NCBI RefSeq assembly: GCF_003755185.1
Contig: NZ_RKIC01000014.1
Span: 186,001 to 250,000 of the forward strand
Length of the DNA stretch: 64,000 nucleotides
Direction of reading: 5' to 3'
DNA from: Frigoribacterium sp. PhB24
GTDB lineage: Bacteria; Actinomycetota; Actinomycetes; Actinomycetales; Microbacteriaceae
Shown here: piece after piece, positions 1-64,000 of the stretch
How positions within the stretch are numbered: position 1 is the stretch's first letter
Layout: the number at the start of each line of letters is the position of its first letter
Translations under genes and position numbers: made by a program
The notes under the pieces: model-generated
What the model was told of the DNA's origin: nothing
Database searches by the model: none
Seen by the model: the letters and a program-made list of their open reading frames with translations, nothing else

Positions 1-1
1 C

Positions 2-154
2 ATGAACGGGCAGCCGTTCCTCGGTGGGTTCGAGGCCATGGTGATCACGACGATCGCGCTGGTCGTCCTGTCGCAGGCCTTCCCGGCGCTCGGCTTCGGC
101 CCGGCAGCCCCGGGTCAGCGCCAGTCCTCGGGAGGCGGCGGCGCGTCGTCGTAA
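2..154 (+). CDS. C-terminal part of an unidentified membrane protein (5' end outside window)
   Basis: An open frame enters at the window edge and runs to a TAA at 152-154. It encodes about 50 residues: a hydrophobic stretch around residues 13-33 that could be the last membrane helix, then a short Gln/Ser/Gly-rich tail. The ATG at position 2 may be internal, with the true start lying upstream of the window. It converges on recQ and overlaps its 3' end by about 40 bp, so the exact C-terminus is uncertain. I do not recognise a family. Confidence 0.4.
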
Positions 155-2259
155 GGGTCGAACGGGGCGTCGGACGGCAGGTCGTAGAGATCGTCGGAGG
201 GCACCTCGGGGATCTCGTCGACCGCGGGCGGAGCGGCGGATCGAGCACGACGAGCCGCTGCCGGGGCGACACCGGCCGTCCGGGCCGCGCGTGCCGCCGT
301 CGGGCTGGCCGGGCGGGCCGCGGTGTCGCCCCCGTCGGCCGGTGACTTCGCCGCGTCCGGACCGGCGGCCGCCGCGTCGGCCGGAGCCGTGCCGCCCACG
401 ACGGCGAGCACCTGCTGACCGTACGTGTCGAGCTTCTTCTGACCGATGCCGCTGATGCCCGCGAGGTCGTCGAGCGAGGTGGGACGCGTGGACGCGATGC
501 CGCGCAGGGTGACGTCGCCGAAGACGACGTAGGCCGGGACGCCCTGCGCTCGGGCGACACCCGCACGCCACTCGCGCAGGGTCTCGAACAAGGCGGCGTC
601 GTCGCCCGTCAGCTCGGCGGCACCTCGCGACGAGCCGCGGCCCGACGAACCCGGCCCGCCCCGCAGGCGGGCGGAGCGCACCGGACGTTCGGGCTCGCGC
701 CGCAGCCGGACGGTGCGGCTGCCCGAGAGCACCTCGCCCGCCGCGTCGGTGAGCAGCAGCGTGCCGTACCCGTCGGGTGAGACCGCCAACAGCCCCTGGG
801 CGAGCAGCTGCCGCACGACGCCCCGCCACTCGACGTCGCCGAACTCGGTGCCGATGCCGAAGGTCGACAACTGTTCGTGGCGGTTCTGGACGATCTTGGG
901 GGTGGACTTGCCGGTCAGGATGTCGACGATCTGCCCCGCGCCGAACTGCTGGTTGCGCTCGCGCTTGAGCCGGACGACGGTCGACAGCAGCTTCTGCGCC
1001 GCCACCGTGCCGTCGATCGATTCGGGCGGAGTGAGGCAGGTGTCGCAGTTGCCGCAGGCGGTGCTCGCCTGCCCGAAGTAGCCGAGCAGCTGCACGCGAC
1101 GGCATTCGACGGTCTCGCAGAGCGCGAGCATCGCGTCGAGGTGGGCACCGAGCTTGCGGCGGTGTTCGGCGTCACCCTCGGACTGGTCGATCATGCGCCG
1201 CTGCTGCACGACGTCTTGCAGCCCGTAGGCCAGCCACGCCGTCGAGGGCAGACCGTCACGCCCGGCACGCCCGGTCTCTTGGTAGTAGCCCTCGACCGAC
1301 TTGGGCAGGTCGAGGTGGGCGACGAAACGGACGTCGGGCTTGTCGATACCCATGCCGAACGCGATGGTGGCCACCATGACGATGCCCTCGTCACGGAGGA
1401 ACCGCGCCTGGTTGCGCGCGCGGGTCTGCGCGTCGAGACCCGCGTGGTACGGCAGGGCCGGGATGCCCTGCTTGACCAGGAACTCGGCCGTGCTCTCGAC
1501 CGACTTGCGCGACAGGCAGTAGACGATGCCCGCGTCCCCGTCGTGCTCGGTGCGGATGAACCGCAGCAGCTGCTGCTGCGGGCCGTCTTTCGCCTCGATG
1601 CGGTACTGGATGTTCGGCCGGTCGAAGTCGGCGACGAAGTGCTTCGCGTCGTCGAGCTCGAGGCGCCGCGAGATCTCGCGATGAGTGGTCTCGGTGGCCG
1701 TCGCCGTGAGCGCGATGCGCGGCACGTCGGGCCAGCGCTCGTGCAGGACCGACAGCTCGAGGTAGTCAGGGCGGAAGTCGTGACCCCACTGGGCCACGCA
1801 GTGCGCCTCGTCGATGGCGAACAACGAGACGTGACCCCGGTCGAGCAACGACTTGGTGGACTCGAGCTTGAGCCGCTCGGGCGCGAGGTAGAGCATGTCG
1901 AGTTCGCCCGCCACGAACGCCTGCTCGACCGCACGACGACGGTCGGCGTCTTGTGTCGAGTTCAGGAACGCCGCGCGCACGCCGACGGCCTCGAGGGCGT
2001 CGACCTGGTCTTGCATCAGAGCGATCAGCGGCGAGACGACGATGCCCGTGCCGTCGCGCACGAGGGCGGGCACCTGGTAGCAGAGCGACTTGCCGCCGCC
2101 CGTGGGCATGAGCACGAGGGCGTCACCGCCGTGCACCACCTGGTCGATGATCTGCGCCTGCTGGCCGCGGAACCGGTCGTAGCCGAACACCCGGTGCAGC
2201 ACGTCGAGGGCGGCGGTGGGGGCGTCGGGGGCCAGGGCGGGCGAGGCGGTGGGGGTCAC
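115..2259 (-). CDS. recQ: ATP-dependent DNA helicase RecQ
   Basis: A 714-residue 3'-5' superfamily 2 DNA helicase that unwinds DNA in recombinational repair. Walker A (MPTGGGKS) lies near residues 51-58 and the DEAH box near 150-153, followed by the RecQ aromatic-rich loop ([13 protein letters not shown]). The second RecA lobe carries the [10 protein letters not shown] motif. The RQC zinc knuckle has four cysteines near residues 390-410 (ending CGNCDTC). An HRDC domain lies near 555-630, followed by an Ala/Pro/Asp-rich disordered tail. The start is GTG. TAGACT stands 6 nt before it (2266-2271, minus sense), suggesting a leaderless transcript. Domain order matches the full bacterial RecQ. Confidence 0.95.
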
Positions 2260-2290
2260 GCGACGAGTCTACGAGCGGCCGACGACGCGG

Positions 2291-3253
2291 TCAGCCGACC
2301 CGCGCCTCCTGGGGACGGCCGTCGGCCGGAGGCGCGCTGGGGACGAGCGGAACGCCCCGCGTCGTGACGAGACCGGAGCGCCGGGCCGCCCGCAGCACGA
2401 GCCACACGTAGAGCGGCGTCGAGACCACCGTCACCGCGAGGGCGAGGGGGCTGCCGTCGCTCGACTCGACACCCGCGAAGGGCGCCGACAGCAGGAAGAG
2501 CACGGTGTTGTTGAGCACGTGCGCGACGATGGCCGCCTCGAGCCCGCCCGTACGCCAGGTCAGGTAGGCGGCCGCCACCCCGAACACGGCGACGTCGAGC
2601 ATGCCCCACGCGTTGTAGTCGTGCCCGAACGCGAACCCCACCGTGGGAAGCACGATGGCCGCGATCGGGTAGCGCAGCCACGAACCGATCGTCTGCATGG
2701 CCAGGCCACGGAACGCGTACTCCTCGGCCGTCGCCTGGAACGGCGTGACCACGAGGATGACGACGACCGCCCAGACGAGGGTGTCCGCCGGCGTGGTGAC
2801 CGGCCCGCTGCCGATCGGTTCACCCGTGAGCGGGGGCACCACGACGTAGCTGAGCCCGACCGTCAGGGCCATGAAGGCGAGCCCCGGCACGACGCACCGC
2901 ACGAGCCACCGCCACCGCAGCCGCCCCGCGACGCTCGAGAGGCCGCCGACCGCACCGGGGCCGACGATCAGGGCGCCCAGCATGATCGCCGGCAGCATGA
3001 CCGCGATCGAGGCGAGGGTCGTGAGGAGCACGAGCGGGTCGGCGGCCGCCAGCGCGTCGCCCTCGATGCCGCGCTGCAGTCGTTGGGCGGCTGCGGTGCC
3101 GCCGACGGCCGTGGTCGCCCCGAGGATGCCCACGTAGACCACGATCGACGCGAGCAGGTACGTGACCACCGCCACGACGGCCGCGAGCAGCGGTTTCCAC
3201 CACCGGTACGAGGGAAGTGAGCGGAACAGGCGGTGGTAGGCGAACGTCGTCAC
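2291..3253 (-). CDS. CPBP family intramembrane glutamic endopeptidase
   Basis: A 320-residue polytopic membrane protein of the CAAX protease/bacteriocin-processing (Abi) family. The catalytic signatures are visible: EEYAFR at residues 177-182, an F-x-x-x-H segment ending at His211, and HVLNN at 245-249. About eight hydrophobic segments are predicted. Substrates of most bacterial members are unknown, so no specific role is claimed. The start is GTG with TACGCT 6 nt upstream (3260-3265 on the minus sense), again a leaderless pattern. The C-terminus is encoded by a copy of the dispersed GAGGCGCGG motif (residues EARVG), which looks like an added tail. Confidence 0.88.
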   Translation of the reverse strand: MTTFAYHRLFRSLPSYRWWKPLLAAVVAVVTYLLASIVVYVGILGATTAVGGTAAAQRLQRGIEGDALAAADPLVLLTTLASIAVMLPAIMLGALIVGPGAVGGLSSVAGRLRWRWLVRCVVPGLAFMALTVGLSYVVVPPLTGEPIGSGPVTTPADTLVWAVVVILVVTPFQATAEEYAFRGLAMQTIGSWLRYPIAAIVLPTVGFAFGHDYNAWGMLDVAVFGVAAAYLTWRTGGLEAAIVAHVLNNTVLFLLSAPFAGVESSDGSPLALAVTVVSTPLYVWLVLRAARRSGLVTTRGVPLVPSAPPADGRPQEARVG

Positions 3254-3302
3254 GCGACGAGCGTACGGGAGCCCCGGCCGGGCTCGGCCTCCCGGCCCGG
3301 GG

Positions 3303-3366
3303 TCGCACCACGAACTGGACGTCGCACCACGAGGTTCCGTGGTGCGACGTCCAGACGGTGGTGCGA
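3303..3366. terminator. Nested long hairpin, family A (terminator-like)
   Basis: The inner arms TGGACGTCGCACCACG (3316-3331) and its exact complement (3338-3353) pair perfectly over 16 bp around a 6-nt loop. Outer arms TCGCACCAC (3303-3311) and GTGGTGCGA (3358-3366) extend the structure. It lies just past the stop of the 5'-nucleotidase gene, as expected of a transcription terminator. The same plan recurs at 27509-27572 and, less perfectly, at 28324-28389. Confidence 0.7.
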
Positions 3367-3382
3367 GGGTGCCCTCCGAGGA

Positions 3383-5686
3383 TCAGGCCTCGGGGGAGGT
3401 CGCGGTCGCGCGGAGCCGGCGACGGCGGGCGACGACGAGCGCCGAGCCTCCGGCCAGCATCAGGGCGAGCGCGGCGAGGGCGGCGAGGCCCAGGCCGTCC
3501 TGGCCGGTGAAGGCCAACGAGCCGTCGGCGTTGCGGACCGTGCCGACGGGCGTGCTGCCCGAACCCGACGCGGGGGTGGTGCCGGGCACCGTTCCACCGG
3601 GCACCGTGCCGCCCGGGGCGGTGACCGGGGGCGTGGTGCCCGGGTCGGTCGGCGTGACGACCACGGGAGCGGCCGCGGCGGCGAAGACGACCGGGACGGA
3701 TGCCGTGGTGCCCGTGCCGTCGACCGTGAGCAGGACCGATCGGGTGACGGGCCCGGCGACGGGGGCGGTGATGCCCTCGGGGACGACGAAGCTCACGGTG
3801 GCGCGACCCTGTTCGTCCGAGTTGTCGATGATCGTCTCGTCGATGGGTGCCGAGACGAGCTCGACACCGTCGAGAGTCGCGGTCACGGTGCCCGACGCGT
3901 CCGCGGCGGCCTGCTGCAGGACGAGCGACGACAAGGTCATCGACACGGTGTCACCGGCGACGAATCCACCGACGGGCGAAGCCGTCAGCCCCGAGACGCC
4001 GACCGAACGCGACGCGAAGTCGGGGTCGGAGGGATCGTCGGCCTGCGTGTCGAAGTACTCGAGCTGGCTCTGCAGGTCGACCTTGCCGCTGTCGGCGTGG
4101 GCACGACCGTTGGCGAACGCGGCGAAGCCGTCGCCGCCCGAGGCGAGGAACGAGTTGACGGTCACCTTGTAGACGGTCGCGTCGTCGAGCGCCGCACCGC
4201 CCAGCGAGACGGTCGCGATGCGCGAGCCGGCCGACGCGGCGGGGTCGTAGGTGTAGGTCAGCCCCGCGGACGTGCCGAGCTTCAGGGTGCTGTTGCGCGC
4301 GGCGGTCGGCCACTGCTGCTCGAGCACCTGACGGATCTCGGCGCCGGTCATGTCGACCACGACCAGCGTGTTGGCGAAGGGCTGCACGGCCGCGGCGGCC
4401 TTGTAGGTCACGTCGCCGTCCGGTGCGACGAAGGGCAGGTCGTCCCGCAGTCCGCCGGGGTTCATCAAGGCGAGCTGGGCACCGTTCGCCGTCGTCGACG
4501 CCAGCTGGATGTCCGCGACGAAGTTGCCGAGCGTCGACTCGCCGGCCCGGTTCGACACGGGCAGCCCGTTGGCGTCCGGGTTGGCGTTGTAGGCGCGGTT
4601 GAACGAGTCGCTGATCGAACCGATGACCTCGGCCCCTCGGTCGGCCGCGACGTCGACGGCCTCGGCGACGATGGCCTGGACCGTGGGGTCGGGGGTGAAA
4701 GCGTTGTAGAGCGGCACCAGACGGTGCGAGGCGATCGTCACCCGGTCGCGGAAAACGGTGGCGGCGGGGTCGACGGTCATCGTCACCCGGGCGAGGTTCG
4801 TCCCGTAGCTGCCCGTCTGCACGACGGCCCGTTGCGGCCCGCCGTCGGACGGCGAGACGAGGTAGTCGTAGCCCTGGTGCGTGTGCCCGGAGAAGATCGC
4901 GGACACGTCGCCCGAGACGCCGCGGGCGATCTCGCCGAACGCGTTGTCACCGGTGACGGAGTCCACGCTGCCGGTCTCGGCGCCCTCGTGCAGCAACAGG
5001 ACGATGGCGTCGGCGGCGTCGGTCGCGACGATGTCGTCGGCGACCGCGTTGACCGAGTCGACGACGGGGGCGAAGGTGAGCCCCTCGATGCCGGCCGGGC
5101 TGACGAGCGTCGGCATGGTCTCGGTGAGGGCTCCGATGAACGCGACGCGGACGCCGCCGACCTCTTCGACCACGTACGGCCGGTAGGCGGGCGTGCCGTC
5201 GCTCTTCAGGATGTTCGCGTTCACGTACGGGAACTCGCTGTTCGCCTGGACGCGACCGGTGAAGTCGGCCTGGCCCTTGTCGAACTCGTGGTTGCCCGGG
5301 GTGCTGACGTCGAGGCCCATGGCGTTGAGGGCGTCGAGGGTGGGCTCGTCGTCCTGGATGAACGAGGTGAAGGTCGAGGCGCCGATGTTGTCGCCGGCCG
5401 ACACGAAGAGCGTGTTCGCGTTCTCGGCCTCGACGGACTTGACGGCGCCCGCGAGGACGGCGGCACCGGCGATGGACGCACGAGACCCCGGAGGGTCGGC
5501 CTCGAGACGACCGTGGAAGTCGTTGATGCCGACGAGGTCGATCGTGATCGGCACGGCCTGGGCCGGTGCGGCGGCGACGAGACCGAGCAACAGGGTGCCG
5601 GCTGCGACGGACGCGAGGGCCGCGCCGCGGACTCGCCGCCGGCCTCCCGTCGGGACGGACTCGGATGACGGGGGGCTGGTGCGCAT
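3383..5686 (-). CDS. Cell-wall-anchored bifunctional metallophosphatase / 5'-nucleotidase
   Basis: A 767-residue secreted UshA/CD73-type enzyme expected to dephosphorylate extracellular nucleotides for phosphate and nucleoside scavenging. A signal peptide occupies residues 1 to about 44 (twin-basic start, hydrophobic core, AQA before the mature VPI). Metal-binding motifs NDFHGR (55-60), GDN, GNHEFD and SGHTHQ mark the calcineurin-like domain, and the 5'-nucleotidase C-terminal domain follows. A Thr/Pro/Gly repeat linker precedes LAFTG (724-728), a hydrophobic helix and an RRRR tail, which is a sortase signal. The ATG is preceded by CAGGAG at good spacing. Longer upstream readings lack a signal peptide and were rejected. 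Confidence 0.92.
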   Translation of the reverse strand: MRTSPPSSESVPTGGRRRVRGAALASVAAGTLLLGLVAAAPAQAVPITIDLVGINDFHGRLEADPPGSRASIAGAAVLAGAVKSVEAENANTLFVSAGDNIGASTFTSFIQDDEPTLDALNAMGLDVSTPGNHEFDKGQADFTGRVQANSEFPYVNANILKSDGTPAYRPYVVEEVGGVRVAFIGALTETMPTLVSPAGIEGLTFAPVVDSVNAVADDIVATDAADAIVLLLHEGAETGSVDSVTGDNAFGEIARGVSGDVSAIFSGHTHQGYDYLVSPSDGGPQRAVVQTGSYGTNLARVTMTVDPAATVFRDRVTIASHRLVPLYNAFTPDPTVQAIVAEAVDVAADRGAEVIGSISDSFNRAYNANPDANGLPVSNRAGESTLGNFVADIQLASTTANGAQLALMNPGGLRDDLPFVAPDGDVTYKAAAAVQPFANTLVVVDMTGAEIRQVLEQQWPTAARNSTLKLGTSAGLTYTYDPAASAGSRIATVSLGGAALDDATVYKVTVNSFLASGGDGFAAFANGRAHADSGKVDLQSQLEYFDTQADDPSDPDFASRSVGVSGLTASPVGGFVAGDTVSMTLSSLVLQQAAADASGTVTATLDGVELVSAPIDETIIDNSDEQGRATVSFVVPEGITAPVAGPVTRSVLLTVDGTGTTASVPVVFAAAAAPVVVTPTDPGTTPPVTAPGGTVPGGTVPGTTPASGSGSTPVGTVRNADGSLAFTGQDGLGLAALAALALMLAGGSALVVARRRRLRATATSPEA

Positions 5687-5850
5687 GGGCGTCGTGCTCC
5701 TGAGAAGGCGGTTCGGGCGTGACGGCACCCCCCGAGAGGGGCACCTGCACACGACCATAAGTTCTCGCTGGGCACTCGACAAGAGTCCGCCGAAGATCGT
5801 CACACGTTGTTTACCGGGCCCGTCGTCGCGGCGTCGACGACCGAGCCTCC

Positions 5851-6270
5851 TCAGTCGGCGATCAGCCGTTTGCCCATGCCGAACGCGTCGTCGACCGAGT
5901 ACCCCAGGTGCTCGTAGAACGCCCGTACCCGCTCGTTCCCGGTGCGCACCTGGACGTTGGCCTTGGGGCAGCCCCGCTCGACGAGCAGGCGCTCCACCTC
6001 GGCCATGAGCTGCCGCCCGAAGCCCTCGCCCTGTCGACCGGGGTCGACCGCGACGTAGTAGACCCAGCCCCGGTGGCCGTCGTAACCCGCCATGGCGGTG
6101 GCGACCAGCGCCTCCTCGTCGTCGACACCGACCAGGAACAGCTCGCGCTGCACCGTCAGCTTGCGTTCGATGTCGCGTCGCGGGTCGTTCCACGGGCGGG
6201 TCAGCCCGCAGCGCTCCCAGAGCGCCACGACGGTCTCGGTGTCGGCCTCGTCGAAGGGTCGGATCTGCAT
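5851..6270 (-). CDS. ypeA: GNAT family acetyltransferase, YpeA-like
   Basis: A 139-residue single-domain GNAT protein. It starts MQIRPFDEAD and has the acetyl-CoA pyrophosphate loop (GRQGEGFGRQL) near residues 85-95 and the beta-bulge region ending FYEHLGY. Length and sequence fit the YpeA subgroup, whose substrate is not established. The start at 6270 is preferred over an upstream in-frame ATG because CAGGCT stands 6 nt before it (6277-6282, minus sense), the leaderless layout of many neighbours, and because homologues begin at this MxIRP segment. It is convergent with nothing and diverges from aroE. Confidence 0.85.
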   Translation of the reverse strand: MQIRPFDEADTETVVALWERCGLTRPWNDPRRDIERKLTVQRELFLVGVDDEEALVATAMAGYDGHRGWVYYVAVDPGRQGEGFGRQLMAEVERLLVERGCPKANVQVRTGNERVRAFYEHLGYSVDDAFGMGKRLIAD

Positions 6271-6397
6271 CCGCCGAGCCTGCCAGACCCCGAGCCGAGG
6301 AGGCGCGGCGCCGGTCGCCACCGCCCCGCACCCCTCAGGGGCCTCGCGTTAGGGTGGGTCGTCGTCCGAGCCGCGGTCGACAGGGAGGGGCCCACCC

Positions 6398-7273
6398 GTG
6401 ACCGATGCTCGCCGACGTCTCGCCGTCCTCGGGTCGCCGATCGAGCATTCCCTGTCACCCGTGCTGCACCGCACGGCGTACGAGCACCTCGGGCTGCCCT
6501 TCGACTACGACCGCGTCGAGGTGGCCTCGGGCGGGCTCGCCGACTTCGTCGAGGGCCTCGACGCCGGCTGGCGCGGGTTGAGCCTGACGATGCCGCTCAA
6601 GCGCGAGGTGCTGCCCCTGCTCGACACGGTCTCGCCGCTCGCCCGGCGCCTCGGCGTCGCGAACACCGTCGTCGTGGACGACGACGGTCGACGCCACGGG
6701 CACAACACCGACGTCGACGGCATCGTGCGCGCCGTCGAGGGCTTCCACGAGGCCCGTCCTGCCGCGGCGACCATCCTCGGCGGGGGCGCGACGGCCCTGT
6801 CCGCCATGGCCGCCGCATGGGACCTCGGCGCCCGGTCGTTCTCGATCCACCTGCGCAACCCGATGCGGGCCGGCGAACTGACCTCCCTGGCGGCCGACCT
6901 GGGCGCCGACGTCATGGTCGCCCCGCTCACCGAACTGCCGTCCCTCGGTCCGCTGGACTTCGTCATCAGCACGCTGCCCGGCGGTGCCGCCGACGACCTG
7001 CACCTGCGTCCGGTCAGCGCCTCGTCGGTGCTGCTCGACGTCGCGTACGAGCCCTGGCCGACCCGTGTCGCGTCTCGCTGGTCGGAGGACGGCGGCCTCG
7101 CCGTCAACGGGCTCGACATGCTCGTCGAGCAGGCGCTCGGCCAGGTGCGGCTCTTCGCCGGCGGGGCGCAGGACGAGCCGGTGACGGACGAGGGCGTCCT
7201 GCGCGACGCGATGCGCGCCTCCGTGGGTTTGACGGCCCGCGGGCGGTCGACGACCGAGAGCGTGGCGGGCTGA
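6398..7273 (+). CDS. aroE: Shikimate dehydrogenase
   Basis: A 291-residue enzyme that reduces 3-dehydroshikimate to shikimate with NADPH in aromatic amino acid synthesis. The shikimate-binding SPIEHSLSP segment is at residues 13-21, the catalytic Lys is in the LTMPLKRE motif, and GHNTD with GGGATA marks the nucleotide-binding side. The start is GTG with AGGGAGGGG upstream. A TAGGGT box at 6353-6358 could serve a short leader. The C-terminus keeps the typical V-N-G-L-D-M-L...Q motif. The aroD start follows after 2 bp, so the two genes form an operon. Confidence 0.93.
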   Translation: MTDARRRLAVLGSPIEHSLSPVLHRTAYEHLGLPFDYDRVEVASGGLADFVEGLDAGWRGLSLTMPLKREVLPLLDTVSPLARRLGVANTVVVDDDGRRHGHNTDVDGIVRAVEGFHEARPAAATILGGGATALSAMAAAWDLGARSFSIHLRNPMRAGELTSLAADLGADVMVAPLTELPSLGPLDFVISTLPGGAADDLHLRPVSASSVLLDVAYEPWPTRVASRWSEDGGLAVNGLDMLVEQALGQVRLFAGGAQDEPVTDEGVLRDAMRASVGLTARGRSTTESVAG

Positions 7274-7275
7274 CG

Positions 7276-8115
7276 ATGGCAACGCCTCTGCCGGTCTCGG
7301 TCGGCCGCGTCGTGCTCGGCGGCGGACGACCCGCGGTCTGCGTGCCGCTCGTGGCCCGGACCGCCGACGCGCTGCTCGAGGCCGCCTCGGCTCTGCGCAC
7401 CGACACGGCCGAACTGGTCGAACTGCGCATCGACTTCGTCGACGCCGCCTTCGCCGCGGCACCCGACCCCGACGAGCCCGCGCGCACCGGCGCCGAGGCG
7501 ACGGGGACGGCCGACCTCGACCTGGTGGCCGACGTCGTCCGGCGGGTGCGCGGCGCGCTCGACGCCGACCTGCCGCTGCTCTTCACCCTGCGCACCCAAC
7601 CCGAAGGGGGCGAGCGCGACGTCGCCCCGGCCACCTACGACGCCGTGCTGCGCGCGGCGATGGCCACCGGGCTGCTCGACGCCGTCGACGTCGAGATGTA
7701 CACCGACCCCGACCTGCTCGGCGGGCTCGTCGACACGGCGCACGAGGCCGGCCTCGTCGTGGTGATGTCGTCGCACGACGTCAGCGGCACCCCCGCGCAG
7801 GGCGAGATCGTGTCGCGGCTGCTCGAGCAGCAGGAGAACGGCGCCGACGTGGTCAAGTTCGCCGCGATGCCGGTCGGCACGGACGACGTGCTGACCCTGA
7901 TGCGGGCGACGGCCGAGTTCCGCGCCGGAGCCGGGATCGTGCCCGCCGTCACCATGTCGATGGGGCCGCTCGGTGTCGTGTCCCGACTCGCGGGCGAAAC
8001 CTTCGGCTCGTGCCTGACCTTCGGGTCGGTGGGGGCGTCCAGCGCACCCGGCCAGGTGCCCGCGGCCGGACTGCGGGCGGCGCTCGACCTGGTCCACGAG
8101 GCACAGCTGGGTTGA
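7276..8115 (+). CDS. aroD: Type I 3-dehydroquinate dehydratase
   Basis: A 279-residue class I enzyme that dehydrates 3-dehydroquinate to 3-dehydroshikimate by Schiff-base chemistry, one step before AroE. Visible motifs are ELVELRIDF (substrate pocket), MSSHDV with the catalytic His, VVKFAAMP with the Schiff-base Lys, and the GSVGASSAPGQ substrate loop at the C-terminal end. A 25-residue Pro/Glu/Thr-rich insertion follows the ELRIDF strand. The ATG is 2 bp after the aroE stop, so translation is probably coupled. Many actinobacteria use the unrelated type II enzyme (AroQ); here the type I form is clear. Confidence 0.93.
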   Translation: MATPLPVSVGRVVLGGGRPAVCVPLVARTADALLEAASALRTDTAELVELRIDFVDAAFAAAPDPDEPARTGAEATGTADLDLVADVVRRVRGALDADLPLLFTLRTQPEGGERDVAPATYDAVLRAAMATGLLDAVDVEMYTDPDLLGGLVDTAHEAGLVVVMSSHDVSGTPAQGEIVSRLLEQQENGADVVKFAAMPVGTDDVLTLMRATAEFRAGAGIVPAVTMSMGPLGVVSRLAGETFGSCLTFGSVGASSAPGQVPAAGLRAALDLVHEAQLG

Positions 8116-8313
8116 GCGCAGGGCTCCGGCAGCCCGACCCTCGCAGCGTCCACCACCGGGAGACGAGCGACGGACGTCGCTCTGCAGGACCACCACGGCG
8201 GTCGGGTCCACCGGAGTCCGAACAGGCTAGCGGGCCGTCACGTCGGCCCGGAACCCCCTGGTGCGGTGAACGCCGATTGGACGTCGCGGACGACCGGGTG
8301 ACAGTCTCGGAGG

Positions 8314-8541
8314 ATGGAATCTCATATCGTCGTCATCATCGGGGTCACCGTGCTGCTGCTCGCGCTGTGGATCTACGCGGCGACGACCATCTTCTCGTCG
8401 CGGGGGCTCACCACGGGTGGCAAGACCGCCTGGGCCCTGTTCTCGTTCGTCCTGCCCGTGATCGGGCCGCTCGCCTGGTTGCTGTACGGCAAGGCGGCGG
8501 CCGATCGATCAGCGGCCGATTGGACCGGACCGCGCACCTGA
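8314..8541 (+). CDS. Small PLDc_N-type membrane protein
   Basis: A 75-residue protein with two hydrophobic helices (about residues 4-24 and 39-60). The spacing TGGKTAWALFSFVLPVIGPLAWLLYGK matches the phospholipase D N-terminal transmembrane domain that also occurs as a stand-alone actinobacterial protein. No catalytic domain is present. CAGTCT ends 6 nt before the ATG, and a GGAGG abuts the ATG with no spacing, so leaderless translation is more likely than Shine-Dalgarno initiation. Confidence 0.78.
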   Translation: MESHIVVIIGVTVLLLALWIYAATTIFSSRGLTTGGKTAWALFSFVLPVIGPLAWLLYGKAAADRSAADWTGPRT

Positions 8542-8607
8542 CGTCACGTCGTCGACCGCCGAGGCGTGCGGGTGCCCCTGGCCGCGCGAGCCGACCGCCG
8601 CTCGTGG

Positions 8608-9078
8608 TCAGGCGGGCCCGGGGTACTGCCGCTCGCCGCCCGTGTCGAACCGCTCGCCCGAGGCGCGCGAGGGCAGCAACGACATGACGAGCAGGGTCAG
8701 CCAGCCGAGCACCGGCACCAGGTAGAAGAGCACGTACCAGGCCGTGAAGCCTCCGTCGTGCAGGCGCCGCGACTGCAGCGCGAGGGTCGGCAGGAAGCTC
8801 ACGACCGACCACAGCACGACGACGACGCCCTGGTGGTCGATGTAGGTCCAATCGCGGTCGTCGCCCCCGGCCCAGGTCGACGTCCCGCCGCTGCCCGTGG
8901 CCCAGGCCTGCAGCGCTCCCTGGAACACGAGCGCGATGACGAACCACCACCAGTATTCGCTGCGGCTCGCCCGCCCGTGGAAGGTGGCGTACTTCCGCCA
9001 GAACCGCACGACCGCGACCTTCGGCGAGGCGCGGTGGTACGGCTGGTCGAGGGGCACGGGGCCTGCGGCTCCGGTCAT
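8608..9078 (-). CDS. DUF805 family membrane protein
   Basis: A 156-residue inner-membrane protein with the DUF805 hallmarks: an aromatic-rich RASRSEYWWWFVI segment near residues 36-48, a central hydrophobic helix, and LQSRRLHDGGFTAWY before two further helices. Function is unknown for the family. The ATG at 9078 follows GCAGGAG at normal spacing. Longer upstream readings lose the family's usual N-terminus. The coding region contains a GAGGCGCGG copy at 9026-9034. Confidence 0.85.
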   Translation of the reverse strand: MTGAAGPVPLDQPYHRASPKVAVVRFWRKYATFHGRASRSEYWWWFVIALVFQGALQAWATGSGGTSTWAGGDDRDWTYIDHQGVVVVLWSVVSFLPTLALQSRRLHDGGFTAWYVLFYLVPVLGWLTLLVMSLLPSRASGERFDTGGERQYPGPA

Positions 9079-9235
9079 GGGGTCTCCTGCGGTGTGGGGT
9101 GACGGGCAGCACCATCCTCTCAGCGCGTCCGGCCCGTCGTGGCCGCTCGGTGCGGCCCGTCGGTACTGTGGGGCCCGCCGACCCTCGCGTCGGCACCGTC
9201 GCCCACCCGGGGCGACGCAGGACGAAGGAGACCCC

Positions 9236-9490
9236 ATGAGCATCGGCGGCGGAATCGCCTTGATCGTGATCGGCGCGGTCCTCGCGTTCGCTCTCGACTT
9301 CCAGGTCGCAGGCATCAACATCCAGCTGATCGGCTACATCCTCATCGCGGCCGGAGTGGTCGTGACCATCATCGGCATCGCCTTCGCGTCGCGTCGACGC
9401 TCGACGGTCTCCACGACCCGCAGCGCCGTCGACCCGGCCACGGGCGAGCGCGTCGAGCGTCGCTCGACCGACAGCGACCCGCTGGTCTGA
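9236..9490 (+). CDS. DUF6458-like small membrane protein
   Basis: An 84-residue protein with two closely spaced hydrophobic helices (about residues 3-21 and 29-50), then a short basic and Ser/Thr-rich cytoplasmic tail. The MSIGGGIALIVIGAVLAFA start resembles the DUF6458 proteins common in actinobacteria. A GAAGGAG ribosome site precedes the ATG. It ends just before the palindromic terminator at 9522. Function is not known. Confidence 0.8.
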   Translation: MSIGGGIALIVIGAVLAFALDFQVAGINIQLIGYILIAAGVVVTIIGIAFASRRRSTVSTTRSAVDPATGERVERRSTDSDPLV

Positions 9491-9521
9491 CCCGCGGGGT
9501 CGCATGCGACCCGTGGACGCA

Positions 9522-9553
9522 GGAGGCGCGGTGCCGGCTGGCACCGCGCCTCC
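9522..9553. terminator. Perfect 14-bp hairpin built from an inverted pair of the dispersed 9-mer
   Basis: GGAGGCGCGGTGCC (9522-9535), loop GGCT, then the exact complement (9540-9553). It sits between convergent genes and would serve both strands. Each arm contains GAGGCGCGG, the repeat described in the findings. Confidence 0.82.
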
Positions 9554-9574
9554 CGTGCGTCCGGGGTCGGGCGA

Positions 9575-11509
9575 CTAGAGCTGGACGCCGTCCTGTGCGG
9601 ACGTCGCACGGTGGCGACGACGCAGCACGAGGGCGGCACCGGTGCCCGCGAGCAGCAGCGCGAGCAGCAGGGCGGGCAGCGCGTCGGAACCGGTGAACGC
9701 GAGAGGGCCGCGTCCGGAACCCGCCGTACCCGCGCCTCCTGCGCTCGTGCCGTCACCGGGCACCGCGGCGGGCGGCGTCGTCGGTGCCGGGGTGACCGCA
9801 CCCTCGACGACGGTGACCGTGGCGGCCAGCGTCGCGCCGCTCTGCGTGCCGGTCAGCGTGATCGTGTAGCTGCCGGGCGCGGTGGGGGCGGTCACCGTGT
9901 AGGTCGCGACGCCGTCGATCACGTCGGCGATGCCGAGGTCGGTCACCGTGCCGTCGACGTCGAGCGTGCCCGTGACCTGGCGGTCGCCCGCGAGACCGGC
10001 GGTGCTGACCGGGAAGTCGGCGCCGGGGGCGACCTCGGTCGGAGCCGAGATCGTCGCGTCGGTGCTGAGGCCGTCGAGGTCGCGGTCGAGCTGCAACGCG
10101 TACACGATGGTGAAGAAGTTGTCGGTCTGGTCGATCAGTCCGACGACGTTCGCGGCGCCGGGGCCGTAGCCCGCGACGCGCAGCTGCGTGCCGGTGTGCT
10201 GCTGCGAGCCACCGGCCGCGGCCGTACCGTAGGCGATCTTCATCGTGGTGCCGTCGACCGTCGTCAGCGCGGTGCTGAGCGTGGCGGGCGGCGTCGAGTC
10301 GACGATCTGGCTGGTGTGGGCGTGGTCCGCCGTGACGATGACCATCGTGTTCCCGTCGGCCTTCGCGAAGGCGAGGGCGGACTGGACGGCCTCGTCGAGG
10401 TCGAGCACCTCACCGATCTGACCGCAGGCATCGGCGCTGTGGTCGCGCTTGTCGATCGAGGCACCCTCGACCTGCAGGAAGAAGCCCTGGTCACCCGTGT
10501 CGAGCAGGTCGATCGACGTCTCGGTCAGCGATCGCAGCGAGAGGTCGGCGCCCAGGCGGGCCGGGTTCGGCTGGCAGGTCTGCGGGGCCAGGTCGGCTCC
10601 ACCCACGGTCGCCGTCGTCGCCGCGTAGCGGGTCGGGAAGTTGCCGTCGGTGAAGGTGCCGAGCACGGGCTGTGCCTGGTCGGCGGCCGTCAGGGCGTCG
10701 AGGCCGGCGGCGTCACGCACGACCTGGTAGCCGCGGTCCTTCGCCTGTGAGAACAGGGTGTCGCCCTGCCACTGGCCGGCGCGGGCCGACTGGCCGAACG
10801 AGGCCGCGCCTCCCCCGAGGGTCAGGTCGGCGCGGGTGCCGATGATCTGCTCGCTGATCGAGCCGAGGCCGCCCTGGTCGAGCGCGTCGGCGCCGCACTG
10901 CGTGACGCTGTCCGGGCCGTAGCAGCTGCGGGCGGCGACGTGCGCGGCCTGCACGGCCGGGGTGGCGTCCTGCAGTTCGGCGGTCGACACGTTGCCGGTC
11001 TTCTTGCCGTTGGCCTTGGCGATCTCGAGCAGGGTGTCCTGCGGGACGCCGTCGACGTCGACCGAGATGGCGTTGTCGTAGGTCTTCGTGCCGGTGGCCC
11101 AGGCCGAGCCGGTCGCGGCGGAGTCGGGCACGTAGTCGGGCTTGCCCTTGTTCGCGCCGTCCTTGTAGACCGAGTACGTCGTGTACTGGCCGGTCAGGGG
11201 CAGGGCGTCGATGCCGGGCAGCGTTCCGCCGGCACCGTAGGCGTAGTTGCGCGCCGAGGTGATCTCACTGTCGCCCATGCCGTCACCGATCAGCAGGATG
11301 ACGTTCTTGGCGGGTCCGGCCTCCACCGAGTCGAGCAGCAGCTGCGTGCTGTCGTCGATGCTGCGTGCCGCGCCGCCGTTCTGGGCGACGTCCGCGGGGG
11401 TGGCCGCGAAGGCGGCGACGGGGCTGAGGGCGAGGGCTGCGGCGGCGGCCGTCGCGACGACCCCCGTCGTCAGGGCCGCACGCCGGCGGTTCGGGGTGTT
11501 CTTCGACAC
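9575..11509 (-). CDS. Cell-wall-anchored alkaline phosphatase (PhoA family)
   Basis: A 644-residue secreted phosphomonoesterase. A signal peptide spans about residues 1-36 (NRRR, then an Ala-rich core ending AFA). The metal site begins with LIGDGMGD (73-80), and the nucleophile is Ser130 in the PDSAATGSA motif. VTADHAHTS and the HTGTQL segment supply later zinc ligands. After residue 490 come an Ig-like or calcium-binding-like region, then LAFTG (603-607), a Leu/Ala helix and RRRHR, the sortase signal. Translation starts at GTG with CAGGAG upstream. It is the second phosphatase of this architecture in the window, pointing to phosphate scavenging at the wall. No clear Pho box was seen. Confidence 0.92.
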
Positions 11510-11731
11510 GGTTCTGCTCCTGTGATCGTGATCGTGATCCGTCGCCCAGCGACGGAGTCGTCGCGGCGCGGGGATCAGCAGACTCCTGCGCGGTGGCCAT
11601 CGCGTGAACGAGGACGCCCGATCACGTGAACACCCTCGGGCGGGGGTGGTGGACCGTGAGCGGAGTCGCGAGCGAGGCGCGACCGAGGCGCGACCGGGCC
11701 CGAGCCGAGTCGAGAGCCGAGCCCCCCGCGT

Positions 11732-14700
11732 TCAGCCGACCGTCGAGCGCAGCACGGACGACCCGTCGGGACGGCGTCGCACCTCGACGCGGTCGGCGAT
11801 GCGCTGCTTGAGCTCGTCGACGTGGCTGACGATGCCGATCACGCGGCCCGAGGCGCTCAGCCGACCGAGCTCGCTCATGACGGCGTCGAGGGTGTCGGGA
11901 TCGAGCGAGCCGAACCCCTCGTCGACGAACAGGGTGCCGAGCTCGAGCCCACCGGCCTCGGCCTGCACGACGTCGGCGAGTCCGAGGGCGAGGCTGAGCG
12001 AGGCGTAGAAGGTCTCGCCACCCGAGAAGCTGCCGGGGTCGCGGGTGGTGTCGGTGGTCGCGTCGCGGATGACGAGCGAGAGCCCGGTCTTGCGCGAGCG
12101 CGATCCGACCTCGCGTTCGTCGGACGCGGCGAGTTCGTACCGCCCGCTCGACATGACCGACAACCGCACGTTCGCCGCCGCCACGACCTCGTCGAACCGC
12201 CGCAGCAGAACGTAGGTGCCGAGCGTCACGCCCTTGACGTTCTCCCCGGTCGAGGCGCTGGCGAGGTTCGCCATGCGCACCACCGCCCGGGCGTGCTCGA
12301 CGGCGGCGTCGGCCACGGCCGTCACGGCCTCGAGGGCGGTCAAGGCCTGGCGCGACCGCTCGGCCCGGTCGCCGGCGCGCGTCGCCTGGTCGGTGACCTC
12401 GTCCAGCTCGGCCTCGACCAGGTCGAGGGCCTCGACGGCCGACTCGACGTCCGCCGCCTCGTCGCCGGTCAGCACGGCCACCTCGGCCTCGGCGAGCCCG
12501 GCCGCGACGATCGCCCGTTCGCGTTCGTGGGCCGAGACCCGCGATTCGAGGGCTGCCAGGTCAGCTGCCTCGAGGGCGGCGTCCGCGACCTGGTCGACGT
12601 CGTCGAAGCCGCTGCGCTCGAGGGCGGCGGCGAGCTCGGCGCGGCGTCCGACCGCCGCGTCGGCCGCCACCGTGGCGGCGTCGAGAAGGGTCAGGAGGCG
12701 CGTGTCGCGGTCGACGCCCTCGCCCACCGTCGCGGCGAGCTCGCCGATCGTCGGGGCGCGGCCGTCGAGCAGTCGCGCGATCTCGGCCTCGTCGTCGAGC
12801 AGCGCGCGCCGGTCGGCGGCGATGCGCTCTCGGGTGGTGGCGGCCCGTTCGCGGAGGTCGTCGAGCTCGGCGCGCAGCCGGTCGACCTCGAGGTCGTGCG
12901 CCACGAGGCCCGCGTCGGCCGCCGCGAGGGCGACGCGGGCCCGGCCGGCCTCGGCGACGCGCGCGGCCGACCGCGCCCGCTCGGTCTCGACGTCGTCGCG
13001 GGTCAGGTCTCCCAGCGCGCGCCGGGCCTCGGCGACGCGTCCCTCGGCGGTCGCGTGGCGGGCGGCGGACTCACGCTGACGTGTCTCGGCCGCCCGTGCC
13101 GCCGACGACGCGGCCTCGACCTGGTCGTCGGTGGGGTGTTCGACACCGGGCGACGCCGGCGCCGGGTGCTCTCGCGAGCCGCACACGGGACACGGGTCGC
13201 CGAGGACCAGGCCGGCGGCGAGCTGACCCGCCATGCCCTCGATCTGTCGTCGACGCAGGCCCGCCTCGTCGTCGAGGGCCCGGAGGGCCGCCGCCGAGTC
13301 GTCGCTCAGTCGCGCGGACGCCGCGTCGACGGCACGGCCGAGGGCGTCGAGGTCGTCGAGGTCACGCAGCCGTGCCCGCGCCTCGGCCGTCGCCTGCTCG
13401 GCGGCCGCGAGGTCGGTCGACGCGTCGGCCAGGGCCTGGCGCTCGACGACGAGCGACGCCCGGACGGCGGGAGCCGCGACGAGGCGGTCGTCGAGCTCAC
13501 GGCGCCGCTCGTCGGCGTCGACGAGGGACCGTTCGGCCGCCTCGAGGGCTGCCCGACGACCGGGCAGGGCTCGTTCGGTCCGGGCCGCCTCGGTCAGCAG
13601 GGCGACTTCGGAGAGCCGGGCATCGCGGCGCGCGACGACGTCCGCCCGCCTCAGAGCCTCGTTCGCTCCGACCGCCGCGGCGGCCTCGCCGTCCGAGACG
13701 ACCCGGCCGGCCTCGTCCAGGCGTTGCACCGCGTCGCGCTCGACCTCGGCCGCTCGCGCGACCGCGGTGAGGGCGTCGGTCACCGTCGCAGCCCGCGTCG
13801 CAGCGTCGACGCGCCTGCCGACCGCGGCGATCTCGGCGTCGTTCTCGTGGACGAGTGCCTGCCGCGCGATCAGGTCGGCCCGCCGGTCGAGCGCGACCCG
13901 GAGCGCCCGCGCCCGGTCGAGTGACCGTCGCGCGGTGTCTCGGGCCTCGGCCGCGCGCGAGCGTCGAGCCGACGCGTCGGCGGCCTCTGCCTCGAGGGCC
14001 CTGAGCACGGTGGCCGCGCGATCCGTCGACAGGGCCTGGTCGAGGGTCTCGGACTCGAGCGCACTGGCCTCGAGGAGTCTCGCCCGGGCCAGCTCGATGT
14101 CGCGGTCGGCCGCGTCGACTGCCGCGTTGGCGACCTTGCGCCGCTCGACGAGTTCGGCCGTGGTGCGCTCGTAGATCTCGGTGCCGAACAACGATTGCAG
14201 GACTTCTTTTCGCTTCTCGCCGGTCGAGCGGAGGAAGGCGGCGAACTCGCCCTGGGGCAGGACGACAGTCTGCACGAACTGCTGGCGTGTGAGCCCGAGG
14301 ATGCGCGAGACCTCGGCACCGGCTTCTTGGGTGCTGATCGAGACGATGTCGCCGTCGACGGCGTCGGGTGACGAGAGGCGCCACAGCTTGGCGGTCGCGT
14401 TCGCCGGAGTCGTGCCCGTACCGCGCGCCTTGGGTCGCCGGTACGCGGGGGTTCGCCGGATGCGGTGGACCCCCGCGCCGTTCTCGAAGACGAGCTCGAC
14501 GAAGGGTTCGACCTCGGGCGCGGCGTGGTGGCTCCGCAGCCGGTCGGGCGTCGACGCCGAGCCGGCGAGCCCGCCGTACAGGGCGAACACGATCGCGTCG
14601 ATGATCGTCGACTTGCCCGAGCCGGTCGGGCCCTCGAGCAGGAAGGTGCCCGAGGCCCCGAGCGCCGCGAAGTCGATGCTGTGCTCGCCCGCGTAGGGCC

Positions 14701-14734
14701 CGATGGCTCTCAGGGTCAGCCGGTGCAGGTTCAT
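11732..14734 (-). CDS. sbcC: Exonuclease subunit SbcC (Rad50-like ATPase)
   Basis: A 1000-residue SMC-like protein that, with SbcD, cleaves DNA hairpins and blocked ends. It begins MNLHRLTLRAIGPY, and Walker A is GPTGSGKST near residues 35-43. A long charged coiled coil rich in Ala, Glu and Arg carries the zinc hook CPVCG near its middle. The C-terminal lobe has the signature FSGGE and Walker B LFVDEGFGSLD. Its ATG overlaps the sbcD stop in an ATGA junction, so the pair is translationally coupled. Longer upstream readings run through sbcD in another frame and were rejected. Confidence 0.95.
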   Translation of the reverse strand: MNLHRLTLRAIGPYAGEHSIDFAALGASGTFLLEGPTGSGKSTIIDAIVFALYGGLAGSASTPDRLRSHHAAPEVEPFVELVFENGAGVHRIRRTPAYRRPKARGTGTTPANATAKLWRLSSPDAVDGDIVSISTQEAGAEVSRILGLTRQQFVQTVVLPQGEFAAFLRSTGEKRKEVLQSLFGTEIYERTTAELVERRKVANAAVDAADRDIELARARLLEASALESETLDQALSTDRAATVLRALEAEAADASARRSRAAEARDTARRSLDRARALRVALDRRADLIARQALVHENDAEIAAVGRRVDAATRAATVTDALTAVARAAEVERDAVQRLDEAGRVVSDGEAAAAVGANEALRRADVVARRDARLSEVALLTEAARTERALPGRRAALEAAERSLVDADERRRELDDRLVAAPAVRASLVVERQALADASTDLAAAEQATAEARARLRDLDDLDALGRAVDAASARLSDDSAAALRALDDEAGLRRRQIEGMAGQLAAGLVLGDPCPVCGSREHPAPASPGVEHPTDDQVEAASSAARAAETRQRESAARHATAEGRVAEARRALGDLTRDDVETERARSAARVAEAGRARVALAAADAGLVAHDLEVDRLRAELDDLRERAATTRERIAADRRALLDDEAEIARLLDGRAPTIGELAATVGEGVDRDTRLLTLLDAATVAADAAVGRRAELAAALERSGFDDVDQVADAALEAADLAALESRVSAHERERAIVAAGLAEAEVAVLTGDEAADVESAVEALDLVEAELDEVTDQATRAGDRAERSRQALTALEAVTAVADAAVEHARAVVRMANLASASTGENVKGVTLGTYVLLRRFDEVVAAANVRLSVMSSGRYELAASDEREVGSRSRKTGLSLVIRDATTDTTRDPGSFSGGETFYASLSLALGLADVVQAEAGGLELGTLFVDEGFGSLDPDTLDAVMSELGRLSASGRVIGIVSHVDELKQRIADRVEVRRRPDGSSVLRSTVG

Positions 14735-15918
14735 TCGCTCGTCTCGCTCGCCCGGGCGGCCTCGTAGGCGCCGCGCACCACCGCGAGCTCGGCCTCGCTG
14801 GGCGCCCCGCCCGAGGCGAAGGCGACGAAGTCGGCCGCGACCTCGATCGGGTCGGATTCTGCCGTGACGGGGGCGAGCGTCGGCGCGTCGAGCGCCCCCA
14901 CGGGCGTGTGGTGGATCGCGAGGGCATGCGGGAAGTGCTCGGCCACGCGCGTGTACAACCGCTCGGGGTGCACGGGGTCGGTGACGAAGACCCGCAGCCA
15001 GGCGTCGCGCAGGGCGTCGTACCGCCCGTCGAGCAGGGCGTCGAGGGTGTCGGTCACCTCGGCGAGTCGACGCGGCACGGGGGCCGGGACGAGGTCGACC
15101 GAGACCGAACCGTCGGCGGCCAGCTCGACGATGGTGGACGACTTGACCTGGTTCCGCTCGCCGAACGAGAAGGCCAGCGGCGAGCCCGAGTAGCGCAGGC
15201 GACCGGACGGGCCGACGCGTTGGGCGCCGTGGAGGTGCCCGAGGGCGACGTAGTCGACGCCGTCGAACGCGGTCGAGGGCACGGAGTCCACCCCACCCAC
15301 CCGGATGTCGCGCTCGCTCTCGCTGCGCTCGGCGTGGTCGGCCTCGCGGTCGGACGCGGGCCCGGCCACGACGAACGCGTGAGCCACCACGACCGACCGG
15401 GTGCCGGGCCGCCCGGCGAGGTCGTCGCGCACCCGCTGCATCGCCGCCCCGACGACGGCCGCGTGCGACCGCGCCAGCGGCTCGTCGGTGCCCCCGGGCG
15501 CCAGCGAGCGCCGGACGCTGTCGGGGTCGAGATAGGGCAGACCGTAGAAGGCGACCGGCCCGTCGGGGTCGTCGACGACGACGGGCTCGTCGAGCAGGTC
15601 GACCGACGCTCGCAGGTGCAGGCCCGGGCGCATCAGCTCGGCCGCGAACCCCAGTCGCACGGCGGAGTCGTGGTTGCCCGGCGTGACGATCACCGTGGCG
15701 TGCTCGGTCAGCCCCGCGAGGGCACGGCCGAGGAGGCGCACGCTGGGCACCGCGGGGACGGCCCGGTCGTACACGTCGCCGGCGACCACGACGACGTCGA
15801 TCGCGCGTTCGGACACGAGCCCCACCAGGTGGTCGACGAACGCCTGCTGGTGCTCGTGCAGGTCGACCCCGTGCAGCGTGCGCCCCAGGTGCCAGTCGCT
15901 GGTGTGCAGGATGCGCAC
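14731..15918 (-). CDS. sbcD: Exonuclease subunit SbcD (Mre11-like nuclease)
   Basis: A 395-residue metallophosphoesterase nuclease partner of SbcC. The metal motifs are HTSDWHLG at the N-terminus, AGDVYDR, TPGNHDS and LGHLHG. The capping domain follows. The GTG at 15918 gives VRILHTSDWHLG, the family's invariant start, with GAGAGGGG upstream. The last 4 bp overlap sbcC. Lengths and order (sbcD then sbcC) match other actinobacteria. Confidence 0.95.
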   Translation of the reverse strand: MRILHTSDWHLGRTLHGVDLHEHQQAFVDHLVGLVSERAIDVVVVAGDVYDRAVPAVPSVRLLGRALAGLTEHATVIVTPGNHDSAVRLGFAAELMRPGLHLRASVDLLDEPVVVDDPDGPVAFYGLPYLDPDSVRRSLAPGGTDEPLARSHAAVVGAAMQRVRDDLAGRPGTRSVVVAHAFVVAGPASDREADHAERSESERDIRVGGVDSVPSTAFDGVDYVALGHLHGAQRVGPSGRLRYSGSPLAFSFGERNQVKSSTIVELAADGSVSVDLVPAPVPRRLAEVTDTLDALLDGRYDALRDAWLRVFVTDPVHPERLYTRVAEHFPHALAIHHTPVGALDAPTLAPVTAESDPIEVAADFVAFASGGAPSEAELAVVRGAYEAARASETSE

Positions 15919-16020
15919 GGCGCCCCTCTCGTCGGTGTCGCGGTGGGTGTCGCGATCGGTGCGGCACCCGGTCCCGGAGTCGGTGCCCCCGACTGTATCG
16001 GGGCCCTCCGACAGAGCCGG

Positions 16021-16076
16021 CCGCGCCTCCTCGGGTCCGGCACCGCGCCTCCTCGGGTCCGCGCCGCGCCTCGCGG
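16021..16076. repeat. Tandem direct repeat of about 21 nt containing the dispersed 9-mer
   Basis: The unit CCGCGCCTCCTCGGGTCCG is repeated at 16021 and 16043 with a degenerate third copy at 16064. Each unit starts with CCGCGCCTC, the complement of GAGGCGCGG. It occupies the divergent sbcD/peptidase spacer. Confidence 0.75.
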
Positions 16077-16152
16077 CCGGTCGCCGGCCCGCCCGCGGGA
16101 GTGAGATGGTCAGATGCCCGCACACCACGGCGGGCCCGACGAGAGCGAGACC

Positions 16153-17325
16153 GTGAGCCACGACCCCCTGCAGCCCGACCAGGTCACCGCCGTGCGCCGT
16201 GAGGTCGAGGCGCGCCTCGACGCGATGGTGGCCGACCTGACGACCTACGCGAGCCTCGAGACGCCGTCCGACGACGTCGACCTGCTCGAGGCGGGGCTCC
16301 GCTGGATCGAGGAGTGGCTCGGCGACACGGTCGGTCCACCGGCCGACCGCCGGGTGCACGTCGTCGAGGGCTTCGGCGACACGGTCACCCTCGACTACCC
16401 GTCGCCGTCGGGGTCGACCGAGTGGGTGTCGGCCCTGTGCCATTACGACACCGTGTGGTCCGAGGGCACGCTCGCCGACTGGCCCGTGACCATCGAGGGC
16501 GACCGCATGACCGGCCCCGGCGTCTTCGACATGAAGTCCGGGCTGATCCAGCTCGGCAACGCGCTGGCGATCGGCGACCGCCTGGGGCTGCCCCGCCCGA
16601 ACGTCCGCCTGCTGCTCAACGGCGACGAGGAGGTCGGGAGCATCGCGTCGCGCGAGGCGATCGAGCGAGAGGTCGGACGAGGAGGCGCGGTGTTCGTCTT
16701 CGAGTCCGCCGCCGACGGCGCCGTCAAGACCGCCCGCAAGGGCGTCGGCATCTACGAGGTGGAGGCCTTCGGGGTCGAGGTGCACGCCGGGCTCCACCCG
16801 CGATCGGGTGCGAGCGCCGTCGACGAGATCGCCCGCGCCGTCATGACGCTGCACGCCGCCGCCGACTTCGAGGCGGGCACCTCGCTCAACGTGGGAGTGC
16901 TGCAGGGCGGCACCCGCACCAACGTCAAGGCCGGCTACGCGCGGGCGATGGTCGACGTGCGCGTCACCTCGTCCGCCGAGGCCGAACGCATCGAGCGGGT
17001 CTTCGCGGCCCTCACGCCCCACGACCCGGCGGCGTCTCTGAAGGTCACGGGAGGCTGGAACCGTCCACCGATGGAACGCTCGGCCGCGACCGGTGCGCTG
17101 TACGAACGCGCGGCCCGGGTCGCCGCGTCGCTCGGCTTCGAGCTGCGCGAGGTGTCGGTCGGCGGCGCCAGCGACGGCAACTTCGCCGCCGCGCTCGGGC
17201 TGGCCGTGCTCGACGGGGTCGGCGGCGTCGGCGGCGGAGCGCACGCCCGCCACGAGTGGATCAGCGTGCGCGGAATGGTCGAGCGCACCGAGTTCGTCAG
17301 CGCCCTGCTCGCCGACCTCGCCTGA
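16153..17325 (+). CDS. M20 family metallopeptidase (glutamate carboxypeptidase-like)
   Basis: A 390-residue zinc peptidase of the CPG2/ArgE/DapE clan. Metal ligands and catalytic residues appear in order: CHYDTVW, GVFDMKSG, NGDEEVGS, and near the C-terminus GGASDGNF and GGAHARHEW. The dimerisation (lid) domain lies between the two halves, with a typical HAGLHPRSG strand. The substrate is probably an N-acyl or glutamyl amino acid, but this cannot be settled. The GTG start gives VSHDPLQPDQ. An in-frame ATG at 16114 would add 13 poorly conserved residues and cannot be excluded. The coding region contains GAGGCGCGG at 16682. Confidence 0.85.
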   Translation: MSHDPLQPDQVTAVRREVEARLDAMVADLTTYASLETPSDDVDLLEAGLRWIEEWLGDTVGPPADRRVHVVEGFGDTVTLDYPSPSGSTEWVSALCHYDTVWSEGTLADWPVTIEGDRMTGPGVFDMKSGLIQLGNALAIGDRLGLPRPNVRLLLNGDEEVGSIASREAIEREVGRGGAVFVFESAADGAVKTARKGVGIYEVEAFGVEVHAGLHPRSGASAVDEIARAVMTLHAAADFEAGTSLNVGVLQGGTRTNVKAGYARAMVDVRVTSSAEAERIERVFAALTPHDPAASLKVTGGWNRPPMERSAATGALYERAARVAASLGFELREVSVGGASDGNFAAALGLAVLDGVGGVGGGAHARHEWISVRGMVERTEFVSALLADLA

Positions 17326-17364
17326 CCACCCGCACCCCCACCGCAGCGCACCGCCCCGCACCGC

Positions 17365-17420
17365 ACCGCCGAATGGACACCACGCCGCCGCACGACACGG
17401 CGCCTTGTCCACTCGGCGGT
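17365..17420. repeat. 56-nt palindromic repeat, copy 1 (family B; terminator-like)
   Basis: Arms ACCGCCGAATGGACA (17365-17379) and TGTCCACTCGGCGGT (17406-17420) pair with one mismatch. An inner CGCCG/CGGCG stem surrounds a GCACGACACGG centre. Copies of the same length lie at 18595-18650 and 36390-36445. This copy lies between two convergent genes. Confidence 0.85.
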
Positions 17421-17465
17421 TCGTTGCGGCGGCGCCGCCGGCGACCCTGTGCGAACAGGGCACCC

Positions 17466-18485
17466 TCACGACCACGACGCCGAGGCGCGACCCGGCCGCA
17501 GCGGCACCCCGCCACGGCGCACGATCGCCGCCAGTCGCCGCGGATCGAGCACGTCGTCGATGTCGCATCTCTCGATGCGTCGGACCCGGCCCGTCCCCAG
17601 CAAGCGAGCCTCGCGCTTCTTCTCACGTCGAACGACCTCGGCCGGGGACGAGCCCGCGAGCAGGCGAGGGTCCGAGTACTTGCCGAAACCGTCGAACTCG
17701 AGCACGAACCCGAATTCTGCGAAGAAGAAGTCGCATCGTCCGACGAATCCCCGGGCGTCGGAGAACTCCTCCTGCAGGATCGGCTGAGGCGCGCCGAGCC
17801 GATGCAACACGACCCGCACGAGCGACTCCCCGCCATTCTCGGACAGGGGCGTGGCGAACGACACCGCTCGCTCGAGTGCCAGCTCACCCCGTCGTCCGAC
17901 CGTGCGGTCGCCCATCGCCCCGAACCGGAGCCGGAACTCGTCACGCAGATCGTCGACTCGGGTGCGCATCTCGATGGCCCTCGGAAGCCGCCCCGCGACC
18001 ATGAGCCGACGACGCATCACACCGTCGAGACAGAGGACGCCGTCGTCGAACCCGGATGACTTCGCGACGTCGAAGGCGGTGCGCAGCTCGCTCGTGACCA
18101 GCAGGTCGCCCACCGACTCGACCTCATCGTCCTGGAGACGGACCGCGTGTTTGACGAGGACCGGCGTGCTCTGGGTAGAGGCCCGGCGCCGGTCGATCAC
18201 GTGCACCCGGCGCGGGTCGCCCTGGACGCTGGGCAGCCCGTGTACGGCGACGGCCGACCCGTGGGACACGACGCAGTCGGCGGGGAGTGCGGACACGGCG
18301 GCCCGCACCCGGACGACGTGGCGACGCCAGGGCCTCAGCCGGCCCCAGTCCTCCGTCGGCACGTAGACGCCTCGTTGGACGCGGACGAGACGCCCCGCGG
18401 CGGCCTCGTGTCGCAGGGCGCGCGCCTCACGTGACTGCGCACCCGGCGTGGCGGAGAAGATCAGATCGGGGAGGTCGTCGTCCAT
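17466..18485 (-). CDS. AbiEi-type N-terminal domain fused to DUF559-like endonuclease domain
   Basis: A 339-residue protein. The N-terminal half (REARALRHEAAAGRLVRVQRGVYVP) matches the winged-helix AbiEi antitoxin-type domain. The C-terminal third has RCDFFFAEFGFVLEFDGFGKY, the spaced D...ExDG pattern of DUF559/Vsr-like PD-(D/E)XK nuclease folds, then a basic KKREARLL helix. No paired toxin gene is adjacent, so a classic toxin-antitoxin role is not supported. Codon use is looser than in its neighbours (for example a GAAGAAGAAG run), hinting at transfer. The gene lies between two copies of the 56-nt palindromic repeat. The function is unproven. Confidence 0.75.
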   Translation of the reverse strand: MDDDLPDLIFSATPGAQSREARALRHEAAAGRLVRVQRGVYVPTEDWGRLRPWRRHVVRVRAAVSALPADCVVSHGSAVAVHGLPSVQGDPRRVHVIDRRRASTQSTPVLVKHAVRLQDDEVESVGDLLVTSELRTAFDVAKSSGFDDGVLCLDGVMRRRLMVAGRLPRAIEMRTRVDDLRDEFRLRFGAMGDRTVGRRGELALERAVSFATPLSENGGESLVRVVLHRLGAPQPILQEEFSDARGFVGRCDFFFAEFGFVLEFDGFGKYSDPRLLAGSSPAEVVRREKKREARLLGTGRVRRIERCDIDDVLDPRRLAAIVRRGGVPLRPGRASASWS

Positions 18486-18594
18486 CCGTCGATGCTCGGC
18501 CGTCGATCGGACCCGGCCGCGCCTCCAGAGCCTTCCTGTGGACGACCGCCCGCCTACCGCATCATGTGGACGAGACGACCTGTGTGCGCCGAGA

Positions 18595-18650
18595 ACCGCC
18601 GAGTGGACAGCACACCGCCGCATGACGCGGCGCACTGTCCACTCGGCGGT
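18595..18650. repeat. 56-nt palindromic repeat, copy 2 (family B; terminator-like)
   Basis: Perfect arms ACCGCCGAGTGGACAG (18595-18610) and its complement (18635-18650) with an inner CGCCG/CGGCG stem and centre GCATGACGCGG. It lies 15 bp past the prpB stop, a position suited to a terminator, and 110 bp upstream of the nuclease-like gene. Confidence 0.87.
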
Positions 18651-18664
18651 GTTCGGCACCGGCG

Positions 18665-19564
18665 TCAGGCGTCGAGCGTGAAGTCGTAGACGCCGGCGTC
18701 GAAGCGGGCGTAGCCGGGATAGTCGATCAGCTCGTACAGCTCGGCCCGGGTCTGCATCGACGGCACCTGCGACTCGAGCGTGCCGTCGGCGACCAGTGCG
18801 TCGAGCGCCCGCGACGCGGCACCCATCGCGGCCCGCATCAGCGACACCGGATGGATCACCATGCTCACCCCGACGTCGTGCAGCTGCCGGTGCGTGAAGA
18901 GCGGGCTCTTGCCGAACTCGGTCATGTTGGCGAGCACGGGCACGTCGAGCGCCGAGCAGATCGCCTCGAACTCGCCGAGGTCGGCCATCGCCTCGGCGAA
19001 GATCGCGTCGGCGCCCGCGTCCACCAGGGCGCGAGCACGGTCGATCGTCGCCGCGAGCCCGTCGAGCGCCCGGACGTCGGTGCGCGCCATGATCACCAGC
19101 GCGGGGTCCCGTCGGGCGTCGACCGCGGCCCGGATGCGACCGGTCGCCGTCGCCGCGTCGACGACCTGCTTGCCGTCGAGGTGGCCGCAGCGCTTGGGGT
19201 TGACCTGGTCCTCGACGTGCAGCCCGGCCACGCCGGCGGCCTCGAGCGTCTGCACGGTGCGGGCGATGTTCATGGGCTCGCCGAACCCGGTGTCGGCGTC
19301 GACGAGCACGGGCAGGTCGGTCATCGACGCGATCTGACCGGCCCGGGTGGCGACCTCGGTCAGCGTGGTGAGGCCGATGTCGGGCAGCCCGAGTTCGTTG
19401 GCCATCACGGCACCCGACACGTAGACGCCGTCGAAGCCCTTCTGCTCGATCAGCCGGGCGGTCAGCGGGGTGAACGCCCCCGGGAACGTCAGCGTGCGTT
19501 CGTCGGCCAGCCCCGCCCGGAACGCCGCACGCTTGTCGGCCGGCGACACCGTCGAGTACAGCAT
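18665..19564 (-). CDS. prpB: Methylisocitrate lyase
   Basis: A 299-residue member of the isocitrate lyase/PEP mutase family that cleaves 2-methylisocitrate to pyruvate and succinate in propionate catabolism. The family motif K(R/K)CGH appears as NPKRCGHLDGK near residues 120-130, with VDADTGFGE at the metal site and MARTDV. Translation starts at ATG ([12 protein letters not shown]), with the start overlapping the prpD stop (TGATG), so it is coupled to prpD. The length equals the usual PrpB. Confidence 0.93.
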   Translation of the reverse strand: MLYSTVSPADKRAAFRAGLADERTLTFPGAFTPLTARLIEQKGFDGVYVSGAVMANELGLPDIGLTTLTEVATRAGQIASMTDLPVLVDADTGFGEPMNIARTVQTLEAAGVAGLHVEDQVNPKRCGHLDGKQVVDAATATGRIRAAVDARRDPALVIMARTDVRALDGLAATIDRARALVDAGADAIFAEAMADLGEFEAICSALDVPVLANMTEFGKSPLFTHRQLHDVGVSMVIHPVSLMRAAMGAASRALDALVADGTLESQVPSMQTRAELYELIDYPGYARFDAGVYDFTLDA

Positions 19565-21231
19565 CAGAACAGCCCGCCCGGCTGGGCGGCCGCACCCGCC
19601 AGGGCGTCGGGCGCGACGATGCCCAACTGGCGCACCTCGTCCGGCGTCAACGAGGGGAGGCGCGTGGCCAGGTCGACGAACCGCTCGACCTCGGCGTCCG
19701 GCAGCACTCCCTCGGCCAGCGTGCGGAACTTGCGCACGTAGTCCTCGCGTCCGAAGGGCCGCGCCCCCAGCGGGTGGGCGTCGGCGACGGCGATCTCGTC
19801 GACGAGGGTCGTGCCGTCGACGAACTCGACCTCGATGCGACCGCCGAAGGCCTTCTCGGCAGGATCGGTCGAATGGTAGCGGGCCGTCCAGGCGGGGTCC
19901 TCGGCCGTGGTGATGAGCTGCCACAGCTCGACCGTGTCGGGCCGCTGCGCCCGGGCCGGGGCGTAGCTGCGCTCGTGGTGCCATTCGCCGTCCTGCAGGG
20001 CGACGGCCACGATGTACGGGATCGAGTGGTCGAGCGTCTCACGGCTGGCCGTGGGGTCGTACTTCTGCGGGTCGCCGGCGCCCGAACCGATCACGACGTG
20101 CGTGTGGTGACTGGTGTGCAGCACGATGCCGCGCACCTGCGACGGGTCACGCAGCGCCGGGTGCGAACGACCGAGCCGGCGGGCCAGGTCGATCCACGCC
20201 TGGGCCTGGTACTCGGCCGAGTGCTCTTTCGTGTAGGTGTCGAGGATGCCCCGCTTCGGCGCGCCCGGTGTCGGCAGGGGCACGTCGTAGGACGCCCCGG
20301 GCCCGTCGAGCAACCAGGCGATCACGCCGTCCTCTCCCTCGTAGATCGGGGCGGGACTGCCCTGCCCGCGCATCGCCCGGTCGACGGCCTCGACCGCGGC
20401 CTTGCCGGCGTGGGCGGGGGCGTAGGCCTTCCACGACGAGATCGCGCCCTTGCGCGACTGCCGCGTGGCGGTCGTCGTGTGCAATGCCTGGCCGATCGCC
20501 TGGTGCACCACGTCGGTCGGGAGCCCGAGCATCGTGCCGAGGCCGGCCGCGACCGACGGGCCGAGGTGGGCGACGTGGTCGATCTTGTGGGCGTGCAGGC
20601 TGATCGCGCGGACGAGGTCGACCTGCACCTCGTAGCCGGTGACGATCCCGCGCAGCAGGGCCGCCCCGTCGAGTCCACGGTGCTGCGCCACGGCCACGAG
20701 GGCCGGGATGTTGTCGCCGGGGTGCGAGTACTCCGCCGCGAGGAACGTGTCGTGGAAGTCGAGCTCGCGCACGGCGACCCCGTTCGACCAGGCGGCCCAC
20801 TCGGGCGAGACGGGGTGCTCGGGCGCGACGCCCGTGACCTGCGAGCCCGCGCCTCCGGAGGTCGGCGGGTGCGCGAGCGCCTGGTCTCGCGCGACGGCGA
20901 CCGGTGCGCGCAGCAGCGACGCGGCCGAGACCGCGGCGTTGTCGATCAGGCGGTTGATCACCATCTCGGTCACGTCGTCGTCGACGGGTGCGTCGTCGGT
21001 GGCGAGCGCGGCGAGGCGCCAGGCGAGTTCGTCCTCGCGGGCCAGCAGCTCGTCGCTGCGGTGCACCCGCACCGTGTGCACGACGAGGTCGGCGGCCGGG
21101 GTGCCGGGCCCGTCCGGCCCGCCCGGGGCCCCGGACGAGGAGGCGCGGGTCGCGTCGCCCCCGCCGCTCGCCTCGGTCGTCGCCCCGGCGTCGTGTGCGT
21201 GCTCGGACCCCTGCTCGTGCTGCGTGCCCAT
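19564..21231 (-). CDS. prpD: 2-methylcitrate dehydratase
   Basis: A 555-residue MmgE/PrpD family enzyme that dehydrates 2-methylcitrate. Family segments visible are [40 protein letters not shown] (helical domain with catalytic Asp/His), [18 protein letters not shown] and [21 protein letters not shown]. The first 50 residues are a Gly/Ala/Pro-rich extension containing a GAGGCGCGG copy and look disordered. The ATG at 21231 follows GAGAGGGTGG. The expected 2-methylcitrate synthase gene (prpC) is not next to it; downstream of prpB lies only a terminator. Confidence 0.93.
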
Positions 21232-21334
21232 CGGCCACCCTCTCTGGTGGGGCGGGCGTCGTCGCGGCCCGCCGTGCGCCGTCGTCGGTGACGGCCGTGT
21301 CGTTGCCGACCAGTCTCGCATCCCGCCCACGTCA

Positions 21335-21397
21335 GACCCCCGGAAGTCGCCGAGACCCCCGCGCGCGCACGGGGGTCTCGGCGAGTTCCTGGGGTCT
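21335..21397. terminator. Nested hairpin, family D (terminator-like)
   Basis: The inner arms TCGCCGAGACCCC (21348-21360) and its complement (21372-21384) are perfect. The outer arms AGACCCCCGGAA (21335-21346) and TTCCTGGGGTCT (21386-21397) have one mismatch. It lies directly past the acetamidase stop. The arm words CGCCGAGACCCC and TTCCTGGGGTCTCG recur at 46884-46951. Confidence 0.75.
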
Positions 21398-21402
21398 CGA
21401 GC

Positions 21403-22341
21403 TCAGAGCACGCTCTTGGGGACACGGTGCAGCGTGACGGCGCCGACGGCGTCGAACGGGTGCAGCGGATCGGGGGCGACCGAGCCGGTGGGGCCGCCGA
21501 GGCGCGAGTGCCCGACGGCGCTGAGCACCGCGTACGCGTCGCCGCGCGACCAGCCGTGGTCGTCGACCAGGAACGCGAAGGCGTCCTCGTAGCCGCGGCG
21601 GATGCTCTCCTGGACCGGGTCGCCGAGGCCGATGAAGATCCAGTCGTCCGCGGTCTCGATGCGTGGCGCCCGCAGTCCGATCCCCGGCACGAGGTCGATC
21701 GAGACCACCGCCGTGCCCTCGGCCTCGATCGCCACGAACGACGACTCGCCCTCGGCCATGATCGCGTGGACGTCGCCGATCGACAGGTACGCGCCCTCGA
21801 CCATGACGGGCAGGTAGACCGTCGAGCCGACCGTGTTCTCGGTGACGTCCATGTTGCCGCCCTGGGCGTACGCGGGCATGATCGTCGAGTTCTCGCCCTC
21901 GGCCGGTGCGGTGCCCATGCAGCCGATCATGGGCCGGGCCTCGAACACGTGCCGGTCGGTCACGTGCACCCCGTCGGAGTCGATCGGCACGCGACGGGTG
22001 AACATCTCGTCGCCCATCACGTGCTGCAGGGCTCCGGACCCGGGCAGGCTGACCGACCAGCCGTGCTCGATCAGCCGGATCTCGTGCACCGTCACCGCGA
22101 GCGCGTCGCCCGGCTTCGCGCCCTCGACGTAGACCGGCCCGGTGACCGGGTTGATCGGCACCGACAGCTTCGCGAGGTCGTGGTGCTCGTGCAGCTCGGC
22201 GTAGACGGCGTCGCTCGTCTCGAACCCGATGCGCTCGCCCGTGCCGGGTTCGATGCGCAGGACCGGCGGGACCGTGGCGGTGAAGCCGGGGCGACCGTGC
22301 TCCTTGCCGAGGAAGTGGTCGATGCCGTCGACGGCGCTCAC
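21403..22341 (-). CDS. Acetamidase/formamidase family protein
   Basis: A 312-residue FmdA/AmdA-type amidase expected to hydrolyse short-chain amides to ammonia and acid. Family segments are the NPVTGPVYVEGAKPGDALAV strand, a GCMGTAPAEGE motif that includes the conserved Cys, NTVGSTVYLPV, GDVHAIMAEGESSFVAIE, and a C-terminal GYEDAFAFL helix. It starts at GTG inside a GTGA overlap with the permease gene, so it is translationally coupled to transport. Substrate cannot be read from sequence. Confidence 0.88.
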   Translation of the reverse strand: MSAVDGIDHFLGKEHGRPGFTATVPPVLRIEPGTGERIGFETSDAVYAELHEHHDLAKLSVPINPVTGPVYVEGAKPGDALAVTVHEIRLIEHGWSVSLPGSGALQHVMGDEMFTRRVPIDSDGVHVTDRHVFEARPMIGCMGTAPAEGENSTIMPAYAQGGNMDVTENTVGSTVYLPVMVEGAYLSIGDVHAIMAEGESSFVAIEAEGTAVVSIDLVPGIGLRAPRIETADDWIFIGLGDPVQESIRRGYEDAFAFLVDDHGWSRGDAYAVLSAVGHSRLGGPTGSVAPDPLHPFDAVGAVTLHRVPKSVL

Positions 22342-23792
22342 GCGTCGCGCCGTTCGGAGTCGGCCGCGGGCACCGATGTGACCGCCGGCTCGTCCGCGCC
22401 CTGCCCGAGGGTCGGCGCCGCGCCTCCTCGGCTGCGGTAGTAGAGGAACACGCCCGCGCCGAGCACGAGCCAGACCACGCCGCCGATCTTGGCCTCGGGG
22501 GCCGCGTTGACGAGCACGTAGCCGATGATCAGGAACCCGACCACGGGCACGACCAGGTGCAGCAACCAGTTGCGGGACTTCTTCTTGACGACGTAGTGCA
22601 CGACGACGGACACGTGCAGCAGCATGAAGCCGAAGAGCGCCCCGAAGTTGACGAGCGACGCGATGACGTCGATCTGACCGACGAAGAAGAGCACGAGCAC
22701 GGCCGAGAGCGCCGACACGACGAGGATCGCGGCCTGCGGGACCTGACGCGTGTTGATCTTCGACAGGAAGGCCGGCAGCTGCCCGTCACGGCTCATCGAG
22801 AACAGCAGGCGTGAGGTCGCGGCCTGCGCGGCCATGGCGTTGGCGATGCCGACGGCCAGCACGTTGACGACGAAGAACGCCGTCGCCCAGCCGCTGGTCG
22901 AGGCCTCGCGCACCAGGTCGAAGAAGGCGTTGCCGGCCTCCCCCTCGGGGAACGAGTCACGGCCCGCGGCGAGCGCGCTCGCCAGCCAGGTCTGCAGCAC
23001 GAAGCAGAACGCCACGATGAAGAGGGCGATGATCATGGCCTTGCCGGCTCCGCCGCGCTTGCCCGTGCTCTCCTCGGCGAGGGTCGAGATGCCGTCGAAG
23101 CCCAAGAAGCTCAACACGGCGATCGAGAGCGCCGAGGCGATCAGCGGCGCGGTGACCTTGCTCGAGTCCCAGACCGGATCGGTGGTGAACTCGGCGCCCG
23201 GGATCGTGCCGCCGTTCAGTGCGGTCACGGCGATGATGACGAAGATCACGATGAAGACGACCTCGATGGCGAGGAACACCCGGTTCATGAGCTTGATCGA
23301 GCTGATGCCGAGCAGGTTCACCGCGGTGTTGATCGCCACGAAGATCAGGGCCCACATCCAGCGGGCGGTGCCGGGGAAGATGCCGATCATCGACTCGGCC
23401 GCGAAGACGTAGAGCAGCGTCGGCACCAGCAGGTAGTCGAGCAGGATCGCCCAGCCGGCGAAGAACCCGGCCACGGGGTGGATGCCGCGCCCCACGTACG
23501 AGAAGACCGACCCGGCCAGCGGGATCGACTTCGCCATCTGCGCGTAGGCGAGCGCCGTGAAGATCATCGCGACGAGACCGACCAGGTAGACCAGCGGCAC
23601 CATGCCGGACGAGGCGTTGTAGACGGTGCCGAAGATCGCCCAGGGCGCGATCGGCACCATGAAGATCAGGCCGTAGATCAGCAGGTCGACGGTCGAGACC
23701 GACCGCTTGAGTTCTTGCTTGTAGCCGTACTGCTCGAGCTGCTGCTGGTTGCTCAGCTCACCGCCGGAGGCGGCCTTCGTGGGCAGGGACAT
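22338..23792 (-). CDS. APC superfamily amino acid/polyamine permease (PuuP-like)
   Basis: A 484-residue permease with about 12 hydrophobic helices. The conserved first-helix turn (LIFMVPIAPWAIFG), the loop ALAYAQMAKSIPLAGSVFSYVGRG, and GFDGISTLAEES fit the APC family. The stretch GWAILLDYLLVPTLLYVFAAESM resembles the putrescine importer subgroup PuuP/YeeF. The tail is Ala/Glu-rich with a dispersed GAGGCGCGG copy. The ATG follows GAGAGAG. It is the middle gene of a hydrolase-permease-acetamidase operon, suggesting uptake of a small amide or amine that the enzymes then open. Confidence 0.88.
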   Translation of the reverse strand: MSLPTKAASGGELSNQQQLEQYGYKQELKRSVSTVDLLIYGLIFMVPIAPWAIFGTVYNASSGMVPLVYLVGLVAMIFTALAYAQMAKSIPLAGSVFSYVGRGIHPVAGFFAGWAILLDYLLVPTLLYVFAAESMIGIFPGTARWMWALIFVAINTAVNLLGISSIKLMNRVFLAIEVVFIVIFVIIAVTALNGGTIPGAEFTTDPVWDSSKVTAPLIASALSIAVLSFLGFDGISTLAEESTGKRGGAGKAMIIALFIVAFCFVLQTWLASALAAGRDSFPEGEAGNAFFDLVREASTSGWATAFFVVNVLAVGIANAMAAQAATSRLLFSMSRDGQLPAFLSKINTRQVPQAAILVVSALSAVLVLFFVGQIDVIASLVNFGALFGFMLLHVSVVVHYVVKKKSRNWLLHLVVPVVGFLIIGYVLVNAAPEAKIGGVVWLVLGAGVFLYYRSRGGAAPTLGQGADEPAVTSVPAADSERRDA

Positions 23793-23837
23793 GGTGTGCT
23801 CTCTCGCTCGGGTGGGGATCGGGGCGGTGCGGTGGGG

Positions 23838-24764
23838 TCAGGAGGCGCGGGTCGCGTCACGCAGGCCGTCGTGCGTCGCGAGGAAGGGCGCGACGACCGC
23901 GCGGAACTCCTCGGGCTGCTCGAGGTGCGAGCAGTGGCTGGCGCCCGGGAACACGTGCGACCGGACGTCGGCGATGCCGTCGACGAACGGCTGCCAGGTC
24001 GCGGGGGTGGCCTCGTCGAACTCGCCCGCGACGACGAGGGTCGGCGCGGTGACGGACGGCAGACGGTCGACGATGGTCCAGTCACGCATCGTGCCGATCA
24101 CGTGGAACTCGTTCGGCCCGTTCATCGTGTGGTAGACGGTCGGCTCGGCCTCCATCTGCTCCTCGCTGTCGACGAAGTCCTGCGGCATGGGCACCACGCG
24201 GCAGACGTGACGCTCGTAGAACACCTGGGTGGCGGCGAGGTACTCGGGGTCGGTGGTCGTGCCGTCCGTCTCGTGCCGGGCCAGCGCCTCCTGGGTGTCG
24301 GTCGGCAGCTGCGCGCGCAGCTCGCCGGCACCCTCGACCCAGAGCCGCATGGAGGCGGGCGAGTTGCAGATCGCCAGGCTCGCCAGCCCGGCCGGTGCCG
24401 TCACGGCGATCTCGGCGCCGAGCATGCCGCCCCACGACTGCCCGAGCAGGTGGTACCGCTCGAGGCCGAGGTGCGCGACGAGGTTCTCGAACTCGGCGAC
24501 GAACAGCTCGGGTCGCCAGAAGCCGACGGGGGCGTCGGGCAGGTGGGTGCTCCGGCCGCAGCCGAGCTGGTCGTAGTGCACGACGGTGCGACCGGTCTCG
24601 TCGGCGAGGGCCTCGAGGTTGCGCAGGTAGTCGTGGGCCATCCCCGGGCCGCCGTGCAGCACGACGAGGGGCAGCGCACCCTCGCGCGGCTCGTCGGGCG
24701 TGGTGACGCGGTACCAGGTCTCGGCGTCGTGGAAGGGGGCGGTGCCGGTGGTGATCGTGGACAT
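23838..24764 (-). CDS. Proline iminopeptidase-family alpha/beta hydrolase
   Basis: A 308-residue cytosolic alpha/beta hydrolase. The oxyanion motif HGGPGMAHDY lies near residues 37-46 and the nucleophile elbow is GQSWGG. The acid and His are expected in VVAGEFDEATP and GASHCSHLE. This pattern is that of proline iminopeptidases and related amino-acid amidases. The start MSTITTG at 24764 is chosen, with CATGCT 7 nt upstream; an ATG at 24776 would add four residues. It is the first gene of the operon with the permease and acetamidase, 45 bp before the permease. Confidence 0.85.
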   Translation of the reverse strand: MSTITTGTAPFHDAETWYRVTTPDEPREGALPLVVLHGGPGMAHDYLRNLEALADETGRTVVHYDQLGCGRSTHLPDAPVGFWRPELFVAEFENLVAHLGLERYHLLGQSWGGMLGAEIAVTAPAGLASLAICNSPASMRLWVEGAGELRAQLPTDTQEALARHETDGTTTDPEYLAATQVFYERHVCRVVPMPQDFVDSEEQMEAEPTVYHTMNGPNEFHVIGTMRDWTIVDRLPSVTAPTLVVAGEFDEATPATWQPFVDGIADVRSHVFPGASHCSHLEQPEEFRAVVAPFLATHDGLRDATRAS

Positions 24765-24784
24765 GCCGGTGAGCATGCACCCGG

Positions 24785-24810
24785 CTAAGGTCTCGCGACA
24801 AGACCTTTAG
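24785..24810. promoter_or_regulatory. Candidate GntR operator (inverted repeat)
   Basis: AAGGTCT (24787-24793), 7-nt spacer, AGACCTT (24801-24807), extended by CT(A)A on both sides with one bulged T. It lies between the divergent hydrolase operon and the GntR gene, the usual place for a FadR-type regulator to bind. Confidence 0.6.
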
Positions 24811-24891
24811 CGATGCCTTAATCTGCCTGTAACACGACGAGACCTCGTCCGCGCGGCGGGCGGCGGGTCGGGACGCCGGGACGGGGACGCG

Positions 24892-25728
24892 ATGGGCCAG
24901 GACGACAGCCGGGGAGGCGCGGGCGGCGCACGCTCGGACGTCGCGACCGACGGCGCCCTCGGTGGCGCTCTCGGCGCTCCCCTCGCCCCCACGACGCGGG
25001 TCGACGACATCACCGACCGCCTCGTCACGGCCATCACCATCGGCGAGTACCTGCCCGGCTCGCGCCTGCCCGCGGAGCGAGACCTCGCCGCCTCGCTGCG
25101 GGTCGGGCGCATGACCGTCCGCGCCGCCCTCGCCCGACTGGTCGACCAGGGGCTGATCGTGACGCAACGCGGACGCGGGGGCGGCTCGTTCGTCCAGGCG
25201 CCGCCTCCGGGGGTGGGCACCGACGTCGTCCGCCGCACGCTCTCGGCGCGCTGGTCCGACCTCCGCGACACCAGCGAGGCGATCAGCCGCCTGCACGGCG
25301 TCGTCGCCGAAGCAGCCGCCGAGAACCGCACGCCGGCCGACGTCGAGCGGCTGCACGACCGTCTCGAGGGCTACCGCGAGGCGCCGTCGGGGCTCGCGTC
25401 GCAGAAGGCCGACGAGGCCCTGCACGTCGCGATCGCCGAGGCGGCGGGCAACGCCACGTTGCGCGGCGTGCTGTTCGACCTCGAGGCCAGGGTGAGCATC
25501 TCGGCACCGGCGCACCTCTGGGGCGGACCGGACGGCATGCGCGAGATGGAGCTGCGCGCCCTCGCCGACCACGAGGCACTCGTCGTCGCGATCTGCGACG
25601 GGCGGGCGGCGGACGCCGCGGGCATCGCCCGCGAGCACGTCAAGATCGACCTCGAACTGCTCGAGCGCGAGCTCGGCCGCGCCGACGCTGCCGACCGACG
25701 CCTCGGCCATGACAGGCTGGGCGGGTGA
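24892..25728 (+). CDS. GntR family transcriptional regulator (FadR subfamily)
   Basis: A 278-residue regulator. After a 35-residue Gly/Ala-rich leader comes the winged helix (ITIGEYLPGSRLPAERDLAASLRVGRMTVRAALARL), then an FCD-type helical ligand domain with metal-binding-type residues (ADEALHVAIAEAAGN, ADHEALVVAICDG and REHV). It diverges from the hydrolase-permease-acetamidase operon, and an inverted repeat lies between them. The stop overlaps the GH13 start (GTGA), so the same message also carries a glucosidase. Confidence 0.88.
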   Translation: MGQDDSRGGAGGARSDVATDGALGGALGAPLAPTTRVDDITDRLVTAITIGEYLPGSRLPAERDLAASLRVGRMTVRAALARLVDQGLIVTQRGRGGGSFVQAPPPGVGTDVVRRTLSARWSDLRDTSEAISRLHGVVAEAAAENRTPADVERLHDRLEGYREAPSGLASQKADEALHVAIAEAAGNATLRGVLFDLEARVSISAPAHLWGGPDGMREMELRALADHEALVVAICDGRAADAAGIAREHVKIDLELLERELGRADAADRRLGHDRLGG

Positions 25729-27446
25729 GCGAATCGACGACGAACGACACCACCGAGCCACCCGCCTGGTGGACGACCGCGACGGTCTACCAGATCTACC
25801 CGCGCAGCTTCGCGGACTCGAACGGCGACGGTGTCGGCGATCTCGGCGGTATCCGGCAGCGGCTCGGACATCTGCACGACCTCGGGGTCGACGTGATCTG
25901 GCTGTCGCCGATCTACCGCTCGCCCCAGGCCGACAACGGCTACGACATCAGCGACTACGACGACGTCGACCCCTCGTTCGGCACGCTCGGCGAGTTCGAC
26001 GCGCTGCTGGACGAGGTCCACGCGCTCGGCATGAAGCTGGTCATGGACCTCGTCGTCAACCACACCAGCGACGAGCACTCGTGGTTCGAGCAGGCCCGGT
26101 CCTCGCGCGACGACCCGAAGCGCGACTGGTACCTCTGGCGCGACCCGCTGCCCGAGGGCGAGGGGACGGACGCTCCGGGAACGCCCGGGGCCGGCACGTA
26201 CCCGACCGCGTGGCGGAGCGCCTTCAGCGGCCCGGCCTGGACCCTCGACGAGCGCACCGGCCAGTACTACCTGCACATGTTCGCGTCGAAGCAGCCCGAC
26301 CTCAACTGGGAGAACCCCGACCTGCGCCGCGCCGTCTTCGACATGATGAACCGCTGGCTCGACCGGGGCGTCGACGGTTTCCGCATGGACGTGATCAACC
26401 ACATCGCGAAGGAGCCCTCGTCGCTGGCGCCGGGCGCGTCGCACTTCGTGATGGGCGGGCGCATCCACGACCACCTGCGCGAAATGCACCGCGAGGTCTT
26501 CGCGCACCGCACCGACCGCGAGCTGATCACGGTCGGCGAGATGCCGGGCGTGACCGTCGACGACGCGAGGCTGTTCACGGCGGCCGACCGGCACGAGCTC
26601 GACATGGTGTTCCAGTTCGAGCACGTCGGCCTCGACCACGGCCCGGACTCGAAGTTCGACAACCGTCCCTTCGACCTCGTGGCGCTGAAACGCTCGCTGT
26701 CGCGCTGGCAGGACGGACTCGCCGACCAGGGGTGGAACAGCCTCTACCTCGGCAACCACGACCAGCCCCGTTCGGTGTCGCGCTTCGGCGACGACGGTCG
26801 GTACCGGACCGAGTCGGCGACGTTGCTGGCCACCGTGCTGCACCTGCACCGCGGCACGCCGTACGTCTACCAGGGCGACGAGATCGGCATGACGAACGCC
26901 GGCTTCACCTCGATCGAGCAGTACCGCGACATCGAGTCGATCAACTGGTACGACGAGTCGGTCGCCGCGGGTGCCGACCCCGAGGTCCTGCTCGAGGCGC
27001 TGCGCTTCCGCAGCCGTGACAACGCGCGTACCCCGCTCCCGTGGTCAGGAGGCGCGGCGGCGGGATTCAGCACCGGCACCCCGTGGATCGAGGTGGTTCC
27101 GAACCACGACACCGTGAACGTCGACGCCGACCGTGCGGCCGGCGACCGCTCGGTGTTCGAGCACTACCGTCGCCTGATCGCGCTGCGGCACGAGTCGCCG
27201 GTCGTGGCGCTCGGGTCGTTCGAGCTGCTCGCCCCGGACGACGAGCGGCTGTACGCGTTCACCCGCACCCTCGGGGACGAGCAGCTGCTCGTGCTGGCGA
27301 ACTGGTCGGGCGAGCCGTACGAGCTCGACCCCGCCCTGCACCCGGCGCTGCGCCGCCGGTCGGTGCCGCAGGTCGTGATCGGCAACGTGCCCGGCGGGGC
27401 CGGGCTGACGCTCGCCCCCTGGGAGGTCCGCGTCCTGCAGGCCTGA
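25725..27446 (+). CDS. GH13 alpha-glucosidase (oligo-1,6-glucosidase type)
   Basis: A 573-residue intracellular retaining glycosidase that releases glucose from short alpha-glucans. The conserved regions are DLVVNHTSDEHSWF (I), GFRMDVINHI with the nucleophile Asp (II), TVGEMPG with the acid/base Glu (III) and LGNHDQPR (IV). The N-terminus has YQIYPRSFADSNGDGVGDLGGI, typical of oligo-1,6-glucosidases. The GTG start overlaps the gntR stop, and CAGGCT lies 6 nt upstream (25713-25718), so an additional leaderless transcript inside gntR is possible. A GAGGCGCGG copy lies at 27049. Confidence 0.93.
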   Translation: MSESTTNDTTEPPAWWTTATVYQIYPRSFADSNGDGVGDLGGIRQRLGHLHDLGVDVIWLSPIYRSPQADNGYDISDYDDVDPSFGTLGEFDALLDEVHALGMKLVMDLVVNHTSDEHSWFEQARSSRDDPKRDWYLWRDPLPEGEGTDAPGTPGAGTYPTAWRSAFSGPAWTLDERTGQYYLHMFASKQPDLNWENPDLRRAVFDMMNRWLDRGVDGFRMDVINHIAKEPSSLAPGASHFVMGGRIHDHLREMHREVFAHRTDRELITVGEMPGVTVDDARLFTAADRHELDMVFQFEHVGLDHGPDSKFDNRPFDLVALKRSLSRWQDGLADQGWNSLYLGNHDQPRSVSRFGDDGRYRTESATLLATVLHLHRGTPYVYQGDEIGMTNAGFTSIEQYRDIESINWYDESVAAGADPEVLLEALRFRSRDNARTPLPWSGGAAAGFSTGTPWIEVVPNHDTVNVDADRAAGDRSVFEHYRRLIALRHESPVVALGSFELLAPDDERLYAFTRTLGDEQLLVLANWSGEPYELDPALHPALRRRSVPQVVIGNVPGGAGLTLAPWEVRVLQA

Positions 27447-27508
27447 CCCGCGCCTCCCCGGAGGCGCAGGTCCCTCACGCCCGCCCCGCGCCTCCCCGCG
27501 GGCTCGCA

Positions 27509-27572
27509 TCGCACCGTCGGCCGAACGTCGCACCGCCTCCGTTCGCGGTGCGACGTTCGGTCGACGGTGCGA
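27509..27572. terminator. Nested perfect hairpin, family A (terminator-like)
   Basis: The inner arms CCGAACGTCGCACCGC (27521-27536) and exact complement (27545-27560) carry an 8-nt loop. The outer arms TCGCACCGTCG (27509-27519) and complement (27562-27572) are also perfect. It follows the GH13 gene. It shares the ACGTCGCACC core with 3303-3366. Confidence 0.75.
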
Positions 27573-27605
27573 CTCGGGCCCCCGGGAGGCGCTAGCGTCG
27601 GCGAG

Positions 27606-28274
27606 GTGAGCGATCCCGACGACGCGCCCGCGCCTCCCGACGACCCGGCACCCGCCGACCCCGCACCGACCGAGCTCCCGCACGGCTGGGTGCGCATCGG
27701 CGAGCGCCGCTGGTGGTCGACGTGGGTCGGGGCGACGACGGCGTTCGCGTTCCTCGCGGCGATCCAGGCCGTCCAGTTCTTCTTCCGCATCGCCGAGATC
27801 GGCTTCCGGTGGGATCTCGCCCTGTTGGTGGCCGTCGGGGTGACGGTCGGGATCTTCGCGCTGATCACGGTGATCCGGAACGCCCGGGCCCCGCAGCCGT
27901 GGATCGACCTCGACTCGGGGCAGTTGCGCGCCGGCACCCGCCGACCTATCCCCTTGGTCCAGGTCGATCGGGCCGTCCTGACGACGGCTCCCGTCGGGAC
28001 CGGCGGTCGGGTGCTCGTCCTCCGGCTGACGGCCGAGGAGGCGCGGGTCGAGTTCATCCTGCGCGACCGGCAGGACGCGACCCTCGACCCGATCTCGACC
28101 GCCGTGTTGGCGGAGGCGCTGCGCCGCACATCCGTCGCCATGCCGACCTCGATCCACGACCCGAGCGGCCGGTTCGCCCGCTACAACTTCCCCGGGCACG
28201 TCGGCCGCGACGACGCCGTCGCCCTCGTCGAGCACCCGCCCGCCGCCGGGGACCCGCTGCCCGCGGCCTGGTGA
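27606..28274 (+). CDS. Unidentified membrane protein with two transmembrane helices
   Basis: A 222-residue protein that I do not recognise. It has a Pro/Asp/Ala-rich N-terminal 25 residues, two hydrophobic helices (about residues 40-60 and 70-92), then a beta-rich cytoplasmic-type domain starting WIDLDSGQLRAGTRRPIPLVQVDRAVL, which resembles bacterial PH-like domains. The start is GTG with TAGCGT 7 nt upstream (27593-27598), a leaderless pattern. Nested hairpins stand on both sides. The expression signals and reading frame look real, but no function can be given. Confidence 0.75.
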   Translation: MSDPDDAPAPPDDPAPADPAPTELPHGWVRIGERRWWSTWVGATTAFAFLAAIQAVQFFFRIAEIGFRWDLALLVAVGVTVGIFALITVIRNARAPQPWIDLDSGQLRAGTRRPIPLVQVDRAVLTTAPVGTGGRVLVLRLTAEEARVEFILRDRQDATLDPISTAVLAEALRRTSVAMPTSIHDPSGRFARYNFPGHVGRDDAVALVEHPPAAGDPLPAAW

Positions 28275-28323
28275 TGGTGGCCTGGTGACCGGTTCACCCT
28301 CGAGCGCCCTCGTCCGCGAGCAC

Positions 28324-28389
28324 GTCGCACCACCGTCGTGTCGTCGAACCACGCGGGAAGGTGGCTCCACGACGCGACGGTGGTTCGAC
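28324..28389. terminator. Imperfect long hairpin, family A-like
   Basis: Arms 28324-28352 and 28361-28389 pair over 29 positions with four mismatches around an 8-nt loop. It starts with GTCGCACCACCGTCG, recalling family A. It lies between convergent genes. Confidence 0.6.
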
Positions 28390-28409
28390 CTCACCAGCGG
28401 GCCGGGCCC

Positions 28410-29354
28410 TCAGCGCTTCCAGTACCCCGAGAACGTGATGCGGTTCTTCGGCAGCCCCGCCGCGTGCAGGTGCCGCCGCCCGCCGGTCGCCAACGCGGAC
28501 TCACCCACGACGTAGGCGTAGGCCCGCGGGTCGGCCGCCGACCGCGACAGCAGCGCGGCGAGCGCCCCCTCCCCCGGCAAGACACCGGCACCGGCACCGG
28601 GACCAGCACCGGCACCGGCACCGGCACCGGCCTCGCCGCCGCCGAGCCCGCGCGCGTCGAGCTCGTCCCGCACCACCCACGTCACCTCGACGCCGTCCGG
28701 CGCGTCGAGCGGGCGCACGTCCGCCCGGGTCGGCACCTCCTGGATCACGGACCCCACGGAGGCGCGGTGCAGTGACCGCACGATCCCCTCCGTCCCCGGC
28801 AGCCCGGTCTCGTCGGCGACCAGGTGGATCTCGGTCGCGTCGTCGGGTGCATTGAACAGCACGCCCTGGTCGAGCAGGCCGAGGGCGTCGCCGGGGCGGG
28901 CGGCGCAGGCCCAGATCGCCGCGCCTCCTTCGAGCTCGCCCGACTCGCCGCGGTGCAGCACGAAGTCGATGTCGAGTTCGGCGCGCGACGCCCCGGCCGC
29001 ACCCGCACCCGCGCCCGCGCCGGTGTCCGCACCCGCACCCGCACCCACCGAACCCGCCGGCCGGAACTCGCGCACCGTGTAGTTCGCGCAGTGCGGCCGC
29101 TCGGCCTCGGGGATCGCCAGGTACTGCGCGTACCAGAGCGAGGTCGTGGCGCGCGGCAGCCGCAGCGTGTCGCCGCCGGGTACCGGCAGGAACAGCCGGA
29201 ACCACTGGTCGAAGCCCATGTCGCCGAACTCGTGCAGGTCGTCGCCGACGACGGTGACGCGCTGGAAGCTCGGCGAGACACGCTCCGAGCGCAGCACCTC
29301 GAGGCGGTGCATTCGGGGTTCGGCGGGCTTGACGGGCGGGCGGCGGGTCGACAT
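28410..29354 (-). CDS. Siderophore-interacting protein (FAD-dependent ferric reductase)
   Basis: A 314-residue SIP/ViuB-type flavoprotein expected to reduce ferric siderophore in the cytosol. The FAD-binding barrel spans the N-terminal half (RVTVVGDDLHEF, YTVREFRP, DIDFVLHRGESG), and the SIP reductase domain follows (HLVADETGLPGTEGIVRSLH, VVGESALATGGRRHL). Two Gly/Ala repeats interrupt the fold, near residues 102-118 and 237-252, each coded by tandem GGTGCC-type hexanucleotides. The ATG overlaps an IdeR-type iron box, so iron repression is expected. It diverges from desABCD. Confidence 0.93.
   Translation of the reverse strand: MSTRRPPVKPAEPRMHRLEVLRSERVSPSFQRVTVVGDDLHEFGDMGFDQWFRLFLPVPGGDTLRLPRATTSLWYAQYLAIPEAERPHCANYTVREFRPAGSVGAGAGADTGAGAGAGAAGASRAELDIDFVLHRGESGELEGGAAIWACAARPGDALGLLDQGVLFNAPDDATEIHLVADETGLPGTEGIVRSLHRASVGSVIQEVPTRADVRPLDAPDGVEVTWVVRDELDARGLGGGEAGAGAGAGAGPGAGAGVLPGEGALAALLSRSAADPRAYAYVVGESALATGGRRHLHAAGLPKNRITFSGYWKR
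28582..28630. repeat. Hexanucleotide tandem repeat (CACCGG) in the SIP gene
   Basis: About eight CACCGG units, some with one change, encode an alternating Gly-Ala stretch on the minus strand. The unit length is a multiple of three, so copy-number change would keep the frame. Confidence 0.8.
28997..29047. repeat. Hexanucleotide tandem repeat (CCGCAC/CCGCGC) in the SIP gene
   Basis: A second tract of about eight related hexamers encodes another Gly-Ala run in the same protein, between the FAD-barrel strands. Confidence 0.78.
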
Positions 29355-29372
29355 AAGGTAAGGCTAACCTAA
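29354..29372. promoter_or_regulatory. DtxR/IdeR-type iron box
   Basis: TAAGGTAAGGCTAACCTAA matches the palindromic iron-box consensus TTAGGTTAGGCTAACCTAA at 17 of 19 positions. It abuts and overlaps the start codon of the SIP gene. It is the only such box seen between SIP and desA, so it may control both arms by iron-dependent repression. Confidence 0.87.
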
Positions 29373-29515
29373 CGAACCGCGGGCCGCATCCGGTATCGAC
29401 GACCACGCCCCCGACGGGCACGCCGACGTCGAGCCACCCGCCCGACCCGCCCGACCTGCACGACCCGCGACAACGCGCCGTGCCCCACTGCTCCACCACG
29501 ATCCGAAGGAGACCC

Positions 29516-31078
29516 GTGTCCGAACAACACGCGTCCGCACTGCTCACCACCGCGACCGCCGACGAGTACGAGCGCCTCACCGGCGCCGCCGTCGCCCGGA
29601 TCGCCGACCGCTTCCGCACGACGCGCCAACCCTTCTCGGGCGAGAACCGTGCGCACCTGCAGCGCCTCGTCGACGCCGTCGACCTCGACGCCCCGGGCAC
29701 GGGCACCGACGACGCCCTGCGCGAGGTCGACGAGCTCTTCACGGCGAACGCCGTCTGGTTCCACGACCCCGCCTACCAGTCGCACCTCAACTGCCCGGTC
29801 GCCCTGCCCGCCGTCGCCGCCGAGGCCGTGCTCGCCGCGGTGAACCCGTCCGTCGACACCTACGATCAGTCGGCCGTCGGCACCCTGATCGAACGTCGGC
29901 TCGTCGACTGGACCGCCGGGCGCATCGGCTTCGATCCGGTCACCCGCGACGGCGTCTTCACCTCGGGCGGCACGCAGTCGAACCTGCACGCCCTGCTGCT
30001 CGCCCGCGAGCACGCCACGGCGCGCGCCCGCGACGAGGCGACGGCCGAGGAGGCGCGGCTGCGGAACGCGGCCGCCGCCGGTCACCGTCCCGTCCCGCGC
30101 GTCACGGCGCTGCACGACCTGCTCGGCCGCATGGTCGTGCTCGCCACCGCCGAGAGCCACTTCAGCGTGCAGAAGTCGGCCCGACTGCTCGGGCTCGGCG
30201 AGGACGCCGTCGTGACCGTGCCCACCGACGACGCCGGCCGGATGCGGCCCGAGGCCCTCGCCGTCACGCTGGACGCCCTCGGTCAGGCCGGACACCTGCC
30301 GGTCGCGGTGGTGGCGACCGCCGGTACGACCGACCGCGGGTGCCTCGACCCGCTCACCGCGATCGCCGAGGTCTGCGACCGCACGGGCGTCTGGCTGCAC
30401 GTCGACGCCGCCTACGGTGGCGGGTTGCTCGTCTCGCCCACGCGTCGACACCTGCTCGACGGCATCGAGCGTGCGCGGTCCGTCACCGTCGACTTCCACA
30501 AGACGTTCTTCCAGCCGGTGTCGTCGAGCGCGCTGGTCGTGCGCGACGGCCATGACCTCGACCCGGTCGCCTGGCACGCCGACTACCTCAACCCGCTCGC
30601 CGACCCCGAGCCGAACCAGGTGTCGAAGTCGCTGCAGACCACCCGACGGTTCGACGCGCTCAAGCTCTGGGCGACGCTGCGTGCCCTCGGCGCCGACGGC
30701 GTCGGCGAGCTGGTCGACCGGGTGATCGACCTCGCGGTGCAGGCCCACGACCTGTTGCGCGGCGACGACGAGTTCGTCCTGCTCGCCGAGACCCAGCTCA
30801 GCACGGCGCTGTTCCGCTGGCAACCGGCGGAGGTCGACGACGCGACCGCCGACCGGCTCGTGCCGCTCGTGCGACGCGTGCTCTTCGAGTCGGGGAGGGC
30901 GATCGTCGCGAAGACCGTCGTCGACGGACGGCCCTGCCTGAAGCTGACGCTGCTCAACCCCGACGCGGGTCCCGACGACGTGAGCGACGTGCTCGAGCTG
31001 GTCCGCGCCTCCTCGTGGGCTCTGCTCGAGGACGACGCCACCACCCTGGTCGCCGCCGGGACGGAGGCCGCCCGATGA
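29516..31078 (+). CDS. desA: Lysine decarboxylase of desferrioxamine-type siderophore synthesis (DesA-like)
   Basis: A 520-residue PLP-dependent group II decarboxylase expected to convert L-lysine to cadaverine. Motifs are TSGGTQSNLHALL (PLP phosphate contact), VATAGTTDRG, HVDAAYGGG and VDFHKTFFQP with the Schiff-base Lys. The start is GTG with GAAGGAG upstream. The stop overlaps the desB start (ATGA). A 2,4-diaminobutyrate decarboxylase is the close alternative on sequence alone, but the hydroxylase and synthetase next to it favour DesA. The operon faces an iron box at 29354. Confidence 0.9.
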   Translation: MSEQHASALLTTATADEYERLTGAAVARIADRFRTTRQPFSGENRAHLQRLVDAVDLDAPGTGTDDALREVDELFTANAVWFHDPAYQSHLNCPVALPAVAAEAVLAAVNPSVDTYDQSAVGTLIERRLVDWTAGRIGFDPVTRDGVFTSGGTQSNLHALLLAREHATARARDEATAEEARLRNAAAAGHRPVPRVTALHDLLGRMVVLATAESHFSVQKSARLLGLGEDAVVTVPTDDAGRMRPEALAVTLDALGQAGHLPVAVVATAGTTDRGCLDPLTAIAEVCDRTGVWLHVDAAYGGGLLVSPTRRHLLDGIERARSVTVDFHKTFFQPVSSSALVVRDGHDLDPVAWHADYLNPLADPEPNQVSKSLQTTRRFDALKLWATLRALGADGVGELVDRVIDLAVQAHDLLRGDDEFVLLAETQLSTALFRWQPAEVDDATADRLVPLVRRVLFESGRAIVAKTVVDGRPCLKLTLLNPDAGPDDVSDVLELVRASSWALLEDDATTLVAAGTEAAR

Positions 31079-32511
31079 CCGCCGCCACGACCGCGGCGCC
31101 CGCAGCCGCCACCGCAGCCGCAGCCGCAGCCGCGCCCGACGCCAGCCCGCGCCTCCACGACCTGGTCGGCATCGGCCTCGGCCCGTTCAACCTCGGCCTG
31201 GCCGCCCTCACCGACCCGCTCGACGACGTCGACGCGGTGTTCCTCGACCAGGCCGACGGCTTCGCCTGGCACCCCGGCATGATGATCGAGGGCGCGACGA
31301 TCCAGGTGCCGTTCCTGGCCGACCTCGTGACGATGGCCGACCCGACCTCGCGCTTCGGCTTCCTGAACTGGCTGAAGACGACCGGGCGGCTCTACCCGTT
31401 CTACATCCGTGAGGACTTCTTCCCCCTGCGGGCCGAGTACGACGCCTACTGCCGGTGGGTCGCCGACCAGCTCGACACCCTGCGCTGGGGTCGTCGCGTC
31501 ACGAGCGTCGAGGAGCAGCCCGACGGCACGTTCGTCGTGACCTCGCGACGCGGCGCCGACGGGGCCGCAGAGACCTGGCACGCCCGTCACGTCGTGCTGG
31601 GGGTGGGCACCGAGCCGCGCCTCCCCGAACCGCTCCGGCGCCTCGCCGACCGGCACGGCCCAGGCGGTCCCGTCGTGCACGGCGCCGACTACCTGGCGGC
31701 CCGCGATCGCCTCCGTGCCGCCGACTCGGTGACGATCGTCGGCAGCGGGCAGTCGGCCGCCGAGATCTACCGCGACCTGCTCGACACGACCCGCGTCGGC
31801 GACCGCCCGGGGCACCGGCTCGACTGGATCACCCGGTCGCCGCGGTTCTTCCCGATGGAGTACACGAAGCTCACCCTCGAACTGACCAGCCCCGAGTACA
31901 CCGACCACTTCCACTCGCTGCCGCGCGAGACCCGCGACCGGTTGGGCCGCGAGCAGCGCAGCCTCTACAAGGGCATCAGCGGCGACCTCGTCGACGACGT
32001 GTACGACACGCTCTACCGGCTGAGCGTCGACGGGCCCGTCGACTCGACCCTGCTGACCGAGACCGAGCTGGTCGACGCCCGGTGGGTCGACGACGACGAG
32101 CAGATCGAGCTCACGCTGCGGCACACGCAGCTCGGCACCACGGCCAGCCGCCGCACCGAGGCGCTCGTCGTGGCGACGGGCTACGCCGCCCGGGTGCCGA
32201 GCTTCCTCGACCCGCTCGGCGACCGGGTGGACCGCGACGACCTCGGCCGCCTGGCCGTGGCGCGCGACTACTCGATCGACGGCGGCCGGGGCCGGCTCTT
32301 CGTGCAGAACGCCGAGGAGCACACCCACGGCCTCACCGCCCCCGACCTCGGCTTCGGCGCCTGGCGGAACTCGAGCATCATCGCCTCGATCACCGGCCGC
32401 GAGCCCTACCCCCTCGAACGCCGCATCGCCTTCCAGACCTTCGGCCGGCCCGCCGGGTCGACAGCGACAGCGACAGCGACACCGACCGAGGAGGCGCGGG
32501 TCACCCGATGA
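31075..32511 (+). CDS. desB: Lysine/cadaverine N-hydroxylase (DesB-like)
   Basis: A 478-residue flavin monooxygenase of the SidA/IucD/PvdA family that N-hydroxylates the primary amine. The FAD motif GIGLGPFNLGLA lies near residues 33-44, the substrate region WHPGMMIEGATIQVPFLADLVT follows, the NADPH motif is VGSGQSAAEIY, and the ATGY motif is present (VVATGYAARVPSF). The first 24 residues are nearly all Ala/Thr, and the tail encodes Ala-Thr repeats then EEARVTR, which carries GAGGCGCGG. Both ends look like low-complexity additions. It overlaps desA and desCD by 4 bp each. Confidence 0.92.
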   Translation: MTAATTAAPAAATAAAAAAAPDASPRLHDLVGIGLGPFNLGLAALTDPLDDVDAVFLDQADGFAWHPGMMIEGATIQVPFLADLVTMADPTSRFGFLNWLKTTGRLYPFYIREDFFPLRAEYDAYCRWVADQLDTLRWGRRVTSVEEQPDGTFVVTSRRGADGAAETWHARHVVLGVGTEPRLPEPLRRLADRHGPGGPVVHGADYLAARDRLRAADSVTIVGSGQSAAEIYRDLLDTTRVGDRPGHRLDWITRSPRFFPMEYTKLTLELTSPEYTDHFHSLPRETRDRLGREQRSLYKGISGDLVDDVYDTLYRLSVDGPVDSTLLTETELVDARWVDDDEQIELTLRHTQLGTTASRRTEALVVATGYAARVPSFLDPLGDRVDRDDLGRLAVARDYSIDGGRGRLFVQNAEEHTHGLTAPDLGFGAWRNSSIIASITGREPYPLERRIAFQTFGRPAGSTATATATPTEEARVTR

Positions 32512-34871
32512 GCACCACCCACGACATCGAGGCGCTCGCGCCCGCAGCCCCGTCCCGCACCGACGACCGGGCGACGGGCGTGGCGTTCTCGCGCCGCGCC
32601 TCCTGCGGTCTCGTCACGATCGAGCCGTTCGCCGCCGACCCCTACGCCGTCTGTCTGCGCCGCTGGCTGGCGCACCCGGCATCGGCCGCCTGGCAGATGG
32701 CGGGCCTGAGCACCGACGAGGTGCGCGAGTACCTCAGGGCGATCGACGCCGACCCGCACCAGCAGGCCTGGCTCGGCCGGGTCGACGGCGAGCCGACGTT
32801 CTTCGTCGAGACCTACGACCCGGCCGAGGTGCTGCTGACCGAGGTGCACGACGCCGAGCCGGGCGACGTGGGCATGCACCTGCTCGTCGCCCCGCCCCGG
32901 GGGCAGCGCGTGCACGGGCTGACCAGTGCGGTGATGGCGAGCGTCGTCGACTTCGTCTTCGCGATCGAGCAGGCGCGGCGGATCGTCGTCGAGCCCGACG
33001 TGGCCAACGACCGCATCGCGGCGAAGAACGACGAGGTGGGGTTCCGGGCGCTCGGCGAGGTCGAGCTGCCCGACAAGACGGCGCGGCTCTCGGTGCTGAC
33101 GCGGCACGACCGGGCGGCGGCGCACCTCGCACCCGGGCCGATGGAGTGGGCGCACCGGCACCTCGTGGCCAAGGCGCTGAGCGAGTTCGCCCACGAGCGG
33201 CTGATCGCCCCGGTGAGTGACGACACCACCGCGACCGACGACTCCTGGCTGGTCTCGCTCGACCACGACGGCCACCACGTCGACTACCGCTTCGCCGCCC
33301 GCCGGCAGGCCCTCGAGCACTGGGCGGTCGACGAGACGACGGTCACGCGCACGGTCGACGGCCGCCCCGAACCGCTGGACGCCCTCGCGTTGATCGTCGA
33401 GCTGGACGACCTGCTCGGCATCCCCGAGTCGTTGCTCACCACCTACCTCGAGGAGGTCTCGTCGACCCTGGCGAGCGCCGCCTACAAGCGTCACCGAGGC
33501 GGTCCGACCGCCCGACAGTTGGCCACCGCGGACTTCCAGACCGTCGAGTCCGCCATGACCGAGGGGCACCCGGGCTTCGTCGCGAACAACGGACGCATCG
33601 GTCTCGGACTCGACGAGTTCCACGCCTTCGCGCCCGAGGCCGCGGCGCCCGTGCGACTGGTCTGGCTGGCGGCCCGCCGGTCGGTCACGCACCTCGCGCT
33701 CGGCGCCGGGCTCGACGAAGGGTCGCTGTGGCAGGCCGAGCTGGGCTCCGCGACCGTCGCCCGGTTCGACGCGACCCTCGCCGCGAAGGGACTCGACCCG
33801 GCGGCGTTCCACTTCCTGCCGGTCCACCCGTGGCAGTGGCAGCACCGCGTCGCGATCTCGTTCGCGCCGGACGTCGCCCGACGCGACCTCGTGCTGCTCG
33901 GCGAGGGCGACGACACGTACCAGGCGCAGCAGTCGATCCGTACGTTCGCGAACCGCAGCCGGCCCGACCGGCACTACGTCAAGACGGCGCTGGCGATCCA
34001 GAACATGGGCTTCGTCCGCGGTCTCTCGCCGGCCTACATGAGGCCGACGCCCGCCATCAACGACTGGGTGCACGACCTCGTGCTCACCGACGCGACCCTG
34101 CAGGAGGCGCGGTTCCGGGTCCTCAGGGAGCGCGCCTCCGTCGGCTACACCGGTGACGTCCACCACCGGACCACGACCTCGTCGCCGCACCGCAAGATGA
34201 TCGCGGCCCTCTGGCGCGAGAGCCCGGTGCCGTTGGTCGGGCCGGGCGAGCGGCTGGCCACGATGGCGGCGTTGCTGCACCGGGACGGCGCCGGCGACGC
34301 GCTCGCCTCGGCGCTCGTGAAGGCCTCCGGGGTGTCGGCCGAGGACTGGCTGCGGTCGTACCTGCACGCGTACCTGCGGCCGGTCGTGCACTGCCTGCGG
34401 GCGCACGACCTGGCGTTCATGCCGCACGGCGAGAACGTCATCCTCGTGCTCGAGGGCTGCGTGCCGACCGCGGCGTTCATGAAGGACATCGGCGAGGAGA
34501 TCGTCGTCGTCGCCCCGCGTGAGGTCCCCGAGGCCGTGCGGCGGACCGTGCACCCGGTCGACGATCGCGAGAAGGCGCTGGCGGTGTTCACCGACGTCTT
34601 CGACGGGGTGTTCCGGCACCTGGCCGCGATCCTCGACGGCGACGGCGTGCTGCCCGCGGCCCGGTTCTGGGCGCTCGTGGCCGAATGCGTCGACCGGCAC
34701 GCCGACGAGCACCCGGGCCTGCCGGGGTCGGTCGACCTGCGGGCGGCACGCTTCGACCACTCGTGCCTGAACCGGCTACAGCTGCGCGACACCCGACAGA
34801 TGGTCGACCTGGCGGCGCAGTCGTCGTCGCTGATCTACGCCGGAACGCTGGCCAACCCGATCGCGCGGTGA
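32508..34871 (+). CDS. Fused acyltransferase + NIS siderophore synthetase (DesC-DesD fusion)
   Basis: A 787-residue protein joining two steps normally on separate proteins. Residues about 25-200 form a GNAT-type siderophore acyltransferase (IucB/MbtK-like: FFVETYDPAE, DVGMHLLVAPP, EPDVANDRIAAKNDEVGFR). Residues about 215-780 are an IucA/IucC-type NIS synthetase (EGHPGFVANNGRIGLG, HPWQWQH, SIRTFANRSRPDRHYVKTAL, HGENVILVLE). Together they would acylate N-hydroxycadaverine and condense the units into a desferrioxamine-type product. The ATG overlaps the desB stop. No desE binding lipoprotein follows. The reading frame is open throughout, so the fusion is not a sequencing gap. Confidence 0.9.
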   Translation: MSTTHDIEALAPAAPSRTDDRATGVAFSRRASCGLVTIEPFAADPYAVCLRRWLAHPASAAWQMAGLSTDEVREYLRAIDADPHQQAWLGRVDGEPTFFVETYDPAEVLLTEVHDAEPGDVGMHLLVAPPRGQRVHGLTSAVMASVVDFVFAIEQARRIVVEPDVANDRIAAKNDEVGFRALGEVELPDKTARLSVLTRHDRAAAHLAPGPMEWAHRHLVAKALSEFAHERLIAPVSDDTTATDDSWLVSLDHDGHHVDYRFAARRQALEHWAVDETTVTRTVDGRPEPLDALALIVELDDLLGIPESLLTTYLEEVSSTLASAAYKRHRGGPTARQLATADFQTVESAMTEGHPGFVANNGRIGLGLDEFHAFAPEAAAPVRLVWLAARRSVTHLALGAGLDEGSLWQAELGSATVARFDATLAAKGLDPAAFHFLPVHPWQWQHRVAISFAPDVARRDLVLLGEGDDTYQAQQSIRTFANRSRPDRHYVKTALAIQNMGFVRGLSPAYMRPTPAINDWVHDLVLTDATLQEARFRVLRERASVGYTGDVHHRTTTSSPHRKMIAALWRESPVPLVGPGERLATMAALLHRDGAGDALASALVKASGVSAEDWLRSYLHAYLRPVVHCLRAHDLAFMPHGENVILVLEGCVPTAAFMKDIGEEIVVVAPREVPEAVRRTVHPVDDREKALAVFTDVFDGVFRHLAAILDGDGVLPAARFWALVAECVDRHADEHPGLPGSVDLRAARFDHSCLNRLQLRDTRQMVDLAAQSSSLIYAGTLANPIAR

Positions 34872-34888
34872 CCCCGTCGGGCCTCGAG

Positions 34889-34952
34889 GCGGAGGCGGTC
34901 GGGCCGCCTCCGCTCCGGGGAGGTGGTGGCCGATTCACGGTCGGCCACCACC
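34889..34952. terminator. Two consecutive GC hairpins after the siderophore operon
   Basis: GCGGAGGCGG (34889-34898) pairs with 34904-34913 over a 5-nt loop. GGTGGTGGCCGA (34922-34933) pairs with 34941-34952 over a 7-nt loop. Both stems are perfect. There is no U-run, as is usual in this genome type. Confidence 0.7.
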
Positions 34953-35247
34953 GGGTCCGCGTGTGGCCACGGGCCGCGCGGGGACGCCGCCGGTCACAGG
35001 GGGAGAACCACCGGCAGCGGGTCGAGCAGTTCCGAGGACGGTACCGCCGTCGAGTTGCTCGCGTTTCAAGATACTCTTCGAAAGAGGAGACTGCAAGGGG
35101 GCGGTGGCGGTCGCACCGGGTGACGGGTGATTCGAAGCTCGTACAACTCACTCGACGAGGTATCGTGGGGGTCCGTGGCGTCCGTCGCCGCGCCTCCTCG
35201 TCTTCGCTCCGTCCTCGCGTCGCCGTCCCGCCAGCAGAGAGCCCACC
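34953..35247. other. Intergenic region upstream of marR
   Basis: No gene is supported here. It is less GC-rich than its surroundings. An imperfect palindrome TTTCAAG-ATACT-CTTCGAAA (35064-35083) is a candidate MarR-type operator, and the word TTCGAA recurs at 35131. A dispersed 9-mer copy is at 35188-35196. A promoter for marR probably lies near 35060-35170, but I cannot place its boxes with confidence. Confidence 0.5.
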
Positions 35248-35748
35248 ATGTCCGACGTCTCGCCCCAGCCGCCCGCCGGTTCCGCCCCGCCCCTCGACGC
35301 CGAGGGCCAACTCGACGTGACGCTCGTGCTCCAGGCCTACGCGACCTTGCAACGACAGGGCGAGCGCGTGCAGAAGGTCGTCGCCGACCACTTCGGCATG
35401 GGTACGACCGACCTCCGCTGCCTGACGTTCATCGCGACGGACCACGACACGACCCCCAAGCGCGCCGCCGAGTTCCTCGAACTGTCGACCGGGGCGACCA
35501 CGAGCCTGGTCGACCGACTCGAGAGCGGCGGCTACATCACACGCCAGCCGCACCCCTCCGACCGACGCAGCGTGCTGCTCGAGCTGGCCCCGGCCGGCCA
35601 CGAGGCGATCGACCAGATCCACGACTTCTACCGCCGGGCGTTCCGCGACGCGGTCGACCCCAACCACCTCGACTTCCTCGCGGCGGCGATGCGCGCGATC
35701 GGCGACTCGCTCACGCGCGCCGCGGCCGGCGACGACGCCGTCGCCTGA
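35248..35748 (+). CDS. MarR family transcriptional regulator
   Basis: A 166-residue regulator with a winged helix: TDLRCLTFIATDHDTTPKRAAEFLELSTGATTSLVDRLESGGYITRQPHPSDRRSVLLELAPAGHEAI. The D-x-R-S wing turn (SDRRS) is the MarR signature, and flanking helices form the dimer interface. The ligand is unknown. It stands alone between the siderophore terminator and a DinB gene. Control of itself through the upstream palindrome is plausible but not shown. Confidence 0.88.
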   Translation: MSDVSPQPPAGSAPPLDAEGQLDVTLVLQAYATLQRQGERVQKVVADHFGMGTTDLRCLTFIATDHDTTPKRAAEFLELSTGATTSLVDRLESGGYITRQPHPSDRRSVLLELAPAGHEAIDQIHDFYRRAFRDAVDPNHLDFLAAAMRAIGDSLTRAAAGDDAVA

Positions 35749-35825
35749 CCAGCCGCCGGACCAGACGCCACATCGGTGGTCGCCCGACCGGCACCGGCGC
35801 GGGCAGCCGGTCGTAGGGTGGGCCG

Positions 35826-36332
35826 ATGACCCCCTCGGACGTCCTCGTCGAAGCCTTCTCGCGCCTCCCCGCCATCGCCGTGCGGGCGGTCGCCGACCTC
35901 TCGGTCGACGACCTCGCCTGGCGCCCGGATGACGAGGCGAACACGATCGCCTGGCTCGTCTGGCACACCGCCCGAGGGCAGGACGTCCAGATCGCCGACC
36001 TGGCGGCGTCCGACCAGGTCTGGACGGCCGACGGCTGGGCCGAGTCGTTCGGGCTCCCGTTCTCGTCGGCCGAGATGGGCTACGGCATGTCGCCGTCGGA
36101 CGTGGCCGCGGTGCGCGTCGACGCCGAGCTGCTGGTGGGCTACCTCGAGGCCGTCACGCTGAGGACGCGCGGCTACCTGGACGACCTCGACGGCGCCTCC
36201 TACGACGACGTGGTGGACGAGGCGTGGGACCCTCCGGTCACCGCCGGCGCCCGCCTCGTCAGCATCCTGAACGACTGCGTGCAGCACCTCGGCCAGGCCT
36301 CGTACGTGCGCGGCCTGCTCGACCGCCGCTAG
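35826..36332 (+). CDS. DinB/DUF664 family protein (mycothiol-dependent type)
   Basis: A 168-residue four-helix-bundle protein. The helical starts and conserved histidines are visible in WLVWHTARGQD (residues about 40-50) and CVQHLGQASYVRGLL near the C-terminus, fitting the DinB/DUF664 metal-binding group. Actinobacterial members include mycothiol S-transferases, but the thiol substrate cannot be read here. The ATG has TAGGGT 6 nt upstream (35814-35819) and no Shine-Dalgarno sequence, a clear leaderless layout. Confidence 0.83.
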   Translation: MTPSDVLVEAFSRLPAIAVRAVADLSVDDLAWRPDDEANTIAWLVWHTARGQDVQIADLAASDQVWTADGWAESFGLPFSSAEMGYGMSPSDVAAVRVDAELLVGYLEAVTLRTRGYLDDLDGASYDDVVDEAWDPPVTAGARLVSILNDCVQHLGQASYVRGLLDRR

Positions 36333-36389
36333 CCGCGCCGGCTGCCGCCCGCCGCCGCGTCGCGACACCCCGAGCGGCGACACCGCGGC

Positions 36390-36445
36390 ACCACCGAGTG
36401 GACACGACACCCGCGCATGACGCGGTGTGATGTCCACTCGGCGGT
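36390..36445. repeat. 56-nt palindromic repeat, copy 3 (family B; terminator-like)
   Basis: Arms ACCACCGAGTGGACA (36390-36404) and TGTCCACTCGGCGGT (36431-36445) enclose an inner ACACCCGCG/CGCGGTGT stem with centre CATGA. The length equals that of copies 1 and 2. It lies between the convergent DinB and helicase genes. Confidence 0.85.
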
Positions 36446-36491
36446 GTCGTGTGGTCCTGCAGGCCGGCACCGCGCCCCCGGGGAGCGCTCG

Positions 36492-38579
36492 CTACGCCTG
36501 TACGCCCGCGAGCTCGTCGATCAGACGGTCGCCCGAGCGGGCCTCGATCATCTCGGCGTCGATCTCGGCACGGTCGAGCAGCTCTTCCATGCGACGGCGG
36601 CGCTGGCGCGTGATGAGCGTGACGACGGTGCCCTCCTTGCCGGCGCGACCGGTGCGGCCGGAACGGTGCATGTAGGTCTTGTACTCGTCGGGCATGTCGG
36701 CCTGGACCACGAGCTCGATGTCGTCGACGTGGATGCCGCGGGCGGCGACGTCGGTCGCGACGAGCACGTTGACCTTGCCGCTGGTGAGCAGCTGCAGGTT
36801 GCGCGTCCGGCGGGCCTGGTTCAGGTCGCCGTGCAGGCTCGTCGAGCGGATGCCGGCGTCCTCGAGCTGGTCGGCGAGCTGCTCGGCGAAGGCGCGGGTG
36901 CGGGCGAAGACCAGGGTCTTGCCGCCGCCCGACGCGAGCTGCTCGATGACGGCCGTCTTGTCGCGCTGCTCGATCAGCAGGACGCGGTGGTCGATCGTGG
37001 CGCTGGCCTGGTCCTCGCCGGCGACCTCGTGCACGGCCGGGTCGACCAGGAACTCGTCGACGAGCTTCGCCACACCCTTGTCGAGGGTGGCGCTGAAGAG
37101 CAGCTTCTGGGCGCGTGCGCCGTCGGGCCGGACCGTCGCGGTCTCGCGGATGATGCGCTGCACCGGCTCGAGGAACCCGAGGTCGCACATGTGGTCGGCC
37201 TCGTCGAGCACGGTCACGACGACCTCGCTCAGGTCGAGGCGGCCCTGGTCGATGAGGTCCTCGATGCGTCCGGGGGTGCCGATGACGATGTCGACGCCGC
37301 GGTTGAGCGCACCGACCTGACGCTGCTGGGGCACGCCGCCGTAGACCTGCGTGGTGAACAGGCCGACCGAGCGGGCGATGGGCTGCACGGTGCGGTCGAT
37401 CTGCATCGCGAGCTCGCGGGTCGGGGCGAGGATCAGCGCACGGGGCTTGCGGCCCATCTTGCGGTTCTTCGCGCCGTTGTTCTCCATCAGCTTCTCGACC
37501 AGCGGAGCGCCGAAGGCGATCGTCTTGCCCGAGCCCGTGCGGCCACGGCCGAGCACGTCACGACCGGCGAGCACGTCGGGGATCGTCGCGGCCTGGATCG
37601 CGAACGGAGCCGCGGCACCCATCGAGGCCAGCTGACGCTCGATGTTGTCGCCGAGGCCCAGGTCGCCGAAGCTCACGCCCTCGACGTCGGCCGCGGTGAC
37701 GACCTCGGCCTTGAGCTTCTCGAGCTTGACGTCGTCCTCGGGCGAGTAGTGCGTGGCCGCGTCGCGCTTCGGGTAGAAGTCGCTGCCGCGGCCGGCGTCG
37801 CGCGCCGGGCGGTCGGCGCGGTCGAAGCTGCGGGGGGCGCGGTCGTCACGAGCCGGGCGGGCGTCGCGGTCGTAGCTGCGCGCCGGGCGGGCGTCGCGGT
37901 CGAAACCACCGGAGGCGCGGCCACCACGCTCGGGACGGTCACCGTACGAACGCTGAGGCCGGTCGTCACGCGAGCGGTCGTCACGAGCCGGGCGGTCGCT
38001 TCGGTCGTAGCTGCGGGGGGCGCGGTCGTCACGAGCCGGGCGGTCGCTTCGGTCGTAGCTGCGGGGGGCGCGGTCGTCACGGGCCGGGCGGGCGTCGCGG
38101 TCGTAGCTGCGGGCCGGGCGGTCGTCGCGGGCAGGGCGGTCCGAGCGGTCCCACGAACGCGGTCCGCGGTCGGAGCCGCGGGCGGCGTCACGACCACCGT
38201 CGCGACCGTAGCCGCGGGCGGCCTCGCGGCCACCGTCACGGCCGAAGCGAGGGGCGGCGTCGCGGCCACGCTCGCCGTTGCGGCTGTCGAAGTCCCGGTT
38301 GCCGAAGCGGTTGCCGCCGGTCGACTTCTCGCGGGGCTCCCAGTTGGGGCGGCGGTCGTCGGAGCGGGCGGCGCCGGGGGCACGGTTGCCGCCACCGTCG
38401 CGGGTGCCGAACTCGCGGCGCCCACGGTCGGCGCGCTCACTCGCGTCCCAGCGCTTCTTGGGGGCCGGGGCTCCGGCCTCGTCGGCGCGGTGACCGCGGT
38501 GCTTGGGGCTCTTCGAGCCGGCCTTGGGCGCGCCACCGGTGCGGTCGGTGCGTGGGCGTGAGTTGTCGTAAGGAGACAT
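36492..38579 (-). CDS. DEAD-box RNA helicase with long Arg/Asp-rich N-terminal tail
   Basis: A 695-residue RNA helicase. The core (about residues 280-680) has the Q-motif region, [30 protein letters not shown], the SAT motif and [10 protein letters not shown]. The preceding 270 residues are disordered and highly charged, with [16 protein letters not shown]-type repeats, resembling RG-rich tails of cold-induced helicases but placed at the N-terminus. The ATG (MSPYDNSRP) is chosen because the repeats continue right up to it; the in-frame extension from 38636 lacks similarity. A 400-nt non-coding leader lies upstream. Confidence 0.9.
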
Positions 38580-38996
38580 GGAGGAGTTCTTTCCGGGCTT
38601 GTCAGAGATGACGCGAAGAAATACCCGGGCAGCCATTGACCAGGACCGTTCACAATCGTGAATTCATCCCGTCGTGATTCGACGGGAATCCGGCCCACAA
38701 GACTTACAAACCCTCGTGCTGTTCAAAGCTGTGCATGATCGGCACCCGCAGGTGCCGATGTGCTCGCGCCACAGGCGCGGTGTCTTGAGCCGACCCACCC
38801 ACGATACCCGAGCCTCCCCGGAACCGGAAGCCCCGCCTCCTCGGCGGCCGGCGTCGACGGGCGTCACCTCCGGCCGAACGGGCGGGTTCGTATCGGACGG
38901 GCCGCCACACCCGCCCGTCGACCACGAACTCGCCCGTCGAGGCGATGCCGGTTCTCGACCTGCCCGGCGAGGGCCGCCCCGGCACGCCGGCCGAGG
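38580..38996. other. Long intergenic leader upstream of the DEAD-box helicase gene
   Basis: No convincing gene. The region is clearly AT-richer than the coding DNA around it and contains three short perfect stems: CCCGTCG/CGACGGG (38668-38686), ATCGGCACC/GGTGCCGAT around loop CGCA (38738-38759) and CGCGCC/GGCGCG (38765-38779). It may be a structured 5' UTR of the helicase message, as known for cold-shock helicase genes. The part above 38800 would hold the promoter and the 3' end of the RND gene. Confidence 0.45.
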
Positions 38997-41900
38997 TCAC
39001 ACCCGGGTGGCAGCCTCCCCCGCTTCAGCCTCCTCAGCCTCCGCCGCCCGGCGGTCGGCCCGGCGTTCGCCGATGCGCTCGTACAGGTAGTAGATGACCG
39101 GGAGCACGACGAGGGTCAACAGCGTCGACGACACGAGCCCGCCGATCACGACGATGGCGAGCGGCTGCGAGATGAAGCCGCCGTGCCCGGTGACCCCGAG
39201 CGCCATGGGAGTCAACGCGAAGATCGTGGCCGCCGCTGTCATGAGGATCGGGCGCAACCGCCGCGACGCCCCCTCGAGCAGGGCCTCGCGCACCCGCAGG
39301 CCCTTCTCGCGGTACTGGTTCACCAGGTCGATCAGCACGATCGCGTTGGTCACCACGATGCCGACCAGCATGAGCACGCCGATCAACGACGCGACGCCGA
39401 GGGGTACGCCCGAGGCCAACTGCAACAGGATCGCGCCGGTCGCGGCGAACGGGATCGACACGAGCAGCAGGATGGGCTGGATCAGGCTGCGGAACGTCGC
39501 CACCATCACGATGTAGACGATCAAGATGGCGATCAGCACCGCGAGCCCGAGCTGCGAGAACGCGTTGGCCTGATCGGCCGTCGCCCCGCCGATGGTGGCG
39601 TCGGTGCCCTCGGGCAGCGTCACGGACGCCACGGCGTCCGAGACCTCGGTGCCGGCGGCCGACAGATCGTCGGTCGACGGTGTGATCGTGACCGTCGCCG
39701 AGCGCACCGCGTCGGTCGTCGTGACAGAGGTCGGCCCGGTCGTCTGCTCGACCGTCGCGATCGAGTCGAGTCGCACGGGCCCGGTCGGGCTCGGCAGCTC
39801 GAGGGCCTTCAGCTCGTCGATGGTCGCCGGCGGGGTCGGGTCGACCGTGTAGACGTCCACCGAGCTGTCGTCGATCTCGAGCGACCCCACCCGGAACGGC
39901 TGGATCGCCTGCGACACGATGCCACCCACGGCGACCTCGCTGTACCCGAGGGCCGCGGCGGCGGCGCGGTCGACCCGCACGCCGATGATCGGCTGGGCCG
40001 CCTGCAGGTTCGAGCTGGCCTCGGCGGTGCCGGGCAGCCCCTGAACCTTCTTCAGCACGGCGTCCGTGGCGGTCTGCAGGCTGTCGGGGTCGGGGGCCGT
40101 GACGTCGACGGTGATGTCGTTGCTCGTGCCGAATCCGCTCGAGGCGGACACCTCGATCTCGCCCGCGTCGGTGACGTCGTCCAACCGGGATCGGACGTCG
40201 GCCTGCAGGGCGTCCTGGTCGACACTCTCGTCGGTGGTGATCGAGTAGGTGACCGTGCTGTCGCCCGTCCCGCCGAGGAAGCTCGCGATCGACGTGCCGC
40301 TGGACCCGATGGTCAGCTGCACCGTCTCGATGCCGTCGACGCCGTCGAGCACCTGCTCGACCTGGTCGGCCGCGTCGGACTGCGTCTGCAGGCTCGAGGC
40401 GGGCGGCAGGGTCTGCGTGACGGTGAAGGTGTTCTGCCCGCTCGCCCCGAGGAAGTTCGTCTTCATGAACGGGATGACGGCACCCGTGCCCACCAGGACG
40501 AGCAACGCCACGAGGATCGTCACGACCGGCCGTCTCAGGGTTCCCCGCAGCACGGGGACGTAGGCGCGACGCAGGCGGTCGAGCGGGCGGGCGTCGGACG
40601 GGTCGGAGGCGCGGGTCGTCAGCGACTCGAGCGTCGCGCCCTCGACGGCGGCGGCCTCGCCACCCGGTGCGTGCTTGTGGGGCCTGGGCGCCCGCAGGAA
40701 CCAGTACGCCAGCACGGGGACGATCGTCAGCGCGACGAAGAGCGACGCCACGAGGGCGATGGTGACCGTCAGGGCGAACGGCCGGAACAGCTCGCCGGTG
40801 ATGTTGCCCACGAACGCCAGGGGCAGGAACACCACGACCGTCGTGACCGTCGACGCGGTGATGGCGCCCGCCACCTCGCGCACGGCGACCTTGATCGCCT
40901 CGAGTCGGTCGACGCCCGCGGTGAGGTGCCGCTTGATGTTCTCGATGACGACGATCGAGTCGTCGACCACGCGACCGATGGCGATCGTCAGGGCGCCGAG
41001 GGTCAGGACGTTCAGCGTGTAGTCCGCGGCCTGGAGCCCGATGAACGTGATGAGCACGCTCGTCGGGATGCTGATGGCGGTGACGACGGTCGACCGGATC
41101 GACAGCAGGAAGACCAGGATGACGATCACCGCGAAGACGAGGCCGAGCAGCCCCTCTTCGGCGAGGGCGTCGATCGACTGCTGGATGAACGGCGCCTGGT
41201 CGAACACGACCGTCAGCTCCACGCCGTCGCCCAGGTCGGACGCGAGGCTCGGGATGGCGTCGCGGACGGTCTGCGACACGTCGACGGTGTTGGCGTCGAG
41301 GGTCTTGGTGATGGCGACCGTCAGGGCGTCCTGCCCGTCGACCCGGCTGATCGAGGTGACGGGGGCACCGGTCAGCTGCACGTCGGCGACGTCGCCGATC
41401 GTGGTGGACGCGGTGCCGCCGAGCAGCGGAAGGGCACGGATCTCGTCGACGCTGGTGAGCCGTTGGCCCGCCTGGATCGAGAGGGTCGTGCCGTCTTGCG
41501 TGATGGTGCCGCCGGGGATCAGCGTGCCGTTGGCGTCGAGGGCGTCCTGGAAGGCGGCGGTCGTCAGCCCGGCCGCGGCGAGCGCCGTCCTGTCGGGCGA
41601 GATGGTGACGCGCTGACCGGCGTCGCCGTAGATCGAGGCCTCGCGGACTCCGTCGAGTTTCTGCAGGTCGGGCACGGTGATGTTCGTCAACCGGTCGACG
41701 AGGGCTTGCGAGTCGGCGGAGTCGTAGCCGGTGACGGCGATCTGGATGACCGGCAGGTCGGCGAGGCTGCCCGTGACCACCTGCGTGTCGACGGAGTCGG
41801 GCAGTGTGAGCCGGTTGATCGCCGACTGGATCTTCTGCTCGGCGGAGTCGAGGTCGGTGCCGTAGGTGAACTCGGCCGAGACCGTGCTCTGCGATGTGCT

Positions 41901-42155
41901 CGAGGTCGCCGAGGTGCCTTCGAGCCCGGGGATGATCTGGACGGCCTGCTCGATCGGCGTCGACACGTCCTCGTTGACGACCTCGGGCGTGGCGCCCGGG
42001 TACGAGCTGACGATCGCGATCTGCGGGAACTGCACGTTGGGCGCGAGCTCTTGCTTGAGCGAGGTGAGGGCGATGCCGCCGAAGACGGCGACGACGATGG
42101 TGACGAGGGCGATCAGCGCGCGGTTGCGCAGGCTGAAGACGGACAGCAGGTGCAC
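38997..42155 (-). CDS. RND superfamily efflux transporter (AcrB/HAE1-type)
   Basis: A 1052-residue inner-membrane pump. The first helix is at about residues 12-32, followed by the porter-domain segment FPQIAIVSSYPGATPEVVNEDVSTPIEQAV typical of AcrB/MdtB relatives. Helices 2-6 follow, with GRVVDDSIVVIEN containing the proton-relay acidic residues, then a second porter domain and a second helix bundle (GIVVTNAIVLIDLVNQYREKG). No membrane-fusion or outer-membrane partner is adjacent, which is usual in Gram-positive members. The GTG start has CGGAGC upstream. A GAGGCGCGG copy lies at 40606. Confidence 0.92.
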   Translation of the reverse strand: MHLLSVFSLRNRALIALVTIVVAVFGGIALTSLKQELAPNVQFPQIAIVSSYPGATPEVVNEDVSTPIEQAVQIIPGLEGTSATSSTSQSTVSAEFTYGTDLDSAEQKIQSAINRLTLPDSVDTQVVTGSLADLPVIQIAVTGYDSADSQALVDRLTNITVPDLQKLDGVREASIYGDAGQRVTISPDRTALAAAGLTTAAFQDALDANGTLIPGGTITQDGTTLSIQAGQRLTSVDEIRALPLLGGTASTTIGDVADVQLTGAPVTSISRVDGQDALTVAITKTLDANTVDVSQTVRDAIPSLASDLGDGVELTVVFDQAPFIQQSIDALAEEGLLGLVFAVIVILVFLLSIRSTVVTAISIPTSVLITFIGLQAADYTLNVLTLGALTIAIGRVVDDSIVVIENIKRHLTAGVDRLEAIKVAVREVAGAITASTVTTVVVFLPLAFVGNITGELFRPFALTVTIALVASLFVALTIVPVLAYWFLRAPRPHKHAPGGEAAAVEGATLESLTTRASDPSDARPLDRLRRAYVPVLRGTLRRPVVTILVALLVLVGTGAVIPFMKTNFLGASGQNTFTVTQTLPPASSLQTQSDAADQVEQVLDGVDGIETVQLTIGSSGTSIASFLGGTGDSTVTYSITTDESVDQDALQADVRSRLDDVTDAGEIEVSASSGFGTSNDITVDVTAPDPDSLQTATDAVLKKVQGLPGTAEASSNLQAAQPIIGVRVDRAAAAALGYSEVAVGGIVSQAIQPFRVGSLEIDDSSVDVYTVDPTPPATIDELKALELPSPTGPVRLDSIATVEQTTGPTSVTTTDAVRSATVTITPSTDDLSAAGTEVSDAVASVTLPEGTDATIGGATADQANAFSQLGLAVLIAILIVYIVMVATFRSLIQPILLLVSIPFAATGAILLQLASGVPLGVASLIGVLMLVGIVVTNAIVLIDLVNQYREKGLRVREALLEGASRRLRPILMTAAATIFALTPMALGVTGHGGFISQPLAIVVIGGLVSSTLLTLVVLPVIYYLYERIGERRADRRAAEAEEAEAGEAATRV

Positions 42156-42338
42156 GGTGCTCCGGTGGTGAGAGGGAGAGCGAGGGAGGCTGGGCGGACG
42201 ACGTCCACCGCGCCTCCATTGTCACCAGCCTCTCTGGGAACTGGCGGGGGCTTCTCCTGCGCTGTGCAGAACGTCGCGAGGCGGCCGAGTGGGGGCGACC
42301 CGACGCGACACGAACCGAGGAGGCGCGGGTCGCTATCC

Positions 42339-43778
42339 TCAGACCACCTCGGCCAACAGCGGCGAGACCGGAGCCTGCACCCCGTCGACGCCGTCCCAGG
42401 CCGCGCGCAGGGCCGCGAGCGCCCGGTCGGTGTCGCTCTCGGCGTACGAGAAGGGCACGCGGAGGAACCGCTCGAAGGCCCCGTCGACGCCGAACACCGG
42501 CCCGGCGGCGAGCAACAGCCCCTCCCGCCGGGCGGCGAGGGTGAGCTGCGAGCTGACCGGCGCCCCGAGTCCGACCCAGGTGGTGAGCCCACCCGCCGGC
42601 GACGGCACCTGCCACGACGGGAACGCGTCGCGCAGTCCGCGGACGACGCGATCGCGACCTCGTCTCAGGTGGCCGGCCCGCGCCTCCAGCACACGGTCGA
42701 AGTCGCCGAGGAGCTCGGCGACCACCAGCTGCTCGAGCACGGGCGTGCCCAGGTCGCCCGCCGAGCGGGCCCGCACGAGCCGGTCGACGAGGGGGCGCTC
42801 GGCGCGGATCCAGCCGATGCGCAGTCCACCCCAGAGCGACTTGCCCACCGAACCGATCGAGACGGCCCGGCCGTACGCCGCCATCGGCAGGGGGGCGTCC
42901 CGACGCCCGTCGATCGCCATCTCGGCCATGGTCTCGTCGGCGATCACCACGGTGCCCTCGTGCGCTGCGGCCTCGAGCACCCGCACCCGCTGGTCGACGG
43001 GCATCGTCGCGCCCGTGGGGTTGTGGAAGTCGGGCATCAGGTAGGCGACCGGCGGGCTGGTGCGGCGCAGGGTCTGCATCAGGGCCGCCTCGTCCCAGCC
43101 GTCGTCGACGGTGACGCTGACCGGCACGAGACGGGCGCCGGCGCCGCGAAGGGCCTCGAAGGCGTGCGGGTAGCCGGGCGCCTCGACGACGGCCCGGTCG
43201 CCGCGCGAGACCAGCACGCGGGCGAGCAGTGCGATGGCGTGCTGCGCCCCGAGGGTGACGACGATCTGCTCGGCGCTCGTCTCGAGCCCTCGAAGTCGGT
43301 ACCGTTCGGCGATCGCCTCGCGCAACACGGGCCGCCCCACCGGGTCGTAGCCCGGGTCGTCGAGGTACGCACCGAGCCGCCCCGCCGCGCGCTGGGCCGC
43401 CTCGGCGATGCCGTCGACCGCCGGCAGCGCCGCCTTGGTCAGGTCGAGCAGCCCTTCGGTCGTCGTCGGACGCGGCACCGAGGAGCGGGCCGGCAGGCGG
43501 ACGAGGCTGCCGCTGCCTCGCACGCTGTCGACGTGCCCCGAGTCGCGCAAAGCGGCGTAGGCCGCGGTGACGGTCGTGCGGCTGACGCCGAGGTGCGCGC
43601 AGAGGTCGCGCTCGGACGGCAGCCGCGTGCCCACGGGCAGCCGGCCGTCGAGCACGAGCAGGCGGATGCGGTCGGCGAGCGCCAGGTAGCCGGGAGCCGA
43701 GGAGGCGCGCCACGAGTCGAGCAGGACCCCGAGCGCTCGCGACGAGACGGTGGTGGCCCCGTGGTCGAAGTTGGTCAC
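42339..43778 (-). CDS. MocR-type regulator (GntR winged helix + aminotransferase domain), YczR-like
   Basis: A 479-residue PLP-binding transcription factor. Residues about 30-95 are a GntR winged helix (GTRLPSERDLCAHLGVSRTTVTAAYAALRDSG). After a linker, residues about 130-470 form a class I aminotransferase fold with YLMPDFHNPTG, IADETMAEM and SIGSVGKSLWGG holding the PLP Lys. It is divergent from a YczE membrane protein, the known YczR/YczE pairing. The start is GTG with TAGGGT 6 nt upstream (43785-43790 in minus sense), so leaderless initiation is likely. Confidence 0.9.
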   Translation of the reverse strand: MTNFDHGATTVSSRALGVLLDSWRASSAPGYLALADRIRLLVLDGRLPVGTRLPSERDLCAHLGVSRTTVTAAYAALRDSGHVDSVRGSGSLVRLPARSSVPRPTTTEGLLDLTKAALPAVDGIAEAAQRAAGRLGAYLDDPGYDPVGRPVLREAIAERYRLRGLETSAEQIVVTLGAQHAIALLARVLVSRGDRAVVEAPGYPHAFEALRGAGARLVPVSVTVDDGWDEAALMQTLRRTSPPVAYLMPDFHNPTGATMPVDQRVRVLEAAAHEGTVVIADETMAEMAIDGRRDAPLPMAAYGRAVSIGSVGKSLWGGLRIGWIRAERPLVDRLVRARSAGDLGTPVLEQLVVAELLGDFDRVLEARAGHLRRGRDRVVRGLRDAFPSWQVPSPAGGLTTWVGLGAPVSSQLTLAARREGLLLAAGPVFGVDGAFERFLRVPFSYAESDTDRALAALRAAWDGVDGVQAPVSPLLAEVV

Positions 43779-43793
43779 GCGGCCACCCTAAGC

Positions 43794-43834
43794 CGATTGG
43801 ACCCTTGCCACCAGGCCAGTCGCTCGGTTGGATC
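43794..43834. promoter_or_regulatory. Candidate YczR binding site (direct repeats)
   Basis: CGATTGGACC (43794-43803) and CGGTTGGATC (43825-43834) are direct repeats 31 bp apart, about three DNA turns. They lie in the 62-bp divergent spacer. MocR proteins commonly bind direct repeats. Confidence 0.45.
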
Positions 43835-43840
43835 GACCCC

Positions 43841-44467
43841 ATGCTCTTCTCGCGTCGCCTGCTGCAGTTGTTCGTCGGCCTCACCGCCTACGGGTTCGCC
43901 ATCGCCCTCATGGTCCGCGCCGGCATCGGCGTCGCACCCTGGGACGTGCTGTCGCAGGGGCTCGTCCGGCACACGGGGCTGACGTTCGGCACCGTCACGT
44001 TCGTCACGAGCCTCGTCGTGCTGCTGCTCTGGATCCCCCTGCGTCAGCGACCCCGTTTCGGCACGATCGCCAACACGCTGATGATCGGCCCGGTCGCCGA
44101 CCTGGGGCTCCACGTGCTGCCCCAACAGACGGCGTGGTGGGCGCAGGGGCTGACGTTCGCGGGCGGCCTGCTGCTGCTGGCCGTCGCGAGCGGCCTCTAC
44201 ATCGGCGCCGACTTCGGACCGGGTCCGCGCGACGGACTCATGCTCGGGCTGCACGCCCGACTCGGGTGGCGCGTGGGCGTCGCCCGCACGGCCATCGAGG
44301 TCACGGTGCTCGCCGCGGGCTGGCTGCTCGGCGGCCAGATCGGCATCGGCACGGCGGCCGAGGCCCTGTTGATCGGCCCGCTCGTGGCGATCATGTTGCC
44401 GTTGTTCGCACGGCGCCGGGTGGCGACGTCCGCTGTCGTGCCGGCCCCCGCCTCCTCGTCCGTCTGA
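43841..44467 (+). CDS. yczE: YczE/YitT-type membrane protein
   Basis: A 208-residue protein with five to six hydrophobic helices. The N-terminal RLLQLFVGLTAYGFAIALMVRAGIGVAPWDVLSQGL and the later GLYIGADFGPGPRDGLMLGL match the YczE family. The function is not established; one family member is required for surfactin production in Bacillus. Control by the divergent MocR regulator is inferred from the pairing. The ATG is used because it gives the family N-terminus; no strong ribosome site is seen. Confidence 0.87.
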   Translation: MLFSRRLLQLFVGLTAYGFAIALMVRAGIGVAPWDVLSQGLVRHTGLTFGTVTFVTSLVVLLLWIPLRQRPRFGTIANTLMIGPVADLGLHVLPQQTAWWAQGLTFAGGLLLLAVASGLYIGADFGPGPRDGLMLGLHARLGWRVGVARTAIEVTVLAAGWLLGGQIGIGTAAEALLIGPLVAIMLPLFARRRVATSAVVPAPASSSV

Positions 44468-44566
44468 GCGTGGGCCGCAGGCCGCCTGCGAGGTCGTCAC
44501 ACCGGCCGGTACGAAACAGTTCGGACGAACCCGGCCTGACCGGGAATAAACCGCTCACGAGTGAAG

Positions 44567-44594
44567 TTGACAGGCCCTCGCACGGGAGTAGAGT
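44567..44594 (+). promoter_or_regulatory. Housekeeping-sigma promoter of the KimA-like gene
   Basis: TTGACA (44567-44572), 16-bp spacer, TAGAGT (44589-44594). The GTG at 44603 is 8 nt after the -10 box, so transcription should start at or next to the start codon. Confidence 0.8.
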
Positions 44595-44602
44595 CGCCGC
44601 TC

Positions 44603-46879
44603 GTGACCAACGACACCCGGTCGCCGAAGCGTTGGCTGATCGGTGAACCCCTGCCCTCCGAGAAGCTCGAGGGACAACTGCTGCCGAAGCACCTGGCCCT
44701 GCCGATCTTCGCCAGCGACCCGCTCAGCTCGGTGGCCTACGCCCCGCAAGAGCTGCTGATGATCCTGCTGATCGGCGGTCTCGGGTTCCTCACCCTCGCG
44801 CCGTGGGTCGCGGTCGCGGTGGTCGTCCTGCTGCTGGTCGTCGTCGCCTCGTACCGGCAGCTGATCAAGGCGTACCCGTCGGGAGGCGGCGACTACGAGG
44901 TCGCCCACAAGAACCTCGGCGAGAAGGCCGGCCTCGTGGTCGCCTCGGCGCTGCTCGTCGACTACGTGATGACGGTGGCCGTGTCGGTCGCGTCGGGCGT
45001 CGACAACATCATCTCGGCCGTTCCCGAACTGGCGCCGGTGCGCGTCGAGCTCGCGATCTTCTTCGTCGTCGTGCTGGCGGCCGTCAACCTGCGGGGGGTG
45101 CGCGAGTCGAGCAAGGCGTTCGCCGTCCCCACCTACCTCTTCGTGTCGAGCGTGTTCGTCATGATCGTCATCGCCCTGGTGCGCACGGCCCTCGGCGACC
45201 CGCCCGTCGCCGAGAGCGCGGACTACACGGTGCAGGCCGACCAGCTGACGCAGGCCGCGTTCGTCCTGCTGCTGCTGCGCGCGTTCTCCAGCGGCTGCTC
45301 GGCACTGACCGGCGTCGAGGCCATCGCGAACGGCGTGCCCGCCTTCCGCCGTCCGAAGGTGCAGAACGCCCAGAAGACGCTCGTGCTGATGGGCAGCATC
45401 GCCATCGTCCTGTTCGCCGGCCTGGTCGCCGTCGCGCTCATCGCGAAGGTGCACTACGCCGAGGACGCCTGCGACCTGCAGGGCTTCGTCGAGTGCGCCA
45501 CGACGCCCCAGCGCAGCCTGATCGCCCAGATCGCCAGCGCGGTCTTCGGCGGCGCGCTGTTCGGCATCCCGTTCTACGTGATCCAGGCCTGCACGGCCGC
45601 GGTGCTGCTGCTGGCGGCCAACACGGCCTTCAACGGGTTCCCGCTGCTCGGCTCGATCCTGGCGCGCGACCAGTACGCCCCCAAGGCGCTCAACACGCGC
45701 GGCGACCGACTGATCTACTCGAACGGCGTCATCGTGCTGGCGCTGGTGGCCTGCGCCATCCTGCTCGTCTACCAGGCCAGCGTCACGGGCCTGATCCAGC
45801 TGTACATCATCGGCGTCTTCGTGTCGTTCACGCTCGGCCAGACGGGCATGGTCGTGCACTGGACCCGCATGCTCCGCGAGGGCTGCGCCGACCGGGGGGC
45901 TGTCTACCGCGCCCGGGGCATCAACGCGTTCGGCGCCCTCCTGACGGCGTCGGTGTTGATCGTCGTCACGGTGACGAAGTTCACGCACGGCGCCTGGTTG
46001 GTCTTCGTCATCATGCCGATCCTGTTCGTGCTGATGCTCGGCGTGAACCGCTACTACCGCGACGTGCTGGTCGAGATCGAGCCCGACGCCACGACGCAGT
46101 TCGGCTCGCACGGCGACCACGCGATCGTGTTGGTCGGCACCATGCAGAAGCCCGTGCTGAAGGCGCTCGACTACGCCATCGCGGCGCGCCACGAGTCGCT
46201 CGAGGCGATCCACGTCGGCATCGACGACGAGGCCACGGCGCTGCTGCAGCGCCAGTGGGCCGAGCAGGACATCGAGGTGCCGCTGCGTATCGTCGCCTCG
46301 CCGTACCGCGACATCAGCATGCCGCTGATCAAGTACATCAAGGCCCACCGCGAAGAGCACGGCAGCGAGGTCGTGACGGTGTACACCCCCATCTACATCG
46401 TCGGCCACTGGTGGGAGGCCGCGCTGCACAACCACAAGAGCCGCCGCATCCGCCAGAAGCTGATGCTCGTGCACGGTGTCACGATCTCGCTCGTGCCGTG
46501 GCTGCTCGACTCGTCCGAGGTGCTCTACGGGCGTCGTTCGCGGCCGATCCCGGGCCAGGACCGTCGCGGCGAGCCGATCCGCCCCCGCCCGGTGCCGCGC
46601 CGCGTGCTCGAGCCGGCCGGTCGCCGGTCGGGTGCCGCCGGAGGCGCCCTCGGTGCCGACGCGGGCCCCGACGGCCGTGCCGGCGCGGCGGTCGAAGGAG
46701 GCGCGGTGCAGCGGGGCCTGGACGTCCAGCCGGCCCAGGACGGCACGAAACCCGGGCCGAAGCAGACCCCGCGTGCGCCCGGTTCGGCGAAGGGCAACCG
46801 CGGAGGCGGCGCCGCGGCCCGCAAGGCCCGCTCGGCCGCCCGCAACTCCACCGGCACCGCCCCCCGCAAGAAGAAGTAG
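44603..46879 (+). CDS. KimA-like potassium/amino acid APC permease
   Basis: A 758-residue transporter with 12 hydrophobic helices (about residues 40-490), then a cytosolic alpha/beta domain (ATTQFGSHGDHAIVLVGTMQKPVLKALDYAIAARHESLEAIHVGIDDE) like that of KimA, the high-affinity K+ importer of Bacillus that is inhibited by c-di-AMP. The N-terminal motif FASDPLSSVAYAPQE fits that family. The last 100 residues are basic, Gly/Ala/Arg/Lys-rich and disordered, with a GAGGCGCGG copy. The GTG at 44603 is preferred over 44561 because a strong promoter lies between them, making the message leaderless. Confidence 0.88.
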   Translation: MTNDTRSPKRWLIGEPLPSEKLEGQLLPKHLALPIFASDPLSSVAYAPQELLMILLIGGLGFLTLAPWVAVAVVVLLLVVVASYRQLIKAYPSGGGDYEVAHKNLGEKAGLVVASALLVDYVMTVAVSVASGVDNIISAVPELAPVRVELAIFFVVVLAAVNLRGVRESSKAFAVPTYLFVSSVFVMIVIALVRTALGDPPVAESADYTVQADQLTQAAFVLLLLRAFSSGCSALTGVEAIANGVPAFRRPKVQNAQKTLVLMGSIAIVLFAGLVAVALIAKVHYAEDACDLQGFVECATTPQRSLIAQIASAVFGGALFGIPFYVIQACTAAVLLLAANTAFNGFPLLGSILARDQYAPKALNTRGDRLIYSNGVIVLALVACAILLVYQASVTGLIQLYIIGVFVSFTLGQTGMVVHWTRMLREGCADRGAVYRARGINAFGALLTASVLIVVTVTKFTHGAWLVFVIMPILFVLMLGVNRYYRDVLVEIEPDATTQFGSHGDHAIVLVGTMQKPVLKALDYAIAARHESLEAIHVGIDDEATALLQRQWAEQDIEVPLRIVASPYRDISMPLIKYIKAHREEHGSEVVTVYTPIYIVGHWWEAALHNHKSRRIRQKLMLVHGVTISLVPWLLDSSEVLYGRRSRPIPGQDRRGEPIRPRPVPRRVLEPAGRRSGAAGGALGADAGPDGRAGAAVEGGAVQRGLDVQPAQDGTKPGPKQTPRAPGSAKGNRGGGAAARKARSAARNSTGTAPRKKK

Positions 46880-46883
46880 TCGC

Positions 46884-46951
46884 CGAGACCCCGCAGAAGC
46901 GCCCGAACCCCCACTCGCGCGCGAGGCTCCGGGCGGATTCCTGGGGTCTCG
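46884..46951. terminator. Nested hairpin, family D (terminator-like)
   Basis: CGAGACCCC (46884-46892) pairs with GGGGTCTCG (46943-46951). An inner GCCCG/CGGGC stem lies at 46901 and 46930. It shares arm words with 21335-21397. It lies between two convergent genes. Confidence 0.62.
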
Positions 46952-46985
46952 TGGGTCGGTCACCCGCAGCGCACGGCGCGAGGAC

Positions 46986-48200
46986 TCACCTGCGGCGCGC
47001 GGCGTCGCACTCCGAGAGCCGGGCCACGACCTGCCGAGCGATCGCGCGACCGGCGCGGTTCGCCCCGATGGTCGACGCCTGCGGCCCGTACCCCGCGAAG
47101 AACACCCGCGGGTCGAGGCTGGACGCCCCACCCTCGACGCTCACGCCTCCGTCCGCCGACCGGAGCCCGAGCGGGGCGAGGTGCCGCAGCTCGGGGCGGA
47201 ACCCGGTCGCCCAGACGATGGCGCCGGCCGGGGCGAACGTGCCGTCCGCCCAGCGCACGCCGTGCGGTTCGATCGACGCGAACATGGGCCGTTCGACCAG
47301 TACGCCGCGCTCGATGCCCGACACGAAACGCCGGGTGCGCGGGACGCCGGTGCCGCTGACGATGCTCGGCAACGCCTGCCCCGCCCGGGCCGCGCGGTCC
47401 TGGGCGGCGACCGCCGCGACGGCCGACTCGACGTCGAGCTCGCCCTGGTCGAGCCAGTCCACCGGCCGGCGCGTCACCCACGTCGTCGAGGCCGCGACGC
47501 CGTCGAGCTCGAGCACGAAGCCGATCGCGCTCGTGCCGCCGCCGACCACGACGACGTCGAGCCCCTCGAGATCGTCAGCCGTCCGGTAGTCCGAGGTGTG
47601 GAGCTGCCGACCGAGGAACGTGTCGCGCCCGGGGTACCACGGCACGAACGGGGCACCCCAGGTGCCGGTCGCGTTCACCACGACCTCGGCCCGCAGCGTC
47701 CCCGAAGCCGGCCCCGAGCCCGAAGCCGGCCCCGAACCCGCCTGCGACCCCGTCCCCGTCGCCGCGGCCGCCGCCGAACCGGCACCCGAGGAGGCGCGCC
47801 CCGCCCACCGCACCGAGAACCCGTCCCCCAGCCCGGTCACCCCGGTCACCTCGACGGGGCGCCGCACGTCGAGCCCGAGCGCGGCCTCGTAGCGGGCGTA
47901 CTGCTCGGCGACGACGTCGCGCGCGGGGGCCGATCGGTCGGCCGCATCGAAGCCCAGCCCGAGCCCGGCCATGCCCGGCAGGTCGTGCACGCGGTGGGCG
48001 GCACCCAATCGCAGGCTCTCCCAGCGGTGCTGCCACGCGCCTCCGGTGCCGGGGCCTCTGTCCAGCACGACGAGGTCGCGACCCACCTCGAGTCCGAGTC
48101 GTCGCAGGTACCACGAGACCGACAACCCGGCCTGTCCCGCACCGACGACGACGACTCGCGTCCGCTCTCGTTCGCCCCCTGCAGCCATCCCGACCATCAT
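46986..48200 (-). CDS. FAD-dependent NAD(P)-binding oxidoreductase (flavin monooxygenase-like, CzcO type)
   Basis: A 404-residue flavoprotein. The FAD motif VVVGAGQAGLS is near residues 17-27, GGAWQHRWESLRL is the flavin-monooxygenase signature, the NADPH motif is VVVGGGTSAIGF, and VWATGFRPEL closes the pattern. The substrate is unknown. Between residues about 135 and 168 sits a Ser/Gly/Ala/Pro repeat encoded by an 18-nt tandem duplication, absent from typical relatives. Three in-frame ATGs lie within 15 bp (48200, 48197, 48188); the true start is uncertain by four residues. Confidence 0.87.
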   Translation of the reverse strand: MMVGMAAGGERERTRVVVVGAGQAGLSVSWYLRRLGLEVGRDLVVLDRGPGTGGAWQHRWESLRLGAAHRVHDLPGMAGLGLGFDAADRSAPARDVVAEQYARYEAALGLDVRRPVEVTGVTGLGDGFSVRWAGRASSGAGSAAAAATGTGSQAGSGPASGSGPASGTLRAEVVVNATGTWGAPFVPWYPGRDTFLGRQLHTSDYRTADDLEGLDVVVVGGGTSAIGFVLELDGVAASTTWVTRRPVDWLDQGELDVESAVAAVAAQDRAARAGQALPSIVSGTGVPRTRRFVSGIERGVLVERPMFASIEPHGVRWADGTFAPAGAIVWATGFRPELRHLAPLGLRSADGGVSVEGGASSLDPRVFFAGYGPQASTIGANRAGRAIARQVVARLSECDAARRR

Positions 48201-48328
48201 GCCCGTCCGAGGCGGCAGCCGGGGCTAGGGGTACATGATAAGATCGGTCCAGTTTTTCAACAGCATCCTGTCGGCAGTTCCCGGGTCGTCCGACACCGTT
48301 TCCGGGCCGAGTTCAGAGGGGGTCACGC

Positions 48329-48526
48329 ATGGGGCGCGGCCGTCAAAAAGCCAAGCACACCAAGGTCGCCAGAGAGCTGAAGTACTTCAGCCCTGACACC
48401 AACTACGGTGCACTCGAAAAAGAGTTGGCGACGAAGAACGACTCCGGCGACGAATACGTCGACAAGTGGGCCGACGATTTCGACGACGAGTACGACACCG
48501 AGCACGACCAGAACAAGAGCGCCTGA
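48329..48526 (+). CDS. DUF3073 family protein
   Basis: A 65-residue hydrophilic protein. MGRGRQKAKHTKVARELKYFSP and the acidic KWADDFDDEYDTEHD end are the diagnostic DUF3073 pattern, found across actinobacteria and often beside purM. Function is unknown. A candidate -10 box TAAGAT lies at 48239-48244 in an AT-richer stretch, giving an 80-nt leader. Confidence 0.93.
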   Translation: MGRGRQKAKHTKVARELKYFSPDTNYGALEKELATKNDSGDEYVDKWADDFDDEYDTEHDQNKSA

Positions 48527-48539
48527 GGCCGGTCGCCTG

Positions 48540-48926
48540 ATGCCCTCTTCGTCCTCGGCCCTCGTCTGGGAACAAGTCGTCGTCGACGCGAGCGATCCCG
48601 CTCGACTCGCCCGCTGGTGGGCCGACGCACTCGGGTGGGTGGTCGTCTCGTCCGACGACGACGAACCCGAGATCCGTCTCGCGGCCGACACGCTGCCCGG
48701 GTTGCTCTTCGTGGACGTCCCCGAGGCCAAGACGATCAAGAATCGCCTGCACCTCGACTTCCGCCCGACGCCGGTCGACGGCCAGAGCCGCGAGGCGACG
48801 CAAGCCGACGAGGTCGCCCGTCTCGAGTCAATGGGGGCCGTCCGCGCACAGGTGGGTCAAGACGACGCCGCGGTGTCGTGGGTGGTCCTCACCGACCCCG
48901 AGGGCAACGAGTTCTGCGTCCTCTGA
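48540..48926 (+). CDS. VOC/glyoxalase-like protein
   Basis: A 128-residue single-copy VOC domain protein. It starts VWEQVVVDASDPARLARWWADALGW and ends VVLTDPEGNEFCVL, the usual first and last strands of actinobacterial glyoxalase-like proteins of unknown substrate. It has HLDFRP at the metal position. The ATG lies 11 bp after the DUF3073 stop, so the two are probably cotranscribed. Confidence 0.87.
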   Translation: MPSSSSALVWEQVVVDASDPARLARWWADALGWVVVSSDDDEPEIRLAADTLPGLLFVDVPEAKTIKNRLHLDFRPTPVDGQSREATQADEVARLESMGAVRAQVGQDDAAVSWVVLTDPEGNEFCVL

Positions 48927-48960
48927 CGCGACGGCGTACGCGACCGGTCCCACGCGCATC

Positions 48961-49002
48961 ACACGACGACGGCCCCTCGATCTCGAGGGGCCGTCGTCGT
49001 GT
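48961..49002. terminator. Perfect 20-bp hairpin terminator
   Basis: ACACGACGACGGCCCCTCGA (48961-48980), two-base centre TC, then the exact complement (48983-49002). It is positioned between convergent genes and would work on both strands. Confidence 0.85.
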
Positions 49003-49043
49003 GTCGGGTTCGGCCGGGGTGACCGCCCGTCCGGAGGCGCGGG

Positions 49044-49265
49044 TCAGCCGCCCACGAGGGTCGCGACCGCGGGCAGCAGCCCCACGACCAGCAGCAGGAT
49101 CATGCCGCCGGCGGTGAGAGCGGCGACCTTGCGCCCGCCGGTGACGGGTGACGCGGACGAACGCAGCGGCGCCGGATCGGCGGGAACGCGGCTGACCCGG
49201 GCACTGCGCGGGGCGGCGACCGCGCTGCGGGAGACAGAAGGGAGGGGGATGCGGGTGGTGCTCAT
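49044..49265 (-). CDS. Small single-helix membrane protein of unknown function
   Basis: A 73-residue protein. It has a Ser/Arg/Pro-rich N-terminal half and one hydrophobic helix (VAALTAGGMILLLVVGLLPAVATLVGG) at the C-terminus. The ATG follows AAGGAG at good spacing. It is not recognised. It lies between the purM end and a perfect terminator, and a GAGGCGCGG copy (49034) stands just past its stop. Confidence 0.7.
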   Translation of the reverse strand: MSTTRIPLPSVSRSAVAAPRSARVSRVPADPAPLRSSASPVTGGRKVAALTAGGMILLLVVGLLPAVATLVGG

Positions 49266-49376
49266 GGGGTCGACTCCTTCGTCGTCCGGTCTGACGTCGT
49301 CGTCAGCACGCCCGTCACGGGCGTCCGACCATCGTACGTCCACCGCCGACGGAACGCCACGCGGCGTGGCGGGCCG

Positions 49377-50501
49377 TCAGCCCGCGTAGGCCCCGACGAG
49401 TCGCACGGCGCCCCCGTCGACCCCCTTGGCACCCTGCTCGAAACCGGCCAGCTCGCGGCGCCCGGTCGAGACGATGCCGACCGGCCAGGTCGCGATGCCG
49501 TCGGCCTCGAGGGCCGAGGCGACCGCGCCGGCCCGCGATGCGGCGACGACGGCGATCATGCCGATGCCGAGGTTCCAGGTGCCCTCGCTCGACTCGAGGG
49601 TCGAGCCGGCCAGGTCGCTCAGTACGCGGAAGACGGGCAGCGGGGACCAGGTCGACCGGTCGACCTCGGTCCACGACCCGTGGGGCAGCACGCGGGCGAG
49701 GTTGGCCGCGATGCCACCCCCGGTGACGTGGCTGAGCGAGTGGATCGCGCCGTCGAGAGCGGGGTCGTCGAGCACGCGCAGCAGGGGCGACGTGTAGAGC
49801 CGCGTCGGTTCGAGCAGCGCCTCGCCGACGGTGCCCGAGAACTCGGGCAGGGTGTCGTCGTAGCCCAGGTCGCGGGACGCCAGGATGTGTCGCACGAGCG
49901 AGAAGCCGTTGGAGTGCACGCCCGACGAGGCCAGGGCGAGCACGACGTCGCCGTCGCCGACGAGGTGCGGGCCGAGTTGGCGTCCCGACTCGACCGCACC
50001 GACCGCGGCCCCCGCCACGTCGTAGTCGTCGGGCCCGAGCAGACCGGGGTGCTCCGCCGTCTCGCCGCCGACGAGGGCGGTGCCCGTCTCGCTGCAGGCC
50101 CGGGCGATGCCCTCGACGATCGACGCGATGCGGGACGGCACCACGCGTCCGCAGGCGATGTAGTCGGTCATGATCAGCGGCCGGGCACCGACGACGACGA
50201 TGTCGTCGACGACCATGCCGACCAGGTCTTGCCCGATGGTGTCGTGCTTGTCGAGAGCCTGCGCGATGGCGACCTTCGTGCCGACGCCGTCGGTCGAGGT
50301 GGCGAGCAGCGGCCGGTCGAAGTCCTTGAGGAACGACACGTCGAACAGTCCGGCGAACCCGCCGACGCCGCCGACCACGCCGGGGCCGTGCGTGGCACTG
50401 ACGGCCGTCTTCATCAGCTCGACCGCCCGGTCGCCGGCGGCCGTGTCGACCCCCGCTGCGGCGTAGGAGGCGCTGGTCGAGTGGGCAGAGGAGGTCGCCA
50501 T
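49377..50501 (-). CDS. purM: Phosphoribosylformylglycinamidine cyclo-ligase
   Basis: A 374-residue AIRS enzyme, fifth step of purine synthesis. The N-terminal SYAAAGVDTAAGDRAVELMK, the ATP-binding RPLLATSTDGVGTKVAIA, and the GGETAEHPGLLGPDDYDVAG and HVTGGGIAANL motifs are all intact. It diverges from purF across 71 bp that must hold both promoters. The ATG is used; a ribosome site is weak. Confidence 0.96.
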   Translation of the reverse strand: MATSSAHSTSASYAAAGVDTAAGDRAVELMKTAVSATHGPGVVGGVGGFAGLFDVSFLKDFDRPLLATSTDGVGTKVAIAQALDKHDTIGQDLVGMVVDDIVVVGARPLIMTDYIACGRVVPSRIASIVEGIARACSETGTALVGGETAEHPGLLGPDDYDVAGAAVGAVESGRQLGPHLVGDGDVVLALASSGVHSNGFSLVRHILASRDLGYDDTLPEFSGTVGEALLEPTRLYTSPLLRVLDDPALDGAIHSLSHVTGGGIAANLARVLPHGSWTEVDRSTWSPLPVFRVLSDLAGSTLESSEGTWNLGIGMIAVVAASRAGAVASALEADGIATWPVGIVSTGRRELAGFEQGAKGVDGGAVRLVGAYAG

Positions 50502-50572
50502 TCGTTCATCCGTTCGGTGTCGCTCTAGACTGTCGCGGTAACCCCAACTCTACGGTCTGGAGCCAGATCCGC

Positions 50573-52033
50573 ATGTGCGGCATCGTCGGTCTCGTCGCGC
50601 ACGAGCCAGCAAATCAACTCGTCTACGACTCGCTCCTCCTGTTGCAGCACCGGGGGCAGGACAGCACCGGCATCGCCACCGCCGAGGGCGGCATCTTCCA
50701 CGTCCACAAGACCAAGGGGCAGGTGCGCGAGGGCTTCCGCACCCGCGACATGCGTGCCCTGCTCGGCAACATGGGCCTCGGCCACGTGCGGTACGCCACC
50801 AAGGGCGCGGCCAGCAACGAGCAAGAGGCGCAGCCGTTCTACGTGAACGCTCCCTACGGCATCGTGCTGATCCACAACGGCAACCTGACGAACACGCGAG
50901 AGCTCACGAGCGAGCTGTTCCACGTCGACCGTCGGCACCTCAACACGAACAGTGACACCGAGCTGCTGGTCAACGTGCTCGCGCACGAACTGCAAGAGCA
51001 GGTGAACGGCAGCGAGCTCGATCCCGAGCAGATCTTCGCCGCGGTCACCCGCGTGCACGACCGCGTGCAGGGCTCGTACGCGGCGATCGCGATGATCGCC
51101 GGCCACGGCCTTCTGGCGTTCCGCGACCCGTTCGGCATCCGCCCGCTGGTGCTCGGTCGCCGCCTGGCCGCCGACGGCGTCCGCGAAGAGTGGATCACCG
51201 CCTCCGAGTCCCTCGTTCTCGAGTCCGGCGGCTACGAGATCGTCCGCGACGTCGCCCCGGGCGAGGCCGTCTTCATCTCGCTCGACGGCCGCATGGTGTC
51301 GAAGCAGTGCCACGCCAGCCCGCGCCTCATCCCCTGCTCGTTCGAGTACGTCTACCTGGCCCGTCCCGACTCGATCATGAACGGCATCTCGGTCTACGAC
51401 GCCCGCCTGCGCCTCGGCAACCGGCTGGCCGACACGATCGCCGCGCACTCGCCGATCGGCGACATCGACGTGGTCATGCCGATCCCCGACTCCTCGCGTC
51501 CCGCGGCCATGCAGGTCGCCCAGAAGCTCGGCATCGAGTACCGCGAGGGCTTCTACAAGAACCGCTACGTCGGCCGCACCTTCATCATGCCGGGCCAGGC
51601 CGAGCGCAAGCGGTCGGTGCGCCAGAAGCTCAACGCCATGTCGAGCGAGTTCAAGGGCAAGAACATCCTGATCGTCGACGACTCGATCGTCCGCGGCACG
51701 ACCTCGCGCGAGATCGTCGAGATGGCCCGGGCCGCCGGCGCGAACAAGGTGACGTTCACCTCGGCCGCTCCCCCGGTGCGCTTCCCCCACGTGTACGGCA
51801 TCAACATGCCGTCCCGGCACGAGCTGATCGCCCACGACCGCAAGATCCCCGAGATCGCCCGCGAGCTGGGTGCCGACCACCTCATCTACCAAGAGGTCGC
51901 CGACATGCAGTCCGCCATCACCGAGGGCAGTGACGTCACCGAACTCGAGATGAGCTGCTTCACGGGCGACTACGTCACCGGGACGGTCAGCCCCGAGTAC
52001 CTCGCCTGGGTCGAGGCCAACCAGCTCAGCTGA
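50573..52033 (+). CDS. purF: Amidophosphoribosyltransferase
   Basis: A 486-residue enzyme catalysing the first committed step of purine synthesis, PRPP to phosphoribosylamine. The mature catalytic Cys follows Met directly (MCGIVGLV), so no propeptide is present. The glutaminase domain is residues 1 to about 240, and the phosphoribosyltransferase domain contains the PRPP motif ILIVDDSIVRGTT. A TAGACT box (50526-50531) gives a 35-nt leader with a CTGGAG site. Unlike cyanobacterial or Bacillus forms, no extended insert is seen. Confidence 0.96.
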   Translation: MCGIVGLVAHEPANQLVYDSLLLLQHRGQDSTGIATAEGGIFHVHKTKGQVREGFRTRDMRALLGNMGLGHVRYATKGAASNEQEAQPFYVNAPYGIVLIHNGNLTNTRELTSELFHVDRRHLNTNSDTELLVNVLAHELQEQVNGSELDPEQIFAAVTRVHDRVQGSYAAIAMIAGHGLLAFRDPFGIRPLVLGRRLAADGVREEWITASESLVLESGGYEIVRDVAPGEAVFISLDGRMVSKQCHASPRLIPCSFEYVYLARPDSIMNGISVYDARLRLGNRLADTIAAHSPIGDIDVVMPIPDSSRPAAMQVAQKLGIEYREGFYKNRYVGRTFIMPGQAERKRSVRQKLNAMSSEFKGKNILIVDDSIVRGTTSREIVEMARAAGANKVTFTSAAPPVRFPHVYGINMPSRHELIAHDRKIPEIARELGADHLIYQEVADMQSAITEGSDVTELEMSCFTGDYVTGTVSPEYLAWVEANQLS

Positions 52034-52124
52034 GCCGACGGGCCGGGCCACCACCCGCGCCTCGCCCCCGCTTCCACCCGTCGGGGGAGGCGCGGTGTCG
52101 GTGTGCGTCCCTAGGCTGGGGGCC

Positions 52125-52925
52125 ATGAGCGACGTCGGCATGCCCCGCCCTGAACCGACCGCGACGCCCCCGGCGTCCGCCGTGCAGATCGCCGGTCTGC
52201 GCAAGGCGTTCGGCGACAAGGTCGCCGTCGACGGCATCGACCTGACCGTGCCGACGGGCTCCTTCTTCGGCCTCGTCGGCCCGAACGGCGCCGGCAAGAC
52301 GACCACGCTCTCGATGGCGACCGGGCTGCTCCGTCCCGACGCGGGCAGCATCGCGGTGCTCGGCGTCGACGTCTGGTCCGACCCGACGCACGCCAAGTCG
52401 CTCGTCGGCGTCCTCAGCGACGGCATCTCGCTCTTCGACCGCCTCACCGGCGAGCAGCTCGTCACCTACCACGGCCTCCTCAACGGCATGAGCCGCGAGA
52501 CGACGGCGCAGCGGGTCGGCGACCTGCTCGACCTGCTCGACCTGCGATCGGCCGGCGGCACGCTCGTCGTCGATTACTCCGCGGGCATGACCAAGAAGGT
52601 CGCGCTCGCCTGCGCGCTGGTCCACGCACCGCGCCTCCTCGTCCTCGACGAACCGTTCGAGTCGGTCGACCCGATCTCGGCCGCGAACATCCGCGACATC
52701 CTGCACGGCTACACGCAGAACGGCGGCACGGTCATCGTGTCGAGCCACTCGATGGACCTCGTGCAGCGCATGTGCGACCACGTCGCCGTCATCGCCTCCG
52801 GTCGGGTGCTCGCCGCCGGCACGACCGACGACGTGCGCGCCGGCTCCACCCTCGAAGACCGGTTCGTCGAACTCGTCGGCGGTCGGCAGCACAACGAGGG
52901 GCCGTCGTGGTTGCGCACCTCCTGA
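52125..52925 (+). CDS. ABC transporter ATP-binding protein
   Basis: A 266-residue ATPase. Walker A is GPNGAGKTTT, the signature region is SAGMTKKVALA (a diverged LSGGQ), and Walker B is LLVLDEPFESVD. It is paired with the next gene's membrane subunit. The ATG is preceded by TAGGCT 7 nt upstream (52112-52117), a clear leaderless pattern. An upstream in-frame start at 52095 was rejected for that reason. The substrate is unknown; the export type is inferred from the polytopic partner and lack of a binding protein. Confidence 0.9.
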   Translation: MSDVGMPRPEPTATPPASAVQIAGLRKAFGDKVAVDGIDLTVPTGSFFGLVGPNGAGKTTTLSMATGLLRPDAGSIAVLGVDVWSDPTHAKSLVGVLSDGISLFDRLTGEQLVTYHGLLNGMSRETTAQRVGDLLDLLDLRSAGGTLVVDYSAGMTKKVALACALVHAPRLLVLDEPFESVDPISAANIRDILHGYTQNGGTVIVSSHSMDLVQRMCDHVAVIASGRVLAAGTTDDVRAGSTLEDRFVELVGGRQHNEGPSWLRTS

Positions 52926-54481
52926 GCCTGCGCTGGCGGGTGCTGCTGAACGGCTTCAGACGCAGCACCTGGCAGCTCGTCGCGGCGGTCCTCGGCGGGC
53001 TCTACGGGCTCGGCGTGCTCGCCGCGGTCGTCGCCGGTCTCGTCGCCCTCTCGTTCGCCCCCGAACGCTGGGCCTGGACGGCCGCGGTCCTCGGGGGCTC
53101 GCTCGCCGTCGTCGGCTGGGTCGTCGTGCCGTTCATCGCCCGGGGTTACGACCAGACCCTCAGCGTCTCCAAGCTGCGCCAGTTCCCCTTGCCGGCCGAC
53201 CGGCTCCTCGTCGCCCTGTTCGTCACCGGGCTGTTGGGCATCCCGGGCATCGTCACGCTGGTGGCCGCCCTCGCGACGACCTTCAGCTGGGTGCAGCACC
53301 CCCTCTCGGCCGCGCTCGCTCCCTTCTGCGGGCTGCTCGGCGTGTTCGTCTGCGTGGCGGCGTCGCGGGCCGTCGAGACCGCGACCAGCGCCCTCGGGGC
53401 CAAGCGTCGTTACCGCGAGCTGATGAGCGTCGCGATCTTCGTGCCCCTCATCCTGGCCGGGCCTCTGATCGGCCTGGTCGGCCAGGGGCTCAGCTCGATC
53501 GGCGACGACCTGCCCCGCGTGGCCCACGCCCTGTCGTGGAGCCCCCTCGGCGCCGCCTGGTCGATCCCCGGCGACGTCGCCCTGGGGCGCCCCGGCGAGG
53601 CGGCCCTCAAGGCCCTCATCGCCCTGGCCACCCTGGGCGTGCTGTCGCTGCTCTGGCGACGAGGGCTGGTGACCGCCCTCGTGGCTCCCCCGGCCGTCAC
53701 CGCCACTGCGGCGTCGAAGGGCCTCGGTCTGTTCGCACGATTCCCCGCGACGCCGACGGGCGCCGTCGCCGCCCGAACGGCCGTGTACTGGCTGCGCGAC
53801 CCGCGCTACGGCGGTTCGCTGATCGTCGTCCCCCTGATGCCCGTCCTGGCGATCTTCCTGTCGTTCTCCCTCGACACGACCTGGCCGCTGTACGCCATCG
53901 GCCCGGCCGTGGCGGCGTTGCTCGCCGTCACCCTGGCCGCCGACGTCTCCTACGACGGCACGGCCTTCGCCGCACACCTGTCCACCGGGTTGGCGGGTTC
54001 GGCCGACCGCGCCGGACGCGTCCTCACGCTCGCCCTGTTCGCGGTCCCCTCGGTCGTGCTCGCCACGCTCGTGCCCCTCGCGGTGGTGGGCCGATTCGAC
54101 ACGGCCCCCGCGCTGCTCGGTGTCGGCCTGGGGCTGCTGCTCACCGGGTTCGGCGTGTCGAGCGTGGCCTCCGCGCTCTACCTCATGCCCGTCCCGGCCG
54201 CCGGCGAGAGCCCGTTCAAGTCGCCGCCCGGGGCCAACGTCACCTCGACCCTCGGCCTCTACGCCTCGTGGGCGATCGTGTTCGTGCTGTCGCTGCCCGA
54301 ACTGGTGCTCGGCGTCGTGGCACTGGTGCAGGGGTCGGTGCTGCTGGGGTCGCTGACACTCGTCGTCGGCGTGGCCCTCGGGGTCGTGCTGATGATCGTC
54401 GGCATCCGGCGGGGCGGGCGTCTGCTCGACGCCCGGGGGCCCGAACTGCTCACGCGACTGCGGCGGGCGCGCGGAGCCTGA
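52907..54481 (+). CDS. ABC transporter permease (multi-helix exporter type)
   Basis: A 524-residue membrane protein with about 12 hydrophobic segments in two halves, without a binding-protein-type EAA loop. It overlaps the ATPase gene by 19 bp. The GTG is preceded by CGAGGGG. The ATPase/permease fusion of control fits drug- or lipid-export type ABC pairs, but the cargo is not known. Confidence 0.87.
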   Translation: MVAHLLSLRWRVLLNGFRRSTWQLVAAVLGGLYGLGVLAAVVAGLVALSFAPERWAWTAAVLGGSLAVVGWVVVPFIARGYDQTLSVSKLRQFPLPADRLLVALFVTGLLGIPGIVTLVAALATTFSWVQHPLSAALAPFCGLLGVFVCVAASRAVETATSALGAKRRYRELMSVAIFVPLILAGPLIGLVGQGLSSIGDDLPRVAHALSWSPLGAAWSIPGDVALGRPGEAALKALIALATLGVLSLLWRRGLVTALVAPPAVTATAASKGLGLFARFPATPTGAVAARTAVYWLRDPRYGGSLIVVPLMPVLAIFLSFSLDTTWPLYAIGPAVAALLAVTLAADVSYDGTAFAAHLSTGLAGSADRAGRVLTLALFAVPSVVLATLVPLAVVGRFDTAPALLGVGLGLLLTGFGVSSVASALYLMPVPAAGESPFKSPPGANVTSTLGLYASWAIVFVLSLPELVLGVVALVQGSVLLGSLTLVVGVALGVVLMIVGIRRGGRLLDARGPELLTRLRRARGA

Positions 54482-54511
54482 TCCGGCCCTTGACGCCGCC
54501 CGGCGCTGGTG

Positions 54512-54928
54512 TCAGCCGCGGTCGGAGTCGCCGTCGGTCACCTGACGAGGCGCGGGCTCGGCCTCGTCGACGGGCACCTCGAGCCGTTCGCGTTCGACCT
54601 GGACGCGCTTCGCGCCCCGGCTGGTGACCCGTTCGGCGACGATCGCCGCGACGCAGCCGACGGCCCCGCCGATGGTGAGCCCCCAGAGAGAGATGTACCC
54701 GTAGGTCTGCGCGACGCCCTCGCCCGAGTCGAACGGGAAGAGCGAGGTGACGACGAGCGACACGACCACACCGAGCGCCGCGCCCATGATCAAGAAGACG
54801 GGCACCTTGGGCGCCCGACGCACCGTGACCTCGTCGCGTTCGACGATCGACTCGGCGACGGGCGCGGGCGCGGCCGCGGGCTCGACGACGGGCTCGGGTC
54901 GCTGCTGGTCGTCGGGTGCGTTCGTCAC
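54512..54928 (-). CDS. Unidentified two-helix membrane protein
   Basis: A 138-residue protein with an Ala/Pro/Glu-rich N-terminal 40 residues, two hydrophobic helices (about residues 43-64 and 78-98) and a basic, Glu-rich tail. The family is not recognised. The start GTG (VTNAPDDQQRPEP) has the weak -10-like word GATGAT 6 nt upstream. A GAGGCGCGG copy lies near the C-terminus at 54547. Confidence 0.72.
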   Translation of the reverse strand: MTNAPDDQQRPEPVVEPAAAPAPVAESIVERDEVTVRRAPKVPVFLIMGAALGVVVSLVVTSLFPFDSGEGVAQTYGYISLWGLTIGGAVGCVAAIVAERVTSRGAKRVQVERERLEVPVDEAEPAPRQVTDGDSDRG

Positions 54929-55019
54929 CCGCCCATCATCCCAGAGGCGACCGCCCACCGCCGACGCCCGTCTCGACGTCGAGCATGGCCCCGCCGCCCC
55001 CTGTCGTCCGCATCGAAAA

Positions 55020-55083
55020 CCGTCGAATGGGCAGAAGGTGCTCGTGGCGTCGCGCCGAGGCGCACCTTCTGCCCACTCGTCGG
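55020..55083. terminator. Long hairpin, family B-like variant
   Basis: The arms at 55020-55041 and 55062-55083 pair over 22 bp with two mismatches. They contain CGAATGGGCAGAAGGTGC, recalling the CGARTGGACA arm of the 56-nt repeats, but the centre differs. It follows the SCP-like gene. Confidence 0.7.
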
Positions 55084-55125
55084 CGGCGCAGCCGCGCTCC
55101 AGCCCGGACACCGAGGAGGCGCGGG

Positions 55126-55506
55126 TCAGCCCCGCTGCCAGGCGATCGGCACGTAGCCGGTCAGGTCCGCCCTGCTGCCGGAGGCCGACACGAGCGCCCC
55201 GGCCCGCGCCTCCTGCCAGCTGAGGTCGCCGGTGGCGAGTCGCACGAAGGTGGCGGCGTCGGTCTCGACGACGTTGGGCGGCGTGCCGCGGGTGTGGCTG
55301 AGCCCCTCGCGGAACTGCACGGCGCCGAACGGTGGCACGCGGACCTCGACCGTGGCCCCGGGTTCGCCGTCGGCGAGCACCTGCAGCAGCCAACGGACGG
55401 CCATGGCGGTCACCGGCCGCGGCGCGGTCTCGTCGGCGGCGAGCGCCGCCCGCACCTCGCCCACGGCGGCCGATCCCGCCGTGTCGTCGATCCGTGCCCT
55501 GGCCAT
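55126..55506 (-). CDS. Sterol-carrier-like (SCP2-type) small protein
   Basis: A 126-residue protein. RPVTAMAVRWLLQVLADGEPGATVEVRVPPFGAVQF and the ATFVRLATGDLSWQEARAGALVSASGSRADLTGYVPI end match the actinobacterial 'bacterial SCP ortholog' type, often encoded beside purD. The ligand is unknown. The ATG has TAGCGT 6 nt upstream, on the minus strand near 55513-55518, a leaderless layout. A dispersed 9-mer sits at 55204 and another just past the stop (55116). Confidence 0.82.
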   Translation of the reverse strand: MARARIDDTAGSAAVGEVRAALAADETAPRPVTAMAVRWLLQVLADGEPGATVEVRVPPFGAVQFREGLSHTRGTPPNVVETDAATFVRLATGDLSWQEARAGALVSASGSRADLTGYVPIAWQRG

Positions 55507-55587
55507 TCGTCCACGCTACCCGTGCCTCCGCGTCCCGCACCGCGCGACGGACTCGGCAGCGCGGCGGACCCTCGGTAGGCTGTGCGC

Positions 55588-56856
55588 GTGCGAATCCTCG
55601 TCCTCGGTTCCGGTGCTCGCGAGCACGCCATCATCACCGCCCTGCTGCGCGAAGACGCGGGCCACGAGATCGTGGCGGCGCCCGGCAACGCGGGCATCGC
55701 CCAGCAGGTCGACATCGTGCACCTCGACCCGTCGAACGGCGCCGTCGTCACCGAGTACGCCCTCGAGAACGACGTCCAGCTGGTCGTCGTCGGTCCCGAG
55801 GCCCCGCTGGTCGCGGGTGTCGCCGACGCTCTGCGCACCCGGGGCATCCCGGTCTTCGGCCCCGGCAAGAAGGCCGCGTCGCTCGAGGGCAGCAAGACCT
55901 TCGCGAAGCGCGTCATGGACGAAGCCGGCGTGCCGACCGGGCGGGCCACGCGAGTGGGCACCCTCGACGAGGCCGTCGCCGTGCTCGACGACTTCGGCTC
56001 GCCCTACGTCGTCAAGGCCGACGGACTCGCGGCGGGCAAGGGGGTGCTCGTCACCGACGACCGCGACGCCGCGGTCGAGCACTCCACCTACTGGCTGCAG
56101 CACGGGCCGGTCCTCGTCGAGGAGTTCCTCGAGGGCCCCGAGGTCTCCCTGTTCTTCCTCAGCGACGGTCACACGGTCGTGCCGCTCAGTCCCGCGCAGG
56201 ACTACAAGCGTCTGCTCGACGGCGACGCCGGCCCCAACACCGGCGGCATGGGCGCCTATTCGCCGCTGCCCTGGCTCGCCGACCGCTTCGGCAGCGAGAA
56301 GGACTTCGTCGACGAGGTGCTCGACACCATCGCCACCCCGACGGTGCGGCAGCTCGAGTCCGAGGGCACGCCGTTCATCGGTCTCCTGTACGCCGGTCTG
56401 ATCCTCACCGAGCAGGGGGTCCGCGTCATCGAGTTCAACGCCCGCTTCGGCGATCCCGAGACGCAGGTGGTGCTGCCCCGTCTGGTCACCCCGCTCAGCG
56501 GGCTGCTCCTCGCCGCGGCGACCGGGTCCCTCGGCAATCACGAGTCGCCGCGCTTCTCGTCCGACGTCGCCGTGACGGTGGTCCTCGCGAGCGAGGGGTA
56601 CCCCGAGGGGGCCGTCAGCGGTCGCCCGGTCCGCGGGCTCGACGACGCGACCGCCGTCGCCGGGGTCCACCTCGCCCACGCCGCCACGGCACGTCTCGAC
56701 GACCGACTCATCGCCACCGGTGGTCGGGTGCTCAGCGTCGTGGCCCAGGGCTCGGACTTCGCCGAGGCCCGGGGTCGCGTCTACGAAGCCCTCTCCCGCA
56801 TCGAGCTCGAGGGCGGGCAGTACCGTCACGACATCGCCGAACGGGTCGCCCGATGA
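55588..56856 (+). CDS. purD: Phosphoribosylamine-glycine ligase
   Basis: A 422-residue GARS enzyme, second step of purine synthesis. It begins VRILVLGSGAREHAI, and the ATP-grasp region has DGLAAGKGV and FNARFGDPETQ. The GTG at 55588 is chosen over the GTG at 55582 because TAGGCT (55576-55581) then stands exactly 6 nt before it, and because homologues begin at this residue. The stop overlaps the purC start (ATGA). Confidence 0.95.
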   Translation: MRILVLGSGAREHAIITALLREDAGHEIVAAPGNAGIAQQVDIVHLDPSNGAVVTEYALENDVQLVVVGPEAPLVAGVADALRTRGIPVFGPGKKAASLEGSKTFAKRVMDEAGVPTGRATRVGTLDEAVAVLDDFGSPYVVKADGLAAGKGVLVTDDRDAAVEHSTYWLQHGPVLVEEFLEGPEVSLFFLSDGHTVVPLSPAQDYKRLLDGDAGPNTGGMGAYSPLPWLADRFGSEKDFVDEVLDTIATPTVRQLESEGTPFIGLLYAGLILTEQGVRVIEFNARFGDPETQVVLPRLVTPLSGLLLAAATGSLGNHESPRFSSDVAVTVVLASEGYPEGAVSGRPVRGLDDATAVAGVHLAHAATARLDDRLIATGGRVLSVVAQGSDFAEARGRVYEALSRIELEGGQYRHDIAERVAR

Positions 56857-57836
56857 CCGCCCCCGACGGCACGACGGCTCCGTCCGACGTCACCGCAGGA
56901 GGCGCGACTCGCCAGGCCGCGCGCGTCACGCCGGGCACCCCCCGCCACCTCGAGGGCTGGACGCCCGTCTACTCGGGCAAGGTCCGCGACCTCTACGTCC
57001 CCGCGCCGGTGGCCGGCTCGGTGGGCGACGCGGCGACCCTCGCCGACACCGAGTACGTGCTGGTCGTCGCGAGCGATCGGGTCAGCGCCTTCGACCAGGT
57101 CCTCGAGCCCGGCATCCCCGGCAAGGGCGCCCTGCTGACGCAGCTCAGCCTCTGGTGGTTCGCCCAGTTGGTCGGCGTACCCAACCACCTCGTCGACCCG
57201 ACCACCGCCTCCGTGTCGCTGCCCGGGCAGGTGCGCGACCGCGCGATGCTCGTGAAGCCGCTCGACATGTTCCCGGTCGAGTGCGTCGTCCGCGGTTACC
57301 TGGTCGGCAGCGGGTGGGCCGAGTACCGCGAGCACGGTACCGTCTGCGGCATCGCTCTGCCGGCCGGGCTCTCGAACGGCGATCGTCTGCCCGAGCCGAT
57401 CTACACCCCGGCGTACAAGGCGCCGCTCGGCGAGCACGACGAGAACATCTCGTTCGAGCGCACGGTCGAGTTGGTCGGCGCCGAGACGGCGACGGCGTTG
57501 CGCGACCGGTCCCTCGAGATCTACCGGCTCGCGTCGGACGTCGCCGAGGCCCGGGGGGTCATCCTCGCCGACACGAAGTTCGAGTTCGGCGCCGACCGGG
57601 TCACGGGTGAGATCACCTTGGGCGACGAGGTGCTCACGAGCGACAGCAGCCGCTTCTGGGACGCCGCGGCCCATGCCTCGGGCAACCGCACCCAGAGCTT
57701 CGACAAGCAGATCGTCCGCGACTGGCTCTCGGCGCACTGGGACGGCATGGACGAGGCGCCGGCCCTGCCCGACGACATCGTCGCCCGCACGGCGCAGCGG
57801 TACCGCGACCTGATCGAGCGCCTCACCGCCCGCTGA
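56853..57836 (+). CDS. purC: SAICAR synthetase
   Basis: A 327-residue phosphoribosylaminoimidazole-succinocarboxamide synthase. The SGKVRDLY motif, ASDRVSAFD, VRGYLVGSGW (ECVVRGY) and GEITLGDEVLTSDSSRFW are intact. The first 35 residues are a low-complexity Thr/Ala/Gly extension not typical of the family, and contain GGAGGCGCG. Translationally coupled to purD by ATGA. Confidence 0.95.
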   Translation: MTAPDGTTAPSDVTAGGATRQAARVTPGTPRHLEGWTPVYSGKVRDLYVPAPVAGSVGDAATLADTEYVLVVASDRVSAFDQVLEPGIPGKGALLTQLSLWWFAQLVGVPNHLVDPTTASVSLPGQVRDRAMLVKPLDMFPVECVVRGYLVGSGWAEYREHGTVCGIALPAGLSNGDRLPEPIYTPAYKAPLGEHDENISFERTVELVGAETATALRDRSLEIYRLASDVAEARGVILADTKFEFGADRVTGEITLGDEVLTSDSSRFWDAAAHASGNRTQSFDKQIVRDWLSAHWDGMDEAPALPDDIVARTAQRYRDLIERLTAR

Positions 57837-57851
57837 ACCGCACCTCACCTC

Positions 57852-57911
57852 GAACCCCGTTTCGGACGATGCACCCCGTTTCTCCGGGGTTCATCGTCCG
57901 AAACGGGGTTC
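57852..57911. terminator. 60-nt nested hairpin terminator (family C)
   Basis: GAACCCCGTTTCGGACGATG (57852-57871) pairs perfectly with 57892-57911. An inner ACCCCG/CGGGGT stem is separated by one mismatch. The word ACCCCGTTTC occurs twice in the 5' arm. It follows purC. Confidence 0.82.
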
Positions 57912-58001
57912 TTCGCGGTCGGGGGTGCGGCGCCCGTGCCGATCGGGAATGCCCGCCGACCTCGCCCGGTTCACGTCGATGACACGTCACCGATCGGTTG
58001 A

Positions 58002-58036
58002 CGACCCGACCCGACCCGACCCGACCAGACCAGACC
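58002..58036 (+). repeat. Pentanucleotide tandem repeat (CGACC) upstream of the VOC gene
   Basis: Five units of CGACC followed by CAGAC variants. It starts inside a TTGACG word (57998-58003) and ends 10 bp before the ATG. It probably lies in the promoter or leader of the next gene, where unit number could affect spacing. Confidence 0.7.
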
Positions 58037-58046
58037 GAGGGCAGCC

Positions 58047-58994
58047 ATGACCGACACCTCCGCGACCGACGACACCCGCGCCTCCTCGTCCCCCGAACGC
58101 GGCCCGCGGGCGCAGGGCGTCGGCACCACCGACCTGCTCGCCGCCGACACCGGCATGGGAGCCGTCACGCTGCGGGTCGCCGACCTCGACGCGATGACCG
58201 CGTACTACCGCGACGCCGTCACCCTGACGGTGCTGACCGCCGAGCCCGCGGCGGGTCGCGTCGTGCTCGGACGTGGCGCCACCCCGATCGTCATCCTCGA
58301 GCACGCGCCCGAGCTGAGGCACGCCGGGCCGCGCGAGGCCGGCCTCTTCCACACCGCGATCCTGTTCGAGACCGAGGCCGACCTCGCCGCCGCCGTCTAC
58401 AGCGTCGCCACCCGTCACGCCGGCACCTTCACCGGCAGCGCCGACCACCTCGTCAGCAAGGCCTTCTACTTCACCGACCCCGAGGGCAACGGCATCGAGC
58501 TCTACTGGGACCGCCGCCGCAGCGAGTGGTCGTGGACCCACGGGCAGGTGGACATGGCGACCCTCGCCCTCGACCCGAACGCGTTCGTGCAGCAGAACGT
58601 CAGCGAGGAGGCGCTGGCCGGTGCGGCATCCCGTCCCGCCTCGGTCGGCCACGTGCACCTGAGCGTGGGCGACGTCGAGTCGGCCCACCGGTTCTACGTC
58701 GAGCAGCTGGGATTCGAGACGACGACCCGGTTCGGGCCCCAGGCGCTGTTCGTCAGCGCCGGCGGCTACCACCACCACATGGCCATGAACACCTGGACCA
58801 GCGCCGGGGCCGTGCGACGCGGGCTCGCCCTGGGCCTCGGCCTGGTGCGCATCGAGGTGCCGACCACCGACGACCTGGGTGCCCTCGGCGAGCGCCTCGG
58901 CCACCACGGTGTCGCCATCCGCGACGACGGACGTGTGCTCGGGTTCGACGATCCCTGGAACAACCGGATCCAGGTGACCGTCCGCCCGAGCTGA
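58047..58994 (+). CDS. Ring-cleaving extradiol dioxygenase-like VOC protein (CatE type)
   Basis: A 315-residue protein with two VOC modules (about residues 35-160 and 175-310). Metal ligands fit FHTAILFE, HVHLSVGD and FDDPWNNRIQV. The layout is that of CatE-type catechol 2,3-dioxygenases of Bacillus; the true aromatic substrate is not known. Residues 1-25 are a Thr/Ala/Ser tail with a 9-mer copy. GAGGGCAGCC precedes the ATG. Confidence 0.85.
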   Translation: MTDTSATDDTRASSSPERGPRAQGVGTTDLLAADTGMGAVTLRVADLDAMTAYYRDAVTLTVLTAEPAAGRVVLGRGATPIVILEHAPELRHAGPREAGLFHTAILFETEADLAAAVYSVATRHAGTFTGSADHLVSKAFYFTDPEGNGIELYWDRRRSEWSWTHGQVDMATLALDPNAFVQQNVSEEALAGAASRPASVGHVHLSVGDVESAHRFYVEQLGFETTTRFGPQALFVSAGGYHHHMAMNTWTSAGAVRRGLALGLGLVRIEVPTTDDLGALGERLGHHGVAIRDDGRVLGFDDPWNNRIQVTVRPS

Positions 58995-59019
58995 CCACCG
59001 GCACCGCTAACGTCGAGGC

Positions 59020-59589
59020 ATGTCTGCAGCCGACTCCCCCCTGTTCAGCACGACCCGCGAGGGCGACCTGACGCTCGACGACCACGAGGCGATCGCAGCC
59101 ATGCTCGCCCGGGCGTTCCCGAGCTATGACCACTGGTACGCGGGGGCCCGGAGCTGGGCGGGCATGCAACCCGAGCTGAGGGTCGTCGCGCGTCAGGGCG
59201 ACGTCGTGGTCGCGCACGCCGGCCTGCGTCGCCAGTTCGTGACCGTCGGCGACACCGATCTGCTCGTCACCGCGGTCGGCATGGTCGCCGTCTCGCCGTC
59301 GTCCCAGGGCACCGGCGTCGGCGGTGAGCTGCTGCGCCAGGTCGATGCGGCGCTGAGCTCGCTCGACAGCGGCTTCGGACTACTCGAGACCGGCGACGAC
59401 GTGCAGGGGTTCTACCGCCACGCCGGCTGGCTGCCGCTCGACGACCTCACCGCGCACTACACCGCGTTCAGCGCCGACGGCGCCGGTGTCCTCGTGACGC
59501 AGGACCACGGCTGGCTGCTCCACGAGGGGACGCTCACCCTGGCGGACTGGCCCGCGGGCGAGTTGCACTGGAACGGCCAGATGGTCTGA
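59020..59589 (+). CDS. NodA-like N-acyltransferase (GNAT fold)
   Basis: A 189-residue protein. Its internal pattern closely follows rhizobial NodA as I remember it: a DLTLDDHEAIAAML helix, RSWAGMQPELR (residues 44-54), VAHAGLRRQFVTVGDTDLLVTAVGMVAV (65-92), the acetyl-CoA-type loop GTGVGGELL, and a C-terminal LADWPAGELHWNG. NodA transfers a fatty acyl chain to the chitin backbone of Nod factors. No nodB or nodC is nearby, so the substrate here is open. TAACGT ends 6 nt before the ATG (59008-59013), so it is probably leaderless. It is distinct from common GNAT enzymes. Confidence 0.78.
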   Translation: MSAADSPLFSTTREGDLTLDDHEAIAAMLARAFPSYDHWYAGARSWAGMQPELRVVARQGDVVVAHAGLRRQFVTVGDTDLLVTAVGMVAVSPSSQGTGVGGELLRQVDAALSSLDSGFGLLETGDDVQGFYRHAGWLPLDDLTAHYTAFSADGAGVLVTQDHGWLLHEGTLTLADWPAGELHWNGQMV

Positions 59590-59605
59590 GACCCCCTGGA
59601 CGCCG

Positions 59606-59644
59606 AGGAGGCGCGGTGACCGACGAACGGTCACCGCGCCTCCT
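59606..59644. terminator. Perfect 17-bp hairpin built from an inverted pair of the dispersed 9-mer
   Basis: AGGAGGCGCGGTGACCG (59606-59622), loop ACGAA, then the exact complement (59628-59644). It separates the convergent NodA-like and catalase genes. Each arm contains GAGGCGCGG. Confidence 0.87.
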
Positions 59645-59665
59645 GCGGTCTGACGCGGCTGTCGG

Positions 59666-61168
59666 CTACGCCGGGACGCCGACCTCGGCCGGGTCCTCGT
59701 TCGACCCGGGAGCCGACGGCTCGACGCCCGCGCGGACGCGCTGGCCGAGGGTCGCGTCGACGTTCGTCCAGTACTGATAGACCCGTTCGCGCAGCGCCGG
59801 CTGGGTCACCTTCGAGACGTGGCCGACGATGTTCTGCACGAGACGGTCACGCTGACCGTCGTCCATGACCTCGCGGACGAGCGTCCCGGCCTGGCCGAAG
59901 TCGTCGTCCTCGGCGTGCAGGGTCGCCGCCGAGCGCACGAGTTCGCCGTCGGACTCCCACCCACCGGTGTCACCCGCGGCCTGCGGGTCGGCAGCAGGGC
60001 CGCCCACCGAGTTCGGCGCGTAGACCGGCGCCGTGGCCTCGCTGAAGTGGTACCGAGCGGCGCCGTCCTTCGAGTACGAGTGCACCTCGGTCTTGGGCAT
60101 GTTGACCGGCAGCTGCTGGTGGTTGACGCCCACGCGGTAGCGATGCGCGTCGGCGTAGCTGAAGATGCGGGCGAGCAGCATCTTGTCGGGGCTCGCGGCG
60201 ATGCCGGGCACGAAGTTCGACGGGGCGAACGCGGCCTGCTCGATCTGGGCGAAGTAGTTCTCGGGGTTGCGGTTCAGCGTCATGGTGCCGACCTCGATGA
60301 GCGGGTAGTCGCTGTGCGGCCACACCTTGGTGAGGTCGAACGGGTTGAACCGGTAGCCGGCGGCGTCCTCGTACGGCATCACCTGGACCGACAGGGTCCA
60401 GGTCGGGAAGTCTTCGCGTTCGATCGCCTCGGACAGGTCGCGGATGTGGAAGTCGGCGTCCTCGCCCGCGATGCGGTCGGCGTCCTCCTGGGTCAGGATC
60501 TCGTTGCCCTGGTCGCTCTTGAAGTGGTACTTCACCCAGGAGCGCTGACCCTCGGCGTTGATCCACTGGTAGGTGTGCGAGCCGAAGCCGTCCATCGTGC
60601 GCCACGAGGCGGGCAGGCCACGGTCGCCCATCAGCCAGGTGACCTGGTGGGCCGACTCGGGCGACAGCGTCCAGAAGTCCCACTGCATGTCGTGGTCACG
60701 CAGGTGCGAACCGGGCAGGCGCTTCTGCGAGTGGATGAAGTCGGGGAACTTGATGCCGTCGCGGATGAAGAAGACGGGGGTGTTGTTGCCGACGAGGTCG
60801 TAGTTGCCCTCGGTCGTGTAGAACTTCAGCGAGAACCCGCGGGGGTCGCGCCAGGTGTCGGGGCTGCCCTGCTCACCGGCGACGGTCGAGAAGCGGGCGA
60901 GCATCTCGGTCTCGACGCCGGGCTGGAAGAGCGCCGCGCGGGTGTACTGCGAGACGTCACCCGTCGTGACGAACGTGCCGAAGGCGCCGCCGCCCTTGGC
61001 GTGGACGATGCGCTCGGGCACCTTCTCGCGGTTGAAGTTGGCGAGCTTCTCGACCAGCTTGTGGTCGTGCAGGACGATCGGGCCGTCGGCGCCGACCGAC
61101 TGCGAGTGCTCGTCGCTGGCGGCGGGGGCGCCGTTGTCGGTGGTGGTGATCTTCTTCGCGTCGGTCAT
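59666..61168 (-). CDS. katA: Monofunctional heme catalase (clade 1/3 type)
   Basis: A 500-residue catalase that disproportionates hydrogen peroxide. The distal His is in [13 protein letters not shown] (His56), and the distal Asn is in [14 protein letters not shown]. The proximal heme Tyr motif [14 protein letters not shown] lies near residue 340. Gene length fits small-subunit catalases. The ATG is preceded by AAAGAGG. It lies 55 bp after furA on the same strand, the usual FurA-KatA arrangement. Confidence 0.96.
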
Positions 61169-61223
61169 GTGTCCTCTTTCGTTCGTGGTTCGTCGTCGTG
61201 TGAGATCAGGGTGCGAGGCCCGC

Positions 61224-61724
61224 TCAGGGAGCGGCCACCGCCGCGGGGGCGTCGGACGAGGAGGCGCGGACCGGCTCGTCGCCCGCCGCCGCCAGGGCCT
61301 CGGCCGCCCGACAGGCCGGGCAGAGGCCCCAGAAGGTCACCTCGGCGGTCTGCACGAGGTACCCCGAGTCGTGCGACGGGGTGAGGCAGGGGGCGTGACC
61401 GACGACGCAGTCGACGTCGGCGACCGAGCCGCACACCCCGCAGACCACGTGGTGGTGGTTGTCGCCCGTCCGCAGCTCGTACAGGGCGGCCGAGCCCGCG
61501 GGCTCGATGCGGCGCACCAGTCCCGCTCCGGTCAGCGCGTTCAGCACGCCGTACACCGCCTGGACCGACGTCCCGGGCAGCTCGAGGGCCACCCGCGCGA
61601 AGACCTGCTCGGCGGCCGCGTGCGGTGCCGGCTCGAGGGCGCGCAACACGGCGAGCCGGGGCTCGGTCACGCGCAGCCCGGCGGAGCGCAGGGCTTCACG
61701 GGGATCGTCGATCGGATCGGTCAT
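61224..61724 (-). CDS. furA: Fur-family peroxide-type regulator (FurA/CatR-like)
   Basis: A 166-residue repressor. The winged helix is residues about 8-85 ([14 protein letters not shown] ... [33 protein letters not shown]). The metal site is [13 protein letters not shown], then CPACRAAE, a CxxC pair giving the structural zinc. It sits directly before katA. The Ala/Ser/Pro-rich tail contains a GAGGCGCGG copy. An upstream in-frame ATG at 61757 would start inside the operator and was rejected. Confidence 0.93.
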
Positions 61725-61742
61725 GTGACCAGTGAACCACTC

Positions 61743-61759
61743 TTTTGATCGGATCAAAA
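61743..61759. promoter_or_regulatory. Fur/PerR-type operator before furA
   Basis: TTTTGATCGGATCAAAA is a perfect inverted repeat of 8 bp around one G. It lies 19 bp upstream of the furA ATG in the divergent spacer, matching the autoregulatory boxes of furA-katA loci. It stands out as an AT-rich island. Confidence 0.83.
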
Positions 61760-61853
61760 CAATTGAGGGCTGCTCGGAGGCTCTTCTCGGCTTCGGCCAC
61801 CCGGCCTGTGGACAACCACCCCGGGACGCCAGGGGATCGCTAGCGTCGTCGAC

Positions 61854-63203
61854 ATGAGCACCACCGCCACGACACCGTCGTCAGCCACCCCCGTCGTCCC
61901 CCCGGGGCGAGACCTCGTGGTCGACCTCGCCCGCGTCTTCTGCGTCCTGCTGGTCGTGGCGATCCACGTGATGATGGTCGGCGTCGCCGTCGACGCGACG
62001 GGCGCCGTCGTGGTGAACCGTCCCCTCCAAGAGCAGCCCTGGTTCGCCCTCTCGACGTGGGCCGGCCAGATCATGCCGCTCTTCTTCGTGGTCGGCGGGT
62101 TCGCCAGCGCCACGGCCTGGGCCGGCGCGCGCCGCCGCGGCGCCGACGCCGGCGACTTCGTCCGCGGCCGACTGCTGAGGCTCGCACGCCCGGCGAGCGC
62201 GGTCTTCGCCGTCCTCGCGATCGCCCTCGCCGTGGCGACCCTGCTCGGCGTCGATCCCGAGCTGCGCGACGTCGTGGCGACCGGCGTGGGCTCGCCGTTC
62301 TGGTTCCTCGCCGCGTACGGCATCACGCAGGTGCTCGTGCCGGTCATGGCCCGGCTGCACGCGACCCGTCCCTGGGCGACCCTCGTGGTCCTGGTCGTCG
62401 CGGCCGTCCTGGTCGACGCGGTGCGGTACGGCACCGGCGTCACGGCGGTCGGCCTCCTCAACCTGGCCTTCGTGTGGTTGTTCGTGCAACAGCTCGGCTT
62501 CGCGTACGCCGACGGGCTGTTCCGTCGGACCCCGCGGGTCGTGCTGCTCGTCGTCGCCGTCGTGGCCTACGCGGCCCTGGTCCCGCTGACGACGGTCGGG
62601 CCGTGGTCCGACGACATGCTGAGCAATCTCAACCCGCCGACCGTGCCGCTCATGGTGCTCGGGGTGGCCCAGATCTGCCTGCTCTCGCTCCTGCACCCCG
62701 CCCTGTCCCGCCTCATGACCACGCCCGCCGCCCGCGCTGTCGTGTTCGCGATCGGCAGCAGGGGCATGACCATCTACCTGTGGCACCTGCCGCTGCTGAT
62801 CGCCCTGTTCGGGGTTCTGCTGATCGTGGGCGGACCGCTCCCCCAGCCCTCGACGGCCGTCTGGTGGTGGACTCGCCTGCCGATCTGGGCCCTCGTCATC
62901 GGGCTGACCTGTCTCGTGTCGCTCGCGACGGCACGGTTCGAACTGCCACCGCGAGCGCTGCCCGAGGGCCGGCGCCGCGCCTCCTGGTGGCTGATCGGTG
63001 CGGCAGCCGTGCTCGCGATCGGCCCGCCGTTCGACGTGATGCACGAGGGCCTCGACCTGCGCAACGCGGTCGCGGGGGCGATCTGCCTGCCCCTGGCCGT
63101 CTGGCTGCTCGGCCGATCGCGACCGGTGCACGCGAGCTCTCAGCCGGCCGAGACGGCCCCGGCGGGCGGCCTCGCGACGGCCGACGAGGCGCGAGAGGGG
63201 TAG
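61854..63203 (+). CDS. Acyltransferase family membrane protein (OafA-like)
   Basis: A 449-residue polytopic protein with about ten hydrophobic helices. It begins RDLVVDLARVFCVLLVVAIHVMMVGV, with the conserved R...D..R pattern and His of the acyltransferase-3 family; IYLWHLPLLI is the later conserved His region. The acceptor (cell-wall sugar or lipid) is unknown. TAGCGT 7 nt upstream (61841-61846) suggests leaderless initiation. A GAGGCGCGG copy is at 62975. Confidence 0.86.
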   Translation: MSTTATTPSSATPVVPPGRDLVVDLARVFCVLLVVAIHVMMVGVAVDATGAVVVNRPLQEQPWFALSTWAGQIMPLFFVVGGFASATAWAGARRRGADAGDFVRGRLLRLARPASAVFAVLAIALAVATLLGVDPELRDVVATGVGSPFWFLAAYGITQVLVPVMARLHATRPWATLVVLVVAAVLVDAVRYGTGVTAVGLLNLAFVWLFVQQLGFAYADGLFRRTPRVVLLVVAVVAYAALVPLTTVGPWSDDMLSNLNPPTVPLMVLGVAQICLLSLLHPALSRLMTTPAARAVVFAIGSRGMTIYLWHLPLLIALFGVLLIVGGPLPQPSTAVWWWTRLPIWALVIGLTCLVSLATARFELPPRALPEGRRRASWWLIGAAAVLAIGPPFDVMHEGLDLRNAVAGAICLPLAVWLLGRSRPVHASSQPAETAPAGGLATADEAREG

Positions 63204-63236
63204 ACGCCCGACCGACGGGGGGTTCGGCCGGGCGTC
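63203..63236. terminator. Hairpin terminator after the acyltransferase gene
   Basis: GACGCCCGACCGA (63203-63215) pairs with TCGGCCGGGCGTC (63224-63236) with one mismatch. It begins at the stop codon. Confidence 0.72.
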
Positions 63237-63485
63237 CGGCGGTCTCGGGGCGGATCAGGAACCCGTCGACCGGAAGCCGGACAGAAGGCCCGATCACGAG
63301 GCCTGCGCTCTGTCCGCTGAGAACACTCTGCGGCTCGAGTCCATGATCCGGCTGACAAGAGCCTCGCATTCTGCTGACCATCGCCGTCGGCCCGTCGCGA
63401 GCACGTGACACCACCACCAGGAGGCGCGCGTGGCTGCCGTAGACTCGTCGCGTCCACCCGTTGACGCCTCTGCAGGAGTAAACCA

Positions 63486-63749
63486 GTGCCCACAATCGTC
63501 GTCGAGGTCATGCCCAAGGCTGAACTGCTCGACCCCCAGGGCAAGGCCGTCGCCGGCGCCCTCTCCCGTCTCGGCAAGGGCGCGTTCACCGACGTCCGCA
63601 TCGGCAAACGTTTCGAGGTCACGGTCGAGGGCGAGGTGACCGACGCGGTCCTCGCCGACGTCCGCGAGCTCGCCGACGACATGTTCTCGAACTCGGTCAT
63701 CGAGGACGTCGTCTCGATCACCGTCGCCGACGCTCCCGTCACGCTCTGA
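63486..63749 (+). CDS. purS: Phosphoribosylformylglycinamidine synthase subunit PurS
   Basis: An 87-residue subunit that joins PurQ and PurL in making [33 protein letters not shown] and [11 protein letters not shown] are the family signatures. The GTG is preceded by GCAGGAG. A TAGACT box (63440-63445) gives a leader of about 34 nt. The stop overlaps the purQ start (TGATG). Confidence 0.94.
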
Positions 63750-64000
63750 TGCGCGTCGGCGTCGTCACCTTCCCCGGCTCCCTCGACGACCGTGACGCGC
63801 AGCGTGCGGTCCGGCTCGCGGGCGGCGAGCCCGTCGCCCTCTGGCACGGCGACCACGATCTGAAGGGCGTCGAGGCGATCATCCTGCCCGGCGGGTTCAG
63901 CTACGGCGACTACCTGCGCGCCGGTGCGATCGCCTCCTTCTCGCCGATCATGGCCGACGTGGTCGACGCCGCGAACGCGGGCATGCCCGTGCTCGGCATC
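63749..64000 (+). CDS. purQ: Phosphoribosylformylglycinamidine synthase glutaminase subunit PurQ (partial, cut by window end)
   Basis: The first 84 residues of the glutaminase subunit. [21 protein letters not shown] and the [18 protein letters not shown] motif identify PurQ. The reading frame runs off the window, and the nucleophile Cys region lies just outside. It is coupled to purS by a 1-bp overlap. Confidence 0.95.

Follow-up and report, generated by a model that had tools for sequence, protein, structure and literature searches.

A frequent, strand-neutral word of Frigoribacterium, with related spellings in Curtobacterium-like genomes, as a candidate DNA uptake sequence

The sequence (C/G)AGGAGGCGCGG, with the core GGAGGCG, probably serves Frigoribacterium as a DNA uptake sequence, a reading that rests on sequence comparisons. 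The word was noticed in a 64,000 bp stretch of Frigoribacterium sp. PhB24 (the window; its genome is G000 below), for which a preliminary description had proposed an uptake sequence. The proposal has been strengthened by lineage-specific spellings, conservation at orthologous sites and the presence of competence genes, but its wording on terminators was too strong. The wider proposal, on which we are evenly divided, is that sequence-specific DNA uptake has arisen independently for a third time, and here for the first time in a Gram-positive phylum. Related spellings, which in a neighbouring genus vary by a single base from species to species across whole genomes, would be read by a putative receptor.

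When counting exact copies in the window, the 9-mer GAGGCGCGG was found 52 times where 6.6 were expected, 23 copies being on the + strand and 29 on the - strand (dinucleotide shuffles gave a mean of 6.55 and an sd of 2.28, and 0 of 100 reached 52). The preliminary description had reported about 50 copies in excess over chance; the excess holds against the shuffles, all 50 positions are exact and two more were found at 13376 and 51320 (both -). The most over-represented words in the window are extended forms, GGAGGCGCG and GGAGGCGCGG with 57 and 46 copies (0.6–0.8 expected) and AGGAGGCGCGG with 29 copies. Directly before the 9-mer stands a G in 46 of the 52 copies, while the extension by a following G or T, earlier ascribed to most copies, applies to 36 of the 52; the flanking positions of the 52 copies are otherwise weak.

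Copies extend beyond the window to the whole 3.46 Mb genome, where GAGGCGCGG occurs 1,599 times against 157 for the reversed word, GGAGGCGCGG 1,494 times (432 per Mb) against 52 and AGGAGGCGCGG 1,033 times against 4, an excess over the equal-composition reversed control of ~10-fold for the 9-mer and ~250-fold for the 11-mer. The working unit is ~11 bases, AGGAGGCGCGG. Motif density climbs with GC, and the enrichment over expectation, 10.6–22.4 fold, is present in all four GC classes. Two low-GC stretches (L066 and L070) hold no GGAGGCGCGG across ~15–17 kb, as foreign DNA would, although the resemblance is weak because the word itself is GC-rich. HIP1 is a palindromic octamer; the present word is not identical to its own reverse complement and so is no HIP1-like palindrome.

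According to the gene calls of the present analysis, 33 copies in the window are coding and 19 intergenic, with intergenic DNA making up 10.3% of the window (p = 5e-7), in agreement with the earlier estimate of about a third between genes. Coding copies on the + strand are situated at 9026–9034, 16682–16690, 21140–21148, 23842–23850, 24914–24922, 27049–27057, 28038–28046, 28759–28767, 30050–30058, 32491–32499, 34104–34112, 37912–37920, 40606–40614, 46698–46706, 54547–54555 and 61261–61269, and those on the - strand at 2300–2308, 9730–9738, 10804–10812, 13376–13384, 20847–20855, 22418–22426, 28919–28927, 31003–31011, 31147–31155, 31615–31623, 32594–32602, 42678–42686, 51320–51328, 52629–52637, 55204–55212, 58076–58084 and 62975–62983. 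Between genes, single copies are found at 6300–6308, 42320–42328, 49034–49042 and 55116–55124 (+) and at 18517–18525, 27448–27456, 27486–27494, 27628–27636, 35188–35196 and 42208–42216 (-), together with a tandem triple at 16021–16029, 16043–16051 and 16064–16072 (all -) and an outward pair at 52055–52063 (-) and 52087–52095 (+). The remaining intergenic copies form two inverted pairs between convergent genes, 9523–9531 (+) with 9544–9552 (-) and 59608–59616 (+) with 59634–59642 (-), as the left and right arms of hairpins at 9522–9553 and 59607–59643 respectively. Folding of the + strand stretch gave perfect hairpins of -60 kcal/mol and -47 kcal/mol for the two, but neither is followed by a T-tract and a terminator scan of 9300–9800, covering the 9522–9553 pair only, found none. 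The pairs had been called perfect terminators and are better called perfect hairpins at gene 3' ends, stable as they are, because of the missing T-tract and the empty scan.

Neither strand is preferred genome-wide (GGAGGCGCGG 749/745 in G000). Polarity from origin to terminus had been named as a sign of a KOPS- or Chi-like site; in the complete genome G110, sampled in 20 stretches (400 of 3,328 kb, strands 58/65), no replication polarity was seen when all bisections were tested without an origin position (best bisection 0.593, p = 0.23). The figure obtained by placing the origin at position 1 (71 of 123) was set aside because, judging from its first ORFs, the contig does not begin at dnaA. Across 464 kb of G000 the 224 copies comprise 130 coding and 94 intergenic ones, the latter 2.7 times the 34.7 expected, and the coding copies run with the gene in 60 cases and against it in 70, the common reading frames encoding EAR, GGA or RAS. 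The corresponding numbers in G110 are 83 coding and 40 intergenic, and the preference for gene ends described earlier is modest and present in one of two genomes only. Most copies in G000 are unpaired; 13 inward inverted pairs were identified there, 9 of them adjoining a gene 3' end, and 4 in G110. In G105, the only Curtobacterium-like genome studied in this respect, 6 of 46 copies are coding and 40 intergenic, with the highest density in gaps between tandem and convergent genes, and 10 inward pairs, 8 with the same 24-base spacing, place many copies in hairpins of fixed size.

The word is strongly conserved at orthologous sites. In G162 (81% identity) 9 of 10 orthologous 11-mers are intact against 17 of 98 words of the same composition, a comparison that takes in only 10 of the window's 29 exact 11-mers, and the corresponding numbers in a second, third and fourth relative are 23/27 against 77/244, 20/27 against 96/243 and 18/21 against 93/182. 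Coding copies are conserved as well as intergenic ones, and the similarity of the flanks in G162 is not unusual. The copies at 16682, 22418, 30050, 31003, 32594, 34104 and 42678 are identical in four of four relatives and the copy at 2300, which reads AGGAGGCGCGG, in G161, G158 and G155. Between the window and three near relatives, 17 of the 20 differences at window sites are substitutions without gaps. The window copy at 27486 is opposite a gap in G161 and G155, and that at 42320 opposite a gap in G155. In the other direction, from copies of the near relatives to the window, gaps are involved in 7 of 23 differences, and with G162 in 3 of 4 and 7 of 13, the alignment being less certain at 81% identity.

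All 16 Frigoribacterium genomes are enriched in AGGAGGCGCGG (383–1,239 copies against 4–27 reversed), and in a sample of 395 other genomes of the order the count never exceeds 45. Curtobacterium-like genomes carry related words in two spellings, one base apart, that exclude each other between species, being found in 21 and 11 of 60 genomes, with none having both and 28 neither (Spearman -0.79); the reversed control of the T spelling reaches at most 11 copies. The check for the word in sister genera, suggested earlier, thus brought up related spellings in some Curtobacterium-like genomes. No form of the word is in excess in 11 genomes of ten other genera, each genome represented by one 20-kb sample, and samples of this size may miss other uptake words; that of G045 has other repeated words. 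A weak related word, TGGAGGCGGT, was found in a genome near Leifsonia (g55), with 17 copies against 0 reversed in 240 kb. The LepA tree took in 70 of the 80 named loci.

The genes suggested earlier as a check, comEA, comEC, dprA and those for type IV or Tad pili, were all found: ComEC in 16 of 16 Frigoribacterium genomes, ComEA, DprA and Tad parts, and the type IV pilus genes pilB, pilT, pilC, pilD, pilM and pilO together with pilins. The same machinery is also present in genera without the word. Type IV minor pilins were considered as the receptor when the initial four clusters from Curtobacterium-like genomes looked divided by spelling, a pattern lost with 24 clusters, and the idea has been provisionally set aside. 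In 60 genomes the minor pilins of the pilus are weakly associated with copy number (Spearman 0.25, p = 0.058; Fisher p = 0.02). When comparing minor-pilin distances within and between spellings in 24 of the 60 Curtobacterium-like genomes, chosen for spelling and including a cluster cut at a contig end (G201), no difference was seen (p 0.33–0.41), and once pilB, pilT and pilC were taken into account no link was left (p 0.98–1.0), n being 23 and not 24 for pilB, pilT, pilC and pilA. Nearest neighbours share spelling in 20–21 of 24 cases for the minor pilins, as close relatives would, and in 23 of 23 for pilB; because of the latter, spelling seems to be passed down along with the species lineage. 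The motif-rich G155 has a divergent minor-pilin set. Literature searches gave no data on uptake or transformation in Frigoribacterium and, for the exact 9-mer, no title on the subject among the matches listed.

Under the uptake reading, a receptor for DNA, on the competence pilus or in the cell envelope, would prefer double-stranded DNA bearing the word in either orientation. The bound DNA would be drawn to ComEA and ComEC, enter as a single strand and be recombined with the help of DprA. Biased uptake of word-bearing DNA from kin would build up copies, mainly by point mutation, and keep them, perhaps aided by selection for kin recognition, while a change of receptor could let whole lineages switch spelling and inverted pairs between genes could have become 3' hairpins. 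Several observations weigh against this. If mutation and drive were in balance, decayed copies would be expected in excess, whereas 28 copies in G000 have one change in the core (positions 2–9) and ~27 are expected; the machinery occurs also in relatives without the word, and minor pilins have no average link to spelling and form a divergent set in the motif-rich G155; in the one Curtobacterium-like genome examined most copies are intergenic and many belong to hairpins; and gaps occur at some sites, the flanks in G162 are not unusually similar and density rises with GC.

That the word is abundant and conserved and changes its spelling in a coordinated way calls for a trans-acting reader but not for uptake. 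This reader may instead be a protein that binds DNA in the cytoplasm and acts across the chromosome in its organisation, repair, recombination or replication, with a changing specificity that gives the spellings. Strong selection on such sites would account for a sharp core without surplus decayed copies, and the absence of an average link between minor pilins and spelling also suits a reader of this kind. We nevertheless find it unlikely, and know of no system of cytoplasmic-protein sites that joins strand neutrality, intergenic excess, hairpin pairs and species-specific spellings. For uptake sequences these features are reported together in the sections of PMC3630211 drawn on here. A 3' hairpin, either a terminator or an RNA-stabilising stem, with a stem half that spreads and single copies as halves or by-products, is suggested by G105 (40 of 46 copies intergenic, and 10 inward pairs, 8 at 24-base spacing), by the 9 of 13 inward pairs at gene 3' ends in G000 and by the great stability of both window hairpins. 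It is made improbable by the 130 of 224 copies in G000 that lie inside genes, in both orientations and mostly unpaired, by coding copies being conserved as well as intergenic ones and by the lack of a T-tract at the scanned pair (9300–9800).

An orientation-dependent site of the Chi or KOPS kind, read by RecBCD/AdnAB or FtsK, would suit a non-palindromic, GC-rich and frequent word, but is largely refuted by the lack of polarity (749/745 genome-wide, and 58/65 in G110 with no bisection beyond chance) and by the excess between genes, which makes it very improbable. Slighter still is the chance of a REP-like palindrome moved by a RAYT transposase: it would explain why G105 has hairpin pairs and favours intergenic sites and why some site differences involve gaps, but a Y1_Tnp (PF01797) gene was found in 0 of 12 genomes, copies lie inside genes and near-relative differences are mostly substitutions. 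As the word contains AGGAGG and its common frames encode EAR, GGA and RAS, Shine-Dalgarno sites or by-products of codon usage were also considered and rank lowest. Just 4 of the 224 copies are correctly oriented and no more than 25 bases upstream of a start, which refutes the Shine-Dalgarno reading for nearly all copies, and copies occur in both orientations and between genes, with none of the 395 other genomes of the order above 45 copies. The Shine-Dalgarno, Chi/KOPS, REP/RAYT and plain-terminator readings, when tested, all fit worse than an uptake sequence.

If the word is an uptake sequence, uptake tags would evolve repeatedly, also without the outer membrane of Gram-negative bacteria, and Frigoribacterium and some Curtobacterium would be predicted to be naturally transformable. 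A new route to finding the reader of the word would be available. The one-base split in spelling between related species is a natural experiment on the joint change of receptor and word.

When compared with known systems, the word resembles REP elements and intrinsic terminators in its hairpin pairs, often at 3' ends, but most copies in Frigoribacterium are single and more than half coding, there is no RAYT in 12 genomes and the scanned pair (9300–9800) lacks a T-tract. Transformation in Micrococcus luteus, with its Flp/Tad pilus, ComEA and ComEC, is alike in that com genes and Tad parts are found here too; the term 'uptake sequence' is absent from the M. luteus paper (PMC4322843), and Flp pili instead of a comG cluster are described in parts of PMC6370729. 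In Frigoribacterium a type IV pilus with PilT is present as well. The USS of Pasteurellaceae has flanking AT-rich tracts, absent here, where the flanks of the window copies are weak, and is a different word in a different phylum. Its density is similar, ~200–500 and 500–800 per Mb for two types, and its two related spellings likewise divide groups, according to the portions of PMC12616744 consulted. The DUS of Neisseria is also a different word, Frigoribacterium belonging to another phylum, of high-GC Gram-positive bacteria; no ComP-like receptor was found here, and type IV minor pilins have no average link to dialect. The Neisseriaceae sequences, with the dialects, inverted pairs and intragenic copies described in sections of Frye 2013 (PMC3630211), are nevertheless matched by the present word, which is likewise short and non-palindromic, occurs on both strands at about 1 copy per 2 kb, lies both in and between genes, forms inverted pairs and has dialects that differ by one base.

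The excess of the 9-mer claimed in the preliminary description holds in the window, with 52 copies against 6.55 expected, and word statistics scored longer forms highest, GGAGGCGCGG being found in 46 copies (0.6–0.8 expected) and GAGGAGGCGCGG in 17 (0.1 expected). It is not restricted to the window, since across the whole genome of Frigoribacterium sp. PhB24 (G000) 792 + 807 copies of GAGGCGCGG were counted against 157 of the reversed control, 749 + 745 of GGAGGCGCGG against 52 and 525 + 508 of AGGAGGCGCGG against 4. The consensus drawn from 464 kb of G000 reads (C/G)AGGAGGCGCGG, with GTC or TGC as a frequent continuation. In G000 the core, positions 2–9 of AGGAGGCGCGG, is nearly intolerant of change (28 one-change copies, ~27 expected) while some change is tolerated at the opening base and at the final two, and in the complete genome G110 copies with a T as seventh base are frequent too (24). 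A tandem triple of the word, with a spacing of 21–22 bases, lies inside a short intergenic repeat at 16021–16072 of the window.

Among 150 genomes of the family the control was clearly exceeded at counts above 100 only in Frigoribacterium, in a Curtobacterium-like genus (ComEC nearest to Curtobacterium, 74–76% nt) and, weakly, in a genus whose ComEC is nearest to Leifsonia (~70%). All 16 Frigoribacterium genomes are enriched, with 383–1,239 copies of AGGAGGCGCGG against 4–27 of the control, and in a sample of 396 genomes of the order, which holds no additional genomes of these three genera, each of the 395 besides G000 has at most 45 copies. The ComEC of G000 is nearest to that of Frigoribacterium sp. 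Leaf8 (85% aa, 87% nt). In the 22-kb locus of Leaf8 GGAGGCGCGG was found 12 times and its reversed control never; those ranked next among 80 named loci have 3 copies. In a tree built from the LepA of 70 named loci, Frigoribacterium, Frondihabitans and Curtobacterium group together (support 87/94), and 0 copies of GGAGGCGCGG were found in the 21.7-kb Frondihabitans locus. The same tree places Frigoribacterium sp. CG_9.8 (L114) with Glaciihabitans and Homoserinimonas, apart from Leaf8, and this strain may be misnamed.

Some stretches free of the motif, as well as other repeats, were also observed. At the start of contig C4 of G000 (L070:1-17500) GC is ~0.58–0.66, CHAT and HEPN/RES proteins are encoded and the first GGAGGCGCGG appears at 17816; this looks like foreign or defence DNA. 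The start of contig C2 (L066:1-15000) holds low-GC metabolic genes of the amino acid permease, SIS and arginase families, with the first GGAGGCGCGG at 16185, and the starts of C3 and C6 (L068:36-255 and L074:25-119) consist of arrays of G/C homopolymer runs of 9–19 bases, perhaps an assembly artefact or unresolved repeats. In G110 a recurrent word, TTCCTGAAT, has 16 copies in 400 kb (0.06 expected), often with a partial inverted copy nearby (CTCAGGA...TTCCTGAAT) and in places clustered tens to 150 bases apart, as at L022:7979-8407 and also in L017, L019, L020, L023, L024 and L027. A different dispersed repeat, TCTCGATACGC, was seen in another genus of the family (L046, 6 copies in 20 kb, 0.01 expected).

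When the exact 11-mer was compared with words of the same composition in the aligned parts of three relatives at 91–93% identity, 18/21 against 93/182, 20/27 against 96/243 and 23/27 against 77/244 were intact, and in a relative at 81% identity (G162) 9/10 against 17/98 (Fisher p = 7e-6). Coding and intergenic copies are conserved alike, the intergenic numbers being small. When window sites were matched to their counterparts in these three near relatives, the 122 aligned 10-mer comparisons gave 102 identical, 17 with 1–3 substitutions and 3 gapped, and the reverse comparison gave 16 substitution differences and 7 with a gap; thus point change, not unit insertion, is the main difference between near-relative copies. 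The share of gaps is larger in G162 (3/4 and 7/13 differences).

With genes called by a simple codon model of our own in place of a standard annotator, the 224 copies placed in G000 comprise 130 coding and 94 intergenic (34.7 intergenic expected), and G110 has 83 and 40 (15.1 expected). Coding copies are indifferent to gene strand (60/70 in G000, 45/38 in G110) and, as had been described for the window, use several reading frames, EAR, GGA and RAS being common. The proposed preference for gene ends stood in G000, where 41/130 lie within a tenth of the gene length from either end (p = 0.001), but not in G110. G000 has 13 inward pairs with stem-loop potential, two of which were folded, and 9/13 adjoin a gene 3' end. 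Unlike these two genomes, the Curtobacterium-like G105 has 6 coding and 40 intergenic copies and 10 inward pairs, 8/10 equally spaced, with a longer common flank, so that in Curtobacterium-like genomes, as judged from G105, the word may be mostly hairpin-borne with another or an added role. Shine-Dalgarno sites were considered and rejected, being possible for only 4/224 copies in G000.

The competence genes comEA, comEC and dprA, which the preliminary description suggested looking for, are present in G000, as are Tad/Flp-type genes. A pilus cluster contains pilB, pilT, pilC, three prepilin-like proteins (two with a Pfam N-methyl match, the third by motif alone), a large pilus-type protein with no match in Pfam, and pilD, followed by pilM and pilO with a gene in the PilN position between them that has no Pfam match. 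From their first residues, we take the two large genes upstream to be rpoB and rpoC. ComEC was found in 16/16 genomes tested and a full-length PilB-type ATPase in 13/14, the exception (G017) having a weaker match only. Since several genomes bearing the machinery are without the word, the machinery would be permissive for uptake, not diagnostic. The type IV minor-pilin segment (L242:15408-19299, L245-L256, L290-L309) is hypervariable, the minor pilins of the near relative G155 being 38–45% identical to those of G000 though pilB and pilC are near-identical (PilB 99%), as if under exchange or diversifying pressure. The idea of minor pilins as the receptor of the word gained no support, since on average they show no link with its spelling in 24 Curtobacterium-like genomes.

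Among 60 Curtobacterium-like genomes the count of CTGGAGGCGCGG spans 10–479, and some of those poor in it are rich in KGGAGGCTCGG, a one-base variant of the same core with 250–395 copies in eight genomes and 102–105 in three others (reversed at most 11). At a mark of at least 100 copies 21 genomes have CTGGAGGCGCGG, 11 the variant, 0 both and 28 neither, and the two spellings are anticorrelated (Spearman -0.79, Fisher p = 0.005, kinship of the genomes being ignored). As hundreds of scattered copies differ together by one base, we infer that a trans-acting factor reads the word. That this reader is a cytoplasmic protein appears unlikely to us. Strong strand polarity, which had been named as favouring a Chi- or KOPS-like site over uptake, was looked for in G110, where 20 evenly spaced 20-kb stretches gave 58 copies in one direction and 65 in the opposite, and the best split into two halves had 59% in one sense, matched by 23% of random-strand trials. 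The absence of an excess of decayed copies suggests a maintenance stronger than a slow balance of mutation and drive, and is a real tension for an uptake function.

In the open-licence literature nothing was found on natural competence in Frigoribacterium or on an uptake sequence in Microbacteriaceae, a search for Curtobacterium with natural transformation and competence gave only unrelated work, and among the matches listed in a wider search no title concerned an actinobacterial uptake word. The term 'uptake sequence' is absent from a paper on natural transformation of Micrococcus luteus (PMC4322843), an actinobacterium in which, according to a review (PMC6370729), Flp pili stand in for a comG cluster. 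A DNA uptake sequence is the putative function that we consider somewhat probable for the word, and when compared with the uptake sequences of Neisseriaceae (PMC3630211) and Pasteurellaceae (PMC12616744), Frigoribacterium shows most of their testable genomic hallmarks.
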